A stretch of 64,000 nt of DNA, from positions 262,303,863 through 262,367,862 of the forward strand of contig CP136064.1 in the NCBI GenBank assembly GCA_032622095.1, given 5' to 3'. The stretch comes from Siphonodentalium dalli. Its lineage: Eukaryota; Mollusca; Scaphopoda; Gadilida; Siphonodentaliidae. The position numbers and the translations under genes are program-made. Shown here in pieces: positions 1 to 64,000 of the stretch (the first letter of the stretch is position 1; the number at the start of each line of letters is the position of its first letter). The notes beneath the pieces are model-generated. The model saw only the letters and a program-made list of their open reading frames with translations, made no database searches and was not told the origin of the DNA.

Positions 1-564
1 GATTGACAATTTGAATTTTATCTAGACTGCAGGCATGGAAGGGATTTATGATAAATAGTGATTATTTTTTAATGTTTTATCATTGCTGATGTTATGGAGT
101 GTATATCAACTACTTTGTAAATTTCAGCTTTGCGCCCTGTCAGATTATAACTTTCTACTGTTGGTGTAAATATGCCAATGGTACTTATAGTTCCAATGTT
201 TGTACCAACAGCAGACCTACATTGTATTGCCAGCCTGTACTCCCAAAAATTCGTACATTATCTGCTTACAATAGAACTTGTTTTAGGTTAATAATTTATC
301 GACTCACAATAAGGGGATTCTAAGCAGATTATGTGCGCAAAATAACACATATAAGCCAACTCACGACTGTTCAGGTGTATGCTCTTTAACATGTGTTTTA
401 CTGTGGCCCGCGCCATAAAACGAAATAGCGAACATGACTCAAATAATCATAGTGTGTACATTTTTCACTTTGTAGGTCGTTTATGTGCGTATTTACGCGA
501 GGGTATGTTGCGTATTGATCACCTCGCTGTTGTTTGCAATCGGATAATTTTGACCCACATTCCT

Positions 565-602
<38 letters not shown>

Positions 603-1030
603 GTGTTTCTCCTCAAGTTAAATGCAACGGAACATTGTTTACGAGGCGCTCAGACGGGAGAAACAGTATTCTGCTTTAGTCAGAGTAGTTAACTGTTGTG
701 TTTATTATATTATCCAATACCGATTTCTTACGACCCAGACCTCAATGAAACACACAGATAACGAATGACGCAAACAGATGATGATATGACGCAGTTCTGA
801 GAGTAACATAACATTGAGAGTGGAATAACACGTTAGGTCTTCGTGGAGTGGGGATACGATTTTGATGTAAAAAAAGTTATGGAAATATAATATAATGAAT
901 TAACTTTGGTGTTCTTGGACTCGATGAGACAACTGAGGACTACTAAGGAATGCTGATTATAAGGCTGAGAAACATTCAACTACTTTGGTTTAAATTTGGA
1001 TGGGATTGTGACATCTTAAAGAGTTCTCAC
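1..1030. other. intronic/flanking DNA, no gene seen
   Basis: This stretch lies downstream (minus strand) of the CTLD exon at 1031-1251, so it is probably intron of that gene. Short open frames here have no recognisable domain. A (TA) microsatellite sits at 571-600. The next exon of the CTLD gene, which should start in phase 1, was not found and is probably beyond the left edge. Confidence 0.5.
571..600. repeat. (TA)15 microsatellite
   Basis: An uninterrupted run of TA dinucleotides about 30 bp long, preceded by CACACA. Confidence 0.95.
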
Positions 1031-1251
1031 CATTAGTCCACATATAGCTGTAATTTCGGTGCAGGCCGATCCAATAGCATTCTTTATAGAACTCGCTTGA
1101 ATTCGCAGACAAGTCCATACCAGATTCATCTAATATCCAACCGGAACCTTTATCTGAGCATACTCCGATAGAGCTCGTCCAGTTTTTCTTTCCAGAATCA
1201 ACACTAGACTCATTCTGGAACAAAATACACGTGCCATTAATCATCACCAAC
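1031..1251 (-). CDS. C-type lectin domain exon (first half of a CTLD)
   Basis: Seen: a 221-bp open stretch bounded on the minus strand by acceptor TTTATTCTGCAG and donor ATG|GTGAGA, entering in phase 2 and leaving in phase 1. It encodes about 73 residues beginning LVMINGTCILFQ. A Cys lies in the first strand, then a Trp-Thr-Ser/Cys helix region, and then YWIGLHRN. The last of these matches the WIGL signature of C-type lectin domains, and the exon ends at WTNG just before the expected long-loop region. Known: CTLDs are extracellular, about 120 residues long, and bind sugars or proteins. This exon therefore holds roughly the first 60 percent of one. The second-half exon must lie left of the window. 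Several N-x-S/T sites fit an extracellular protein. It is probably the last visible exon of the CTLD/WSC gene, but its phase-2 entry does not match the phase-0 exit of the 6.4k exon. An exon is therefore missing between them, or this is a neighbouring gene. Confidence 0.72.
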
Positions 1252-1559
1252 CTGCAGAATAAATCTCGCGACGTTATGTCCCGATAACATTGTCAGAAGA
1301 GAGTTTTTTTCAGATAAGGTTCTTTCGAATTAAAAAATAGTCTGATCTGAATTGTAATGTCTTTTGATTATGATAAAAACCTTGATCAGATCCCCTTTAC
1401 ATTGTCAATATTTTAAGCTCATAATATTCAGTTAACTAGTTTTTGTGAGAATTGTGAGCTGTAAAAATAACCTGGTAGAGTTTGTCCAGTTTTTGGTAAC
1501 CAGCAGCAATAAATTTACCAATAATGACCACATGGTGTACTTTAAGCGAAACATTTTAT

Positions 1560-2365
1560 TTTGTGACGTCACCAATTATACAGATACTACGAGCCTTTTA
1601 AACTTCAGAAAACGGGATAGAAATGTTGAAAGTTTTAATCGGAAGAGACCAACCAAATCGGTCAACGCACAACCTCTCTTGGACACCATCAACAACCACG
1701 ATCTGCCAAACATTCTCCTATATATGAATATAAAATTCTTCAAATCCTTATGATTGTTTCGAATGATGTGGGAAATTAGAAGGCCTATAAATGTTTTCTA
1801 ACGGTCTCCGGGACCTGGATCAAATTCCCGGATCATTTACGTCGGATGCTACCATGTTTTTACATAACACTCGAAACTTGTTGTATCTATGAAGTATTAA
1901 TGTTCTTGACAAACGGATTATATCCCAAATATATGTTTTTGAAATAAAATAAAATAAATTTGCCGACGTTTACGCCAGAACCCCACAAGCACAGAATAGG
2001 TTAAGCCTTATTTCTATTTTGCTCGGGTGCGAGATACACAAAGATCTATATGTATTTTCTAAAGAATGCACATCACTTTGTCTAACAGAAAATGCTTGTT
2101 TTCGAACTACACCACAAAGACTACATTTAAACAAGAAATTGTTATAAGACTACATATTACACACATGCATATGTGGTAATCCAATGTAATTCATAGACAT
2201 CCTATTATTCTTTAATCGAAAATGAATGGATAGTAATGAAATAAAGTATAAAGATACATTCAGGTGCATGTTAAGTCGGTCGATACAATGAGAATGCTGC
2301 ACGGAGTTCTCCCTAGCGTCACGAACTATAAAGCTTAATTTCAATACAATATTCACCGCTCCCAC
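1560..2365 (-). repeat. interspersed repeat family R1, copy 1
   Basis: Diverged copy of a repeat also found at 23005-23760 (+) and 37680-38400 (-). Shared parts are a GTGACGTCACCAATTAT block at 1562 (carrying TGACGTCA), an ACATTCTCCTATATAT block near 1710, an ATTTCTAACGG/GGATCAAAT block near 1795-1830, and at about 2170-2340 a reading frame resembling CIDRLNMHLNVS..SIHFR. The other copies have TIDRICDNLDVS and TIDRIRVELNVS at the same place. No protein domain is recognised. This is the most decayed of the three copies. Confidence 0.55.
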
Positions 2366-2709
2366 TCAGCAACACAAAACAGTCTTCATATTTTAAATAA
2401 TTAGATGTTGGTAGTTTATAATTATACTAAAATGTACTAATCGAACAGTTTCTTATGATTGATTGGGTTTTGAAACTGCAAGGTAGTTGATCCTATGATT
2501 TTTTTTTACAGTATAAATGTTGGATTTCCCAGATCCGAATACCCATATCTACCTAATTATCACAACATTATGATTTACCTTATGATACGTTATACTGTTA
2601 GTGGACGCCGGCTGGTGTCACTATGTCCACGTCTTCTGTGTCTGATTCCCCGAACTCACCAAATTCAGGCCCTATATTTTAGTCTAGCCAACGCCCGACT
2701 CGTCTGAGA

Positions 2710-3680
2710 ACTTGTCAACCCTAATTTGGTTTGTAATCAAGTCTCACCTCCTGTTCTTTCCAATAATCGTCGAGTCGATTTTTGAAGTGATTTAATGTAT
2801 CGGCTTTGACTATCTCTTCTGCTAGTTGGTTCCAGGGCTTCATAACTCTCTGACTAAAAGTATGTTTTCTTGTGTCTCTGGTTGCCCCTTCTAGAAACAG
2901 TTTGAAGTTGTGGCCTCTGGGTTTGGATTCGGAGTTCTGTGTTAGTATATTTGCTACTTCCGGGTCGTATGTATTGAATATTTTGTAGCATTCTATCATA
3001 TCTCCTCTATGTCGTCTGTACTGCACGGAGGGAATCTTTAGTTTTTCAAGTATGTCTTCATATGGTTAATGTTTTAAAGTAGGAACTAGTTGTGTTGCTC
3101 TGCGTTGGACTTTCTCAAGTTGGGTGATATGTTTGATCAAATATGGCTTTCATGCTGGCTGTGAGTGTTCTAATCTTGGTCGAACCAACCCATTATACAA
3201 CTTTGTCATCATGTCTTCATGCAGATGTGTAAAAGATCTTCTAATCATCCCCATCACGGATTGAACGATCTGTGCTTTTTCATTTATATGCTGTTCGAAA
3301 TTCAAGTTTTTATCTGTGGTGATGCCTATATATTTCTCGCTGTCGACCTTCTCTGTGTAAAGGTTGTTCCATCAACTACTTTCAATGTATAGTTGGGGGT
3401 ATATCCTTCTTTGCCTACATTACACATTTCTCAGGACGAAAACGAAGAAGCCATTTATCAGACCATTGTTGGAGTTCATTCAGATCCTGTTGCAGAATTT
3501 CTATGTCATCTGGTGTTGTTATCTCTCTGAATATCTTGGTATCGTCAGCGTACATCATGACATCAGACTTTGTTGATTTTGGTAAGTCATTTACATAGAT
3601 GACAAATAGGAGGGGTTTAAGTACATTCCCTTGGAATCCCACTGATGACATCATAGAATTTTGATTTCGCCACATTAACG
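2710..3680 (-). mobile_element. LINE fragment: reverse transcriptase, 5'-truncated and frameshifted
   Basis: Seen: minus-strand translation from about 3675 gives PLLFVIYVNDLP, then YADDTKIF (the catalytic YxDD box of a reverse transcriptase), then LQQWSDKW and FRPEKC. A second frame at 3026-2721 gives the C-terminal part, with HRGDMIECYKIF, FSQRVMKPWNQL and FKNRLDDYW. Known: this order (YADD, thumb, then a RGD-Y-K motif and a WN-LP-like motif) is that of Jockey/CR1-type non-LTR retrotransposons. The two blocks are in different frames and the middle (about 3030-3410) has stops, so at least one frameshift has occurred. The usual PQGSVLGP motif has decayed to FQGNVLKP. Endonuclease, fingers and ORF1 are absent, which is normal for 5'-truncated copies. 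Inactive. Confidence 0.9.
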
Positions 3681-5078
3681 ACTTTGGTCAACTGTTTTGA
3701 CGAACCCTTATGTACAGCGTGAACATAATCATAATTACCTCACGAAATAGGGCCTCCGATAATGATAATAATTTACAAGTAGTGATATCTATATGCACAC
3801 ATATGTGACATAGGTAACAATGGCAGATACAGTATATAAAATTATATCAAATCATTTGCAAATGAGGGGCGTGATAGTACCAGTAAGAGTTAACAATCTC
3901 CTTATATATATAGTCGTTATAGTCGTTAATTATAATATGACAATCACACTCACTGTTTGTTAGCCGCACGGGATGTTAGCCAATTGGTTTTCATATAGCA
4001 TACAATAGTCAAACCAAAGTGTCTGTGAAAGGAAACCACACCTTCTGCACACTATAACATGTCACCAAAACATGCTATGTATAACACTGAGCTATGTTTG
4101 CTAATCATTTGCAAACTCGGGCGTGACCGCACCACTATAATGACTAACAACCCCTCTATAGTGATACTTATAAAGCGGTTCACACCCTCGGCCAATTATA
4201 TTGCTTCATTCCATGAACAATATTTCTTGTTTGAATCTGTATTTCGACGGGGTCAACATATAGACTTGAGCTAAAACTCATACCAAAATTGACATTAAGT
4301 CGATAGATAGCTGACAGGCGATCGGACCGGAAGGTGTGAAATTCTAACAATACGTCGTGATAATGATCGCACCAGTCACTCTGGAAGTTAAAACGCGGAT
4401 CATACCATTAGTAGCGGTAATGGAGAGGATGGGCTGCATCTTGGGGGCCCAACACTTTCGACTGAACATTGTTTGGTTTGGCGGGGCTAGTGATTGTAAT
4501 TAAACTGAACGAATTAAAAATATGTTTGGAATGCATAATCCACAATAATCATGCAATAGTCTTTGGTTTGATAACATTGAGGACATTCTGCAGGCTGTTT
4601 AAATATATATGCATGTACGCAGAAAGTCCAAGCAATATAGACAGTTTTGGTTAAGTCTTTTGTCACGAATGCCGGTGGTATTTCATCACAGAGACATTGT
4701 GGAATAGTTTAACTTCGGAGTCAGAACACTACCGGCACATTGCATCCTGGGTTCTGAGCGATAATTCCATTTTGTCAACAAGACGGAAATAACCTTAACA
4801 TTCGAAACAGTTTATTATCACAAGAAATAATCTGTTTTATCAATAAAAAACACGTCGTCAGTATCAAACGTTTTCAAATTCGGAGATAATGTGGTTTATC
4901 AACACTTATAAACAATGCCGATGCAAGCTGGTCAGCGACCATTTAACCATTTAAGGAATATGTAACACCACGAACCATTTAATTAACCTCTATGATTGAA
5001 TTGTAATTGATATGTAATCATCGTATTAAAGTGACTCAATTCCGTTTTCCTCGTGCAGGGCGTGAATCCGTTTATAAA
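3681..5078. other. non-coding, one diverged direct repeat pair
   Basis: No exon or domain recognised. A diverged direct repeat is visible at about 3851-3915 and 4104-4160. Both copies read ATCATTTGCAAA, then a GGGCGTGA block, then TAACAA and a CTCTATA/CTTATATA block. Short open frames (for example 4059-4274) have no recognisable content. Confidence 0.45.
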
Positions 5079-5185
5079 TATGTTATAACCCGCTTGGATA
5101 TCTGTACATGAAAAGCAGCTTCACGCGGCGCTATCGCGCCTTGGTATATTGTTCTTGTACAGATACTCAAGCGGGTTATAACATA
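5079..5185. mobile_element. short MITE with about 30-bp terminal inverted repeats
   Basis: The left end TATGTTATAACCCGCTT is followed by GGATATCTGTACA, and the right end is its near-perfect reverse complement (TGTACAGATACTCAAGCGGG, then TTATAACATA). The arms enclose a GC-rich core at about 5120-5145 (CACGCGGCGCTATCGCG). At 107 bp it is non-coding. The superfamily is not assignable and no target duplication is clear. Confidence 0.75.
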
Positions 5186-5673
5186 TACATCCACGGAAAA
5201 TCTCGTTGACTAAAATTCTATTCAACAATTTCTCAGCCATAGTGTAAGTTTACCACCAAACAACCTTAACCAAAGTGTTGAGTAAACGTCGGATATTAAT
5301 ACTTCTTGAAAGAATTCTCGAAACTGAACTGGATGATATATCCAGAATCAGTGACCGAATTAGAATTGGAAATATTGAGAAATTTGTCAAATTCCCGATA
5401 AAGTATCCGATAATGGTCAGGTGGAAGAAATTAATTATGCCATGGTACAATATGATTGATATGGTTCATATGTCTGGATTGTTTTGGTGCACATGCAATT
5501 AGATCCTGGGTTTCCAAATCTTTGCTCTCCCATGAGGTGATGAAATTATTAATATCAGTCATCTCCTCCTATCTCAATGTTGCATTTATAGAACCAAAAA
5601 TAATGGTAAAACTTAAATTGAACATCACAATATGACAACCATTATAGATGGAGAGTGTTTTAAACTAAGTTAT

Positions 5674-6370
5674 ATTACTCTAGATATTTGCGTCTTTGTG
5701 AACAATATAAAGCGACACTAATCCAAGCCAGGTATGCCGCGTTGTACAAAATCTCCAGGGAGACGAAAATAACTAAGTAATAGTGTGTCTGTCATTTGCA
5801 TAATGAGGTCCCCAGATGGTGAATTTAGTGATGCTACGACGTATATTTTCTATGGATGCATGTTTTTTCGCAATTGTTAGCTTTCTTACTAACAACAATG
5901 ACTATACTTTATACGGGGAAACTCCAACCACGACTATAAGAACGACAAATGTCAAGAATTCAAAGAAAGGAGAGTGATGTCATCTGTAAATGTAGTCGAG
6001 GAGCCAGATATATAACTAATATGCCAACCGTCCAGCAAGTTTTATAAAGAAGCATACAATTTAACAGTTCAGAGTGAATCGAGTAATAGTGTGTCTGTCA
6101 TTTGCAGAATGATGTTCCCAGAGGGTGAATTTAGTGATACTACCCCGCCTCATCAGAATGAGGTTCACAGAGGGTGAATTTGGTGATGCTAGCCCGCTAT
6201 GCGGGGTAGCATCACTAAATTCACCATCTGGGGACCTCATTATGCAAATGACAGACACACTATTACTTAGTTATTTTCGTCTCCCTGGAGATTTTGTACA
6301 ACGCGGCATACCTGGCTTGGATTAGTGTCGCTTTAAATTGTTCACAAAGACGCAAATATCTAGAGTAATA
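5674..6370. mobile_element. long-TIR non-autonomous DNA element with CCCGC(T)ATGCGGG hairpin
   Basis: Arms at 5674-5837 and 6206-6370 are reverse complements over about 164 bp with few differences. Both carry TCTAGATATTTGCGTCTTTG, AATCCAAGCCAGGTATGCCG, TGTCTGTCATTTGCA and the GGTGAATTTAGTGATGCTAC block. A third, shorter copy of the inner block lies at 6085-6155, and AGCCCGCTATGCGGGGTAGC forms a hairpin at 6189-6210. The inner block recurs in the MITE at 38861-39118, so the two elements are related. No coding capacity. It lies immediately downstream (minus sense) of the 6.4k exon, inside the intron of the host gene. Confidence 0.8.
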
Positions 6371-6403
6371 ATTAGACAATTAAACTAATATAATTATATT
6401 AAC

Positions 6404-6573
6404 CTGTGGATCTCCATAGTAATCCTGACTGTAGTCAGAGCACAAAGCTGGCCCTTTAACACCACATGTAGATGCATTCCAATGTATAGATTTCTGATCA
6501 TCAAAGTCAGAAACACATGCACACTTGGCTGCTGCTAACGGTTGACCTTGTCCCCAGCCAACGTATTTTGATG
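6404..6573 (-). CDS. Cys-rich exon of the CTLD/WSC gene (WSC-like)
   Basis: Seen: a 170-bp exon with a strong acceptor (TTGTCTTTGCAG) and donor CCACAG|GTTAAT, phase 1 in and phase 0 out. It encodes about 56 residues: SKYVGWGQGQ, then AAAKCACVSDFDDQ, then NASTCGVKGPALCSD and ending YYGDPQ. The C-x-C followed by two further spaced cysteines resembles the second half of WSC domains, where G..CYC is followed by C...C. It is weaker than the WSC-2 exons and lacks a CGG triad. Its phase-1 entry joins in frame to the phase-1 exit of the 11.6k exon. Known: WSC domains are small extracellular carbohydrate-binding modules. An N-x-S/T site (NAST) fits a secreted or membrane ectodomain. It might instead be a different cysteine-rich fold. 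The exon call is firmer than the domain call. Confidence 0.65.
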
Positions 6574-7540
6574 CTGCAAAGACAACACAAAATATGTGTA
6601 GAGACGCAATCAAGCGGTTTAGATAATCTGAGGGATGACAACTTCCAGTACGGGTACGGGTATTTGTAGCTACCCGTACCGGTACACGTTTTGTAATCGC
6701 AAACTGTTTTACGGGTAGAATTAAGAACATCGACTGATAATGTATGGTTAGCCAACATCAACAAAATTGATAAATGATAAATTATGTGATACAGATAAAT
6801 TGTTATTCGCAATCGCTTTATTGGCCGACGTTATACTTGCGTTATGGTTATGTGGTGGACCTGTGGATAACGATTTGCATTCACCAGGGACGAGGCGACA
6901 GTGGGAAGGGTTGGTGTCTTTCTTTGACTCATTTTCAACAATTGGATTTCATAAATAATTTCACAGACCGTTGAGTTTTGACAAAAAAAATTGGCATTTT
7001 CAGACTGAGAAAATTTGTTAATAGCTCAATTACACAATTACGAATTCAGTTTTCCAACCAATATTCGGTGTAAAGTGTGTTGCTTTTAAACCCAGGGTCC
7101 AAGGATGTCCTATATGTACTTTTAGTCATATATAAGACCGATATTGTCTCTTATATTAGTTGGAAAATATTTAGTCATATTAATTGAAAATGAGTTAGAA
7201 TCATTTCAACAGATCGACGGGTCGGGGCAAGGGAATATTTATCCCAAGAATTGGGATATTTGTCTGGGTCTAAACCCGAAGGTAGGTAGAACAGTGTAAA
7301 TTTGTTACGAGTATAAGGTATGTATATTGCTATCTCGTGTCATTGTCAACATATATATTACCACCACTACAATATAGAACAGTCTTGAGGTTCAAATGGT
7401 AAATATCTAATCTAAATTAAAATGAGAAATCAGTCACCACCCACATACGATAAAATACATAAACGGTTGTATTCAAAAGTGTAACACTTTCACGATATGC
7501 TTATGCTCATGTACAAAGGGTGGATAGAGACATGACGAGA
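6574..7540. other. intron, nothing recognised
   Basis: Intron of the minus-strand gene. A short palindromic stretch of ACGGGTA motifs lies at 6650-6700 (TACGGGTACGGGTA facing TACCCGTACCGGTACACG). A related CCGTACCCGTACCCGT cluster lies at 10284-10312. No exon borders with cysteine-rich open frames were found here. Confidence 0.4.
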
Positions 7541-7544
7541 GGGG

Positions 7545-7765
7545 GTTGGGATATTTCACCCCAACTTTTGTCAAATTGTTCAACAGTTCGAAAATTCATG
7601 TACCTAACACGTCAGTTGGACATTTCACACCAAAACTAGGTTGTAATTATTCTGGCAGTTTGATTTTCCAAAATAATTATTAGTGGGGAATTTTTATTAC
7701 TTTTGGACCACATTTGCATATTTCCCTACTTTTGGTAACCTTAGTTTGAAATATCCAGCACATGG
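7545..7765 (+). repeat. interspersed repeat R2, copy 1
   Basis: The same order of motifs occurs at 51860-52150 in the same orientation: GGGGGTTGGGA / CCCCCAACTTT, TCAA.TGTTCAACAGTT, GGACATTTCACACCA, TTATTAGTGGGGAATTT, then an ACCA..ATTTGCA block. Both copies are AT-rich and non-coding. Moderately diverged. Confidence 0.6.
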
Positions 7766-7901
7766 ACAGCTTGGGGAAAGTTTATAGATGCTAGGATTGT
7801 GAATTTTCATATTCAGATTTCAAAATGTTCTCACACCGGACCGAACCATGGTCGACCCAGTGTATCCTGGTCTCTCTCCCCGTGCAGTGACCCGTCAAAA
7901 C

Positions 7902-9271
7902 GGTTACGTAGCGATTCTCCGAAGACCCATAACTCCGAAGGTCCGATTCTCCGAAGTTCCTATTCTCCGACGCCCCGATTCTCCGAAAGCCCATAACTCC
8001 GAAGTCCCGATTCTCCGAAATCCCATAACTCCGAAGACCCATAACTCCGAAAGCCCATAACTCCGAAGGCCTATAACTCCGAACGCCCATAACTCCGAAG
8101 GTCTCTAACTCCGAAGGGCCGATTCTCCGAAGATCCGATTCTCCGAAGATCATGTTTTATCGCTTATTAAATAGTGTACAGTCCAGTGGCGGAGTCAATG
8201 GGGCCCTAGGGAAGACCGCCCCCCCCAAAAAAAAAACATGTCAAATGTCATGTAAACGTCCGGAAATCCCTCCTAGGCATTCAAATATTCACAGTGTTCC
8301 TGTCCATGGGAGCCCCCGGACCAACGATTGGGGGCGACCCCTCCCATGCATGCGCTCCTCAAATCAGGCCTTCGTGATATGCTTTCGGCATATCATATGC
8401 ATGATATATCCCCCACATATCCCCCGTCTGGAATCCGGCGTACGGGTCCAAAATGGGTGGAATCCGGCGTACGAAAATGGGGGAAGGTCCCCTCATATAT
8501 TGGAAACGTTAACTATGTATTATAATAAGGTGATATCTACACCATTAGTAGTTAATTTTCCACAGAATGCTTAAATTTATGTAAGAAATACAATTATTTT
8601 GCCACAATGTACGTCTTAATACAATTAATATGATTACACTGTGCACATCCGACTGCATTGGGGTGATTTGATGCAATCAAGTTCATTTTATATATGAAAA
8701 AGGACAAGTTCTTCCCCGTTCACCCCTGTACATTTTACTCTGGCATATCATGGGCCAACGTAACGTTATAGTATCTGGTGTATAGTCAGTGGCGGGCCAG
8801 GATTCCCATTTAGGTGGGGGCAGTATAGGAAAAGTTTGAATATTTTGATGCCCCATCAACGATTTCCGGGCGTTTACATGACATTGGACATGTTTTGGTA
8901 GGGGCCCATATTGTCTGAAATAGCAAGTAGAGGTTTAATGGGGGCAGTATGAATTTTGGGACCCATTGGCTTCGCCACTGGACTGTACACTATTTAGTAA
9001 ACGATAATACCCCGATAAAACAAAATCTTCGGAGAATCGGACCTTCGGAGAATCGGACCTTCAGAGTTATGGGCCCTCGGAGAATCGGGCCTTCGGAGTT
9101 ATAGGTCTTCGGAGAATCGGCCCTTCGGAGTTATGGGCTTTCGGAGAATCGGATCTTCGGAGTTATGGGCCGTCGGAGAATCTGGTCTTCGGAGTTGTGG
9201 GCCGTCGGAGAATCGGGTCTTCGGAGTTGTGGGCCTTCGTAGTAATAGGTCTTCGGAGAATCGGTCTGACA
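7902..9271. mobile_element. Foldback-like element with arms made of CTCCGAAG repeats
   Basis: Left arm 7910-8152 is a run of about 15-bp units alternating GATTCTCCGAAG and CCATAACTCCGAAG types. Right arm 9028-9263 is the same array inverted (CTTCGGAGAATCGG and CTTCGGAGTTATGGG). The inversion continues inward: AAATAGTGTACAGTCCAGTG at about 8168 faces CACTGGACTGTACACTATTT at about 8977. ACATGTCAAATGTCATGTAAACG at about 8236 is also mirrored near 8866-8893, separated by an extra block of about 90 bp in the right arm. CCGTCAAAAC flanks the unit at 7892-7901 and 9272-9281 and is a candidate 10-bp target duplication. Known: Foldback elements have long terminal inverted repeats built from short tandem units. 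No transposase is visible. Confidence 0.72.
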
Positions 9272-9654
9272 CCGTCAAAACTGATAATTAATTTAAGAAA
9301 AACAAATCATGGGCGTGCATGCATTTGCCTGGCATTATACCACTGTATGTTATGATTGTGCAATTTCCAGGTTCAGATCTACAAATGTTCTCGTATTGGT
9401 CGGCCCAGTGGACCCCGCCCCACATGACTTATGGCAACAAGACTACTGGAACAGGCTAAAACTCAGGCCCGTGCAGGAACAGTTGGGGAAAATTAAAGCA
9501 CAAATTTAATTACGCAAGGCTCAATGGTGTGTATAATTTGGGAATTTGAAGCTGGACACCCCCTCTCAACGCGGAGACCCTCTATAATCACATCCCTGTG
9601 TTTAGCACCATCAACTCACAATCATGCTTAATCCGAATTAACGCTCGCAAATTA

Positions 9655-10600
9655 ATATTTTCTTGGCTTTTGGGGTAACCCACGAGGAACCCACACATCA
9701 AAGCTCAGATTGATCAGATATCGATTTTTGAAGTATAATATTTCTCACCATCGATATTTTTTAAAGGCCCAGTAAACAGTCGACGAGAAGACGGTCTCTG
9801 GCAAAATTGCGGATGAAGATGGATAACTCTAAAATGAAATGGCTTTTTTCGTTGAACAAAATGTTGATAAATAACAGGTTTTGGGCAAATGTTTTCTATA
9901 GTTGACTGTGGTTAGCATTATTTTTGTTGAAATCTGATGATATTGGGACCAGCGAATCAGATTGAGTACCTTTAACCATAACATGGCATTACTGGAGTGA
10001 ATACAGTTGTTAGTGAACAAACTGGCGTTCCGTAGTTACCTAAGTGCTAGAATTCGCATTTGAACATAAAACATGGCTTAAATGACAAATTTATCAATGA
10101 GATTTGCCCATGAAATTTTGCAATAAATAGATTAATACATAGCTGACTTCTATTTCATAGAATTCATGTGAGAAAAATTTAGTGAAAAATTACCAGTCAA
10201 TGGGATACAGCTACCCGTTCCAAATCAATATCACACTGAAAGTACGCAAGTGAGTGTGACGACGATCACCGATCGACCGGTATCCGTACCCGTACCCGTC
10301 GGACGGGTATTGCAAAATCGCTACTATTTCTTTGGCTGCGGGAGGTATCAAAGATCAGATATAGATTTTTGTTAATTTCTCGAGATGTGGCTCAGAAATT
10401 ATTACCACTTGATTTTAGAGTTATCCATCTTCATCCGCAATTTGTCCGTTTGACCACGTGTTTCTGGGCTACATCTCGAGAAATTAACAAACTTCAAAAA
10501 TCGATATCTGATCGCTCTGAGCTTTGATGGGTGGGTTTCTCCACTCGAATCAAATAGTTTTTACCCCCGAAGCCAAAGAAATGGTAATTTAGGAGCGTCT
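9655..10600. mobile_element. non-autonomous element with about 190-bp inverted ends
   Basis: The outer left sequence (TTTTCTTGGCTTTTGGGGTAA, AAAGCTCAGA, GATATCGATTTTTGAAGT, GCGGATGAAGATGGATAACT at 9656-9835) is mirrored at 10415-10590 (AGTTATCCATCTTCATCCGC, ACTTCAAAAATCGATATCTG, CTGAGCTTTGATG, TTACCCCCGAAGCCAAAGAA). A third partial copy of the outer block occurs at 10325-10400. Short ORFs inside show no domain. Sits in the intron between the 11.6k and 6.4k exons. Confidence 0.7.
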
Positions 10601-11342
10601 GATTGAGTACCTTTAAAGCAATCGAAATATTCCATTTCTCTCAATCGGATTCGGTTTAAATGCTACTCTTTGCTCTGGAGTATATGTTCATATGTACAAT
10701 GTATACATGGTCTGACTCACGAATACCGGCTAAATCGGGCATATGAATCCCGAGAACAAATTAACAGTGGTGTCTGACACTGACTATCACTTAAAAATCA
10801 CCAGAATTCCGAGCACCATATATAATGGGGTGACAACCTCATCGTGTTTGCAGATTGGATTTTCTTTAGAATATCCGCAATGTTTCCACTAACTTTTATG
10901 TGCGGAAAAGAAGCGCATTTGCGCTAATATATCTATCTATTTATATAATTATATATCCTGACTGATATTTCAATGACTAGCGGATTCGTCCAAAAACAGA
11001 CTGTAGCATATTGGGGATGTGGATAGGTGTTTTGAATGGGTGACCCACTTGTAGACCAGACCTGCACGATCGTTTTTTTGGTGTCTTTTGACTGATGCAT
11101 CGAACTATCCTGTGACTGGAAATTTCAACCTGATATCCATTTCAGGCCCACAATTTGACTCAAGCCAGTAAAATGTCATAATCTGGGTATGAAATCCACT
11201 TATCTTATCCTATATATATGTTGGAAACTCAATCTATCGGAACATCTCAACATAATTTAAGTCTGAAATTTCAAACTGCGGTTGATTTAGGCTTGAAGTT
11301 GAATCTTTTGACAACAGTTGAGGGTAAGTGAGCTCCAACATC
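10601..11342. other. intron, nothing recognised
   Basis: Intronic DNA of the minus-strand CTLD/WSC gene. Only AT-rich sequence with short TATA/TATC runs near 10930-10955 and 11210. No exon was found. Confidence 0.4.
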
Positions 11343-11647
11343 ATGTCGGTCCCACAAACATGAATATCACAATGCCCAATATTAACGATATACTTACTGT
11401 TTCATGTCGGTCCTACACACATGGATTTCACAATGCCCAATATTAACGATATACTTACTGTTTCATGTCGGTCCTACAAAAATGGATTTCACAATGCCCA
11501 ATATTAACGATATACTTACTGTTTCATGTCGGTCCTACAAACATGGATTTCACAATGCCCAATATTAACGATATACTTACTGTTTCATGTCGGTCCTACA
11601 AAAATGGATTTCACAATGCCCAATATTAACGATATACTTACTGTTTC
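11343..11647 (-). repeat. 61-bp tandem array, five copies, spanning a splice donor
   Basis: Five units of 61 bp (ATGTCGGTCC...TACTGTTTC) with only a few substitutions. The phase shifts by exactly one base per 60. The unit nearest the exon includes the last six exon bases and the intron start of the WSC exon at 11642-11777. On the minus strand every unit therefore contains GAAACA|GTAAGTATATCG, an identical splice-donor context. Only the exon-proximal donor keeps the protein open. Reading through meets a stop about 65 nt later, at 11577. Confidence 0.95.
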
Positions 11648-11777
11648 GTCTGTATATTGCCAGTGTTTTGTTTTTACCACCACATGATTGACCAGGATCT
11701 CCGGGGCACGGAATGTTGCAGGCTTGTTCATATTCTGGTCTCATATCGAAATCCATATAGCAGTAACAGGACTCTCC
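11642..11777 (-). CDS. WSC domain 2, second-half exon
   Basis: Seen: a 136-bp exon, acceptor TACTATGTCTACATGCAG and donor AAACA|GTAAGTAT, phase 0 in and phase 1 out. It encodes GESCYCYMDFD, then ACNIPCPGDPGQSCGG and KTLAIYRR. CYC, C-x3-C-x-GD-x-Q-x-CGG and a closing IYR are the hallmark second half of a WSC domain. Joined in phase 0 to the exon at 15124-15245 (ending FIGLQ) it gives a complete, canonical WSC domain of about 85 residues. Known: WSC domains occur in fungal wall sensors, polycystin-type receptors and many invertebrate secreted lectins, and are thought to bind polysaccharide. The open frame continues upstream to about 11875 without a stop, so an earlier acceptor (CATACAAG or AATGCAG) is possible. 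The phase-0 acceptor is chosen because it restores the domain exactly. Confidence 0.85.
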
Positions 11778-12851
11778 CTGCATGTAGACATAGTAATAGG
11801 TTACCTGTCTTTGCTGACATTGAACTGCATTGTACATCGCGGCAGATGTACCATTCGCATAATGAACTACTACTTGTATGATAATTCCGAATAATGTACT
11901 ACATGTACGTCACTAGTATTTGTGTTCTTTCTACCAGTTGTTGTTTTGTCATATCTGGCCAGATGAATGGCCATAACTGAAGCAACGGTCACTGACTAAC
12001 AACAAATATTAAAGTGATGTGAAACACTCCGGTAGGGCGATCAAATATAAATGGAGATTAATCTTGCTCAAAGTTGTTATTTTAACGAATATTAATCCAA
12101 ATTTACATACACCACCTTTCATATATATTAATTAAATGTATTGAGTCTCGACGGCGAAACCGTTTGAGTCAGTTTATCGCTGATAGTTGCGTCCAGAATT
12201 GAGATGTAAATATTTACAGTTGAGAGTAGTTCGGATGATATTTTCTAGGGGGTGGTACGGTCGATTTGCTTGAGATTTTCGGTGATATTAGTAGAATGCT
12301 ACTTTTCCACAATTGGCAGAGCGCCTGAATACTAACTTGTCAGTTTCATGCAGCCCGAACAAGCACAAAATATGTCTTTGATTAATTTAGAACTATATCC
12401 ACCCTTAAGTTCGTTTCGTGGTTTTCATGAATTTTTTTTGTACAGGATTTAAAAAAAATCAATCTTTTTCATTTTTTAAACATGGATTTGATTTTTCAGT
12501 CAGAGCATCGTATCTGTTATAGCTTAAAGATAAGATGCGCCGCTGATTTGACACCATAACACCATATGTTCGTGTTATATAGATATCAGAATATATTCAG
12601 AACGGACCCATGGGAGCGCATTTTCTTTCAAGAATTTTTGTCAGCCTGGCATATATTCCAATACTCAAATCTTATGAAGATTGTCTATGTTGTCCTCACC
12701 CGAACAATTGGATCATAATGAGTGGTCCCAGCTGTGTCATATTAGTTTTATTGTTTTCGAGGCGTTACTCACGGATGGCTGCGTGAATTATCGCGATGCC
12801 AGCGTCGCACGAATGACATTGATTTAAGGTATTTTGCATTGTATAATATAA
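11778..12851. other. intron, nothing recognised
   Basis: Intron between the two WSC-2 exons. AT-rich with T- and A-runs at 12425-12475. No coding content recognised. Confidence 0.4.
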
Positions 12852-13377
12852 CTAGCAGATTAGCCCGCCACTGGCAGGATTGGTCCCATGGCTTTGGTCG
12901 ATCCATTAATTTTTGTTTTTCAAGGTAACCCCGTACAGGCACGCCGACAGCATGCTATAATTTTCGGGTACCCGTTTCAATGTCATGTTGGGTGGACAAA
13001 ATAACCAGACAAAAATATTCCCCGTCCCGAATTGACCATACATAACAAATTTCACGTCGATGTCACCGCTGACGACCGATATATCGCCCAAGGTCTTTTG
13101 TGGGTACCCGTTTCAAGGTGAAGGTCACATGAGGCGGACAAACGGACCCGACGAAAATCCCCCCGTCCATTGGAAGCCCTAAGTACGAAATTTCGTCTCG
13201 ATATCCCCAGTTTCCGAGACGGTCGATTGAGCCGTATTTATACTCGTGTATATAAATGCTCTTTAACAACGACACCGCAGATACGAACGCTCCTTAATCA
13301 TTAACCCATCAATTCCAACGAGCCGATTTCGAGTCTATAAAGGATATACACATATACGGAAGTCTCAAAATATATGG
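12852..13377 (-). mobile_element. solo Helitron-like element, short relative of the 17.9-20.6k pair
   Basis: On the minus strand the 5' end reads CATATATTTTGAGACTTCCG, matching the TCTATATATTTTGAGACTTC start of the tandem pair. The 3' end reads GCCAGTGGCGGGCTAATCTG followed by CTAG and then T, matching their GCCGGTGGCGGGCTAACCTG/CTAG end. The interior shares the GAAACGGGT...GACATCGACGTGAAATTTG block (compare GAAACGGGTGGAGC..ATCGACTTGAAATTTG). It is about 800 bp shorter than the tandem copies. Known: Helitrons end in a hairpin followed by CTRR and insert between A and T. Here the 5' TC is degraded to CC. Non-coding. Confidence 0.75.
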
Positions 13378-14349
13378 TAAAAAAAAACCGTGTTAAATAT
13401 AGAATTCTATATTTGGAATCCGATATTTGTACGATCCAATTATTTTGCGGAAATGACTACCACTGATGCCATCCGTAAAATTGTTGACATTGTTTTGCGA
13501 CTCAGAAGTCTCCTATAGATATATGTGGGTTGTCATACATGTATGTAAATACCATAGCCAGCAATACACACGTATCCGTTGTAAATAGGAACGCTACATA
13601 CATAAGTACAATTTATAATTAATTGAATGAATTGGCCATTTATAAAATATTTACTTCACTGTTTGCTACGATACTGCTATCAAATATACGGGATTGCATA
13701 ACCTGGCATAATTTTCACTCCCAAATTACAACTACAATGCCCAGTGAAAATTTTAGTTTAATTAATAGCAACAATTGCATTTTACAAATAATTATGTATG
13801 GTTTGACCCATCAACCGTGAAAATCGGACAGTAAATCGCCTCGCATATGTGGCACTTCACGAGCATTCTGACGATGTTCGAATAAAATAAATGTCATTAT
13901 TTTTTGAGAATGAGTGTTAAGCAGACTTAAAACATAATTAGACTGATGTTCATCTTTGATTTCTCTGTAAAGATAGTAATAATCACGAAGCCGTTACTGA
14001 GAAATCAAACTAATTTTGACACAGTGCAACAGATTGATTGTTCAAAGATATAACATTACCCAAATAAAGACAGATTTGTTTCAATATTTCGTGAAAACAG
14101 TGTAACGAATTAAATGGTGGGAATTCAAAATATGATCAGTTATATAGATGAACCTCAGTAATTTAAAATAAAAATGCCACCCCCCGATAATTACGGCGCA
14201 AGGTTCCTTGTCTTACTGGACAGGCTATACCGATAATGACACTTTACCTTAACTGATAGACGTTACTGTTCTGCATTAACAATCAATGGAATGACAAAGA
14301 AAAAGGAATGTCAAAATGTTTTCGTGAAGGGGTTGTATTGATGCACATG
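13378..14349. other. intron, nothing recognised
   Basis: AT-rich intronic sequence with scattered microsatellite-like runs. No domain-bearing open frame and no convincing exon on either strand. Confidence 0.4.
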
Positions 14350-14905
14350 AAACTGTTTTAATTTTCAAACATTTTTCCAAGAAATGCATTGTGCCAATTC
14401 ATTAAAATGTTAAATCCAAGATGGTTGCTGGCGGCCATATTTTCTAACGACATTCCGAAGAAATTGAACAGATCTCGTCTAGATTTCACCCCGAATGTAT
14501 GTAGTTTGGTTACAATCGGATAACGAATGTGGCATATATATTGGGTGCGCCGTGAACTCCAAGATGACTGCTAGTCGCCATGTTTTTATAGAACATCATT
14601 CAAATCAGATATCTTCCATCTAGATGTGAACCTAAATATGCCCGTACATTCTTAAGACATTTCTCCAATATATGTGCGCTGCAGGGTATGCATTTGAATT
14701 GTAATGTGAAATTCAAAATTACCACTGGTGGCCATGTTTATTATTGAATTTCTGACATATGTGTGGCTCCCAAATAGGAGTCGCCGCGAAGAACAGCATG
14801 AAGTTCGGTGATGATCGGAAAAGGAATGTGGCCTGGAGGATGTGCCAACTGAAAGTGTTGACTGACGCACGGACACACGTTCATGTATAAGGACGTCAGA
14901 CACCA
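14350..14905. repeat. degenerate ~150-bp tandem repeat (ATGG..GGCGGCCAT type)
   Basis: About three to four diverged units, each with a TCCAAGATG(G/A)..GC(C)ATGTTTT core (near 14417, 14560 and 14708), followed by a GAA..CATT block and a GGTTACAATCGGATAACGAATGTGGC-like tail near 14508, 14760 and 14820. The same CCATCTTGGATTTT theme dominates the satellite at 31.6-34.4k, so the two may be distant relatives. The open frame at 14924-14652 (-) is a by-product. Confidence 0.6.
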
Positions 14906-15123
14906 ACCCACGACAAAATCTCAAACTTGCATGACTTCGTCCAAATGAGCTGAGATAATTGAATTGTAAAGTTGCGTTGGAAACGGGAGAATTATGCAGT
15001 CAGAGTCCGGTTTATCCTACGCCCGGTTCTAAAACACCCGGAATACAGCGCACGAAATGAGGGGTGGTCGGTATTAGTACACTCACAGTTATAGGGTGTA
15101 AATCTAAAAGGTAAGTGACCTAC

Positions 15124-15245
15124 CTGGAGACCGATGAAGGGATAAGACCCACACCTCATCTGGCATTTCTGCAGGGAATTGTCATATATAGTAAAGTTTG
15201 CATCGTCGACGATGTAACAGCCTTGATAAGGGTCACTTCCGCCGT
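15124..15245 (-). CDS. WSC domain 2, first-half exon
   Basis: Seen: a 122-bp exon with acceptor TTTCAAATCTACAG and donor CTCCAG|GTAGGT, phase 1 in and phase 0 out. It encodes GGSDPYQGCYIVDD, then an N-glycosylation site (NFT), then LQKCQMRCGSYPFIGLQ. Y-x-GCY, C-x3-C and the closing Y-x-F-x-G(L/V)-x pattern are the first half of a WSC domain. The exon at 11642-11777 completes it in frame, giving six or more well-placed cysteines. The phase-1 entry fits the phase-1 exit of the 22.4k exon. The extracellular carbohydrate-binding role is inferred from the family. Confidence 0.87.
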
Positions 15246-15719
15246 CTGTAGATTTGAAAGTGTAAAAGACTGTATTGAGTTTCTATAGTAACGTATGGGT
15301 TCAGGTTTTCAGGTTCATAAGATAAAAAGAAGTTCTGAAGTTGTCACTGTCAAGTGGAACTTCACCCAATGATAACCATTTTGCATATTTTAGTTTAATC
15401 GTCGTATCCATGTTATTTTCGTCGACACATTGAACAGTTATATATCTGCCATTTCAATCCGCCTGTTTCGTGGTTATGGCATAATTGTCTGTGTTTAATT
15501 CGGTCAGGCTTAGACTTAGAGTGCAAGTGACTGAAGTGATAAGAACGTGGGTGGAATAATAAGTGTTATAATTGTTATTACCAAGATGAGGCAACAATGT
15601 TTGTTTCCAGGTACTACTGTTCTGATTTCTGTAAATTTTGATTGATAAATTTGCATCATTGTTTCCAAACATGTTTTGAATCGAATTCCTCGAAGAGTAA
15701 CATAGGAAGACAATGACAA

Positions 15720-16037
15720 TATATATGATGCCAGGGCGCCAATCCAGGACGCCTGACATTTCTCTGGTTTGACACGCAATCCAGACAACTGAGAAAGGAC
15801 ATCCAGCGTTTAATGCGCCTCCCTGAGGCTAGAACCATCTAAAATAAGAGTTGTGTCATCTGCGTACTGTGTGATTTTATATTCAAAATTGTAGAGGACC
15901 ACACCTTTAATATTCACGTTATTTCGAACTAGAGCCACTGGTATATCTGAGGATATGAAGTAATTATAAGTTATATAAGTATCTCTACGCCGAATAAAAA
16001 ACACATTCTGGAACCATGTAATTATGTATGAAGGCAT
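15720..16037 (-). mobile_element. LINE fragment with YADD reverse-transcriptase box (L1-like)
   Basis: Minus-strand reading from about 15960 gives IPVALVRNNVNIKG, then YKITQYADDTTLILDGSSL, then a single in-frame stop (TAA where an Asn/Lys codon would be expected), then LDVLSQLSGLRVKPEKCQ and WIGAL. The YADDT box and the G-L-x-V-x-x-x-K-x-x-x-x-WIG motif are typical of L1/Tx1-like non-LTR elements, distinct from the Jockey/CR1-type fragments elsewhere in the window. N-terminal RT, endonuclease and the 3' part are missing or unreadable. Dead copy, lying in the intron upstream of the 15.1k exon. Confidence 0.82.
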
Positions 16038-17393
16038 TTATCGCAGAGTTGAAATTCAGGTATGGGTGTGAAGAGTTTTTATCACGCATCAATATGACAC
16101 ATGATGACTTTCAACAAAGGTTTCAGAACACTAAACAAGCAATAACCAGCTACGGTTCAAAACAACTTAAATATATCCATAAAGATTCGTGAAATTGGAA
16201 ACTCCATCTTCACCCAACATTTTAAATAAACACTGTTTGAGAAATAATTTGTGCTCTCCGTCACTTTAAACGACAGTCGATTTATTTGTCGAGTCTTGAT
16301 CAGTCGATGAATTGTCTTAGCAATGTGGTGTTTCCCTCAACACGTGGTGAATATAATCTCACATTTGCTCTATATTGCATGTGGGATATATCGGTCTTGT
16401 TTACGACGTTCGATTTGTGCCTTGGAAACATCTGCTCAAAGCGACCGTTTGTGTACCCGGGTGATATATTCCGTACACAATTGCCCATATTATGCGAAAC
16501 CCTCGATAGTATACAAACAAAGAGTTGTTTTTATAATGAAATCCCCAGTTTACGCTTAAATTCGCAACTACGGGTCCGTGCGATTAGAGGGTATAGTCTT
16601 CAGACATACCTGCACGGCCCCTATCGAAAATGGAAAATCACCCCCGACATGCGAAAGGCGTGTGCGTGATTTGGTGTGACCGCCGTCATCATTTCTATAT
16701 ATCATTAGCTTGTAAAAAAACACATCAAAATCAACATTATTGGCATAATGTAAACGACAATAAACGAAATTGAAATGCTCAACTTCACCTTTTACCAGGC
16801 TCGGCCTCGGGGTCGCACTACCGCTCGGCCTCGGGATCGCACTACAACTTTGAATGTGTCCCAATAATTAACATTCTATAAATAGAACCCCCAGCGCTAT
16901 GGTAGCGCCCAGGCGAAACAGTAATGTGTACATTAGTATATTACAAGAAAACCATAGTCAGAAATGGTAACGCCCTCAAGATAATATTATTAGCCATAAA
17001 CATAAAGTATAATATAAAATATATTGGTTATATGAATGCACCGCCTCAGAATTTCGTTAAAACAACTGATCCTTCAAATTATTACAAAAAACTATGGCTT
17101 ATTACTGCAGGTTTCTCATTCACCACACCATAAATGCTTCTAAATGCGGATCAAAAATCGGAGGCATTGTGTTCCCGCCATAAAATCTTCAAGAGTGCAT
17201 GGCCCAGCCATTGTTCATACCTAAACATCGAACGCAATTAACGCGGTGATAATAGTTACATACTGCAACTATAAGACATCCAGTGAATACACACCCCACG
17301 AAAACCCGAAATGTGCTGTCCTGCGAGATATCACATCGCTATAGCTCAATTTGACACGGCCAGATTAGCCTTCCTACAATATCCTAAAACAAT
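16038..17393. other. intron, nothing firm
   Basis: The 127-codon open frame at 16286-16669 (+) has no recognisable domain, no clear splice context and no homology I can name. A short tandem motif GCTCGGCCTCGGG(G/A)TCGCACTAC occurs twice at 16799-16846. Confidence 0.4.
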
Positions 17394-17933
17394 AAAGCTT
17401 CTCAAATAATCGGCATAGTCAATATAACGTTTACGAACTTGGACATCGAAACTTTCTAATCGCTCTACATAAGCATGGTCAGACCTATCATCGAATACTG
17501 TAACTCTGCATGGAACCCACATCACAAATATCAAAGCATTGTGTTAGAGAAATACAAAGAAAAGCAACGAAACTAGTACGTCAAATAAAAACTATGTGCT
17601 ACCGAGACCGAATGATAAGACTCAATCTGATGTCTTTAAAATATCGAATATTTAGAGGAGATCTAATCGAGGTATATAAAATGTTGAGTGGTCATTACAA
17701 TATCAATGCATGTGACCTTTTAGAAAGACATTGATCAGGAAGAACAAGAGGACATAACAAAAGCTGCATATGCCCATTCTTAACAAGGGCATAGGAAATT
17801 ATTTCTTCACGCAGAGGGTGGTAAATAGCTGGAACTCTCTGCCAGACTTCGCTGTTGAGGCTCCAACACTCGATCAATTCAAAATAGACATAGACTCATT
17901 CTTATCTATATATCTTATATCTTATATCTTATA
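17394..17933 (+). mobile_element. LINE 3' end: reverse-transcriptase C-terminus, frameshifted
   Basis: Translation from 17394 gives KASQIIGIVN, one stop, then MVRPIIEYCNSAWNPHH. After a frame change it gives EIQRKATKLVRQIK, then NLMSLKYRIFRGDLIEVYKML, then after another change FFTQRVVNSWNSLPDF and LDQFKIDIDSFL. This is the standard C-terminal order of Jockey/CR1-type non-LTR RTs (VRPIxEY-W, RRATKLV, L-Y-RxRGDLIE-YK, F-x-RVVNxWNxLP, F). At least two frameshifts and two stops, so inactive. It ends in a (TATCTTA)-like repeat tail at 17905-17935, as expected of a LINE 3' end. The first Helitron copy begins inside this tail. Confidence 0.9.
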
Positions 17934-19255
17934 TCTATATATTTTGAGACTTCGTATATATATATGTATGTATGTACTTCATAGAATCCAAAACGCGTGT
18001 ACAGATTGAGCTCAAACTTCCTATGTAAGTGTCAAAATTCACCGACACGACCGTGGTCGCAGTTTAGAAAAGCTCAGAGCACCCGTTCTCCAATCTCAAA
18101 TCACCGCAAAGGCACGGCGTGGGTTAATCAAGTGATTATTTAATGAGCGTTTGTTTTTGACGCATCTCTATAAAGAGCGTCTGTTTGCCATTCAACGCTA
18201 TTTGCATCTGCAGAGAGATATACGGAACATACATTAAATTTAAAAAACATTTGTTTCTGACCAACCCTGCGAGCACGGATGGCGCGCTTTGTTTTTACAG
18301 TATATAGTTATATACCGAAATCATCCAAGATAATCACGAATATAGCATCAGATTTCTCCCCAGATATACCGTTATAAAAAGCTACTGGAATCTGCCAATC
18401 TACGGGAAATTCCAGGGAATGCCGATTGAGCTCAAACTTGCTACCCACGGGAAGTGTCATATATATGAGTGTGTCCTTTATAGACTCGAACCGATTGAGC
18501 TCAAACTTGCTAAATAAGAAAATAGACCCCAAGCCGTAAATATCAACAACAACGATATTGCTACCTACGGGGAGCAACGTTATTAGCATCTGCAGAATTA
18601 TGCAGAGAGAAAATGCTTTCCTATTTTTAGAACGCAACACATGTTTACGTCGCGTTGGTGATTGAGGTTCACAACGGGGTTAATTGACTGTCCGCTCTTT
18701 GCGACGATGAGGTTCACGGCGGGGACTATTGACCAACACTCACAATTTCGTCTTTTGCATCAGATACCAACACCTCGACCGATCGGGACGAAACTTGGTA
18801 CGTGAGTGTAGTTTGACCAGGTGGTCGTCGCTGTCGTATTGGCGAGCCCGTGCGACGCCCGTGCAGCGCATGCACAGACGAGATATCGGAAACGGGTGGA
18901 GCTATCGACTTGAAATTTGGTATGTGAATGTATCTTGCGCCGGGTACAAATTTTATCGGGTCGCCGAGCCCGTGCGACGCCCGTGCAGCGCATGCGCAGA
19001 CGAGATCTCGGAAACGGGTGGAGCTATCGACTTGAAATTTGCTATGTGAATGTATCTTGCGCCGGGTACAAATTTTATCGGGTCGCCGAGTCCGTGCGAC
19101 GCCAGCTTCGCGCATGCGCAGACCAGATCTCGGAAACGGGTGGAGCTACCGGGTACAAATTTTTCTTATTGAAACGCGTGGAGCTAAAAATTAAAAAAAA
19201 ATATTAAAAAATGTCATGTTTCGGACAAGCCGCCGGTGGCGGGCTAACCTGCTAG
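17934..19255 (+). mobile_element. non-autonomous Helitron-like element, tandem copy 1
   Basis: Starts with TC (TCTATATATTTTGAGACTTC) after an A and ends GCCGCCGGTGGCGGGCTAACCTG + CTAG before a T. An imperfect hairpin (AGCCGCC / GGCGGGCT) lies about 6 bp before the CTAG. These are the terminal features of Helitrons (5' TC, 3' hairpin plus CTRR, A|T target). The 1322-bp body contains a 122-bp internal tandem repeat (starts 18844, 18966 and 19088, each with GAGCCCGTGCGACGCC and GAAACGGGTGGAGCTA). It also has repeated ATTGAGCTCAAACTTGCTA motifs. Open frames in both strands (for example 18726-19115) come from these repeats and match no domain. No Rep/helicase is encoded. Copy 2 follows with no spacer. 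Confidence 0.83.
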
Positions 19256-20591
19256 TCTATACTATATATTTTGAGACTTCGTATATATATATGTATGTAT
19301 GTACTTCATAGAATCCAAAACGCGTGCACATATTGAGCTCAAACTTCCTATGTAAGTGTCAAAAAACACCGACACGACCGTGGTCGCGGTTTAGAAAAGC
19401 TCAGAGCACCCGTTCTCCAATCTCAAATCACCGCAAAGGCACGGCGTGGGTTAATCAAGTGATTATTTAATGAGCGTTTGTTTTTGACGCATCTCTATAA
19501 AGAGCGTCTGTTTGCCATTCAACGTTATTTGCATCTGCAGAGAGATATACGGAACATACATTAAATTTAAAAAACATTTGTTTCTGACCAACCCTGCGAG
19601 CACGGATGGCGCGCTTTGTTTTTACAGTATATAGTTATATACCGAAATCATCCCAGATAATCACGAATATAGCATCAGATTTCTCCCCAGATATACCATT
19701 ATAAAGCTACTGGAATCTGCCAATCTACTGAATCTACGGGAAATTCCAGGGAATGCCGATTGAGCTCAAACTTGCTACCCACGGGACGTGTCATATATAT
19801 GAGTGTGTCCTTTATAGACTCGAACCGATTGAGCTCAAACTTGCTAAATAAGAAAATAGCCCCCAAGCCGTAAATATCAACAACAACGATATTGCTACCT
19901 ACGGGGAGCAACGTTATTAGCATCTGCAGAATTATGCAGAGAGAAAGTGCTTTCCTATTTTTAGAACGCAACACATGTATACGTCGCGTTGGTGATTGAG
20001 GTTCACAACGGGGTTAATTGACTGTCCGCTCTTTGCGACGATGAGGTTCACGGCGGGGACTATTGACCAACACTCACCATTTCGTCTTTTGCATCAGATA
20101 CCAACACCTCGACCGATCGGGACGAAACTTGGTACGTGAGTGTAGTTTGACCAGGTGGTCGTCGCTGTCGTATTGGCGAGCCCGTGCGACGCCCGTGCAG
20201 CGCATGCGCAGACGAGATATCGGAAACGGGTGGAGCTATCGACTTGAAATTTGGTATGTGAATGTATCTTGCGCCGGGTATAAATTTTATCGGGTCGCCG
20301 AGCCCGTGCGACGCCCGTGCAGCGCATGCGCAGACGAGATCTAGGAAACGGGTGGAGCTATCGACTTGAAATTTGCTATGTGAATGTATCTTGCGCCGGG
20401 TACAAATTTTATCGGGTCGCCGAGTCCGTGCGACGCCAGCTTCGCGCATGCGCAGACCAGATCACGGAAACGGGTGGAGCTACCGGGTACAAATTTTTCT
20501 TATTGAAACGCGTGGAGCTAAAAATTAAAAAAAAATATATAAAAAAATGTCATGTTTCGGACAAGCCGCCGGTGGCGGGCTAACCTGCTAG
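19256..20591 (+). mobile_element. non-autonomous Helitron-like element, tandem copy 2
   Basis: Begins with TC immediately after the CTAG of copy 1 and ends in its own CTAG at 20588-20591, followed by T. The two 1.3-kb copies are nearly identical. Differences include a 5-bp ACTAT insertion near the 5' end and 9 extra bases (ACTGAATCT-like) near 19728. There are scattered substitutions such as CACAGACG versus CGCAGACG. Head-to-tail joining end to end fits rolling-circle replication past a missed terminator, or repeated insertion at the same spot. Assembly duplication is less likely, because the copies differ. Confidence 0.83.
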
Positions 20592-20884
20592 TAGTATATA
20601 AAATACGAGTTCGACGACAAGAATTAGTTATATGTTCAAGTGACTCACAAGTAAATATCGAATGACGATACATATATTTGTAAACAAATATTGCAAATAA
20701 TGTTATTGGACGAAAAGTCGCATTAAAAGTCGTATTATGATGATGACGATGATGATATGATTGATAGAACAAACCACTATTATGATGATCGTTTCGTTAT
20801 TTGTTTAAAATACGTAGGGACATGACAATCTGCGGGATGGGATGGCATATGGAATAGAATGACAATCTGCGGAACAGAATTTAA

Positions 20885-21000
20885 AATTGCGTGGAACGGC
20901 CGATATCTCGAGGAATACAGCATGTAGAGGGCTCCGTTTGGTGTCTAATGAAAGACCGATATTTGTCCCTAGCCACACATATTAACCCCGCCACTGACCG
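20885..21000 (+). repeat. interspersed repeat R3, copy 1
   Basis: The block CTCGAGGAATACAGC..GTAGAGGGCTC, TTTGGTGTCTAA, GGCCGATAT/GACCGATAT, CACACATATTAACCCCGCC + ACTG recurs, inverted, at 47455-47560. The CCCGCCACTG end resembles the Helitron 3' hairpin in flavour but lacks the CTAG end. Non-coding. Confidence 0.7.
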
Positions 21001-22382
21001 GACAGAACAGAAGTTGCGTTATTCGGTCGACAACTGACCAAACATAAAATTATCGAAATCAAGGCCGTGGAACAGCTGTAGAAATGCATTTTTACAGCGA
21101 TAACGCCATGCCCACAAGCAAACTTGGTATTAAACTGAAGTTTACCATCTATTGCACAACAAAAATTAATTAAATCGAGCGAAGCTGTGATTTATGCACA
21201 TCTCGAGACCGATTAACCCACCAATGCGAAGGTGCCACGAAACACGGAAAACTGCTTTCGACATCAAAGTTTAGAATTTAGATATCTCGATGAATACGCT
21301 AGCAAACAACAAGTATTATGTATCAAATGACGCAGTGGAATACTGTGCATTCGTTTTAGCTACACTATGGCTGATTTACGAATACTGTAATGGCGAACAG
21401 GCAAACACGCGCTGATGAAAACAGCTAAAATAGACTCGATGTTTACAATAACAGGATCGATTTCAGCTGATATATTCCATATATAGTATTTCAAAATGTA
21501 GGATTAGACATAGGGAACGTATTTTTTCCCAAATGGGTCCACTACGCAGAGAAATTGTTGCAGAAATTCGCTCCAAGAAAGAGTGCTACTTTTTCTCGTA
21601 AACAATAGAATGGCGGACTGAAGCAGTTTTATCGTTCCAACTAAGCCGTTCTTATCAGCACTTCGTCCACAAAATATGAATACACACCATGTATCAGAAG
21701 ACGAATCAAATTTGATTTTTGAAGGAATTTGCGCTCTTCATTTGTTATAATTCGCACTTTATCTGCCGGTCATACGCGGCGGAGGTTCTCATTTGAACAT
21801 ATTATCCGCTTTTATGACAATAATATTAAAATGGCATAAGCTTACAGTTGCTTGAGTAATATTGAATACCAAAATTATTTGAGAGGCATTTTCTTTATAG
21901 AAAGTTGCATAATCATTGGATTAAAGTAATATTACGTATATATGCAGCAGTGAATCATGCATAACCACTAATAATATTTTCAGAACAAATTGGGTTCGGT
22001 AAAATATAATAAAACAAACACAAATTCAGCAAAATATTATTTAATGAAACCCATTTGACATACAAGCCAACTTGCTTGAAATCATAGATGGACAACAGTA
22101 ATGTGTTGAAGAAGTTTGCGGAATGGAACATAAATGTATATATTACTTTCCACACGACTCAGCTGGTACACAAGTATTCTTCTAGTCGTCTTATGCCATA
22201 CTTTGATCGTGTACAGTACCCATAAAACAATCCCACACATGCATGTCTGGCTGTTTACGGCGCTTGGACCTATATTCACCGTCCAATTGTAACGCATGGA
22301 TTGTGGTATGTACATATATTAATAAAGGAAGCTGCATCTAGACAGTAGCTGATATATGTGTAAAGTTGAAATATATACTCAC
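21001..22382. other. intron, nothing recognised
   Basis: AT-rich intron upstream of the 15.1k exon and downstream of the 22.4k exon. No domain-bearing open frame. Confidence 0.4.
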
Positions 22383-22497
22383 CACTTTTAGTCAATAAGA
22401 CTGTATATTCATTGTTGCCTGAAACATCACATCGTGTTCCTCGGAACATCGGTTTAATATTGTGTGCGTCTGGACAAACACACTTCTCTCGTCCACT
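22383..22497 (-). CDS. WSC domain 1, second-half exon
   Basis: Seen: a 115-bp exon, acceptor TTTATTTCAACAG and donor AAAAGTG|GTGAGTAT, phase 0 in and phase 1 out. It encodes SGREKCVCPDAHN, then FRGTRCDVSGNNEYTVLL. C-x-C after a G..K, a later Cys and a closing Y-x-V stretch are the layout of a WSC second half, shorter than usual and lacking the C...CGG part. It joins in frame (phase 0) to the exon at 40808-40938, which ends YTYIGIK. That gives YIGIK followed by SGREKCVC, matching the Y-x-G-x-x-x-G-x-x-C-x-C core. It then leads in phase 1 into WSC domain 2. The intron between the two halves would be 18.3 kb. Confidence 0.65.
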
Positions 22498-23004
22498 CTG
22501 TTGAAATAAAGGCGGACTATATGCGCAGGACTTGTAATCTTAGGGAAAAGTTACCCCCATAATAGATACGTCCATTGAGAACAAAATAATATGACCATAC
22601 GCTGGCGTAATTAACGAACCACAGCTAAATCACATCCATATTAAGCTAGGATATATCTGTGTCTTTGTAATCCTAAAAATAACTTCAATGATGCGTATTC
22701 CCTCAAATAAGATTAACTTAGGCCCTATATGGTGGTGTGATTATGATACGTAGCATTCCAAACATGCACACGGGTTCATCGACAGAGTGGGTGCTATATC
22801 AATTTCGTGTATAAATTAGGTCAATCATATCATACATCAAGGCATGTGAGAAATCAGAGATTCACAATGCAAACAGACTACAAACTCACCGACTTAGACT
22901 TAAAACCTAACTAAAAACCTTTTAAAAGCAATTCCTTTTGATAAAATTATTATAGAATATAAACTACCAGCATCAAACTGAAAGTATTCAAAAGTCAAGA
23001 CTGT
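22498..23004. other. intron, nothing recognised
   Basis: No exon or repeat recognised other than AT-rich sequence immediately upstream of the 22.4k exon. Confidence 0.4.
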
Positions 23005-23760
23005 TTGTTGTTCTCTAGAGGGTATATTTTACTGAAATTAACCATTATACTACTGACGCTGCATGTGTGCGCATTCCCAGTGAGATGTGTACTATACCAA
23101 GAAGCTAGTCGATTTCATCATGTCCATTTCATTCATAACAATGTCATCATGTCCATTTCAACAAAACTCGACGAGCAACGTCATCATGTAGCTTTCACCA
23201 TCGACCGAATTTGCGATAACCTGGATGTATCAACTGCTTTGTTCATAAGTATGTGTTTCTTGTCGATTCATGAACATAGAAGGATATCGGAGGATATCAC
23301 GTATATACTCGGTAATATTATGATAATTTAAACGCGATATAATAACGTTTTGCTTGCATCACGAATTTCGATTTCGATTCCAGTATTTTTGCCAGACCAG
23401 CCAGTGAGATTGAGATTTTCCCATTGCATGCGACATTTATATTTTAGCCCACTCCAGTGCAAATATTTGACAGCCCATAATGTTATAATTATGTTCTCAA
23501 TAAAATATAAACCGCGACTACGAATGAACTTCACTGTGCATAATTCCGATAGTAACTCCCTTGAACGATGGCCATTGAAAGACGCACACGTTTATTTCAG
23601 ATTAAGACATTAATGCTTTAAGCCCACCAATCTACAAAAGCTCTCGCAAAAATTCAAAACAGCAGTGTCGCATTAGGTAATAATTGGTGACGTCACAAAA
23701 TCAGATATAGTCTATATACGACCAAAGCGTCCGGCTTTGGTTCGTTATTAGTAGCAACCA
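23005..23760 (+). repeat. interspersed repeat R1, copy 2
   Basis: Same family as 37680-38400 (-) and 1560-2365 (-). It has a reading frame with HHVAFTIDRICDNLDVS and LFISMCFLSIHE at about 23165-23290. Then AAGCCCACCAATCTAC at 23619, GTGACGTCACAAAATCAGAT at 23687 and GACCAAAGCGTCCGGCTTTG near 23720. The 37.7k copy has these in the same order. The peptide similarity is carried by DNA-level similarity, so it need not mean a protein. The TGACGTCA octamer is retained at 23688-23695, with a second at 23799-23806. Confidence 0.7.
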
Positions 23761-24184
23761 CCCCGGTGGGTGTTTATACCTAAGGCGTGTGTGAATGATG
23801 ACGTCATATAATTTTTCTATATATATTTCTATACGATGGAACGATTTTCAGGAAAGAGTGTATGCTTTTTTTCGGAATTAACACGTGACTTCCTCTCGTC
23901 ACTGCGCAGAATCCAGCAGAAACTACAGGGTCACAGTACTCAGTTCTTACCGAGAATTAAATACAGTTTTTTCATCTGATAAAATTCATTGTGATATTAC
24001 AAGCATAATAAGTAAATAACTAATTATTCCCCGTCTAGCGACCGCCCTGCAATCCGGCTTACGGCAATTTAAGTGGTCCAGAAATTACTACCATATATCC
24101 AATAGCCTTCACCTTGAACTTCGCCGCCATAGCAAACAGTTTTTGACAATCGACAGTATTGCTCGCTTGATTTCGTGGGAGCTC

Positions 24185-26323
24185 ATAAAAGCCGAACACA
24201 ACCGAACATAACCGAACACAAGTCCAAATAATGGGAAATTTCACGAATAAAGTTCATAGGCATATGTATTCATGTTCACACTATTACTATACGAACTTTG
24301 GTGGAGTTCGGGCCAATAATAAGTGTTTTATTCGATATTTTGTAAAACGCGTTTAGTGTTCGGCATAGAAAAGCCGAACACAAGTTTATGTTCGACACTC
24401 AGTCACCGGTAATTAATTAACACATAGATATGCATAGATGTGGCAAAATTTAGCTGGCGTTTGAGATATATAACTCTATATACAGTCTACTAAATATAAG
24501 ACCACCTTGTAAAGTTCATAGGCATATGTATTCACGTTCATACTATTACTATACGAAGTTTGGTGGAGTTTGGTTCAATAATGAGTGTTTTGTTGGGTGT
24601 TTTGTATAACGCGTTTGTGTTTGGCATAGAAAAGCCGAACACAAACTTCTGTCTCATGGATTACATTATCCGCTGATAGGTGATCATTAATATCTGCCAG
24701 AAGGGATTTGGCAGGTTTAATTCGCGAGAAAAAACGTGTTTTGTTGTCCATTTTCGTCTGCATTCTCACTAAAATGTTACCCCCCCCCCGTTATTATTAC
24801 AATTCATTTCGTACAATGTGGTAGTTTAGATGGATCATACTGGACAAATGCGAACATATCAGCACGCCCCGGACTTCTAAGAAGTAGTAAATCGGTTGTC
24901 GAGTTAAGATACTCATGCGGAAATGGTTCGGAGAATATAATACTAACCACAAAACAAATAGTGTATTGCAATCATAAGTAAACATTGTAAAATTATATAT
25001 AATAGTGTTCTTGTTGGCGACATAACATCTCTTGGTGATGGTGCAGGGAATTCTGGTGGAATTGATGTCAATCATAGTATATGTACTATACAATATACTA
25101 TACAATATACTTATATGCAAATTCTGTCCTCGGCGGAACGGATTTGGGCAGAGTTTGTTCTCCTTGAAGTCAGGGGATGGAAATGGCTCTGATGCGTGCC
25201 TAACTTTTGTGTATATATCATGCTGTATGGTGGAAGCCGATATAAAGCCAGCGTTCAACTTATCGTAGAAACACATGCATCGAATACCGATTGAATTGAA
25301 ATGAATTGTCGGAATACGAATAAAGAGCGTTTCGTATTGTATCTTTTTAAAAGTCTGATATACAGGAATTTAAGATCGTTTTCAAAAATGTGCCTGATAT
25401 GACAGGAATGTGATATGAAAGGAATAATTATTTTGCGCCAAGATACCTTTTGACGCTTGCTAGGGTTGATTGATCTAGTTTTGCATGCCTTTACTCTTTT
25501 AGTCTGACATGGCTTCTTGGCAATAGCCGCGGTTTTCGGTATCGTCAAACGTCCGTCAGTCGAAATTTGCCGAAGATTCTGGCATAAATTAAATTGGTCA
25601 CCAAGCGATGACTTAGTAAAAAGTCATTGATTTTCAATTGCTGGCACTCTACATGAAACCATCGGTCACACATATCGCAGCCGATGCTGCGTATCTCGTG
25701 ACATTCCTGCGAACAAACACCACATGGGTAAATCAATTTGGAATTAGGCATTGTAGAATTTTCAGACCTGTGATCAGAATGCCAAATACTGCTGAGATTG
25801 TGATTTGCCAAATAATATCATACCACATTCTTATATAGAACTTCTCGGATATTGCACCATGAACTCACTTTCTTGTCACTCAAATATTGTTTTTACAATC
25901 GTACGTTGTCTTTCATGGCGGGGCCCACCAAAAGCATGTTGTTTCTATAATAGTAGGCGCCATCAAATACTGATTGCAACTAACTGTCAAAACACTGAAC
26001 TACAATAGGTGAGAGACCAACAACAATTAAAGCCTTTCGGCTTAGTGACCATATATCTGATATTAATTATCACCTAGCTAGACAGCCGTTATAGACTAAT
26101 CCACGAGAGAAGCTTGTGTTCGGCTTTTCTATGCCGAACACTGAACGCGTTTTACAAAATCTCGAATAAAACACTTATTATTGGCCCGAACTCCACCAAA
26201 CTTCGTATATTAATAGTGTGAACATGAATACACACGCCTATGAACTTTATTCGTTATATTTCCCATTATTTGGACTTGTGTTCGGTTATGTTCGGTTGTG
26301 TTCGGTTGTGTTCGGCTTTTATA
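24185..26323. mobile_element. 2.1-kb element with ~200-bp inverted ends (GCCGAACACAA)
   Basis: The left arm at 24185-24384 and right arm at 26113-26323 are reverse complements. Both carry tandem AACCGAACATAACCGAACACA, AGTCCAAATAATGGGAAAT, AAAGTTCATAGGC, TTTGGTGGAGTTCGGGCCAA and GTTCGGCATAGAAAAGCCGA. A further direct copy of the arm, more diverged, lies at 24503-24650. The interior carries a PHD-finger fragment on the minus strand at 25545-25811. The arms look like TIRs of a DNA element, but no DDE motif or clear target duplication was found. Confidence 0.68.
25545..25811 (-). pseudogene. PHD-finger fragment inside a TIR element
   Basis: Seen: an ATG-initiated 88-codon frame containing YPCGVCSQE, then IGCDMCDRWFHVECQQL. 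C-x2-C, C-D-x-C, W-F-H-x2-C is the first two-thirds of a PHD-type zinc finger. The final C-x2-C pair is missing because the frame runs into unrelated sequence. A neighbouring frame (25548-25255, -) has a Lys/Arg-rich segment (KKPCQTKRVKACKTR) that could be the displaced continuation. Known: PHD fingers of this style occur in nuclear chromatin readers and also in transposon-encoded proteins of marine invertebrates. Position between inverted arms favours a transposon origin. Probably dead. Confidence 0.65.
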
Positions 26324-26754
26324 CGCACCGGATTTCGTGAATTACGTTTTCTCCACTTCAACACTGTCGACAATTACTGAGTTATGCTGTTGTGAACTGT
26401 TAGAGACAACACTGATCAAGATTCAAGAATCATTTAATCAACCAGTGAACCAAAACGTTCAACTTTCAACAGTTCAAGTTCATCATCATGAAATTTAAAA
26501 ACAAAGAAATAATTCTGTGTTGCGGCGTGCAATGTAGTATGTTTCCTAATTCATAGTTACCGTCTTATCATTTGTGATTCAATCAGTCCATAACTGATTA
26601 CAATTCAAGGAAGTGATATCTGATGAAGATTTTGGCGGTGCTGTTGTGAACACATACATGGTCCTGGATCGAGGCATTTTTATTCAAATCCAAGTTTTTT
26701 AAAGGTAGGTCTGTATGCTTAAAAAATTAAATTTTAATTTAATGTTATTCATTT

Positions 26755-27480
26755 AATCGTTTTTCATCATTTGACAATTTGTCGTCATTCGTTACTGTCG
26801 TCAGTGTGTACGTTTGTCGTCATTCCTGCTTGGTTGTCGTCTATCGACTATCGTTTTTCGTCCTTGGTAGTTTGTCGTCGTGTTTATTGTTGGTCATTCG
26901 TTTTCATTCTTTGTTTATTTGTCATCAGTCGTGTTTTTCGTTGCAAGTACACTGCGACCCAACTGTAGTTATCCAGTGGAGCCGCGGCGTACAATGTAGT
27001 TGCATTTTGGCCACGGTGGCAATACTATTACTAACTGCACTGTGGTTAAGTGGAAACTAGTTTTGTCCAGCAGGGTACATTATATCCCGTATATTTTCGA
27101 CTAGGATTGCCTATTAAAGCACAAACCAGGCGAACGAAAAATACATGTACCATAGGTTACACATAATTTTGAAACCTGCAGGCCTGGGTCGATGTGTTTG
27201 TCGTCCAGACATTTTTCGTCGTCGATCATTCGACATTGTGTTTATCGTTGGCCGTTTGTTTTTTCGTCATCAGTAATTTTTGGTCATCGATATCGTGTTA
27301 GTCATTGGCCGTTTGTTTTTCGTCATCAGTCATTTTTCGTTGTCGGTCAGTATTTTACTTTGTTTTTTTGTCATTTGTCATTGTCATTTATCGGGCATTT
27401 GCCACCATTCGTCAGCCAGTGTGTTTTTCGTTAGTTGTTTTTTATCGTTGTTCATTTGACGTTGGTTGTTTTTCGGAACT
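26755..27480 (+). repeat. cryptic simple sequence rich in TTTTCGTC / CGTCATT
   Basis: Two pyrimidine-rich stretches (26755-26945 and 27185-27480) are built of imperfect TTTGTCGTCATTCG and GTTTTTCGTCATCAG motifs. Open frames here are low-complexity by-products. They flank the GC-rich R4 block at 26944-27080. Confidence 0.65.
26944..27080 (+). repeat. interspersed repeat R4, direct copy
   Basis: Contains CAACTGTAGTTA, GTGGAGCCGCGGCGTA, GTTGCATTTTGGCCACGGTGGC, CTGTGGTTAAGTGGA and TTTGTCCAGCAGGGTAC. It matches, inverted, the block at 28826-28960 (GTACCCTGCTGGACAAAG, TCCACTTAACCGCAGTG, CCGCGGCTCCACCGG, TAACTACAGTT). Confidence 0.75.
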
Positions 27481-27752
27481 TCTGCAGTCCTTCGAATTTG
27501 GAAAACGTAGGTGCCCGATATATCGCTCGGAGCTTTTGGGATTTGCGCGCGCCTTTTTTGAGGGAGCACAATTCAAATTAACATCGATGAAATTATTACT
27601 GAATAAAGACAAACACAAGTATAATGGTATATTGGTATGCACACGTTTAATTCCAAGTGTGGCAACAGAAACAGAAATAAAAACATTTGTTTATATTGTA
27701 CATTTAGTCCACATGATGATAACATCAACAATCCCGGTGAATCTGATCATGG

Positions 27753-28085
27753 TAATTAGTCGGTTGGCGATTATTGCAATACGATAGGGGAACACATTGT
27801 GCGTAACGTAACTATCACAAGTATAACGTACTCTGATAACATCGCCAGTTTCATGGTTCAGAAGTTTTAAACAAATCATCTTCGGCTTGTTTTATTTTAT
27901 GTTTATGAAAAACTTAAAAGAATAATAAACGAGGTGATATATATATAACAACACACAGAATCAAATTAGCCATTTTCCTGTGAAACCCAGAACAGGCAAG
28001 CTATGGTAGGTAAAAAAATTGGTGATATCTGAGTACGAACGTCGGAGTGTTCCCCTATCGTATTGCGATAATCGCCAACCTAATT
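27753..28085. mobile_element. MITE with ~40-bp inverted ends
   Basis: The left arm (TAATTAGTCGGTTGGCGATT, then ATTGCAATACGATAGGGGAA) is mirrored at 28047-28085 (GTTCCCCTATCGTATTGCGA, TAATCGCCAACC, TAATT). It is about 330 bp with an AT-rich interior and no coding capacity. Confidence 0.72.
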
Positions 28086-28146
28086 GGTCGACTTCCGCGT
28101 CTGAGAGCGCATGCTCATCAGACTCGCTTAAAGTTTCAGAAAAGGC

Positions 28147-28400
28147 TGAATGGAATCAGGATAGGCAGGTCCGGTCTATGCATGTGTCATTTTTTGACGC
28201 GCACGACAAGAGGATCGAACACTTCCACAACTGTTCTAGTTTGGGTCAAACACGCACAATGCGTTGTCAAGCTGATCAAATTGACCGTATGGTTTACGGA
28301 ACTTTAGTTAAGTCGTTCCGCTCAGTTTTATTCGACAAAATATTATTATATTAAAAACTGCGCATGCGCAGACCGGACCTGCCTATCCTGATTCCATTCA
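28147..28400. mobile_element. MITE with ~31-bp inverted ends
   Basis: TGAATGGAATCAGGATAGGC + AGGTCCGGTCT at 28147-28177 is repeated exactly as its reverse complement at 28370-28400. It is 254 bp, and the interior has no recognisable content. The superfamily is unclear. Confidence 0.78.
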
Positions 28401-28825
28401 GTGACCACCTAAAGGTTCAAACTCGGAAGTGTAATCCTAATCGTATCACTGCTGAGAAAGATACATGGTGAATAGTCTTGTCGGCGTTTAACCATTGGTG
28501 TGTTTTGTTTGTTAAAATCTCGTTCGCTGGTTGCAAATTTCGAGGTGCGCATTTGAAATTTTCGGCGTGCGTATTTAATAACTTGCTGGTTTTTAGATCT
28601 GCGCGCCTTGGCAAGCGCAATTGCGCGCCTCAAAATGGAAGGACTGACTTATGTCTGTGTGTGGGTCTTATAGAATCAAAAACTGCTCAACTATCTATCC
28701 CACTAAAATTTAGTATGTGCATGTATTATATGTCTACTTTGATCCCAGAAATGAGCGGGTCCAATTTCATGAGTGACCATGTCCTTGATCATGACCTCGC
28801 TCATATACATGTACATGTACCGTAG

Positions 28826-29205
28826 GTACCCTGCTGGACAAAGCAAGTGTCCACTTAACCGCAGTGCGGTCAGCGTTGCCACCACAGCTGAAATGCAACT
28901 ACACCGCGGCTCCACCGGCTAACTACAGTTCGGCCGCGGTGTACGGTACTTGTCGTTCGGCCATGGTGTAGTTGCCACAGTGTACGTCATTAAACTGAAA
29001 AAAGATGATACAAATCATGCCATTCAGCCGCTGTGTAGTTGCCTTTCAGCCGCAGTCACGGCGCAGTGTACTTGATATTCGGCCACGGTGTACTTGTCGT
29101 TCAGCCGCGGTGCTCAACTGCAGTTACAAACTCTGACACCGCGGCCGAATGGCAAATACACTGCGGTGCCAATGGACACTTGATTTGTCCAGCGGGGTAT
29201 ATGCT
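28826..29205 (-). repeat. interspersed repeat R4, inverted and internally repeated copy
   Basis: 28826-28960 is the reverse complement of the block at 26944-27080. From 28930 to about 29165 the motif TTCGGCC(G/A)(C/T)GGTGTA(C/G) recurs several times as a short GC-rich subrepeat. At 29175-29205 a TTGTCCAGCGGGGTA end reappears in direct orientation, so the block may itself be a nested palindrome. Open frames through it (29039-29485) are by-products. Confidence 0.65.
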
Positions 29206-29981
29206 CATACCGGTATACTATTGGCATGTGTCTGGACCTCAACCAATTGATTGGTACATTTATGCAGCCCTTTTAATTCAGATTGTTTGGCTTCGGCAAT
29301 CCGCTACGGCAACACTATGGTCCAGTTTTCTGCAGCAAATTGCTTCGGCAATGCTGATTGCCGTACCAGTAACTAATCATGAAAGCTGTGTATGTAGGCT
29401 TCTTTCATCCTGGAAACAATATGGGCAGACCTGTCTAATTTCACATGATGCGACTGTCCTTGACATTGACCTACGGTACTGGTAGCACACATACGCTCAT
29501 ATGTTTCTGGACCTCGACTGATCATTTGTCCAGATGCTGTATATTTTGTCCAAACAGAGACGATCATAGAGAAATCCCAAAATAGAGCGGAAGAAGTCAG
29601 TCACATCACTTGGTCTATTATATTATATTATATTTTGGAATTGCTGTCTGTGTGTTATAGACTCGAAAACTGCACAACTGATCTGGCTAAAATTTGGTAA
29701 TGTACCAAAGGTCTACTGTACATGTACTTTGATCCCGGGAACTACCGGTATATGGGTAGGTATAATTTCATGTGCGACTGTGTCCGTGACTGCGACCTCG
29801 ATATATACTCATACATTGATACCGGTAGGCAACGTTGTTCCCTAAATAGCCTGGATGAAGCCAGGCACATCAGCTACTGCATATGTACATATATACATGT
29901 AATAAATAATAATTTAGAAATAACAGTTACCAAATTATGAAAATTTCCTCAAGAATATACTAATAGTGTGAATATTGATCC
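29206..29981. other. non-coding, nothing firm
   Basis: Contains weak repeats of CATATG/TCTGGACCTC(A/G)AC near 29227 and 29505, and TA-rich runs near 29620. No exon recognised. Confidence 0.4.
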
Positions 29982-29987
29982 TATTAT

Positions 29988-30929
29988 GCAGAGGCGGACT
30001 GGCCGATCGGGAGACCGGGAAATTTCCCGATGGGCCGGAGGCCGGAAAAATTCTGATTCCACGTGATTTTCTATCAAGCGAGAATCCGAGGGTTTTTTTT
30101 ACGGTTTGGGTGGGGGGTATATGTGTTTGGGCCGCCCAACCACAACTTGGGCCGCAAATGAAACCGACGTGGGCCGCCACATGTGTTGTTTAACCAGCCG
30201 TGTATCCAATAAGATGGTACTCTTCTCACATAAATTCATGAGGGCAGAGGCGGACTGCATGGCCGATCGGGAGACCGGGAAAATTCTGGACGTGGGCCGC
30301 CACATGTGTTGTTTAACCAGCCGAATTGGCTAATCGTAATTTTGACATTAAATGAACTTGTCGGCATCATATAACACCACATAAAGACCCCATTAATCTC
30401 GAGATTTTAACGGTAACTCCCAGCTGTAAATCCAAAAAAAATTCTTACGCACCCCTCCCCCAATTGAAATTTACAAGAAAATAGGAACGCTTCAGTTGAT
30501 GCCAGTCTAGTTTATCGGATTCGAGATTTTCTTGTATAGTTTTCAAAATGTTCTCACCCCGGGCCGAACAACCATGAACAGCCCGGTGTGTCCTGGTCTC
30601 TTGTCCGTAGCCGTGTGCATTTGTCTGGAGTTAGACCGCTAGATGTTAGATTTTATTCAATTTTTCAGGTAAAAATATCTGAATGGTCTCATACCGGGAA
30701 TATATAGAACCATGGTTTATGAATATATATGATATTAGACCAGAGGTGCAAATGGAATTAGGTATGCAAAAAATATGTATTTGGTCTGATTCTGATTCAA
30801 GGGGGGGGGGGGGTGGAGTTGGATGGAATTTTCCAAGGTGGACTGTGGACGCCCCCCCCCCCCCCCAAACAGATGGGCCGGTATTATATTAATTTCCCGG
30901 GCCGGTTTCTTGGCCCAGTCCGCCTCTGC
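29988..30929. mobile_element. DNA element with 17-bp TIR and TATTAT target duplication
   Basis: Starts GCAGAGGCGGACTGGCC and ends GGCCCAGTCCGCCTCTGC, an inverted terminal repeat. TATTAT lies immediately outside both ends (29982-29987 and 30930-30935), an exact 6-bp target duplication. The interior has the TIR-like block again at 30244-30262, a 35-bp direct repeat (GACGTGGGCCGCCACATGTG, then TTGTTTAACCAGCCG) at about 30169 and 30290, and facing G- and C-runs (30801-30811 and 30855-30867). No transposase is visible. It is 942 bp and non-autonomous. Confidence 0.85.
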
Positions 30930-30935
30930 TATTAT

Positions 30936-31634
30936 GAATGCGTTATTTTCCACGGAGCGTTTGTATATATACAGCATGTAAATAGTGAGCGATAAGCAAA
31001 TCACTTTCAGACAACGTGGCGATTGATTAGGTCGAGAGTGATTGATGGTAACCCATTCAACACCAAAATATGAGATTTAGCTTATTGGCTATACCGGTAA
31101 TGCAGTATGTTGTAAACAAACAACAAAAGTTCATATACTGGTACTAGTACATGTACATGCAGTGGGGGTCTACTCGGTGTTGAGTGTTTTGCTTATCGCA
31201 TACTCTTTACATACATGTACATGTACATGTAATGTTTGTTTACGTAAGATGACTTTTGCTTACAAACAATGTAACACAAAGTACTAACATAACATGATAA
31301 CAACATGCTGAAATTAATGTGGTACATGTATTTATGATTTGTATGAGAACAAGGTTTGATTATTATAATATTAATTCTGTATTAAATATGGCGGTTTTAA
31401 TGGATCATGGATGTGACTATTTTAACACAATACCCAGCGCCAACACTTACCCGACCTTTAGAAAGATCCTCATGGACATATATCATAATTTTCTTCAACG
31501 TCTGGTGTGACAACCCGCTAATACCTGTAGACCGTGTTATCATAACCGAACGGCAGTGACCGTTTACATACCACTGTCATCATGTCATTGCCAATTCATT
31601 AAATGCGACACATCACATATTCATTATTAGCTCA
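30936..31634. other. non-coding, ACATGTACATGT-rich
   Basis: Short ACATGTACATGTACATGT runs at 31149-31160 and 31212-31232. No exon or domain found. Confidence 0.45.
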
Positions 31635-34400
31635 TCTTACTTTGTAAGTTTGAGCTATTGCCATGGGTTGGCATCCGTCGTGCGTGTGTACATGTACATG
31701 TATGTCCGTCAACAATTTCCTTTGGCGCGGGCTACAGGTCGTACATTTGGTCTGATCTTTAGGAAATTTGTCAAGAATGCTGACATTGACATGTAGATGG
31801 AAATGAGTCATTTTGGGGTCATTGGCCAAAAAACATGGCCGCTGACGGCCATCTTTGATTTCAAGATTAAATCAATTGGCGCGGTCTACAGGTCGTACTG
31901 TTTGTCTAATCATCATGAAATTTTTCATGGATGTTAATAATGACATGTAGATGGGAATGAGTCATTTTGGGGTCGTTCGGCCGAAAAAACAAGACCACCA
32001 GCAGCCATCTTGGATTTTACTCTTTGCATGACTAAATCCTTTGGCACAGCTTCAAGTCCTTACTTTGGTCGGATCATTATGAAATTTGTCATGAATGTTG
32101 ACATTGACATGTAGATGGGAATGAGTCATTTTGGGGTCATTTGGCCAAAAAACATGGCTGCTGGTGGCCATCTTGGATTTTACTCTTTGCATCACTAAAT
32201 CCTTGGACACATCCTACAGACCACATCTCTGATCCCATCATCACCAAACTTCATATGGATCATCAGGGTGACCTCTAGATGGGAACGATTCATTTTGTGG
32301 TCATTTGGCCAAAAATCATGGCCACCGTCAGCCATCTTGAATTTTACTCTTTGCATCACTAAATAATTTCGCGCTGTCTACAGGTCGTATCTTTGGTCGG
32401 ATCTTTATGAAATTTTTCATGAATGTTGAAATTGACATGTAGATGGGAACGAGCCATTTTGGGGTCATTCGGCCAAAAAACATGGCCGCTGGTGGCCATG
32501 TTGGATTTTACTCTTTGCATCACTAAATCCTTTGACACATCCTACAGACCACATCCCTGATCCGATCATCACCAAACTTCATATGGATCATTGGGGTGAC
32601 CTATTGTTGGGTATGAGTCATTTTGGGGTCATTCGGCCAAAAAACATGGCCGCCGGCAGCCATATTGGATTTTACTCTTTGCATCACTAAATACTTTGAC
32701 ACACCCTACATACCACATCCCTGATCTGATCATCACCAAACTTCATATGGATCATCAGGGTGACCTCTTGATGGGTATGAGTCATTTTGGGGTCATTTTG
32801 AATCCATTGGCGCGGGCTACAGGCCGTACTGTTTGTTTGATCATCATAAAATTTGTCATGAATGTTGACATTTACATGTAGATGGGAACGAGTAATTTTA
32901 GGATCAATCAGCCAAAAAACATGGCCGCTGGTGGCCATATTGGATTTTACTCTTTGCATCACTAAATCCTTTGACACATCCTACAGACCACATCCCTGAT
33001 CCGATCATCACCAAACTTCATATGGATCATCGGGGTGACCTATTGTTGGGTATGAGTCATTTTGGGGTCATTCGGCCAAAAAACATGGCCGCCGGCAGCC
33101 ATATTGGATTTTACTCTTTGCATCACTAAATACTTTGACACACCCTACATACCACATCCCTGATCTGATCATCACCAAACTTCATATGGATCATCAGGGT
33201 GACCTCTTGATGGGTATGAGTCATTTTGGGGTCATTCGGCAAAAAAAATGGCCACCAATGGCCATTTTGGATTTTACTCTGTATGAGTAAATATTTCTAC
33301 AAAATCCATTAGCATGGGCTATAGACCTATCTGTTTTTTTTTATCTTCATGAAATTTGTCATGGATGTTGACATTGACATGTAGATGGGAAACGAGTCAT
33401 TTTGGGGTCATTCGGCAAAAAAACATGGCCGCCGGTGGCCATTTTAGAATTTACTCTTTGCATCACTAAATCCTTTGGTACAGACCACATCCGATCATTA
33501 TGAAACGTGTCATGAATGTTAATATTGATATGTAGATGGGAACGAGTAATTTTGGGGGTCATTCAGCCATTTTGGATTTCAAAATTGAATCCGTTGACGC
33601 GGGCTACAGGCCATACTGCTGTACTGTTTGTCTGATCTTCATAAAAATTATCATGGATGTTGACAGGTCGGATCATAATGAAATTTGTGATGAATGTTAA
33701 CAATTACTTGTAAATGCAAACAAGTCTTTTTGGGATCATTCGGCAAAAAAACATGACTGTCAGTGGCCATCTTGGATTTTACTATTTGCATAACTAGGCC
33801 TTTCCACATTCCTAATCACTCCATTGACTGTAACACATGAAATTATTCCCTTTCCAAGTTGAGCTACAGTGTCATTGACACTTTCATTAAATTTGTCATG
33901 GATGTTAAAATTGACATAGATGGGAAACGAGTAATTTTGGGGTTGTTCAGCCAAAAACATGGCCACCAGCAGCGATCTTGGATTATACTCGTTGCATGAC
34001 TAAATTCTTTGTCAAGGGCTACAAGTCTTATCTTTGGTCAGATCATTTACATGTAGATGGGAAAAGATTCATTTTGAATTCAATCAAGAAACCCGGTCGC
34101 CAGCAGCCATCTTGTATTTTACTCTTTGCACGACTAAATCCTTTGACATGGGCTACAGGTCGTATCTTTTGTAGGATCATCATGAAATTTGTGAAGGATG
34201 TTAACAATGACATGTAAATAGGAAGGAGTCTTTGTTGGGTCATTTGGCAAAAAAAAACATGGCTGTCGCGGCCATCTTGGATTTTAATCTTTGCATAACT
34301 AGGCCTTTCAACTTTCCACATTCCTAATTGCTCCATTAACTGTAACACATGAAATTATTTCCTTTCCACATTGAGCTACAGTGTCATTGACACTTTCATA
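31635..34400 (+). repeat. ~160-bp satellite with 441-bp higher-order unit
   Basis: About 15 diverged units share ATGGGAA(T/C)GAGTCATTTTGG, GGTCATTCGGCCAAAAAACA, TGGCCGCCGG(T/C)GGCCAT, TTGGATTTTACTCTTTGCAT and CACTAAATCCTTTG. Some units are followed by a CACATCCCTGATC(C/T)GATCAT block. A higher-order repeat is clear: about 32490-32800 is nearly identical to 32931-33240, offset by about 441 bp. The right end carries two copies of TAACACATGAAATTATT plus GTGTCATTGACACTTTCAT (33830-33885 and 34339-34398). The left end begins TTAGCTCATCTTACTTTG. Non-coding; the ORFs are by-products. Confidence 0.9.
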
Positions 34401-34439
34401 ATTACATTTCAGTCAATTCACATTTTCAGCTGCATATAT

Positions 34440-34930
34440 GTAAACCAATTTCATCATTAAAGAAATTGCAAATTCATCGTTGATCATCATCTCAACATTT
34501 CATTAAAGTGAGACTTTATGTTCACACATCGATTCATTCAGGCAACATTTTTTCCATTTCTACACTGGTCATTGCATTGATCGTCTTCAATGGGGATAAT
34601 ATATAATTCTATATGTATATCATCGTTAACTATTAAAGTGAAATTTCTCTTCCATCCAATCGATATTGCATTAAAATGACGCTTCATATTCATTACACTT
34701 CATTCAATAATTTCTGTTTCTACATGTACATCGTTTATTGCATTGATTGCCTTCAGGTAAGGTAATCTATGTCCGACTCAAAATATTAAAGTGACGCATC
34801 ATATTCACAACACTTCATTTCATAATTTCTTTTTCTACATACTTGTAGTTTACATGTATTGCATTGATTGCCTGCAGCTAAGGTAATCTATGACCGACTC
34901 AAATAATACAAATATTAAAGGCATTCCATT
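34440..34930 (+). repeat. degenerate ~130-bp tandem repeat, three units
   Basis: Units share TTTCTACATGTACAT/ATACTTG, TGCATTGATTGCCT(T/G)CAG, TAAGGTAATCTATG, CCGACTCAAA and ATTAAAGTGACGC. The best-preserved pair is at about 34725-34800 and 34850-34920. Non-coding. Confidence 0.7.
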
Positions 34931-34983
34931 TCCATCCATTAATATTAATTTAATTCTAAGGAAACTTCTGCTGTGATATATAT

Positions 34984-35487
34984 ATGTGCTACACCACTCG
35001 GAGAAATGTCTGTGTCATCACACTAAAATACCATGTTAGAACTTGAATTGATATATTCGTAATCGTATATAGTCACCAATAGCCAGGTTACTACCGTAGC
35101 ACCTGACATTGCCCATCTAGTGAACTATTCAAACACAACAGGCCTGGTTGATTTCGCTGTGGGATGATGGTTCACTTCCATCCTCAAGCTATGGCATAAT
35201 TTTGTTCTGACGTGCAGGGGTAGATATGCTTGAGGCCCCACCACAGTTCAATTTACACCAGGTTCTCAGCTATTATGATCTTATGTTCGAACTTTACTTA
35301 TATGTTTGGACTGATCATAACCATGATTTTAATGCTGGGTTTGAATAGTTCACCGGATGGACAATGTCTGCTACTACCGTAGTAACCCGACTATTGGTGA
35401 CTATATACGATAACGAATATATCAATCCAAGTTCTAACATGGTATTTGTGTGACGACACAGACATTTCTCCGAGTGGTGTAGCACAT
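34984..35487. mobile_element. 504-bp MITE with ~150-bp inverted ends
   Basis: The left arm 34984-35133 (ATGTGCTACACCACTCGGAG, AAATGTCTGTGTC, TACCATGTTAGAACTTG, ATTGATATATTCGT, GTATATAGTCACCAATAG, TACTACCGTAG) is mirrored at 35340-35487 (CTACCGTAGTA, CTATTGGTGACTATATAC, CAAGTTCTAACATGGTA, GACACAGACATTTCTCCGAG, TGGTGTAGCACAT). The interior includes a TTTGAATAGTTCAC inverted pair closing the fold. No coding. Confidence 0.85.
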
Positions 35488-37679
35488 GTAGTACCCTGTA
35501 CGGAACATCCTATAATTATTGTAATATTGAATTTAATATCAACTTGGTGGTTGCTCCATTACGTGTCACGTACGATCATATTACTGAAGACCTGAGCTCA
35601 CAACCGAAGGACTTCCCGAGACATTATTATGGCACTATCTACAATATAAATGCAAACACCGTGGGTACATTAGTTTACATCGCATTTCAATTGTCAAATA
35701 GTCGGTGTTGGAATTTCAAGGATTGATAAGACGAACCAAAAACACATTAATGGATATAATAACACAGTGGATCAATTTATCAATATATATCTCATTGAGA
35801 TCTAGCAACAAACTATTGAGATGGAATGGTCAAATGTGCTTATGATGAATAGATATCATAGACTGATATTTAAAACAACTGTTAAGGACCAGACGAACGT
35901 TTTGCATAAATCAAGGCAAAATTGAATGAGATCTTAAACAAATAACTTATATGGATTTATCTGGTGAAAAATATAGACTTTCACCTATCCTCATCTTTGT
36001 AAATAAAATCTTAGCAAACATAAAGAAGAAAAAACACAATCGAGTTCAATACACTTACATGTTTAAAGTATTGACCCTTTATGTTAAAAGAACTGCTGAA
36101 CTAATTAATAATTTAACATAACAATCCGATCACCAAATATCTTATTTTCTTCACTCTATCAAAGGAAGCTTCTTTTGTGTCGTAATACTGGGTTGATGTT
36201 TAAAGTGCATTTTATAACGTCATAGCCCAAATACATGACAATGAAGAATAAAGCAGTCACCAATATTTCAACTCAATGAAAACAACTGTTGGTATCAGGC
36301 CTAGTGCACTCCAACAGGAAGATATCAACTGAAAATAAGCCACATAAAATTAGATATACCTGCTCAGCTTGATATTAGGAATCGGACATGTGAGCCCAGT
36401 TATATTGAACAACAATCCAAGCCAATCCAATTAACTTATCGCTAAATGTTTTCCTCAAATAGTTGAATTATATATACCAATGTGAGAAGTGTACCGCACG
36501 ATGCCAATCGAAACCAGAAGAATTTTCGAAAAACTGGTTCCTTTTAGAAAACGCTTTTCATGTACACACGAGTCAACACCAATCAACTTGAGTGTCCTGG
36601 AAATTATTTCTTCACCAATTCGAAAACTCACGTAGTTAATATACCCGGAAATACGATACCCCCCCCCCGCCAATATCACAATTCCGTCTATGGTTAGATG
36701 TCGTACCGATACGCCGTACACAGGACAAAAGTTCAAGGATCTAAAATCTAAATTAATATATAAAAATGAACATATATTCAATTTATTCAATTTTTCATGT
36801 CAGTCACTGGGAGTGCATATGGTGTACGAAAGACGTGTAAATGAAGTGCGCGAGATGTGAGCGAATTGGAAGAATGTCACTTGATATATAAGTATGTGTA
36901 CAGTGTACCTCTGTTTATATTTTCATTCCTTCATTGATGTATGTTTATTCAAATAAAAACAATAATAATATTGAACAACAGGATTGATTTGCCATTTCTC
37001 AAACACAGAACATTATCTCTCTTTCCAAGTGAAAATAATTATGAAAAACCTTAAATCAAGGAATATATAGTTCAACTAAATCTCCTCTCGTGACCTTCAG
37101 ATATGAAATCATGGATACATCAACTGCACAGTTGAAAAAGTTATATCTTACAAAAAGTTCTTGGTACCGGAAAATAGCGAAATTTGAGTTTATAGTATAA
37201 AAGTATAGTAAATGTGGTTATAATTTCCAACGAGTGGACGCTTCTGAAATATTGGGTCACAACAATCGCTTGTACCAACTTCTAAATGAACTTTCCGATA
37301 GGTTTGAGAAAATCGATGTTGAATTATCAGGAACAGTTGGCAATACGTGGCGAAACGTCAGCTCAATCAAGAAAGCGCCTTTGGTTGTCTTGCTATAACC
37401 AATACAAATATAATTTTAAATAGTTTATAATGGCACGGTATTTCTTTACAAACAAATATTATGTTCAGTAAAAATTTGCTTAATCCACTAGAAAATTACA
37501 ATCGAAGAAAAAGATCACTGATTGGCTGGTAAGTAAATATGTTAGATTGACCTATACCATGTCCAGAGTGCAGTAAGGGCCATACGTACATTTCACAAAC
37601 TTCCTTGCAAGAAATGCAAGACATTATCAATGAAGAATTGGTATGGATCTATACTATGAAAACTCAAAATATCACATAT
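35488..37679. other. long non-coding stretch, nothing firm
   Basis: Open frames at 35544-35726 (+) and 36790-36455 (-) have no recognisable domain. A C9 run occurs at 36660-36668. GGCAATACGTGGCGAAACGTCAGCTC near 37340 looks like ordinary unique sequence. All lies within the 18-kb intron proposed between the two WSC-1 half exons. Confidence 0.4.
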
Positions 37680-38400
37680 CGTAATAACGAACCAAAGCCG
37701 GACGCTTTTGGTCGTATATAGACCATATCTGATTTTGTGACGTCACCAATTATTAACTATTACAACGCTGTTGTTTTTGAATTTCGGGAGCGCGAATGTC
37801 GCCAGTAGATCGGTGGGCTTAAAGCATTAATGTCGTAATCGGCTGTCAAGAGGCCAACCCAAATCAGTCGACGTGCAACATTCTCCTATTTATATAAACG
37901 TCAGAAAAGGGAAAGTAGGTCCATAATGAATTTCTAACGGGTCTACTCCGGCACTCTACTGGATCAAATCATCGGACCCTAGGAAATTTTTAATATTTTT
38001 TTAAATAAACAAAAATCACCACAACTCAACACGATATACGTGTATCTCAAGCTGTATTTTCCAACTGACGCACATCAGTTGATAAATACTGCATCAGTCT
38101 GCATGGTTCTGTAGAGACTATACCGTGCGAAAGGAAATAAGATAACGTTTAATATGGATTTGATTGTTATGATAAGTCTGCATACTTACATCGATCTGAT
38201 AATCCATATATATCCTATTTTCTTGAATAGAATGAAAACACATACTTATGAACAAAACAGAAGATACATTCAGTTCCACGCGAATTCGGTCAATGGTGAA
38301 AGTTACACGATGGCGTTGTTTGTCTTGTAGACTATCGTTGAAATCGATATGAAATGAACATTCTGAGTATCTGAAGCGGAGAGCCCCCCAGTACCCCAAG
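37680..38400 (-). repeat. interspersed repeat R1, copy 3
   Basis: Minus-strand order matches the 23.0k copy. A frame with QRHRVTFTIDRIRVELNVS and LFISMCFHSIQE lies at about 38330-38220. Then come TTTCTAACGG/GATCAAAT blocks, AAGCCCACCGATCTACTGG at about 37815-37800, GGTGACGTCACAAAATCAGA at 37746-37727 and GACCAAAAGCGTCCGGCTTTG near 37715-37690. TGACGTCA is at 37738-37745. Confidence 0.7.
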
Positions 38401-38860
38401 TAATATAATGGTTAGTTTCAGTTCCATACACTCTCGACAACATATATAACTATTTATAATTACCCCACCAAACATAAGCCTTATACATGTGAATCTTATT
38501 TGGTGGGAATCTATAAAGCGATTTTGACAAGAATTGTTTTAAACGCTACATACAGAAACCCATATGTGATTGTTTTAGCTTTGGTTCGTTAATTAGGCTT
38601 GTGTATGATCACATTTTAGCATATGAAAAGCAAGAGAAGACAAAACTAATGATTTTTAATACGTCTGGGAGGTTAGATATATTATTGTTTTGCTCGTTAG
38701 GTTCCAACACAGTTCCTAGAATATTTGATCATTTCACAAAATAAGCAAATCGTCAAATATCTTATATTCGTGTGTCTATGACAGATTGGGAACTTAATTT
38801 GTATCATAATGCGGAGTTAAAATTGTAGTTACATGATATATCACGTTCCTATGAATTACA

Positions 38861-39118
38861 ATCAAGCCTTGAAATAAGGTGTCTGTCATTTGCAGCATGA
38901 GGTCCCCAGAGGGTGAATTTAGTGATGTTACCCCGCATAGCGGGCTAATATCACCAAATGCACCCTCTGGGGACCTCATTCTGCTTACACCTCAGCAGAA
39001 TGAGGTTCCCAGAGGGTAAATTTGGTGATGATAGCCCGCTATGCGGGGTAGCATCACTAAATTCACCCTCTGGGGACCTCATTCTGCAAATGACAGACAC
39101 CCTATTTCAAGGCTTGAT
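38861..39118. mobile_element. snapback MITE with CCCGC-ATAGC-GGG hairpins
   Basis: Almost palindromic over 258 bp. It runs ATCAAGCCTTGAAATAAGGT, GTCTGTCATTTGCAGCATGA, GGTCCCCAGAGGGTGAATTT, then CCCCGCATAGCGGGCTAAT. All of these return inverted, to end ACACCCTATTTCAAGGCTTG + AT. Each half itself contains a nested inverted pair (GAGGTCCCCAGAGGGT / ACCCTCTGGGGACCTC). TACA lies directly outside both ends and may be the target duplication. The inner block is shared with the larger element at 5674-6370. Confidence 0.85.
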
Positions 39119-39613
39119 TACAACGAAGAACAAATCACCTCACATGTGTCAGGCCAGTGAACAAAACTGTGTATTTGCTGTCATTCTCAAATCAAGCAGA
39201 GAAATCAACTGTTAGATATGCAAGTAATGTGGTCAGCTGGGGTCTGACCATGGACATGTAAGATTTAGCTCACCTCAACCCAATTGTTCATCGACCAACA
39301 TGCATGACAGGACAATTCTCAGATAATAATGTATGGGTATTTGCTTTCTAGATGAAAATAATTATCATTGTTTTTAATCAAGTTTCATCACATGATCTTC
39401 AGATAGGATGTCGTAGATATATCAACTTCACTCGTGAAAGAATGCTATTTTGTACATAGTATTGGTCTGAAGACAGTGACATGTTAAGGAATGTTCGAAA
39501 GTTGGCTTATAAGTGGTGTCAATGTATGTATAGTTCTTAAAGTTTATGTCACATTAATCATATATTTATGTACCATATTTCAGAAAGAAAAAAACACATT
39601 GTGAGAAAATTCG

Positions 39614-39915
39614 TTATGAAATATCAAGAATTAGACGTCTTGAATTGAGGTCGCTTGTCTCGTTACCAAGATCGCCGTATAGTCTTCCAAAACGTAAATC
39701 AATCCTCACTACTTCGCGCATGCTTAATATATGGTTCATCGCCGTGATAATATAGCACGCTTCCTGATTATTCTCGTATAGAAAACAATCTATTATATTG
39801 CACTTATTGTTACGTGTCCGTACTATACATGTCAAATGCAGAGCACTCAAAATATATACGGACAACGTTAACAGAAAGCAGATACTAACAACCACACAAC
39901 CCAATGTAATTTGAG
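39614..39915 (-). CDS. open frame with a membrane segment, possible exon
   Basis: Seen: a minus-strand frame of about 99 residues, open from a CAGTAG position at about 39916 to TAA at 39614. It lacks an ATG at its start, so if real it is an exon (acceptor ...TTCAGTAG, weak). It begins with about 27 hydrophobic residues (GCVVVSICFLLTLSVYILSA), then RTRNNK, then a tail with CNIIDCFLYENNQEAC and RFGRLYGDLGNET. A single membrane span followed by basic residues and a polar tail could be the membrane anchor of an alternative isoform of the neighbouring lectin-like gene. Its phase-0 entry would fit the phase-0 exit of the 40.8k exon. No family is recognised, and it may be chance. Confidence 0.22.
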
Positions 39916-40138
39916 TCTACTGAACTGTCGCGGTCTCTGCTCATCAGCTAATTGTTGGTAGACATAGAACTTGACATTCGCGCAATTGATATGCTTTTCA
40001 CTTAATCAAGGAAAATTCCTTATCTTATGATCAAAGTTGATTTTCTAATAAAATAATATTATATTAGTAAACAGTGTAAAAAGATTTGCGCGTGGTAGTT
40101 CTTCTTCTTTAGAAACACCCCATAGTTTACACCCTTAC

Positions 40139-40276
40139 CAGGATTACACACTGATGGTGTGGGCTGGCATATGAACCATTTGCGAGAACTGTTCCGAATT
40201 CGGCAAATTTGAAGCCAAGTGTGGCTTGTCTGCTCTTCATATTCACTACAAACAACATCGCCCTTCACCAGCACCC
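40139..40276 (-). CDS. Cys-rich exon, CTLD second-half-like
   Basis: Seen: a 138-bp open stretch with acceptor CCTAAGGAACAG (weak pyrimidine tract) and donor AATCCTG|GTAAGG, phase 1 in and phase 1 out. It encodes VLVKGDVVCSEYEEQTSH, TWLQICRIRNSS and RKWFICQPTPSVCNP. C...C...(W)FIC is how C-type lectin domains end (Cys, Cys, FICE). The phase-1 entry would join the CTLD first-half exon at 41855-42040 directly, restoring a compact CTLD. However the WSC-1 first-half exon (40808-40938) lies between them and exits in phase 0. This exon can only be used together with skipping both WSC-1 exons, or it is a relic. The domain call rests on cysteine spacing and FIC only. Confidence 0.45.
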
Positions 40277-40807
40277 CTGTTCCTTAGGACAAATTTTACC
40301 GACATCCGAACCATTCTGGAATGCTTGATGCCATCGGGGCAGGCCAACCGTGGGACAAAACTTGCCAAAATCCGAACCTCGGAAATGGTCTAGAGCAGGT
40401 CCTACTATCAGGGTTGCCCTATTCGGTTGGGTTGAAAGTTGGCGAAGTTATATTGGGTATTTGGGGCGGGCCACCAAAAATTGGCTGAAAGAATCGTTCT
40501 TTCGAATAAGGCGTAACGAACCAGGACTAGGTTCCAAAAGTGAGTCATATTTCCAACTGATGTTACAGCAGACATGAAGTTCCATGTGCTGAAACACTTT
40601 TTCAACATATTGACACTACTTGAAATGAAACTGTGAAGTAAATAGCTGTACATTTTCTTCACAGCATCGCTTTGCTTTACCAACATGAAGTTTGAGTGGG
40701 ACACTCAGACCCCCAAGTGTCATGTCACCATATCCCTGTCCATGTTTGAAAAGATGAAGAAACTACACGTGATGTATTTGTCGAAGTCAGTGTGTATGTG
40801 CACTCAC
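40277..40807. other. intron between candidate exons, unassigned repeat-like ORFs
   Basis: Open frames on both strands (40350-40577 +, 40704-40408 -) have no recognisable domain. The left part (40290-40480) is relatively GC-rich and contains a repeated GGACAAA(A/T)(C/T)TT..CC(G/A)A(A/C)ATCCGAACC motif at 40289 and 40353. No better exon was found here to complete the CTLD or WSC. Confidence 0.4.
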
Positions 40808-40938
40808 CTTGATGCCTATATATGTATAATTAGTACAATTACTTTCGCATGTTCCCAAACTCTTCGTATCGTAGACTGGAAGTGGTTTGAGTACCTTCTC
40901 GGTAAAGCAGCCAACTCGATCGTACAATTTGCTCTTGT
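40808..40938 (-). CDS. WSC domain 1, first-half exon
   Basis: Seen: a 131-bp exon with a strong acceptor (CTTTGTTTTCAG) and donor ATCAAG|GTGAGT, phase 1 in and phase 0 out. It encodes KSKLYDRVGCFTEK, then VYDTKSLGTCESNC, an N-glycosylation site (NYT) and YTYIGIK. Y-x3-GC(F/Y), C-x3-C and Y-x-Y-x-G(I/L)-x match the first half of a WSC domain. It has the same exon borders and phases as the WSC-2 first-half exon at 15124-15245, so the two modules share a gene architecture. The matching phase-0 second half is the exon at 22383-22497. The entry phase fits the exit of the CTLD exon at 41855-42040. Very probably part of one extracellular, sugar-binding multi-domain protein. Confidence 0.8.
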
Positions 40939-41246
40939 CTGAAAACAAAGAAGGATAAACTGGTATAACCGATAGAGCATACATATGACATCGAAGATAA
41001 TATGTTGTTTGTGAGTGGTTACATGATAGTTTCCTATGGGCGAGCGAACACAAACCAAACAATAGAGAGCATCTTGCATGGTACTGTCTTCATACAAACA
41101 ATAATATTAAAAATAACAGGCTACGGGCGCTTTTATACCTATGTGGCAATGCTATTGTAATAAATTTAAGTCCATTATGAGTATTCAGATGTATTAGTAT
41201 AGCATAATATACCAATAACACGATTTTTGAAGGCGTTAAGGTTTAC

Positions 41247-41338
41247 TAACGGCCCGGCAGGAATGACTAACAGCCCGATACGCAGTCGAGGGCCGCTAAT
41301 ATGCCCGAGGGCTGTTGATCATTCCTGGAGGGCCGTTA
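41247..41338. repeat. GC-rich imperfect palindrome
   Basis: TAACGGCCCGGCAGGAATGA + CTAACAGCCC faces GGGCTGTTGATCATTCCTGG + AGGGCCGTTA, with CGAGGGCC(G)C pieces in the loop. It is 92 bp, far richer in G+C than its surroundings, and is followed by a less regular GC-rich stretch to about 41545. MITE-like; class unknown. Confidence 0.7.
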
Positions 41339-41854
41339 ATAAACCAGGACGTCGGACAAAATCATGTTATTACTATTATTACCACTCCGTCCGATCACGT
41401 GATCGATGACTTAACCGGAAGCGGGCGGCGGGCGTTAAGGAAAACAAAGCTTCATCACTCGGCAAGCCTCATCAGATTCCGTTACCGTTGGTCCTAGAGG
41501 TCATAGGTCGAGGAATCCAGAATGAAACCTTCACTAACGCCGGCCGTCCGCTACCGGTCAACTTCGCCTCAAAATTATGGAATCTTATTGTGCGGGTAAA
41601 ATACTGTTAATATACTAGAGAACGCCCTCTAAAGTGGTAATAATATATAACTTCGACCTGACGCAGGAATGAAGCGAATTAAGCTAATATGAAAAATCGC
41701 ACGGTACAATTAATGCGCGCATCCACTCAGCCATTTCTTCCACGAGTTGATGACCGTGTCGCGGGAACACAACAATGTTATCGAGCGCGAGATCACGTAT
41801 GTGTGGCAATGCGATTTTACTGTGAGTATCTCTTATGACACTGTGGACACTCAC

Positions 41855-42040
41855 CACTCCGCCATTCCCAGCCAGTGTTGTTCTTAAGTCCTCCGATCCA
41901 CGCGGAGTCTCCGTCGGCCAGTGTCCGCGCCGCGTGCATCATCTCATGTTCAGTCGGAAGGGCGGCTAATCTTCCTCCTTTGTCGTGACATGTTCTGTTG
42001 GCAACAATCCACGCGGCTTCAGTGTCATACAAGAGCTGTC
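41855..42040 (-). CDS. C-type lectin domain exon (first half of a CTLD)
   Basis: Seen: a 186-bp exon with acceptor TCTTTTAAATACAG and donor GGAGTG|GTGAGTGT, phase 1 in and phase 1 out. It encodes LLYDTEAAWIVANRTCHDKG, then GRLAALPTEHEMMHAARTL, then DSAWIGGLKNNTGWEWRSG. A-x3-C-x3-GG-x-LA-x(L/I)-x-x-x-x-E followed by WIGG(L)...W-x-W is the textbook first two-thirds of a C-type lectin domain (helix 1, loop, WIGL strand). An N-glycosylation site (NRT) is present. The leading Cys and signal peptide must lie in upstream exons to the right, not recognised in this window. It ends at the same structural position (W-x-x-G) as the CTLD exon at 1031-1251. This conserved intron position supports common origin of the two lectin modules. 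Confidence 0.85.
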
Positions 42041-42339
42041 CTGTATTTAAAAGATTATATTTCGTTTTAGAACTGTGTTGTGCGTCAATGTGTTATTTTT
42101 TCAAAATTACAACATCGTGGCTCTCCGCGTTCAGCAAATTAAGGCATGGACTCACGGTTTTCCAAAACTTCATGATATTTAAAAATGAATGTCTTCAACA
42201 TATGTCCATAATGTTTTTTTTCTAAAATATGATACATGTGAACTATGTGATGCAACAGGTGAAAATTATCAATCAGATGGAAATTATAAGCCCATTCCTT
42301 CTAAAAGATGTTGTGGTTAACCATGGTGAAAAACCTCTA

Positions 42340-42600
42340 GTATTTTACCAGGGTGATTGGAACAGGTAATTTTACCCTGTACAGTACATCTAATAATATA
42401 ATGAATGATCACCATATACGAACACATGTAGACCCATCCATATATTACTGGTCCAGTAAAATGTTCCCACCCATGTATTTCACCAAGGTATTTTACCGGG
42501 ATTTAAGTATGTATTTGGTGGATCTACCTGAGTAATGATACGAGAGTAATTCTACCAGGGTAATTTACCTAGGTATTATGGTAAATGTTCCACGCTAGCA
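42340..42600. repeat. cluster of ACCAGGGTAATT / GGTAAAATGTTCC motifs
   Basis: Motifs resembling ACCAGGGTGATTGGAACAGG, GTAATTTTACC, GTAAAATGTTCCCACCCATG, ACCAAGGTATTTTACCGGG, ACCAGGGTAATTTACCTAGG and GGTAAATGTTCCACGC alternate in both orientations. This suggests a decayed palindromic MITE. No coding. Confidence 0.5.
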
Positions 42601-42604
42601 CCGA

Positions 42605-43504
42605 AAGAACATTTGAGGTAACAGATTGGAGGCTATTTGAATCACACGTGTGATTGATTACACAAGGTGTTAAACTCTTGTTGACTTAGTTGGCCTAACT
42701 TTATTAATAATAATAAATGTTAAGTAAAACACCGAGTACAATTGTTTTCCACTAACTAACAAAACATATTTTTTTCTCACAAAAGGAGACAGAAAACACA
42801 TCAGTTACGTATATAGTGTGCTATTTTGAAGTATATTTGACCATCGTTTACCGTGCATTATAAGGGATGTTCTATACTTTCAAGTGCCAAGAAAATCTGC
42901 ACAAATGAAAATTTTCACGAGTTTATTTATCCACGACATCATACCTGAAAAATCATAAGATGGAACTTAACGTTACTTGGTTTCACAATACGTTTTCTGT
43001 TTTTGTGTGTCTATTTTAGTGGTCACAAGCCATGAATTTTGATCAACGAAGCATTTGGAATAAGATGACCTCTAAATCCCATGTTGAGAACCAAATCCCA
43101 TGCAGCTTGTCATGCACGCAGTTCTTTCAAAGACTTGAAAAAATTAACACAGATTGAGACTTCCGTTGTATTAAAAAACTACAACAATCACCGTCAAGAT
43201 GCCCGTAGCCTGGCAGCATTGACTCAACAGAAGGGGATTATCTGTGTAGCCACTAATATCGACCTCATATCCCTACTTACAGTCTCATTTTGAGAATAAT
43301 GTAACCAGATTTCCCACCTATTGATGGAGGGATGACTGTGGTGGTATTGAGTGACACGGTTCTTGGTGAATAATTTTCATTTTATTGTGGAGATGATAAT
43401 TCTCTTGCCAATTTGTTTTCCAAATGAAAATAAATTTTGCCAAATGTGAATTATTGTTTTTGCATGTGGCAAATTTGGCAACTAGCAGCGTGAACCAAAT
43501 ATAG
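42605..43504. other. non-coding, nothing firm
   Basis: Open frame 43081-43293 has no domain. A TTTTGCCAAATGTG..GGCAAATTTGGCAAC block at 43435-43482 has an inverted look-alike at 58495-58555 (GGCAAATTC..TTTGGCAAAC..TTTGGCAAATT). Confidence 0.4.
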
Positions 43505-44069
43505 GTTGAAACTTGTCATCATAATCATAATCATCATCTTCGTTGTCATCACCACCGTCATAATCAGAAGGCTTATCGTCCGCATCATCATCATCATTGT
43601 CGCCGCCATCATCGTCATCCTCAACCATCATCATCAATATCATCGTCGTCATCAGAACCCGCCATCTGTATGTGTTTGTGTCACCGTCATCATCGCCATT
43701 ATCATCTTCATCATCATTATCGCCACTGTTATGCAGTCATCATCATTCTCGTCATCGCCGTCGTCACCGCTACCATTGTCGTCCTCAACTGTCGTCGTCA
43801 ATAATATCGTCGTCATCAGTACGTCGATCGATCATGCAGTCATCATCATCATCGCCATCATCATCATCATCGTCATCACCATTATCACCACTATCATGCA
43901 GTCACCATCATCATCTCATCATCATCATCATCAACATATTTATCATCACCAATATCATGCAATCATCCTCATCGTCAACTACTCGTCATTTCATCATCGT
44001 CATTCATCACCTTCGTCCTCATCCTCATCGTCACCATCATCATCGTCGTCGTTATCACCATCGCATTTG

Positions 44070-44101
<32 letters not shown>

Positions 44102-44165
44102 ACCATCATCTTCGTCATCGTCATTATTATCGTCATCGTCGTCATAATCCTCAATATCATCACCA
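43505..44165 (+). repeat. (CAT)n/(ATC)n cryptic microsatellite, about 650 bp
   Basis: Imperfect CATCAT/ATCGTC trinucleotide runs interrupted by short unique pieces such as CACTATCATGCAGTCA. They yield long Ser/His/Ile-rich open frames in several registers (213 codons at 43506-44147, 206 at 43597-44217) that have no codon-like structure. These are not genes. Confidence 0.92.
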
Positions 44166-44254
44166 CGGTCGTTATGTGTCGATCATTTTCAGTCGTTTTT
44201 TAATTAACATACCTTGACATTTTTGAAGTTCGGGGGCTTCTGGAAGCTACTAGT

Positions 44255-44935
44255 TTGTAGAATTTCCATCTAGATGGTTCTTCCCAATAATATCGTCGTA
44301 AATATTTCTGCCTCGCCCCCTCCAATGATTTACAAATGGATACAAGGTGTTATTCGTCATTCGCGTCGACCTGTCTACATATAGCGCATTCATTGCTGCG
44401 TTTGCCTGCATTGCCCCATCTACCAGTTTCAACACCTAGACTATGATTGGCAGTTCTCAATCGTATAACGTTATGAGATAGATCACGAGGTAAATTAAAA
44501 AAGTAAGTCTCATAACCAAACTTAATTTTAAAGTTCCGATAAATCTATTAGTCCCTTAATTCAGGATAGCCAAGTCGTGCGTTTGTTTGTTTTACCGGAA
44601 TTAGCCGTTTGTAGCGAATATGTATACAGTTTTTAAACGACTTTAGAGCATTTACCATCTATAATCCGCTTCCAGTAGGACAGCATGCGTAACTTGCATT
44701 TAATGCTCATTGCTCAATGGATATCTTCCAATTTCACAATAAACCATAAATGTGGATGTACTTCTTTTCATTTTAAGAATCTGTTTATAAAACCCAAGGA
44801 CTAGTTTGTCCAACTCGTATAAAATTTCCATAACCCAGATTTCACTACAATACATGACGATTGGTCCAACAAAAGTTTCAATGGAGTGAGACACAAGTTA
44901 TATCAAAGCAATGTAGCCCCCTCCCATCCATTTAT
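44255..44935 (-). mobile_element. LINE fragment: RT C-terminus with CCHC-like tail
   Basis: Minus-strand reading from about 44890 gives ETFVGPIVMYCSEIW, ELDKLVLGFYKQIL, KRSTSTFMVYCEIGRYPLS. After a frame change it gives KCKLRMLSYWKRIIDGK, a stop or two, IKGLIDLSEL, then after another change LPRDLSHNVIRLRTANHSLG, ETGRW, ECAICRQ, DANDE-stop-HLVSICKS, RRYYWEE and KFYKL. VKPILLYGSE(I/V)W, STxxxMVYxExGRYPL, RMLxYW, LRTxNHxLxxExGRW, CxxC and HxxxxC are the ordered C-terminal landmarks of a well-known invertebrate LINE polyprotein, ending in a zinc knuckle. At least two frameshifts and three stops. 5'-truncated and inactive. Confidence 0.9.
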
Positions 44936-46447
44936 ATACATACACGGATAACCAATACGAGATAAATATAATGTACATGTTATGCGAATATTGGTGTTGA
45001 CTGATTGGTGATTTGTGACTAACGGTTCCGTGAAGTCCGAAAGTTTATTTCGACTTTTTCACAACTTGTGGGATATTTCGTACACTCCCTTTTCATACGA
45101 TATTTTTGTTTCTGTTATACAAATTGAAAATGTTTTGATTTTATTTTATTTTGAAATCTGTTCTTTTTTTTAACCAAAATTCAAATAGGTTCCCACTTTC
45201 GGTCATAGTTTTGGACCGAAGCGCTATCAAGTCGGCTTGATGTGCCAGGCAAAAGTATTCAACAGTTAATTTAAGAAGTTTGCATGAGGTAGTTTAGACA
45301 ATTCCGTCCCAACGGGGCACAGATGACTTTTCCATTAAATTGCGTGTCTTCGATATAAGTTAACTTTGACATGTCCCTTTCCAATCAAGAAAAGAGATGA
45401 ACCATGTTTTGAAGGGATACATAGCAGTTATTTTCTCGTATGAAATGGGTATATGAAAGTGTACATGATGGCTAGCTCATGTGTGTTTTATCCTTATGAA
45501 AAGTTTAAAATTGGAATGTCTAAACCATGAACCACGACCTTACCATCATTGAAGACACTAACACAGATTGAATGGTTATAGCGATATCAATTTAATTCAC
45601 TAATATGTGAAATGTTAAAGTTTCAGTATGAGGGAAACAAATGGTAAGATATTACCACAATCAATTATCATTGCTGCAATGTTGGTTTTCCTATATGTAT
45701 ATAATACCCCCCTCCCCGACCATCCCATCATGTGGTGAAGCTCTTCTTAATCTCGTGGATTATATTGGATCATTCTTTGTATCAGTAACGGCGTAACCCC
45801 ACCCTTCATTGTCGAAATTAAAATCAACAGGAAAAATCGGCAAAACTCATGTATAGACGCCTATAGTCGTGGCGCCACAATTGGTCCTGGGTGATTGCGA
45901 TTCATTTATCCGTCCATTGCCAAGGTTGTACTAACTCGGACATTGCAGCGCAAACATACATGTCTATATCGACGGGACCATGTGCACATTCCGACTGCAG
46001 TTCCTCGCTAATATTCGAACGATTAATGCATTTGCATGAACTTATTGTCGATATTTGTAATCTTATTCATAATAAATTCATCGCGCGCATGTAAACGGGG
46101 TCCAGGTACGATTGTAATTGTTGACAGCCGGCCACAGTGAATGAGTGAGTGTGACTTAAACGCTAGCATTCAGCCGGGGTATATCCTGTCTACCCGGCAG
46201 GCAGAGATTAACGACTTGGCCGGCGGAGATTATAGTCCATATCAAAACACCTGCGGTCCAGTGTTGTCACAGTCCATAACTGTTGGTGGAGAATAACGTT
46301 TAATAGCGTGAGCCACATTCAGTTTATTTATTTTACACGTTTTATTATTTGTTTGTAAAGATGTATTATGAATTATTATCAGTGTTTTAAGTAGAGTTCA
46401 CTACTGAATATATATACTGTTGTTAGATTCCCTGGTCTGACATAAAC
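44936..46447. other. intergenic, upstream region of the FLYWCH gene
   Basis: No domain or exon seen. Close to the FLYWCH start there is a TATATATACTG stretch at 46409-46419, a possible TATA-like element about 35 bp before the ATG. That is too near to be the true promoter unless the leader is very short. A GC-rich patch with CCCGGCAGGCAG / GGCCGGCGG lies at 46190-46230. Confidence 0.35.
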
Positions 46448-46757
46448 ATGATGTCAAGCACACAAGTGAACGTAAATTATATTCCAAATACTAGAGGTGG
46501 AAAGTATCTGGTATATGATGACTACAAATTCTCCGTTAAATCAAGGAGAAATGATCGAATTCATTGGCGATGTTGTAAGAAAGACTGCCGTGCAACCACC
46601 AACACTGAGAACGATATGGTGACATCCAACAGCGGCAACCATAACCACGAACCTGATTTCAACCAAGTAGCAGCAGATTCCTGGATTGCAGACCTCAAAA
46701 AGCTTGTTAAGACAAGTAACAAGCCAGTAACAACGCTATACCAGGAAGAAATAGGAA
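46448..46757 (+). CDS. FLYWCH zinc-finger protein, exon 1 (MULE-derived)
   Basis: Seen: ATG at 46448, 103 codons plus one base, ending at donor ATAGGAA|GTATGT. Residues about 9-70 carry YIPNTRGGKYLVYDDYKF, then HWRCCKKDCRA, then NSGNHNHEPD. F/Y-I-P-x-x-(R)GGK-x-L-V-x-x-Y-x-F, W-R-C...C-x-A...H-N-H is the FLYWCH/WRKY-like zinc finger (Cys-Cys-His-His plus Trp). Known: FLYWCH fingers bind DNA and very often form the N-terminus of Mutator-like (MULE) transposases or of proteins domesticated from them. The following segment (SWIADLKKLVK, TTLYQEEI) matches the linker usual in those transposases. Spliced in phase 1 to 46977, it continues in one open frame. The nuclear DNA-binding role is inferred. 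Confidence 0.78.
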
Positions 46758-46976
46758 GTATGTACTGAGTAAATTTAATTTCGCATTCTCATTAATCTGG
46801 CAACGCTCTTTATATTAGTATTCAGAAAGAAAACTAAGCAAGTAATAACTAAAGTAAAACTGGTGTAATGTTATATTATATATATTATAATTATTATTAA
46901 AGAATAGAGAATACTAAGCAAGTAATAACTCTATTAATGTTTATAATTTAACCATGCTATTTTTTCTCTCCAATAG

Positions 46977-47338
46977 ATCTTCGAGCAGACGAGACCGACC
47001 CTGAAATTATAGCGAAAATCCCGACATATTACAGCGTCAAAACAGCATTGTATCATGCCAGAGCCGAACACCAGCCAAAGTTACCAATTCATCGTTCAGG
47101 AGTCGACCTTCCTGACAAATCATGTGGAAGGATGGCACCGAAAACTGCAGTCTTTCCTGAAGAAAGAGCAAGCTTACCAGGAAGCAACCGTCATCCAATT
47201 GAGAGCGGGTGGAAGGATTGGCCCATGCAATATCGCAAAGTTGACAATTCCATCAGACATTTCAAGAGAGTTTTCGGCGCAGGCGAAATAGATATTCTCG
47301 AATACATGGATTCAGTATCAAACATTAATGTGCTATAA
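46977..47338 (+). CDS. FLYWCH/MULE-derived protein, exon 2 with out-of-frame transposase remnant
   Basis: Seen: acceptor TTTTTTCTCTCCAATAG, then an open frame (phase 1 entry) with LRADETDPEIIAKIPTYYSV, ALYHARAEHQPKLP. This matches the linker segment before the catalytic domain of FLYWCH-MULE transposases. From about 47110 the DNA instead codes in another frame (47055-47291) for TNHVEGWHRKLQSFLKKEQA, then QLRAGGR. That is the conserved C-terminal TNN-x-EGWH-x-K block that lies after the catalytic core. The whole DDE core has therefore been deleted and the join is out of frame. The spliced frame still stays open to TAA at 47336-47338, giving 223 residues in total. AATAAA follows at 47389. It may be a domesticated DNA-binding protein, or merely a deleted transposon copy. 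Confidence 0.65.
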
Positions 47339-47388
47339 TTCATGTTATGTTATATTGATAGTATTTGTTATATATATCTTGAGTATTT

Positions 47389-47394
47389 AATAAA
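47389..47394 (+). terminator. polyadenylation signal AATAAA
   Basis: AATAAA 50 bp after the stop codon of the FLYWCH frame, in the correct orientation. It is followed by a T-containing stretch. Confidence 0.5.
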
Positions 47395-47454
47395 TTTGTT
47401 GAAATATATCACATGTGCATTTCTTCGTTCATAATGCAACTTCCGGTGTCCGTT

Positions 47455-47560
47455 CAGTGGCGGGGTTAATATGTGTGGATAGGGCGAATATCGGCCTTTC
47501 GTTAGACACCAAAATGAGCCCTCTACGCGCTGTATTCCTCGAGTTTTGAATTTTCCAAAA
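47455..47560 (-). repeat. interspersed repeat R3, copy 2
   Basis: The reverse complement matches 20885-21000: CAGTGGCGGGGTTAATATGT, then CGAATATCGGCC, TTAGACACCAAAATGAGCCC and TCTACGCGCTGTATTCCTCG + AG. One end of the block (CCGCCACTG) is sharp in both copies. Confidence 0.7.
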
Positions 47561-47804
47561 ACCCCAATTATCCTCATCGTCCGGCCGCTCATCGCCGTCG
47601 AAATTAGCCATCGCCACCAATTCCCAGTAACAATTATGATAAAAACTATAGTCGGCAGCTCTGTGATGTTGAGGATTATCACACCTGCCCCAACACCTAC
47701 CCGAAACAATAGCCGCCGGGTGAACAGGACGACCCCTTCAGCCGTTATAAAATAAACTACCTGGTTTATAAAATAACCCAGTTGGTGAATACCGCCCGAG
47801 AAGT

Positions 47805-49015
47805 CTAATTGTGTGGTTCAAAGATTCAAAAGTGGGATCGTTCGGGTCAAAAGTGGGACCGTTCGGGTCAGAGGTGGATGCAGGGGGAGATGGAAACCAA
47901 CATTTATCAGAAATATTTGTATCGCCGACTTCCACCATATTTAAACATATTATTCTCCGTGATGCGAGGAATCTAATCATGTGGCTTAAATACGTCAAGG
48001 TGGTGAGATATGAGGGCACTAAATCTGATAAGAATTAGTTTAGTCGCCGATTTCCACCAATTTGATATATATTTATCTTCATAATGAGTCTGTGTGGTTT
48101 AAAAATGTCAAAAGTGGGGCCGCTTGAGTCAGTGATAGAGAGGGGGGGGGGGGGCCACAAAAACTGACAAAAATATGTTTAGCGCCAACTTCCATCAAAC
48201 TCTTTCACTTTCTTCACCAATGATACAAGGAAACAAATTGTGTGGCCTAACGACGCCACATTGGGTGCCTATATTTGCGAATGTCTGTATATCTGTATGT
48301 CTGTCTGTGTTAGATATAACTCCATACGGACAATCTAGTTTGCAGTACGGGGTCTAACATGGGAAACAGTTTGTGAAGAAGATAATGGTGGGGGCTAATA
48401 TTTTCTAAAATGACGTTGTTGGTGTCAGGTGAGAAACTCGGGAGGGGCTGCACAAAAAATAAAATATTTATACATGATAATATCCATGCTATGGCGCAGT
48501 TCGAGTCAGGGGTCCACGTCGGTGGAGACGAGCTGCAAAATTGATATAAACATTTTAGCTCCGATTCCACGAAATTAATACAATCATCTTCTCCGTGATA
48601 CGAGATATATAATCATGTTATTTGAAGACGACATATTGGTGATGTTTGGGTGAGAGTTGGGGTGGCACTAAATATGATAAGTATTTGTTTACTTGCCAAT
48701 TACCCCAAACGTATACATAATCATGTTCATGATACCAGGGTGTAGTTTAGATATGTCACAAATGGCGCCGTTCCAGTCTTGAATGTGGAGGGGAGGCTAA
48801 CCAAAGCTGATACAAATATGTTTAGCACTAATTTCAACCAAAGCATACGGGTTCTTATAAAACAATATGAGGAATCAAATCATGTGGGTAAAATGTGGTG
48901 CCGTTTTTTATCAGTGGTGAAGAGTTGTAGGGGCACTAACTTTGATAAGAATGTTTTAATCTCCGATATATCCACCAACTCTATTTATAATCATCTCCCT
49001 AATTCGTTTTAAGGA
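47805..49015 (+). repeat. degenerate ~130-170-bp tandem array
   Basis: About eight units share a TGTGGTTTAAA(G/A)..GTCAAAAGTGGG(A/G)CCGTT(C/T)GGGTCA core. Each continues with a G-rich stretch (G14 at 48138-48151), an ACAAAAACTGACAAAAATAT/TTTAG block, CC(G/A)A(C/T)TTCCACCA and a TCTTC(A/T)CC(G/A)TGAT block. Well diverged. Short open frames across it are by-products. Confidence 0.72.
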
Positions 49016-50188
49016 GTGCAAGAGCGTTCAAAAACGATGACCCAATGACTTCACTTGAACAATTATTTCTTCTCAAGTGGCTCGTATATTATAACACAAT
49101 TGAGCTTGTCCCATTCAGGTTATTTTCCACAAAAAAAGATACAATTTGTCAAGAGAGACGGAAATGTATAGAAGGCCTGTTCAAAAGTTATGGTCGCCGT
49201 GTACAGTAAAATACTGTTTATTCTGTGGTAAAAGATAACAATCAGTAGCACATGACTTTTCAGAATCCTCACGTACTGGCATCTAGCAAGGGTGCAACTG
49301 CCCGATACAGAGAATACCCTTCATCGTTTAGAACAGACGCATGGGCTAACATAAATAACTTAACATCTCGTTCTGTGTCGCGAAAATGTAGTTTATATAT
49401 AGCAAGATTGTTTTAAACTGAGAATAATTAGCCAATATAGCACAATGAACAGAGGAGAACCTGGGCATGTATTTATAACATCTGTGTCATGCAGATATGA
49501 TAACCATGTGTCATCAATGTCGTAGTCTAACCCACTAGATTGATTTATAAATCTCTATGCAAAACTCAATTGTCGTCTTTATTTTTGCGAAATATGTGTT
49601 TATGATGTTCATGTTTTGATCCAAATGACAAATATTAGACACAAAAAACATATACACGTAAATTTAAACAACGTCGACTGTACGATTAAAAGAGTAATAA
49701 ACATATAACGTCTGAGTGTGCTCAATTGTAAATAAATAAATACTTCTTTATTTGTGGGACGGATCAATTGCGATAAACAAAATGACAATCACTCCGACAA
49801 GGAGAGCCACTAATTTTAATCCATGAATAAAAATGACGTTATGTGATGCCATTTGTATATACAATTATGAGAATACGTGTCACAATTTGAGCAAGAGTAT
49901 TCTATATTCCCCACCGAAGGTCCACAGCAGAGGGTTCTACATCACTTTAACCTGGGAAACACCGGGCAACCCTGCTAGTTCTTTATACATGAGTCGCCCA
50001 TAGGGAGCTTCGCACATATGAGATAATGCGTTGGCTGTCAGGGTCAATGCAAATATTGTTGGGCTAATGTATTCTCTTAAATATGCGTTTACATTATTGT
50101 AGATATGTGTACCTTTCTAAACGCACACTAGTTTAAGCGGGTAGATACAGAAATGCACCCAGAAATAAAATGGTAATCATTCGTGTCA
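49016..50188. other. non-coding, nothing firm
   Basis: AT-rich sequence with no recognisable exon. CCACCGAAGGTCCACAGCAG..GGGAAACACCGGGCAACCCTGCTAGT at 49911-49979 ends in CTGCTAGT like the Helitron family, but has no upstream match to its 5' end. It was not called. Confidence 0.4.
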
Positions 50189-50196
50189 ACACCGAG

Positions 50197-51773
50197 CAGG
50201 GATGGGGTAATTGTAATTTATAATTGTAATTGACTGTAATTAATTACAATTTTTCAAGTAATTGCATGTAATTGGTAATTGAGTTTATTCTCAATTACAT
50301 GTAATTGCAATTGTAATTGGTTATGATGTAATTGTAATTGTAATTAGGGTCTAATTTCAATTACTTCAAAATCACAGGTACTTGTTCTTCTCAAAGTTCT
50401 CTTTCATGATTCATCCAATTATGTCATCCAAACTTCAAAGTATAAGACTGGTGACTGGCTATCACTGTGTTGTCACAACACTCGAGTTTCTATCCACTGT
50501 GTCTCAATTGTGAATTATGCTGACACCTACTGTTTGTTTGCTTAAGGATTTGTTAACCGTTGATGCTTGTTTTGATAAATACAATGAGAAACAAACTTCA
50601 AATAATTGACAATAGATCACTAATAGATCACTCTTGTGATCATGTTTTTATTACCTCCATCTGATATGGTATATAAGCAATGGTAATTGGGAGAAATTCA
50701 TACCAACCATTGCTAATGTTATCAACATGTCTACAAAAAATCTGGCAGCATTTGATCTGCCGAAAGACACGTCGGGTCCTATGAAAGCAAAGTGCAAACT
50801 TTGCCCAACTACAATCTCCTGTTCCAAAAAAGTTACTTCCAATTTTGTGACACATCTGAAGGTAAGTTTCTATTTCTATGTACTAGTATTGTTTAATAAC
50901 ATTGACATTTTAATTCAGTCATTTGGCGGTATTGGCGTATGCATTCTTTGTTGTCCCTTCTAATTTTCAAATGAATGACAAAGTGGTGGCAAATATCTGC
51001 CTCAGTAATCCCCCAATTAGCAGTGTCTAGTGGAGGCATTGTGTCACCAGTAAGCTGGCGGCCACAAAGGCTAATTATGTTAATGACTCTAATTAACAAT
51101 CATAGTGTTGATAATCTCATTGTCCTTTACAATGGCCTGGCTGTGTGACTGACTTACTGAGACAGTCTTATTTACTTAATAATGAAATGATGGATACATG
51201 TATATGTTACAAAAATACTCTTATTATTTTCATTTTATAACGAAAGCATCGAGATATCTACACAGTCACACACACAAGTGATCAATAACCTAGAATCTTT
51301 CAGTATGTAAAAAACATCAGCCAAGAACCAAAGCATTGAAGACAGTTAGCAAGGTTCACAAATCTCTGATATCATCTGAATTTCTAGAAGATCAACCCCG
51401 GCTACTAGCTGCCAATACAGCATGCTGGAATTGTTAGCTCAGTTCTAGGAACACCAGTCCTATCCTGAACTCAGTACATTGGCTGCTCTTTGCAAAGTAT
51501 ACTTCATTAGTGTGCTTCCTCGTGTATTTTATCTTGCTTGTGTTAAATTTATGTTTTGTTATCAAATAAAGTATTTATCATATATATAAATATTGTTCCT
51601 ATTTCAATTCTGTATTGGAATGTAATTGTAATTGTAATTGAATTACATTTCAAAGTAATTGTAATTAATTACATTGTGAAATAGATGTAATGGGAATTGT
51701 AATTGTAATTGAAAAATGTTGAAGTAATTGTAATTGTAATTAATTACATTCACAAGTAATTTCCCCAAGCCTG
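50197..51773 (+). mobile_element. hAT transposon (internally deleted) with BED finger and exact 8-bp target duplication
   Basis: Begins CAGGGATGGGGTAATTG and ends CAAGTAATTTCCCCAAGCCTG, a short imperfect inverted terminal repeat with the CAGGG/C start typical of hAT elements. ACACCGAG lies directly outside both ends (50189-50196 and 51774-51781), an exact 8-bp duplication, the diagnostic hAT length. Both subterminal regions are packed with TAATTG/CAATTA motifs (50205-50345 and 51615-51760), which form inverted clusters and are probably transposase-binding repeats. The interior encodes a BED zinc finger (50727-50861), but the RNase H-like catalytic domain and the hATC dimerisation domain are absent in 1577 bp. 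Non-autonomous. Confidence 0.9.
50727..50861 (+). CDS. BED zinc-finger exon of a hAT transposase
   Basis: Seen: ATG at 50727, 45 codons, ending at a consensus donor (CTGAAG|GTAAGT). It encodes AAFDLPKDTSGPMKAKCKLC, then ISCSKKVTSNFVTHLK. C-K-x-C and T-S-N-x-x-x-H-L-K are the core of a BED zinc finger, the N-terminal DNA-binding domain of hAT transposases. The presumed next exon follows acceptor CTTTCAG at 51301-51303. In the spliced frame it stops after 11 codons (51337-51339). A neighbouring frame gives CKKHQPRTKALKTVSKVHKS, which holds the expected last His of the finger. That points to a one-base frameshift at or after the junction. The protein is a fragment at best. Confidence 0.75.
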
Positions 51774-51859
51774 ACACCGAGGCATTGCGACATGCAAATC
51801 GGATTTGATTAATCATTACTGTGGCTTGGCATATATGTGCTTAATAGGTGTCATGGAGT

Positions 51860-52150
51860 AGGTGTTAGGGGGTGTACCCCCAACTTTGGTAATGTTATTC
51901 AATTTCAACAGTTGGAAATTTCCTACCTGACACAACATTTGTTGGAAATTTCACACCATCAATATGTTGAAATTGTTCTTGTGGTTTGAATTTTCAACAA
52001 TTTATTAGTGGGGAATTTGTTGTTTTATACCAACATTTGCAGATATTAATAGTTTTCGTAAAATGTTTTGACTGAAATTGCCATCAGTTAGAAATGTTCA
52101 AACCTTAGATATGGGTGTCATGTTGGAAATTTCCAACAGCTGAACTGTTG
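51860..52150 (+). repeat. interspersed repeat R2, copy 2
   Basis: Related to 7545-7765 in the same orientation: GGGGGTGTACCCCCAACTTT, TTCAACAGTTGGAAATTTCC, GGAAATTTCACACCATCA, TTTATTAGTGGGGAATTT, ACCAACATTTGCA. GTTGGAAATTTCC recurs inside it about four times. Immediately after it (52160-52385) ACCGTT/GTCAGACCGT motifs recur irregularly. Confidence 0.6.
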
Positions 52151-55044
52151 GAAAAAACGATCGTCGCTATGCGGTGTCATACAGCGCAACAACACTGCCA
52201 ACATTGGACCGTTAAACATACTGTCAGGCTGTAGCTTGTTCCACGGTACAAAACCGGTTATGTAACTGGCAGACTGTAACAAGTAACTGTCAGACCGTTG
52301 TATTTTTTACGGTTCAACACCGTTTGATTAATATTAAGACCGTAACTAATAAAGGTCAGAACAGTGGTATTTTTCACGGGTCGACACCAATGTTTTGCTC
52401 TCGATTTACTAATTTACCGTAGAATAGCCAAGTTCCCATGGTGACAATATGATGTCCCGGTAGACATTACGATTCAAATGTTTTAGAATGGTCGAAAGTA
52501 GTATTGTTCGTGAAATAAAAATACATATTAGTTCTTCTATTACGATCATTGTTTTGATGAAACGTAAATCTTCAATGCATAAAGTGATAGACAATACTTA
52601 TGAAACTTTGCAGTTGCAGTGGAGCAAACTTGTTATCTGCCTCGTGGAATTTTATACTGAGAAAGGCTGCGCACACCTTTCACTGACTACTGTATAAAGA
52701 TGGCTGTAAATAAAATAAATGATCCTAGTAATAGCCGAAAAGCCAACGCATGAATATTCAGTTACGAGTAATACTAATTTCGACTAAAACATATGAATTG
52801 GCATGCCATTTTAAGACATAAAAGAGCAAATCTACATGTATCACAGTTAAAACTCAAATTTATGTACATGTAAAAGTAAAACATCTTAATGGCATACTTT
52901 ATGGTGACATGTAAGGCGTGAAATTGTCCATTCACTTGTAAAAACAGTTTTTGTTTTAACAGGTGAATCAGTACATCATGACAATAAATCAGTATATCAG
53001 CTTGTTGAGATTGAAACCTTCAAGATAATAGCAGATCCCACAATAATTGCGCGATGACTTGTCGACAATGTTCTCCTACAGTCGCACATTTTTCGATGAA
53101 ACTTGACCGCGTGATGCATCCAACTGTGTATCACGACACTTAGTATCCATATCAGTGAGTCAGCCAAATATAATTTGATACGAACATCCAGCCAATAGCG
53201 GATTTCCGGTCCGTAAATTTTCGTAATACATGTAACTGGGCGATAACATGGCGAATGACGACTATGTCTCATATCCACAATTTCAATGAAAATTGATGAA
53301 CATGGGATGAATCTGTCCGTGTAATTGTAATACTAATAGTTGTACTTGTAAGTTGGAAGTGTATATATGTGATCATCCATCACTGAGGCGTCAGTTTATT
53401 GTTTACGGTGTTGTTGTTGACATTGAAGCTCTTGTGAATTACTCTGGTGCGTACAGTATATCCTCTCATGTAAATGTACATGTATGTGCTTTGGAACAAT
53501 CAGAACACTGTCAACTGGATTGAACAGGTCAATTTAAAAACAACAATGTCAACATTATAATAGCTGCTCGTTGTTGTTGTTGATGATGTTATTATTGTCA
53601 CTAGTGGTTGACATCGAAGTTCGTGTTAATTGTACCTGTATCCTCTTGTGTCAGTATATGTGCCAGTGTTTTGATAGTCACAGCACTGTCAATTTCAACA
53701 TCAGCACTGAGTAGAATGAAGTCAGGTCACAGCCGACCTTAGATCATGGCATGAATCTCTACTTTCGAATACTGCCCAGTCGTCCCAATTAAGTGGAAAA
53801 TATCAATGATCAAACCGGTTTTCGCAGAACTGAAACTTTTCGGTTGACAAAGGAACCGAAGTCAGACCGTCTTAATATTAATCCACAACTGAACAGATAA
53901 AAGTTTCCACTAAAAAAACTATAGTTTGTACAGCGCCTGCGATCAAATACGCAAAATGGCCAAAGAACATTGGTGAGTGCCAAAGACACCATTCACACCA
54001 GTCAGATCCATTCATACTATATGGAGTCATTGTCGTATATAATTTGGTCGCCGATAAATATACTATTGAATCTTGACGGCATAAACTTTGAATCACGGAA
54101 ATGTTTAACTTAGACCATTTTCATGGCCGACAGGATTTTCTAACAGCGTGGAGGACAATCGATAGTATAGATGTTAGGATTTTTCGATTTGCATGTTTAT
54201 ATTTCAAAATACTGACACCGGGCCGACCATGGATCTGGGGTTGGTTTAAACATATTTTATTAGCAAGAGCTAAATTGGTCGAGACACAAGTTTAAAATAA
54301 CTTAGAAACGCCCCTCTCCCTCTCTTGATTTTGTTCCCCGTTGTGGCTGGTGACCATGCACTCGACTACTTATCCAGTCATATTATGATATGGATACCGC
54401 TATAACCAAGACCTGTGAGTGAAAAATAAAAAAAAATAAAATCTCAAGGAGAGGGTGCAAATCTAAATATGCAGGGTCGTGGGATTGGTCTGGTCCAAGG
54501 GGAGGGTGTACAGTTGACAATTCCAATGTGGAACACCCCCACACATGGAGACCATATAAGCACGTCCTCGTGAGCCACAGATAAAATCTCTTTGGCCTGC
54601 TGACAGTCATGTCAGCTACGTGGCCGTGGTTGAACGGCGGTATGGTATGGCCGGTGTCATTAACGCCCTACAACCTTGTTAAAGGGGGCGATTAATTAAA
54701 GAATAGCTGTTGTACGTTACTACAAGTAAAAGCTTGACGGATTCAGTGATAATGTGTGTCCCAGAAATGAATCCATGTCTCCGAGATTATCTGTCATTCC
54801 ATAAATATATCACAACAATATCACAGCGTCACCGGCGTTTCGATTAAAAGAATAGCAGAGGCCGTTACTGGGCGATATGTTATGGTGACATGGTTCTCAA
54901 ATCACGTTTCGATGAAAATTGAAGAAAATGATCCATCGTCATTTGTACAGGTACTTGTATGCTGTAGCCAACAAACGTGTGACTGACTCATGAGTCATGA
55001 CTGATCTGTAACGTCATAATACTGACTAATTTCTACATAATTGT
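52151..55044. other. non-coding, nothing firm
   Basis: Short open frames (for example 53278-52997 - and 54101-54295 +) carry no recognisable domain. A TTTCAAAATACTGACACCGGGCCGACCATGG block at 54204-54234 resembles TTTCAAAATGTTCTCACACC..GGACCGAACCATGG at 7819-7850 and 30540-30573. This is a further dispersed-repeat fragment. Two similar ATTTTCGATGAAA / GTTTCGATGAAA..TTGA(T/A)GAA segments occur at 53091 and 54904. Confidence 0.4.
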
Positions 55045-56519
55045 ATGTCTCGTAATCTCGTGCCTCAAGGATCTATTTTAGGACCGCTACTTTTTCTCAT
55101 ATACGTCAACGATATGCCCAATAGCACGTGTTTGAATATACTTTCATTTGCAGACGACACAACCCTCCATATTTCTGGAAATGACCACCGCCAAATTGAA
55201 AAACAAGTTAATTCAGAATTGAAAAAAGTTCACAATTGGTGTTGTAGCAATAAATTGGTTATTAATATATTAAAAAGTAAGTACATGTTACTACACCCAA
55301 CTAATAATGACTTTAAATGGAATATTCTTAAAATAAAACCGAACAACGAGCCACTAACACGAATTGGAAACGTTAGACCGGAACAATATATGAAATTTCT
55401 CGGAATTAATATTGATGAAAATCTCACCTTCAAATATCACATATCAATGATAAAAACAAGGATATCCAATGCAATGTACTGCATCAATAAGGTTAAACGT
55501 ATACTTCCCAAAAACTGTTTGAAAACCATATGCTTTTCTCTAATCCACAGTCATCTCATATATGGGTTGCCTATTTGGGGTCATGCTGACACTGGAAATA
55601 TTATTTTCAAACAACAGAAAAAAGCCATCCGTATCATAACATAACATAACGTATAGAAGCCACACAGAGCCCATATTTCGCAAAGAAAAGATTCTGAAAT
55701 TCTATGACATGTATCGGTTACAATCGGCTACAATTGTATTTGATTGGACAAAAGGAAATCTTCCGAAATCATTTGATAATTCGTTTGAATATACAAAGGC
55801 TAATACTCGACAAGCTGGAAATTTGAAAGCAGTAACCCCGAGAACGACTTTTACTTCTATATTACCCAACACGCGTTTCCGTGCACATGGAACTCGTTGG
55901 ATAAAAATATTTATCGCAATATGCAACAAAAGTTAAATGCAACAACTCATTTTGTCAAGACTGTAAAGTGGCTTAATAGAGCATTGACCCCTAATCCTCC
56001 CATCATTGTAGTCATTGTAATCCAGTCTGGTATGTTCACCTTAACATTTTGGCGGGACGAAACGAGAAATTGCTTCCTACATATCGATATATGAATTCCT
56101 CGATAACCTGAAACAAATACTTGCTTCAGCAACAACGATCTCTCGATGCATTTGATAATCGGAAGCCATTATTTTCTTAACCAGTAAATATTCGAAACAG
56201 CCCCGGCCATACCCCCATCATTAGTGACATATTTAATATAAGCCCATGATTACAACCAATACATATGTAGTAACACATATACATGTAGATGCATCCCATA
56301 AGTGGTTTGGATACTTTATTTGTATATTATGAAGTACATTCTATCCTTTTCATTATCATTTCACTTCATTAGTTGCCAATTCATGTTTATATACGTAGGG
56401 GCGACAGGAAGACGGCCCATCTGGGCCATGTCGCTCCTGTATAATATCATTTTTGTTTGTTTATTATCACCACTGTCATAAGCTTGTAAATATTATACAA
56501 ATAAACAATCATCATCATC
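55045..56519 (+). mobile_element. LINE, 5'-truncated, RT domain plus 3' UTR with stem-loop and (CAT) tail
   Basis: An ATG-containing 199-codon frame at 55045-55644 reads LVPQGSILGPLLFLIYVNDM, FADDTTLHISG (catalytic box), WCCSNKLVIN, KFLGINIDENLTFKYHI and SLIHSHLIYGLPIWG. The order is that of Jockey/CR1-type non-LTR RTs. The frame then breaks. The C-terminus follows in a second frame (55709-55910: FYDMYRLQSATIVF, TRQAGNL, FRAHGTRW) and returns to the first (DKNIYRNMQQKL..FVKTVKWLN), so there are at least two frameshifts. The 3' UTR has a strong stem-loop at 56395-56440 (GGGGCGACAGG..GGCCC/GGGCC..GTCGCTCCT). It ends ACAAATAAACAATCATCATCATC, a polyadenylation-like signal plus trinucleotide tail, marking the true 3' end. 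Least decayed LINE in the window. Confidence 0.92.
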
Positions 56520-58688
56520 CTAGTCACTCTTGTGAGTTAATTGGGCAGTTTATAATTTTGTGAAACTTAAGTATCTGTCTTTTGAAATTCACAACACTGT
56601 CGTGCATGTCAAGTGTAACCCCACTGCCTGCATTGACTCAGCCTGTTGCTGTTTGAATTTGGTCTGTCTCACTGATTACTGAAAATTGCTGCTGTCTTAC
56701 AGAGATGATTAGTCCCAGTTATTTTTCGGAGATTATAACATCTTTTCCCTTTCATATACAAACATAGTCCAGACAGTGCTAACAATATTCCAGGTTATTA
56801 AGAAGCAAGTTATGTCCAAATTCACCAAAACAAATATGTTGATAAATTTCCGAGCACATTCACTTCCGCGTTTTCTTAAATACATCCATATCTACAATGT
56901 ACCTAATTGGGCACACGCTATAGCATGTAAGCCGAGGGCGAGGGCGATTCCAATATAAAATGTGTAAGCCTGCTATTAGTTTGTGTCTTCTCCATTTTTA
57001 TTCAATCGCCTGAAGTGGCCGGACGCCGGCATGTTTTCGTGGAATTATATCGTGCATCACGTGGTGCAATCACGTTGGTCACCATTAGGCTTCGAAATCG
57101 ACTAGAACCTAATGCTCGTAGGTATTACATCAATATATAGAACTTAATGCTTTTCGGTACCTATTGATTTGAAACTAAAAGACGTATAGGTACTCTAAAG
57201 TACATATACGGATTGTTATATCTATGAGTTAATATCAGGTACCGACGCGTTCAAAAATATCTCCTTAACTGTGTATCCATCGATTCAACGAACACAAGTG
57301 TTATCAGAGCCCCCGCCATCTTGTCTTCAAACTAAGTATAATAAGCAGGCTGACATGTTCAGTTAGACTATCACAGTTACAAGTATCCGGAAACGACATG
57401 AAATGGTTATTGACGACATGTCGACTCATGCGCTGAAATGTTATCTTTCAAAACATCTCTGTTGTATGGTAAATCGAGTTAGAAATGTCCCATCACGTAT
57501 CCAATTGATGCTGTTAAGAACAAATGTGCAGTTACTGTTTTAAAACATTGTCATGTTCGTGGGTAACTTAAATGGACACAAGGTACACACATTGGGTAAA
57601 TGTGACAAAAATATGTAAGTCTGTAAAACATTACCACCACGAAGAACATGGATAAACAGATAGTTCCCCAATAATTAAAGGCCCATTTAATTTTCGAATC
57701 ACCAAATTACATTATTTACAACTTATTCCATAGTATACTATTTGATAGAGGAAGGTCCAAAACATTGCATTATCAACTTATCCGGTCGACCAAACTGTGA
57801 TCATGCTATTGCTGTCAAGGGACAGACGTCTGTTCTGTTCTTGCTTTCGATCTGGTCGGTACTGCCAGTACATTATTCTCAATGGAAGAGGAATAACTCT
57901 ATCTTTTAGTCGTTAAAATTATGATGCATTCTGGGGTAAATAACGGAGGAAACATTGGGTGTATCTGAGAATCTCTATCACTTGGTGGACACGCCTATGC
58001 AATAGATATTCCATATTTGATGGTATATACTAGGGAATACGTTGTGTATAATGTGATCCGGGCGTTCGAAAATTAAGTGTCTATAAGTTTCATGTGTTGA
58101 AATCATTGTTATGTAACAAACCATTTTGATTTGTCAACAAACATCGCTAAACGTGTATTAAGTAAAAATATTTTAGTTCGAATATAACTTTCAGAATATT
58201 GTTCAATACTTTGACATTTCTAGTGTTAACCGCCAAGTTTGGAATAAACTTTGGTATCTTACCGGACTAATGGGCTTTTATCGGTAATTCCACGGTAACA
58301 GTGGTGTTGATGTCATCTTCTACCATTTTATTATTCGGTGATTGGTTTATTGTTGTATAATAAACCACAATAGAGATGTGAGTATAATTATTAACTAACT
58401 GCTTTCCTGTCGATACCAAACGTCGTTCAAATCACGAATGTCTAATCAAGACTCAATCAAGGTTGTAGAAAATGTTACTATATCAGGGATAACATTTGGC
58501 AAATTCTAAAAGAATTTGGCAAACAATATTTTCATTTGGCAAATTATTTGGCATAAGTAAATGTCGGTCCACCGCAGATCTTGAACAGTAGTGGTAAAGC
58601 AAATCTACTTGTTCATGTACTTGCTGGTGATGGCTGATTTACATACTTGTATGTTATTTCGCATGAACCCACATCGCACGCATTGAGT
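56520..58688. other. non-coding, one repeat shared with 60.8k
   Basis: 57308-57425 (CCGCCATCTTGTCTTCAAA, AGTTACAAGTATCCGGAAA, GTTATTGACGACA) resembles 60823-60940 (CTGCCATCTTATCTTCAAAT, AGTTACAAGTGATATCCGGA, GATTATTACGACA) in the same orientation. No exon or domain seen otherwise. Confidence 0.45.
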
Positions 58689-58689
58689 C

Positions 58690-60100
58690 CTTCTAAGGGT
58701 CTATTCTCATTGCACACGCGCGTGCGATTAATCATAGCGTGTTTTAAGGTTGAGCGGCTCTATATGTGTGTTCGATGGCATTCCTTCCTCCCACTGCTAA
58801 GAGTTCCCCCAATACGGGTGGGGGGTCTGACGAACACAGGTCTAGGGTAGGTTGGAGGATGATAAAGTACTTTCGGTTGGGGTGACCACATACAGGCCTA
58901 TATATGCTGACACATAACTTTAATTTTCTTCAGTTAGATTTACTCAGGTATAAGTTGAGTATAACGAGCCATGCCATCAAAATGGCACAAGTTTTGAGGA
59001 CACAAGTATATCTAGCTAATTATAATTAGAAATAGAGGGTTCAATTCCATGTAGTTGGGCATAAATATGCTTATTTTATTCCAGCTTGAAACGTATATAA
59101 CACTATATAGTACGATCACAACCCAGATTACAGGAGTTTTATGTATATAATTGTTATTATCACTCAAGAATATCAAAAGTGTACGATTCAAGTGGTTGAA
59201 TTAGATCTTTCAACATTTTACCTTATAGTTAGCTAGGTCTGACAAAAATTGTCTTTCTGAATAAAGCTCATTTAAAACATTTGTACTCAAACATATGATA
59301 TCCAGTAACAAATATGGGGAAAGAGGGGATGAGACCCCAATGTGTTGGGAGAAAAACAAATAGATTTGCATGTATGGAGAATGGTAGACCCATGGTTGGG
59401 AGGGATTTTTATGTTCAACCCTGTGTATGAACGTTTTATTTCAGACCCCCCTCCCCCATCATCGAGTGCTCATTTGTAGAGCCGCTGGCAACAGCGACAA
59501 CGCGGTACTATAATTGACGAACCACCATTCAAATAGAATAAGTGATGGGCCTCGGAATTCGACCTTAAGAGTCACACACGCATCGTTTCAGGTCGAATTC
59601 TGTCGCCAGGACGCTGTTCGCATGCATGAGCGATTGATTTCAATTTGATCGCCATTGGCGGCTTATCATCAGTGATCGCACATGCTAAACGGCACATCAC
59701 TATGAATCTATATATTCACGATCTTGGGTACAGTGTTGCGCGAGACTGACAGGTAATATAATTCGACTGAATTCTACAAAAATCACCACTGATGCTAGCT
59801 ATACGTTGGAAACTTCTTTTCAAGCCATTTCCTTTCCGTACTTCATTTATTATTTTATCGCCCATCAGTTATGAGAATGACTGTACCCGGATAGTATATG
59901 TGACCGAGTGAACCATGCCATTCTCTGTAACGGCTATCTCGATGACGAGGTTGATTGCATAAGATGATTGGTCACGAATAGGACGTGGTTGTTTGAGGAA
60001 GGTAATTGATCACGAATCGCTCTGTGTTATGTTAACACGCACCTTAAAAAACGCTGCGATTAATCGCACGCGCGTGTGCAATGAGAATAGACCCTTAAAG
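58690..60100. mobile_element. 1.4-kb element with ~55-bp TIR (GCACACGCGCGTGCGATTAATC)
   Basis: TAAGGGTCTATTCTCATTGC, ACACGCGCGTGCGATTAATC, AGCGTGTTTTAAGG at 58697-58750 is mirrored at 60040-60095 (CCTTAAAAAACGCT, GATTAATCGCACGCGCGTGT, GCAATGAGAATAGACCCTTA). The palindromic CACGCGCGTG core is kept in both ends. A TCTAATCGCACGGACGTCCA + ..ATAGACCCTAAA partial copy follows at 60109-60148. No transposase is recognised inside, only short open frames. Confidence 0.78.
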
Positions 60101-60149
60101 TCGCCGGGTCTAATCGCACGGACGTCCACAGATGAAATAGACCCTAAAT

Positions 60150-60755
60150 CAGGGCGACACCAGCATCGAGACATTATAGCAGGACCAGCTGACTATATGC
60201 ATGGTACCGACGGGGAGCCGATTATAGGCTTGATACCGATCGTGGTCATCTGACTATAGGCTTTATATGGGCAGGGGTGGGCAGCTGACTATATGATTGG
60301 TTCTGGTGGGTGCATCTGAATATAGCCTTGGTACCGACCAGATGGGGTCAGCTTCTTGGTACTGGTGGAAGCTTGGTTTGCAGTTGACTATATGCTTCGT
60401 ACCGGCGAGGGATCAATTTACTGTAGCATTGGTACAGCCGCGGGTGTGGCAGCTGACTATAGGCTTGGTGCCGGCGAGGGTCAATTGACTACATGCTTGG
60501 TACCGGCGCGGCCATCTGACATTACGGTTGGTACCATTGGGCCAGCTGGCGATAGGCTTGATACCGGCGAGGGTTCAACAGACTGTACGCTGGGTACCGG
60601 CTGTGGTGTGCAGCTGACTATAATGTTGGTATTGGTGGGGGAGCTGACTATATGCTTGATACTGGTGGGGGCAAGTGACTATAGGCTTGGTACCGAATTG
60701 AGTAGGGGTCAGCTGATTATTGGGTTGGTACCGGTGCGGGGGGGGGGGGTCGTTA
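60150..60755 (+). repeat. ~45-bp minisatellite (CAGCTGACTATA-GGCTTGGTACCGGCG)
   Basis: About 13 imperfect units of CAGCTGACTATA(T/G)GCTTGGTACC(G/T), with unit length varying from 40 to 50 bp. Units near 60440-60500 and 60595-60690 are the most regular. It produces a 150-codon open frame (60356-60808) rich in Gly/Val/Leu. That frame is repetitive and has no signal or domain, so it is not a gene. Confidence 0.88.
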
Positions 60756-61392
60756 CCTGTGTCTGCGTATATCCACACTCCGCACAAGATCGAATTAGCG
60801 AACAATAATGTAATAATAGTCCCTGCCATCTTATCTTCAAATCAATTGTAATACAAGTAAGCGTGTACGTTCAGACAGTCCATTAGAGTTACAAGTGATA
60901 TCCGGAAATGGATATCATGTGATTATTACGACACTGGCCAATGATACCGAAGGATCGACATATGTGGTTTAATTATGTTAATATGAGATGGTTTTACCAG
61001 GAAGAAATGTGCAGAGAAGCGACTTTCCCACGCAATAGATACATTTAACCGCATAGCATATCTTATAGTATCGAAGTAGTTAATTCTATACTTGACCTGC
61101 ATTCATATAAACTCAGCTCTCTTTAGCGTGACTATATATGCACAAATGCATGGGCCGGATGAAATCAATGTTTATTATATCTGGATATTATATAGTGTGG
61201 TATAAGTCACTAAATTTGACACCGTTCATATAATGAACTACATGTATACTGATAAGAATAATGAATAGCTTATGTAAATGTTTCGGACAGTCCAAACATA
61301 TTTTCAGCTGGTGAGAACATAGTGCTTTCATACTTCTTGCCACTCTCAATTAGGTGATACAGTTCTATTTGCAGTGATTATTTTCTACTTAA

Positions 61393-61851
61393 CCCTTTAC
61401 CCAACAAAACGGCCAAAAACGCCCAAATAAAGCTTCAACAGCCTAAAATATCTTCGGTCTTTCTCAATAACACCATACAAATATGGATATCATTGGAACC
61501 GGTTCATTGACCACATTGTAATGGTTACAGTTATGCCCTGTACCAATGCATTCTCTTATATATAAGAGAATGCATTGGCCTAAAAAAAATCTTTTTTAAA
61601 CACTTTTTACCAATTTTTTCTTACATTCTTTAACAATTTTATAATTTTTTCTTACATTTTTTAACAATTTTTAGAATATTTTTCTACATTCTTTGACAAT
61701 TTTTAGAATATTTTTCTACATTCTTTGACAATTTTATCATTTTTAATAAGTGTTAAGCCAATGCATTCTCTTATATATGCGATGCGACCTATGGTCGACT
61801 CGCATATATAAGAGAATGCATTGGCACAGGGCCGTTCTGTTGGGTAAAGGG
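61393..61851. mobile_element. piggyBac-like MITE flanked by TTAA
   Basis: CCCTTTACCCAACAAAACGG + CC at the left and GGCCGTTCTGTTGGGTAAAG + GG at the right form a 22-bp TIR with one mismatch. TTAA lies directly outside both ends (61389-61392 and 61852-61855), the target duplication of piggyBac transposons, whose ends begin CCC. Inside, a perfect 38-40-bp palindrome (CCAATGCATTCTCTTATATA, TAAGAGAATGCATTGG) lies at about 61542-61581. It recurs, with a 20-bp loop, at 61754-61825. Between them ~40-bp units of TTTTTCTTACATTCTTTAAC + AATTTTTA repeat (61610-61740). 459 bp, non-coding. Confidence 0.9.
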
Positions 61852-61855
61852 TTAA

Positions 61856-62814
61856 CGATGCTGTTGTCGTGTCATGCCCAGTGGTGGGCTCGATGATTGC
61901 ATGAAAAGCTTCTCGAACTCGTAATCGTAACTACGGATCTGACAACAGGACACTTGATAGAACGAACACATATTCTAATGACGTCGTACCTTATTCTGCT
62001 ACTCTGTGGAGTTTAATGTTTTCAATGCATATTTTCCTAAACCTATTTCCTTTACCAAAGGTCATTAATAACATTAATTCTAACTATAATTAAAGTTCAT
62101 TCTTCGCACCGTAGACACGCCACTACCTTACAAAATATTGTATCAACATTTACCTCATTTCATGCCACACACTTCATTTAAAATATCCATCAATCGGTCA
62201 TAATTATCTATACTTCAATCTAAAGTCGTATTATCATATATTTATAACATGTCGCTCCGTAAATCACATTATTTCGGTCATTATTCAACAACATTCGCGC
62301 TCGCATTTTCAATCATTTTTTCCAAAGTCTTTTATTATGTTCATTACGCCGAACATCCTGTTTGCTTTTGCACGCGGTTGGTTAGGCGCCGCATCAACGG
62401 TATCTATGCACCGGGTTTGGATTTCGGGTTGGTATTTTAGGGGGTTGGTTTTCTGGTTAGTTTTTTGGGTTGGTTTTGTGAAGTATCATTAGAACAATAA
62501 ATGAGCAACAATAATGAAAGTGTAAATGACAATGTATCTAAACTTGTCATACATTACAGTCAATGGATCAATAAGGAATGTGCAAAGTTTAATGTTTACG
62601 TAATACCATAGGTCAACTCTAAGAGTCATATGCAGTTTAGGATCAATTGAATGAAAACATTTGGCTGTTGTACATAACTATTTAGTAATATAGAGTGAAG
62701 TCCAATATAGCTGTCTGCAGCCATGTTTTATATAATATCGCACTTGAGCTAAAATCAGATAAATGAGGTATTGATATATAGTTAACAAATATCCATATAC
62801 CAAACATGAATGGT
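61856..62814. other. non-coding, nothing firm
   Basis: AT-rich. The open frame at 62249-62440 has no recognisable domain. GGTTGGTTTT-type motifs cluster at 62440-62475. Confidence 0.4.
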
Positions 62815-63310
62815 ATTAGTCTTCATATGTTCAAGTTATTGTCATTACAAGTCATTAAATTGCTAAAAGAAAATAAACAAACAATAAAAGGCTTAACTCA
62901 GGTAAAAATAATCATAAAAACTTGTTTTCGAAGTTGATTGATATATTGTTGTGATTTATTTATATACCATTCTTGATGCTTTTGCGAGTTATCATACCAA
63001 CGGTCATAAGATTGTTAAAATTGGATAAACGAAGGCACACAAGTAAAAGATATTGCACAAAGCTGGTTTTTGAACTCGATCAACATATTGTTGATCACAA
63101 TACTTACAACAAATACTTATGCAATTAGTTGACGTGTGTTAAAGTTACCACGCTAACGGTAATGAAATTGCTAAAAAATATATACAAAACAATAGCCTTA
63201 ACTCAGGTAAAACAAAAACCTGGTTTTCGATCTTTATTTATATGTTGTTGTGAAAGATCCATAGATCTAATATGAATAAAATTGGTTGCCATTTGTTCAA
63301 GTTATCAATT
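62815..63310 (+). repeat. degenerate ~180-bp tandem repeat, about 2.5 units
   Basis: Units share GTTCAAGTTAT, (A/C)CGGT(A/C)AT..(A/G)ATTG(C/T)TAAAA, ACAATA(A/G)(A/C)..TTAACTCAGGTAAAA, CTTG/CTGGTTTTCGA and ATATTGTTGTGA. Recognisable starts near 62830, 62990 and 63140. Non-coding. Confidence 0.65.
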
Positions 63311-63321
63311 AAATTGAATTA

Positions 63322-64000
63322 ATGACCAAACAATGCATATTTTTAGTTAGGGCAGGTGTTGGGGTAAGGCAGGGGAATCTTGGCTTACTTTATTTTATTC
63401 ACTCTATATGTGGCTTAATACGGCTAAAGAACTGTCCGAGATGTGGTTCTAAACAAATATCAAATGACCTGGTCCATAAATGTTTTATAAAAGGTAGGGC
63501 AGGTCTTGGCTCCGAAATCTGTGAATTAAGTTTGGTCACAATTGACCGAGATATGTAATAGTGACCATTGTCAGAAATTAATGACCAGAAATGCATATAT
63601 TGAGGTAGGGCAGATGAGGGCAAGGCAGGCGAAACATCTATTTGATTTTAGTTAATCTATATGTGGCTCAACACTGCGAAAGAAGGTGTGAGATGTGGTT
63701 TTAGACGAATATCAAATAACTGGGTCCATACATTATGTTATGTTATTGCCATGGCCCTTAATGTAAAAGGTAGGGCATATCCCAGCTACAAAATCTGTGA
63801 ACAGTCTCCAACCAAACCCCTGTTTTGATTTCATTCATTTTTAGCTCATCATATTGAACTAAGTTTGGCCATAATTGACCCAGATCTCAGAAATTGATGA
63901 CCAAAAATGCATATTTTTAGGTAGGGCAGGTGACGGTAAGGTCAGGGAAACTTGTCCTATTTCACTTAATTACTCTATATGTTGGCTCAATACTGGTAAA
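63322..64000 (+). repeat. ~260-320-bp tandem repeat running off the right edge
   Basis: TGACCAAACAATGCATATTT + TTAG(T/G)TAGGGCAGG starts units at 63322, 63580 and 63898. Each continues AGGCAGG(G/C)GAA(A/T)C, TTTATT(C/T)ACTCTATATGTGGCT, GAGATGTGGTT, AAATA(T/C)CAAAT(G/A)AC(C/T)(T/G)GGTCCATA and AAAAGGTAGGGC. The ORFs on both strands are by-products. Confidence 0.8.

Follow-up and report, generated by a model that had tools for sequence, protein, structure and literature searches.

The mannose receptor family consists of membrane receptors with a cysteine-rich domain, an FN2 domain, and eight or more C-type lectin domains (CTLDs). The long loop of a CTLD usually determines what a C-type lectin binds. 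Paired receptors are best known from vertebrate immunity. In the published excerpts on them, vertebrate paired receptors have similar ectodomains with different tyrosine-based tails, and gene conversion or recombination maintains the likeness of the ectodomains (PMC2832619, PMC5112662, PMC5701461). WSC and CTLD domains occur in one protein in hPKD1, as they do in the gene described here, according to the relevant sections of two reports (PMC1934368, PMC9672506). Among invertebrates, the fester co-receptors of Botryllus are described in part of one report as type I receptors of a multigene group, with ITIM, hemITAM, or YxxI/L/V motifs in their tails, and with the Hydractinia allorecognition genes mentioned alongside (PMC12065747). 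Amphioxus BbLcLRR is presented, in the portion of the source concerned, as a WSC-bearing membrane receptor with the tail motifs DDYATV and HDYSEV, which was inhibitory in a Jurkat assay (PMC8211107).

The window analysed here is a stretch of 64,000 nucleotides from the scaphopod Siphonodentalium dalli. One gene of 12 exons (W), 69,836 bp long, was modelled on its minus strand, running leftwards from window position 60829 to about 9 kb past the window edge. The spliced product has 646 residues with no internal stop, and the frame is open across the 11 junctions. The original prediction of a single minus-strand gene of more than 41 kb was thus right as to one gene, but the gene is about 70 kb long and is arranged differently. 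The signal-peptide exon at 60829-60757 had been overlooked, and four exons sit outside the window, to its left. Features are listed below in window positions, or in C4 positions for exons left of the window.

60757..60829, minus strand: exon 1, with the start codon and a signal peptide identified by eye, MAGTIITLLFANSILCGVWIYADT, phase 0>1
57254..57331, minus strand: second, degenerate signal-peptide exon, a copy in its first part and divergent thereafter
41855..42040, minus strand: exon 2, first half of the first lectin domain (CTLDa), phase 1>1, Lectin_C 25.7 bits alone
40808..40938, minus strand: exon 3, first half of WSC1, phase 1>0
22383..22497, minus strand: exon 4, second half of WSC1, divergent, phase 0>1
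15124..15245, minus strand: exon 5, first half of WSC2, phase 1>0
11642..11777, minus strand: exon 6, second half of WSC2, phase 0>1
6404..6573, minus strand: exon 7, second half of CTLDa (Cys-rich), phase 1>0
1031..1214, minus strand: exon 8, first half of the second lectin domain (CTLDb), phase 0>1
C4:262302281-262302129, minus strand: exon 9, second half of CTLDb, left of the window
C4:262300342-262300271, minus strand: exon 10, stalk, left of the window
C4:262297645-262297525, minus strand: exon 11, transmembrane, left of the window
C4:262295333-262294856, minus strand: exon 12, class I tail, left of the window

From its N-terminus, the product consists of a signal peptide, the first half of CTLDa, WSC1, WSC2, the second half of CTLDa, CTLDb, a short Ser/Thr-rich stalk, a membrane helix, and a tyrosine-rich tail. 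It is probably a cell-surface receptor of the type I membrane class. Eight candidate exons had been proposed; seven were recovered, with AG/GT borders in every case and all on the minus strand, while the eighth had not been listed. Both expected CTLD first halves are present, one at 42040-41855 and another ending at 1031. The acceptor of exon 8 is supported at 1214 (phase 0), and in paralogue C an in-frame TAG lies just upstream of it, within the pyrimidine tract. Module borders are in phase 1 at most places, as predicted, but the border between the second half of CTLDa and the first half of CTLDb is in phase 0. CTLDb, which was scored in W only, matches Lectin_C after splicing with 28.2 bits (cut-off 22.6) over profile positions 2-107.

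Since WSC and CTLD domains are combined in hPKD1, according to the sections cited (PMC1934368, PMC9672506), W could be a gene of the polycystin-1/REJ type, the known family with this combination. Such an identity is highly improbable and was ruled out on domain content: no match to PKD, REJ, GPS, or PLAT domains was found in the 646-residue product at E<=1, and a single membrane helix was recognised by eye.

By its predicted exons, W belongs to a tandem and dispersed family of ten such genes. Tandem and dispersed members and two tail classes are features that the window alone does not reveal. The seven core exons keep the same order and the same strand at ten loci, and all 70 could be modelled as open, with AG/GT borders and the same phases, by an exon finder that was supplied with the phases of the W gene; they chain without a stop at all ten loci. 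Locus I is split: its last core exon lies 368 kb off, and about 370 kb separate the first half of the gene from the second, to which the tail belongs. At a divergent eleventh locus (K), the six nested exons recur, again with good splice sites and in the same phases. The membership of the exons in a single gene, which had been proposed from strand and phase, is supported by this order and strand at ten loci and the divergent eleventh, together with the stop-free frame of 646 residues. Upstream, on the strand of the gene, a similar signal-peptide exon was found at 10/10 loci; the weakest match (E 0.06, at B) was read directly, and that of C, which is outside the modelled stretch, was taken from a separate upstream comparison. 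Exons for the second half of CTLDb are also present at ten loci. The stalk exon models of C and F entered no count, and no stalk exon was found in B.

Comparing close paralogues in all six raw frames did not help to locate exons, because their introns are conserved as well. Constraint is seen over five pairs (pN/pS 0.52, Fisher p 9e-20), and for WSC1 and WSC2 together (0.55, p 1e-9). WSC2 is the most constrained module, with a pooled dN/dS of 0.25. For WSC1 alone the ratio of 0.84 is not significant (p 0.12), and it is about 1.0 among four recent copies. It could be supposed that unlinked exon relics or pseudogene fragments were mistaken for a gene, as the genome is rich in WSC exons and damaged relatives, and the introns of W hold transposon fragments. 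However, the open frame, the phases, and the selective constraint speak against relics, and the exon order conserved at ten loci contradicts them; we give this explanation almost no credence.

The two WSC modules were predicted to consist of a phase 1>0 exon plus a phase 0>1 exon each, and this is what was found: WSC1 is formed by 40938-40808 and 22497-22383, and WSC2 by joining 15245-15124 to 11777-11642. In W, the spliced WSC2 matches PF01822 with 38.2 bits (cut-off 27.8), and all ten loci match at E<=0.01. WSC1 scores 22.3 bits, under the same cut-off, and matches at 3/10 loci at E<=0.01; its exon split and phases are those of WSC2. In the Pfam check that had been proposed, two of the seven exons match as raw open frames (Lectin_C with 25.7 bits; WSC with 27.6, cut-off 27.8); after splicing, WSC2, CTLDb, and the joined CTLDa pass, but WSC1 does not. 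A profile of WSC2 had no match at E<=0.01 among solved structures. The shared split of both modules, another predicted feature, is present in W, but it is probably not special to this gene: in a genome-wide scoring, 141 of 150 WSC matches begin at profile positions 28-39 (counted by eye), which fits a common intron but does not prove it. Many WSC exons and damaged relatives were seen elsewhere in the genome. Molluscan haemocyanin (PF14830), tried as a phylum marker, gave no match, and the control for it gave none either.

The exon at 6573-6404 had been taken for a further Cys-rich module. The exon itself is real, but instead of a separate module it is the second half of CTLDa. When the two CTLDa halves are joined exactly, Lectin_C matches with 40.6 bits (cut-off 22.6) over profile positions 4-106/107. 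The first half alone gives 25.7 bits and the second half no Lectin_C match; in control joins, the first half gives 26.4 bits with the reversed second half and 27.1 with the second half of WSC1. The exact join scores above the halves and the controls, and with the Cys-rich exon 7 as the missing part of CTLDa, the WSC pair is coded within this lectin domain rather than as members of a simple string of modules. A full-domain match is obtained only when the WSC exons are omitted; the nested sequence matches by its first half only, with 28.8 bits. The joined domain matches Lectin_C at 10/11 loci (E<=0.01), and its profile aligns through the junction with CTLDs of the mannose receptor family (first match PLA2R1, 42.0 bits, i-E 7.8e-10). 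The four canonical cysteines of the two conserved disulphides, C18, C80, C99, and C107, are invariant (11/11), one before the WSC exons and three after them. As to the Ca-site II motifs that mark canonical sugar binding, neither EPN/QPD nor WND was found in any of the eleven CTLDa sequences; W has QPL and WNA. No further CTLD half was found in the introns between CTLDa1 and WSC1a or between WSC2b and CTLDa2 in W, B, C, and F. Antisense CTLD matches in these two introns (7 residues in C; 27 aligned in F) were discounted.

The nested coding order would be translated as one nested protein. Alternatively, the WSC modules may be cassettes: the main protein would have an uninterrupted CTLDa, and WSC1, WSC2, or both would be added only in some cells or life stages, altering the binding face. 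At all ten loci, both modules are symmetric phase 1-1 cassettes and sit between the two halves of CTLDa; therefore, a transcript lacking one or both could still be in frame, and the direct CTLDa1-CTLDa2 join is likewise in frame with a full Lectin_C match. However, open WSC exons with splice sites were modelled at 10/10 loci, and constraint is strongest on WSC2. Therefore, WSC2 is very likely translated in some product, though not necessarily constitutively, and we regard a main form without the WSC pair as unlikely. The preferred reading remains a CTLDa with the pair nested in it.

Two kinds of tail are found among the ten genes: class I in six, W included, and class II in four (B, C, G, and H). 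Seven tyrosines are invariant in 6/6 class I tails, whose motifs have the form acidic-Y-x-x-V/L/I (e.g. EEYETV, DDYGHI). Class II tails have YIN repeats in some cases and a YxxL-x10-YxxL pair. YxN motifs number 5 in B, 5 in C, and 13 in the C1 copy, which was reached by 0, 1, and 0 of 1000 shuffles, respectively, and 2 in G (219/1000). The ITAM-like YxxL pair of fixed spacing is present in all four open class II tails examined, one of them being on C1 and not tied to a receptor gene, and in 0/6 class I tails. Since 73-134 of 1000 shuffled versions of each tail also show this pattern, the only argument for it is its conservation. The ITIM pattern was found in one of six class I tails and in 4/4 class II tails (seven matches).

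Transmembrane exons were modelled in W, B, C, and F only, and elsewhere ectodomain and tail were joined by position. A pattern search of the 3' stretches of E and G yielded no transmembrane exon, and none was modelled at E, G, and H; therefore, the tails there were assigned by position and strand. The class II tail of H is frame-shifted after 96 residues and was aligned only up to the frame break. The alignment of class I tails and the tail dN/dS did not include B and C, where the exon finder chose unrelated short frames. Interrupted class II tails near C4:255473-255478k were set aside. The genes at B, C, G, and H had at first seemed to have lost their tails, a reading that was dropped once class II tails were found there.

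The ectodomains form three clades with 100/100 support each, and every clade holds both tail classes; a single clade for class II was rejected (AU p 1.2e-44). In a comparison of blocks of >=120 bases, with one out-of-order W/C block ignored, the DNA similarity of W and C ends in the last intron, and that of B and C extends across the tail and for about 2 kb past it. Between clades, class I tails are 57-70% alike and their ectodomains 52-61%; for class II the values are 38-60% and 55-62%. Same-class tails thus diverge between clades about as ectodomains do, and therefore both classes seem older than the clades. Within a clade, ectodomains across tail classes are 74-83% alike. Similar ectodomains on different tail classes, the trait of paired receptors, are therefore found here, on modelled joins in W, B, C, and F and on positional ones at the other loci.

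The gene model, the nested coding order, the conservation, and the two tail classes shared across clades were computed here; we infer translation as a nested protein, ligand binding, the activating class, and pairing. The long-loop region of CTLDa would hold two tandem WSC domains, and the nested ectodomain may bind a ligand, for which canonical Ca-dependent sugar binding is an improbable mode. Clustering of receptors could let kinases phosphorylate the tail tyrosines, which would recruit SH2 proteins. The class I tail, that of W, is taken as putatively inhibitory or scaffolding, and class II tails, on closely related ectodomains, as putatively activating. Since the latter have seven matches to the ITIM pattern, the assignment could be reversed. 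Since related ectodomains stand on both classes of tail, the family may operate as paired receptors. Overall, a type I receptor gene of 12 exons with a WSC pair nested in CTLDa, in a family of paired receptors, appears the fairly probable account.

There may instead be no paired signalling, the two classes being adhesion or endocytic subfamilies with trafficking tails, and the likeness within clades being due to ordinary duplication and a few last-exon replacements. YxxPhi motifs also serve as endocytic signals, and class I tails have no ITAM and almost no ITIM pattern. Against this stand the YxN counts, rarely reached by shuffles, in the class II tails of B, C, and the C1 copy, and the YxxL pair of fixed spacing in 4/4 open tails examined; moreover, both classes seem to predate the clades, and yet ectodomains across classes remain closely alike within a clade. 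Trafficking subfamilies are, on this evidence, somewhat unlikely. The paired-receptor reading can tentatively be taken further, to a separate paired-receptor system of at least ten loci, with the nested CTLD/WSC unit on either an inhibitory-type tail or an activating tail with ITAM-like or YIN-repeat motifs. Repeated gene conversion or exchange of last exons would have preserved the likeness of ectodomains with opposite tails, and phase-1 WSC cassettes would be spliced in or out, changing the binding face. This extended form is conceivable, but we hold it with some doubt.

A domain inserted into the binding loop of a CTLD can directly create a new binding face, and the nested coding order has been kept in eleven loci, the divergent one included. 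Mixed over a single family of ectodomains, the two tail classes would bring paired receptors into an invertebrate lectin family, and make it testable whether pairs arise independently wherever duplicated receptors read pathogens or self-ligands. If this is merely an adhesion family, the nested architecture would still be an unusual protein layout; it was not found in the literature searched.

Members of the mannose receptor family (PLA2R1, DEC-205/LY75, MRC1, and the yolk sac IgY receptor) are, like W, membrane receptors bearing CTLDs, with which the joined CTLDa aligns. In contrast to them, W has two CTLDs only, no Pfam match for the cysteine-rich or FN2 domains, and a WSC pair inside its first CTLD. 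Polycystin-1 and sea urchin REJ proteins, as far as the sources' excerpts describe them, have up to 11 membrane segments and combine WSC and CTLD with PKD, REJ, GPS, and PLAT domains, none of which matched in W. The predicted layout, in which related outer parts stand on two kinds of tyrosine-rich tail, is the anatomy of paired receptors. Like CEACAM1/CEACAM3-like receptors and Siglec-11/-16 in the portions of the literature cited above, the family has similar ectodomains on different tails; clades here mix tail classes, and similarity stops before the last exon. However, the ectodomains in those accounts are of Ig type instead of nested CTLD/WSC, class I here has no clear ITIM, and opposite signalling is a prediction here. 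The Botryllus fester co-receptors, in the part of the report cited, have Ig and sushi domains, whereas the present family has CTLD and WSC. In BbLcLRR the WSC domain lies between the leucine-rich repeats and the LRR-CT, and the corresponding section of its report mentions no CTLD; its tail motifs DDYATV and HDYSEV nevertheless resemble the EEYETV and DDYGHI of class I here.

The genome (2.23 Gb, nine contigs) was searched exon by exon for the seven core exons of the window gene, W (window: C4:262303863-262367862): CTLDa1 and CTLDa2, the two halves of the first C-type lectin domain (CTLD), the four halves (a, b) of WSC1 and WSC2, and CTLDb1, the first half of the second CTLD. All were located at one common set of loci. 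In W, seven of the originally predicted exons were found on the minus strand with AG/GT borders; the start of the second CTLD exon was corrected to 1214, phase 0, and an in-frame TAG lies just 5' of this supported border in paralogue C. The remaining exons, and Pfam matches in the long introns that are perhaps transposon remains, are as follows.

Further features of W (window coordinates)
60829-60757, minus strand: signal-peptide exon, found via paralogous loci
left of the window: four exons (CTLDb second half, stalk, transmembrane, tail), by comparison with paralogous loci
25548-25817, minus strand: PHD finger, 26.6 bits
46427-46765, plus strand: FLYWCH zinc finger, 43.8 bits
50640-50960, plus strand: weak BED finger, 17.7 bits, below cut-off
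55030-55641, plus strand: reverse transcriptase, 48.4 bits

The twelve exons occupy 69,836 bp and splice to 1,941 nt, open up to a terminal TAA and coding for 646 residues, in which the signal peptide and membrane helix were identified by eye, without a predictor. A second stalk exon copy with its donor site lost lies at C4:262300022 (window about -3840), and the WSC1b-WSC2a intron contains a duplication, seen as two near-identical stretches with repeated open frames about 1.3 kb apart (window about 18601-20461).

Membership of these exons in a single gene, previously inferred from strand and phase, is supported by their recurrence in one order and on one strand at nine loci (W, B, C, D, E, F, G, H, and J). 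At the tenth, I, the first six are grouped; CTLDb1, CTLDb2 and a class I tail are next met, in the same orientation, from 368 kb downstream onwards. All 70 core exons could be modelled with AG/GT borders, W's phases and no stops, and join into one frame at each locus; the exon finder was given W's phases, so the result shows that fitting exons exist, and other phases might fit too. Upstream, all ten loci also have a signal-peptide exon in the same orientation. Damaged or partial relatives, such as those at C3:62792k (stops), C4:254967k (one stop) and C3:66001-66008k (only first-half fragments), were also returned and were left out of the locus counts.

Four of the genes are clustered at C4:262293863-262613590. 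W, on the minus strand, is head to head with B, beyond which come C and then D; these three are on the plus strand. The tails of W and D are class I, those of B and C class II. At J (C9:210226948-210247984), the CTLDa1, WSC1a, and WSC1b exons are present twice, 11,031-11,037 bp apart, which reflects either a tandem duplication of recent date or a duplicate introduced by the assembly. Gene F has two adjacent transmembrane-exon copies (C4:297218592-297218930), the second with an in-frame stop.

The "further Cys-rich module" of the original prediction codes for the second half of CTLDa. CTLDa1 ends and CTLDa2 starts in phase 1, and their exact direct join scores 40.6 bits against Lectin_C (profile 4-106 of 107), as compared with 25.7 bits for CTLDa1 alone, 26.4 bits with a reversed second half, and 27.1 bits with the WSC1 second half; CTLDa2 alone gives no Pfam hit (E<=1). 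Of 11 loci, the ten plus a divergent eleventh, K, the joined CTLDa matches Lectin_C at 10, and the Trp and Cys landmarks flanking the junction on either side are invariant at all 11. Against solved structures, the joined-CTLDa profile matched 86 distinct sequences at E<=0.001, with mannose-receptor-family receptors on top, and the alignment crosses the junction with a gap of a few residues. No further CTLD half was found in the CTLDa1-WSC1a and WSC2b-CTLDa2 introns of W, B, C, and F, which in B are just 614 and 517 bp. Because the coding break falls between the WIGL-like and EPN-like positions, the WSC pair would be located in the long loop region of CTLDa.

K (C4:289098-289116k) is 30% identical to W across the joined CTLDa. 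Its six nested exons follow W's order and phases with good splice sites; the CTLDa halves and WSC2b were located by similarity and the remaining WSC halves mainly by eye, as Cys-rich open frames. Since K carries these exons in the common order and phases, the nested arrangement seems older than the ten-gene family.

WSC2 is a clear WSC member (38.2 bits in W; 10 of 10 loci match) with eight cysteines, and WSC1 is weaker (22.3 bits in W, below cut-off; 3 of 10 loci) with six in most copies. The split within the domain looks general in this genome, as 141 of 150 scored WSC matches, counted by eye, start at profile 28-39. For five pairs picked ahead of the tree (W-D, B-C, E-G, F-H, and I-J, of which I-J is not close and includes I's unlinked CTLDb1), pN/pS over the seven exons was 0.52 (Fisher p 9e-20, a guide only as the test assumes independent sites). 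By module it was 0.34 for WSC2, 0.47 for CTLDa1 and CTLDb1, 0.56 for CTLDa2, and 0.84 for WSC1 (p 0.12); pooled pairwise dN/dS over all pairs was 0.25, 0.45 (CTLDa1), 0.54 (CTLDb1), 0.42, and 0.65, respectively. WSC1 reached 1.00 among W, B, C, and D. The modules except WSC1 are under constraint; WSC1 is either relaxed or fast-evolving.

WSC-in-CTLD was not met in literature, mostly titles and abstract openings, on WSC with C-type lectin or WSC in molluscs with lectin, in that on CTLD loop insertion or nested or discontinuous domains with C-type lectin, among the papers listed on WSC with tyrosine-based receptors, or in the available text of PMC1934368, PMC9672506, PMC4581086, PMC8242945, PMC13114784, and PMC8211107. 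The sponge survey among these has a figure on pattern-recognition receptors, CTLD genes included, in which WSC is named along with further domains (PMC8242945), and a term search of the main text of a 2026 domain-insertion survey returned neither lectins nor WSC (PMC13114784).

Two kinds of tail follow these ectodomains, and their motifs were read against consensus patterns. The class I tail occurs at W, D, E, F, I (the distant copy), and J, with a further broken copy at C4:254949k. Its seven tyrosines, mostly preceded by acidic residues, are invariant in all six tails, with motifs YETV/YGTV, YDxL and, in five of six, YGHI. In B and C, a transmembrane exon resembling W's precedes a class II last exon, entered in phase 2 as in W and similar in its first residues, the rest being unrelated. 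G and H have class II exons downstream of CTLDb2, assigned by position and strand, that of H being frame-shifted after 96 residues as assembled. A pattern search found no transmembrane exon in the 3' stretches of E and G. A 388-residue class II open frame with 13 YIN motifs lies on another chromosome than the class II receptor loci (C1:81531600-81533300, L072), and is perhaps part of another receptor gene. Interrupted class II copies upstream of I (C4:255472800-255478800, L073), including four near-identical 100-residue open frames, are probably a tandem repeat.

The class II tails of B and C contain 18-residue repeats with YINL, YINQ or YVNQ, and YxN motifs are more numerous than in shuffled sequences for B, C, and the C1 copy, and not for G. 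A YxxL-x10-YxxL pair ends the tail in B, C, G, and the C1 copy. This ITAM-like pattern alone is reached by 73-134 of 1000 shuffles, no strong excess, and is retained between tails merely 44-47% alike. ITIM-pattern matches number three in B, two in C, one in G, and one in the C1 copy, and one across the six class I tails.

In the seven-exon ectodomain tree, clades E+G, F+H, and W+D+B+C (each 100/100 support) all contain both tail classes. Four tail-class changes are needed, at least three of them forced by the starred branches; shuffled labels did no worse (mean 3.3-3.4), and a single class II clade was rejected (AU p 1.2e-44). Between clades, same-class tails diverge roughly as far as ectodomains: class I tails are 57-70% identical versus 52-61% for ectodomains, and class II tails 60% (G-H, 95 residues), 47% (B-G), 44% (C-G and C-H), and 38% (B-H, 39 residues) versus 55-62%. 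Within clades, ectodomains with opposite tails are 74-83% identical. DNA similarity between W and C extends beyond the transmembrane exon as far as the last intron, where it stops about 0.7 kb before the W tail; W/B similarity also stops in that intron. The class II genes B and C resemble each other across the tail and for about 2 kb past it, and E/G similarity is lost about 2.6 kb before the E tail. The mixing may reflect repeated exchange of the last exon or, alternatively, old pairs whose ectodomains have undergone gene conversion with each other.

The genes are proposed to code for membrane receptors that sense a ligand and have two classes of output. Usual Ca-dependent sugar binding by CTLDa is unlikely, since the canonical Ca-site motifs EPN/QPD and WND were found at 0 of 11 loci. 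The sign of each tail class is a guess. Class II is taken as activating because of its ITAM-like pair, and its ITIM-pattern matches would allow the reverse assignment. Class I is taken as inhibitory because its motifs resemble amphioxus DDYATV/HDYSEV, shown to be inhibitory in Jurkat cells (PMC8211107). A pattern like the mixing of tails and ectodomains has been described for vertebrate paired receptors (PMC2832619).
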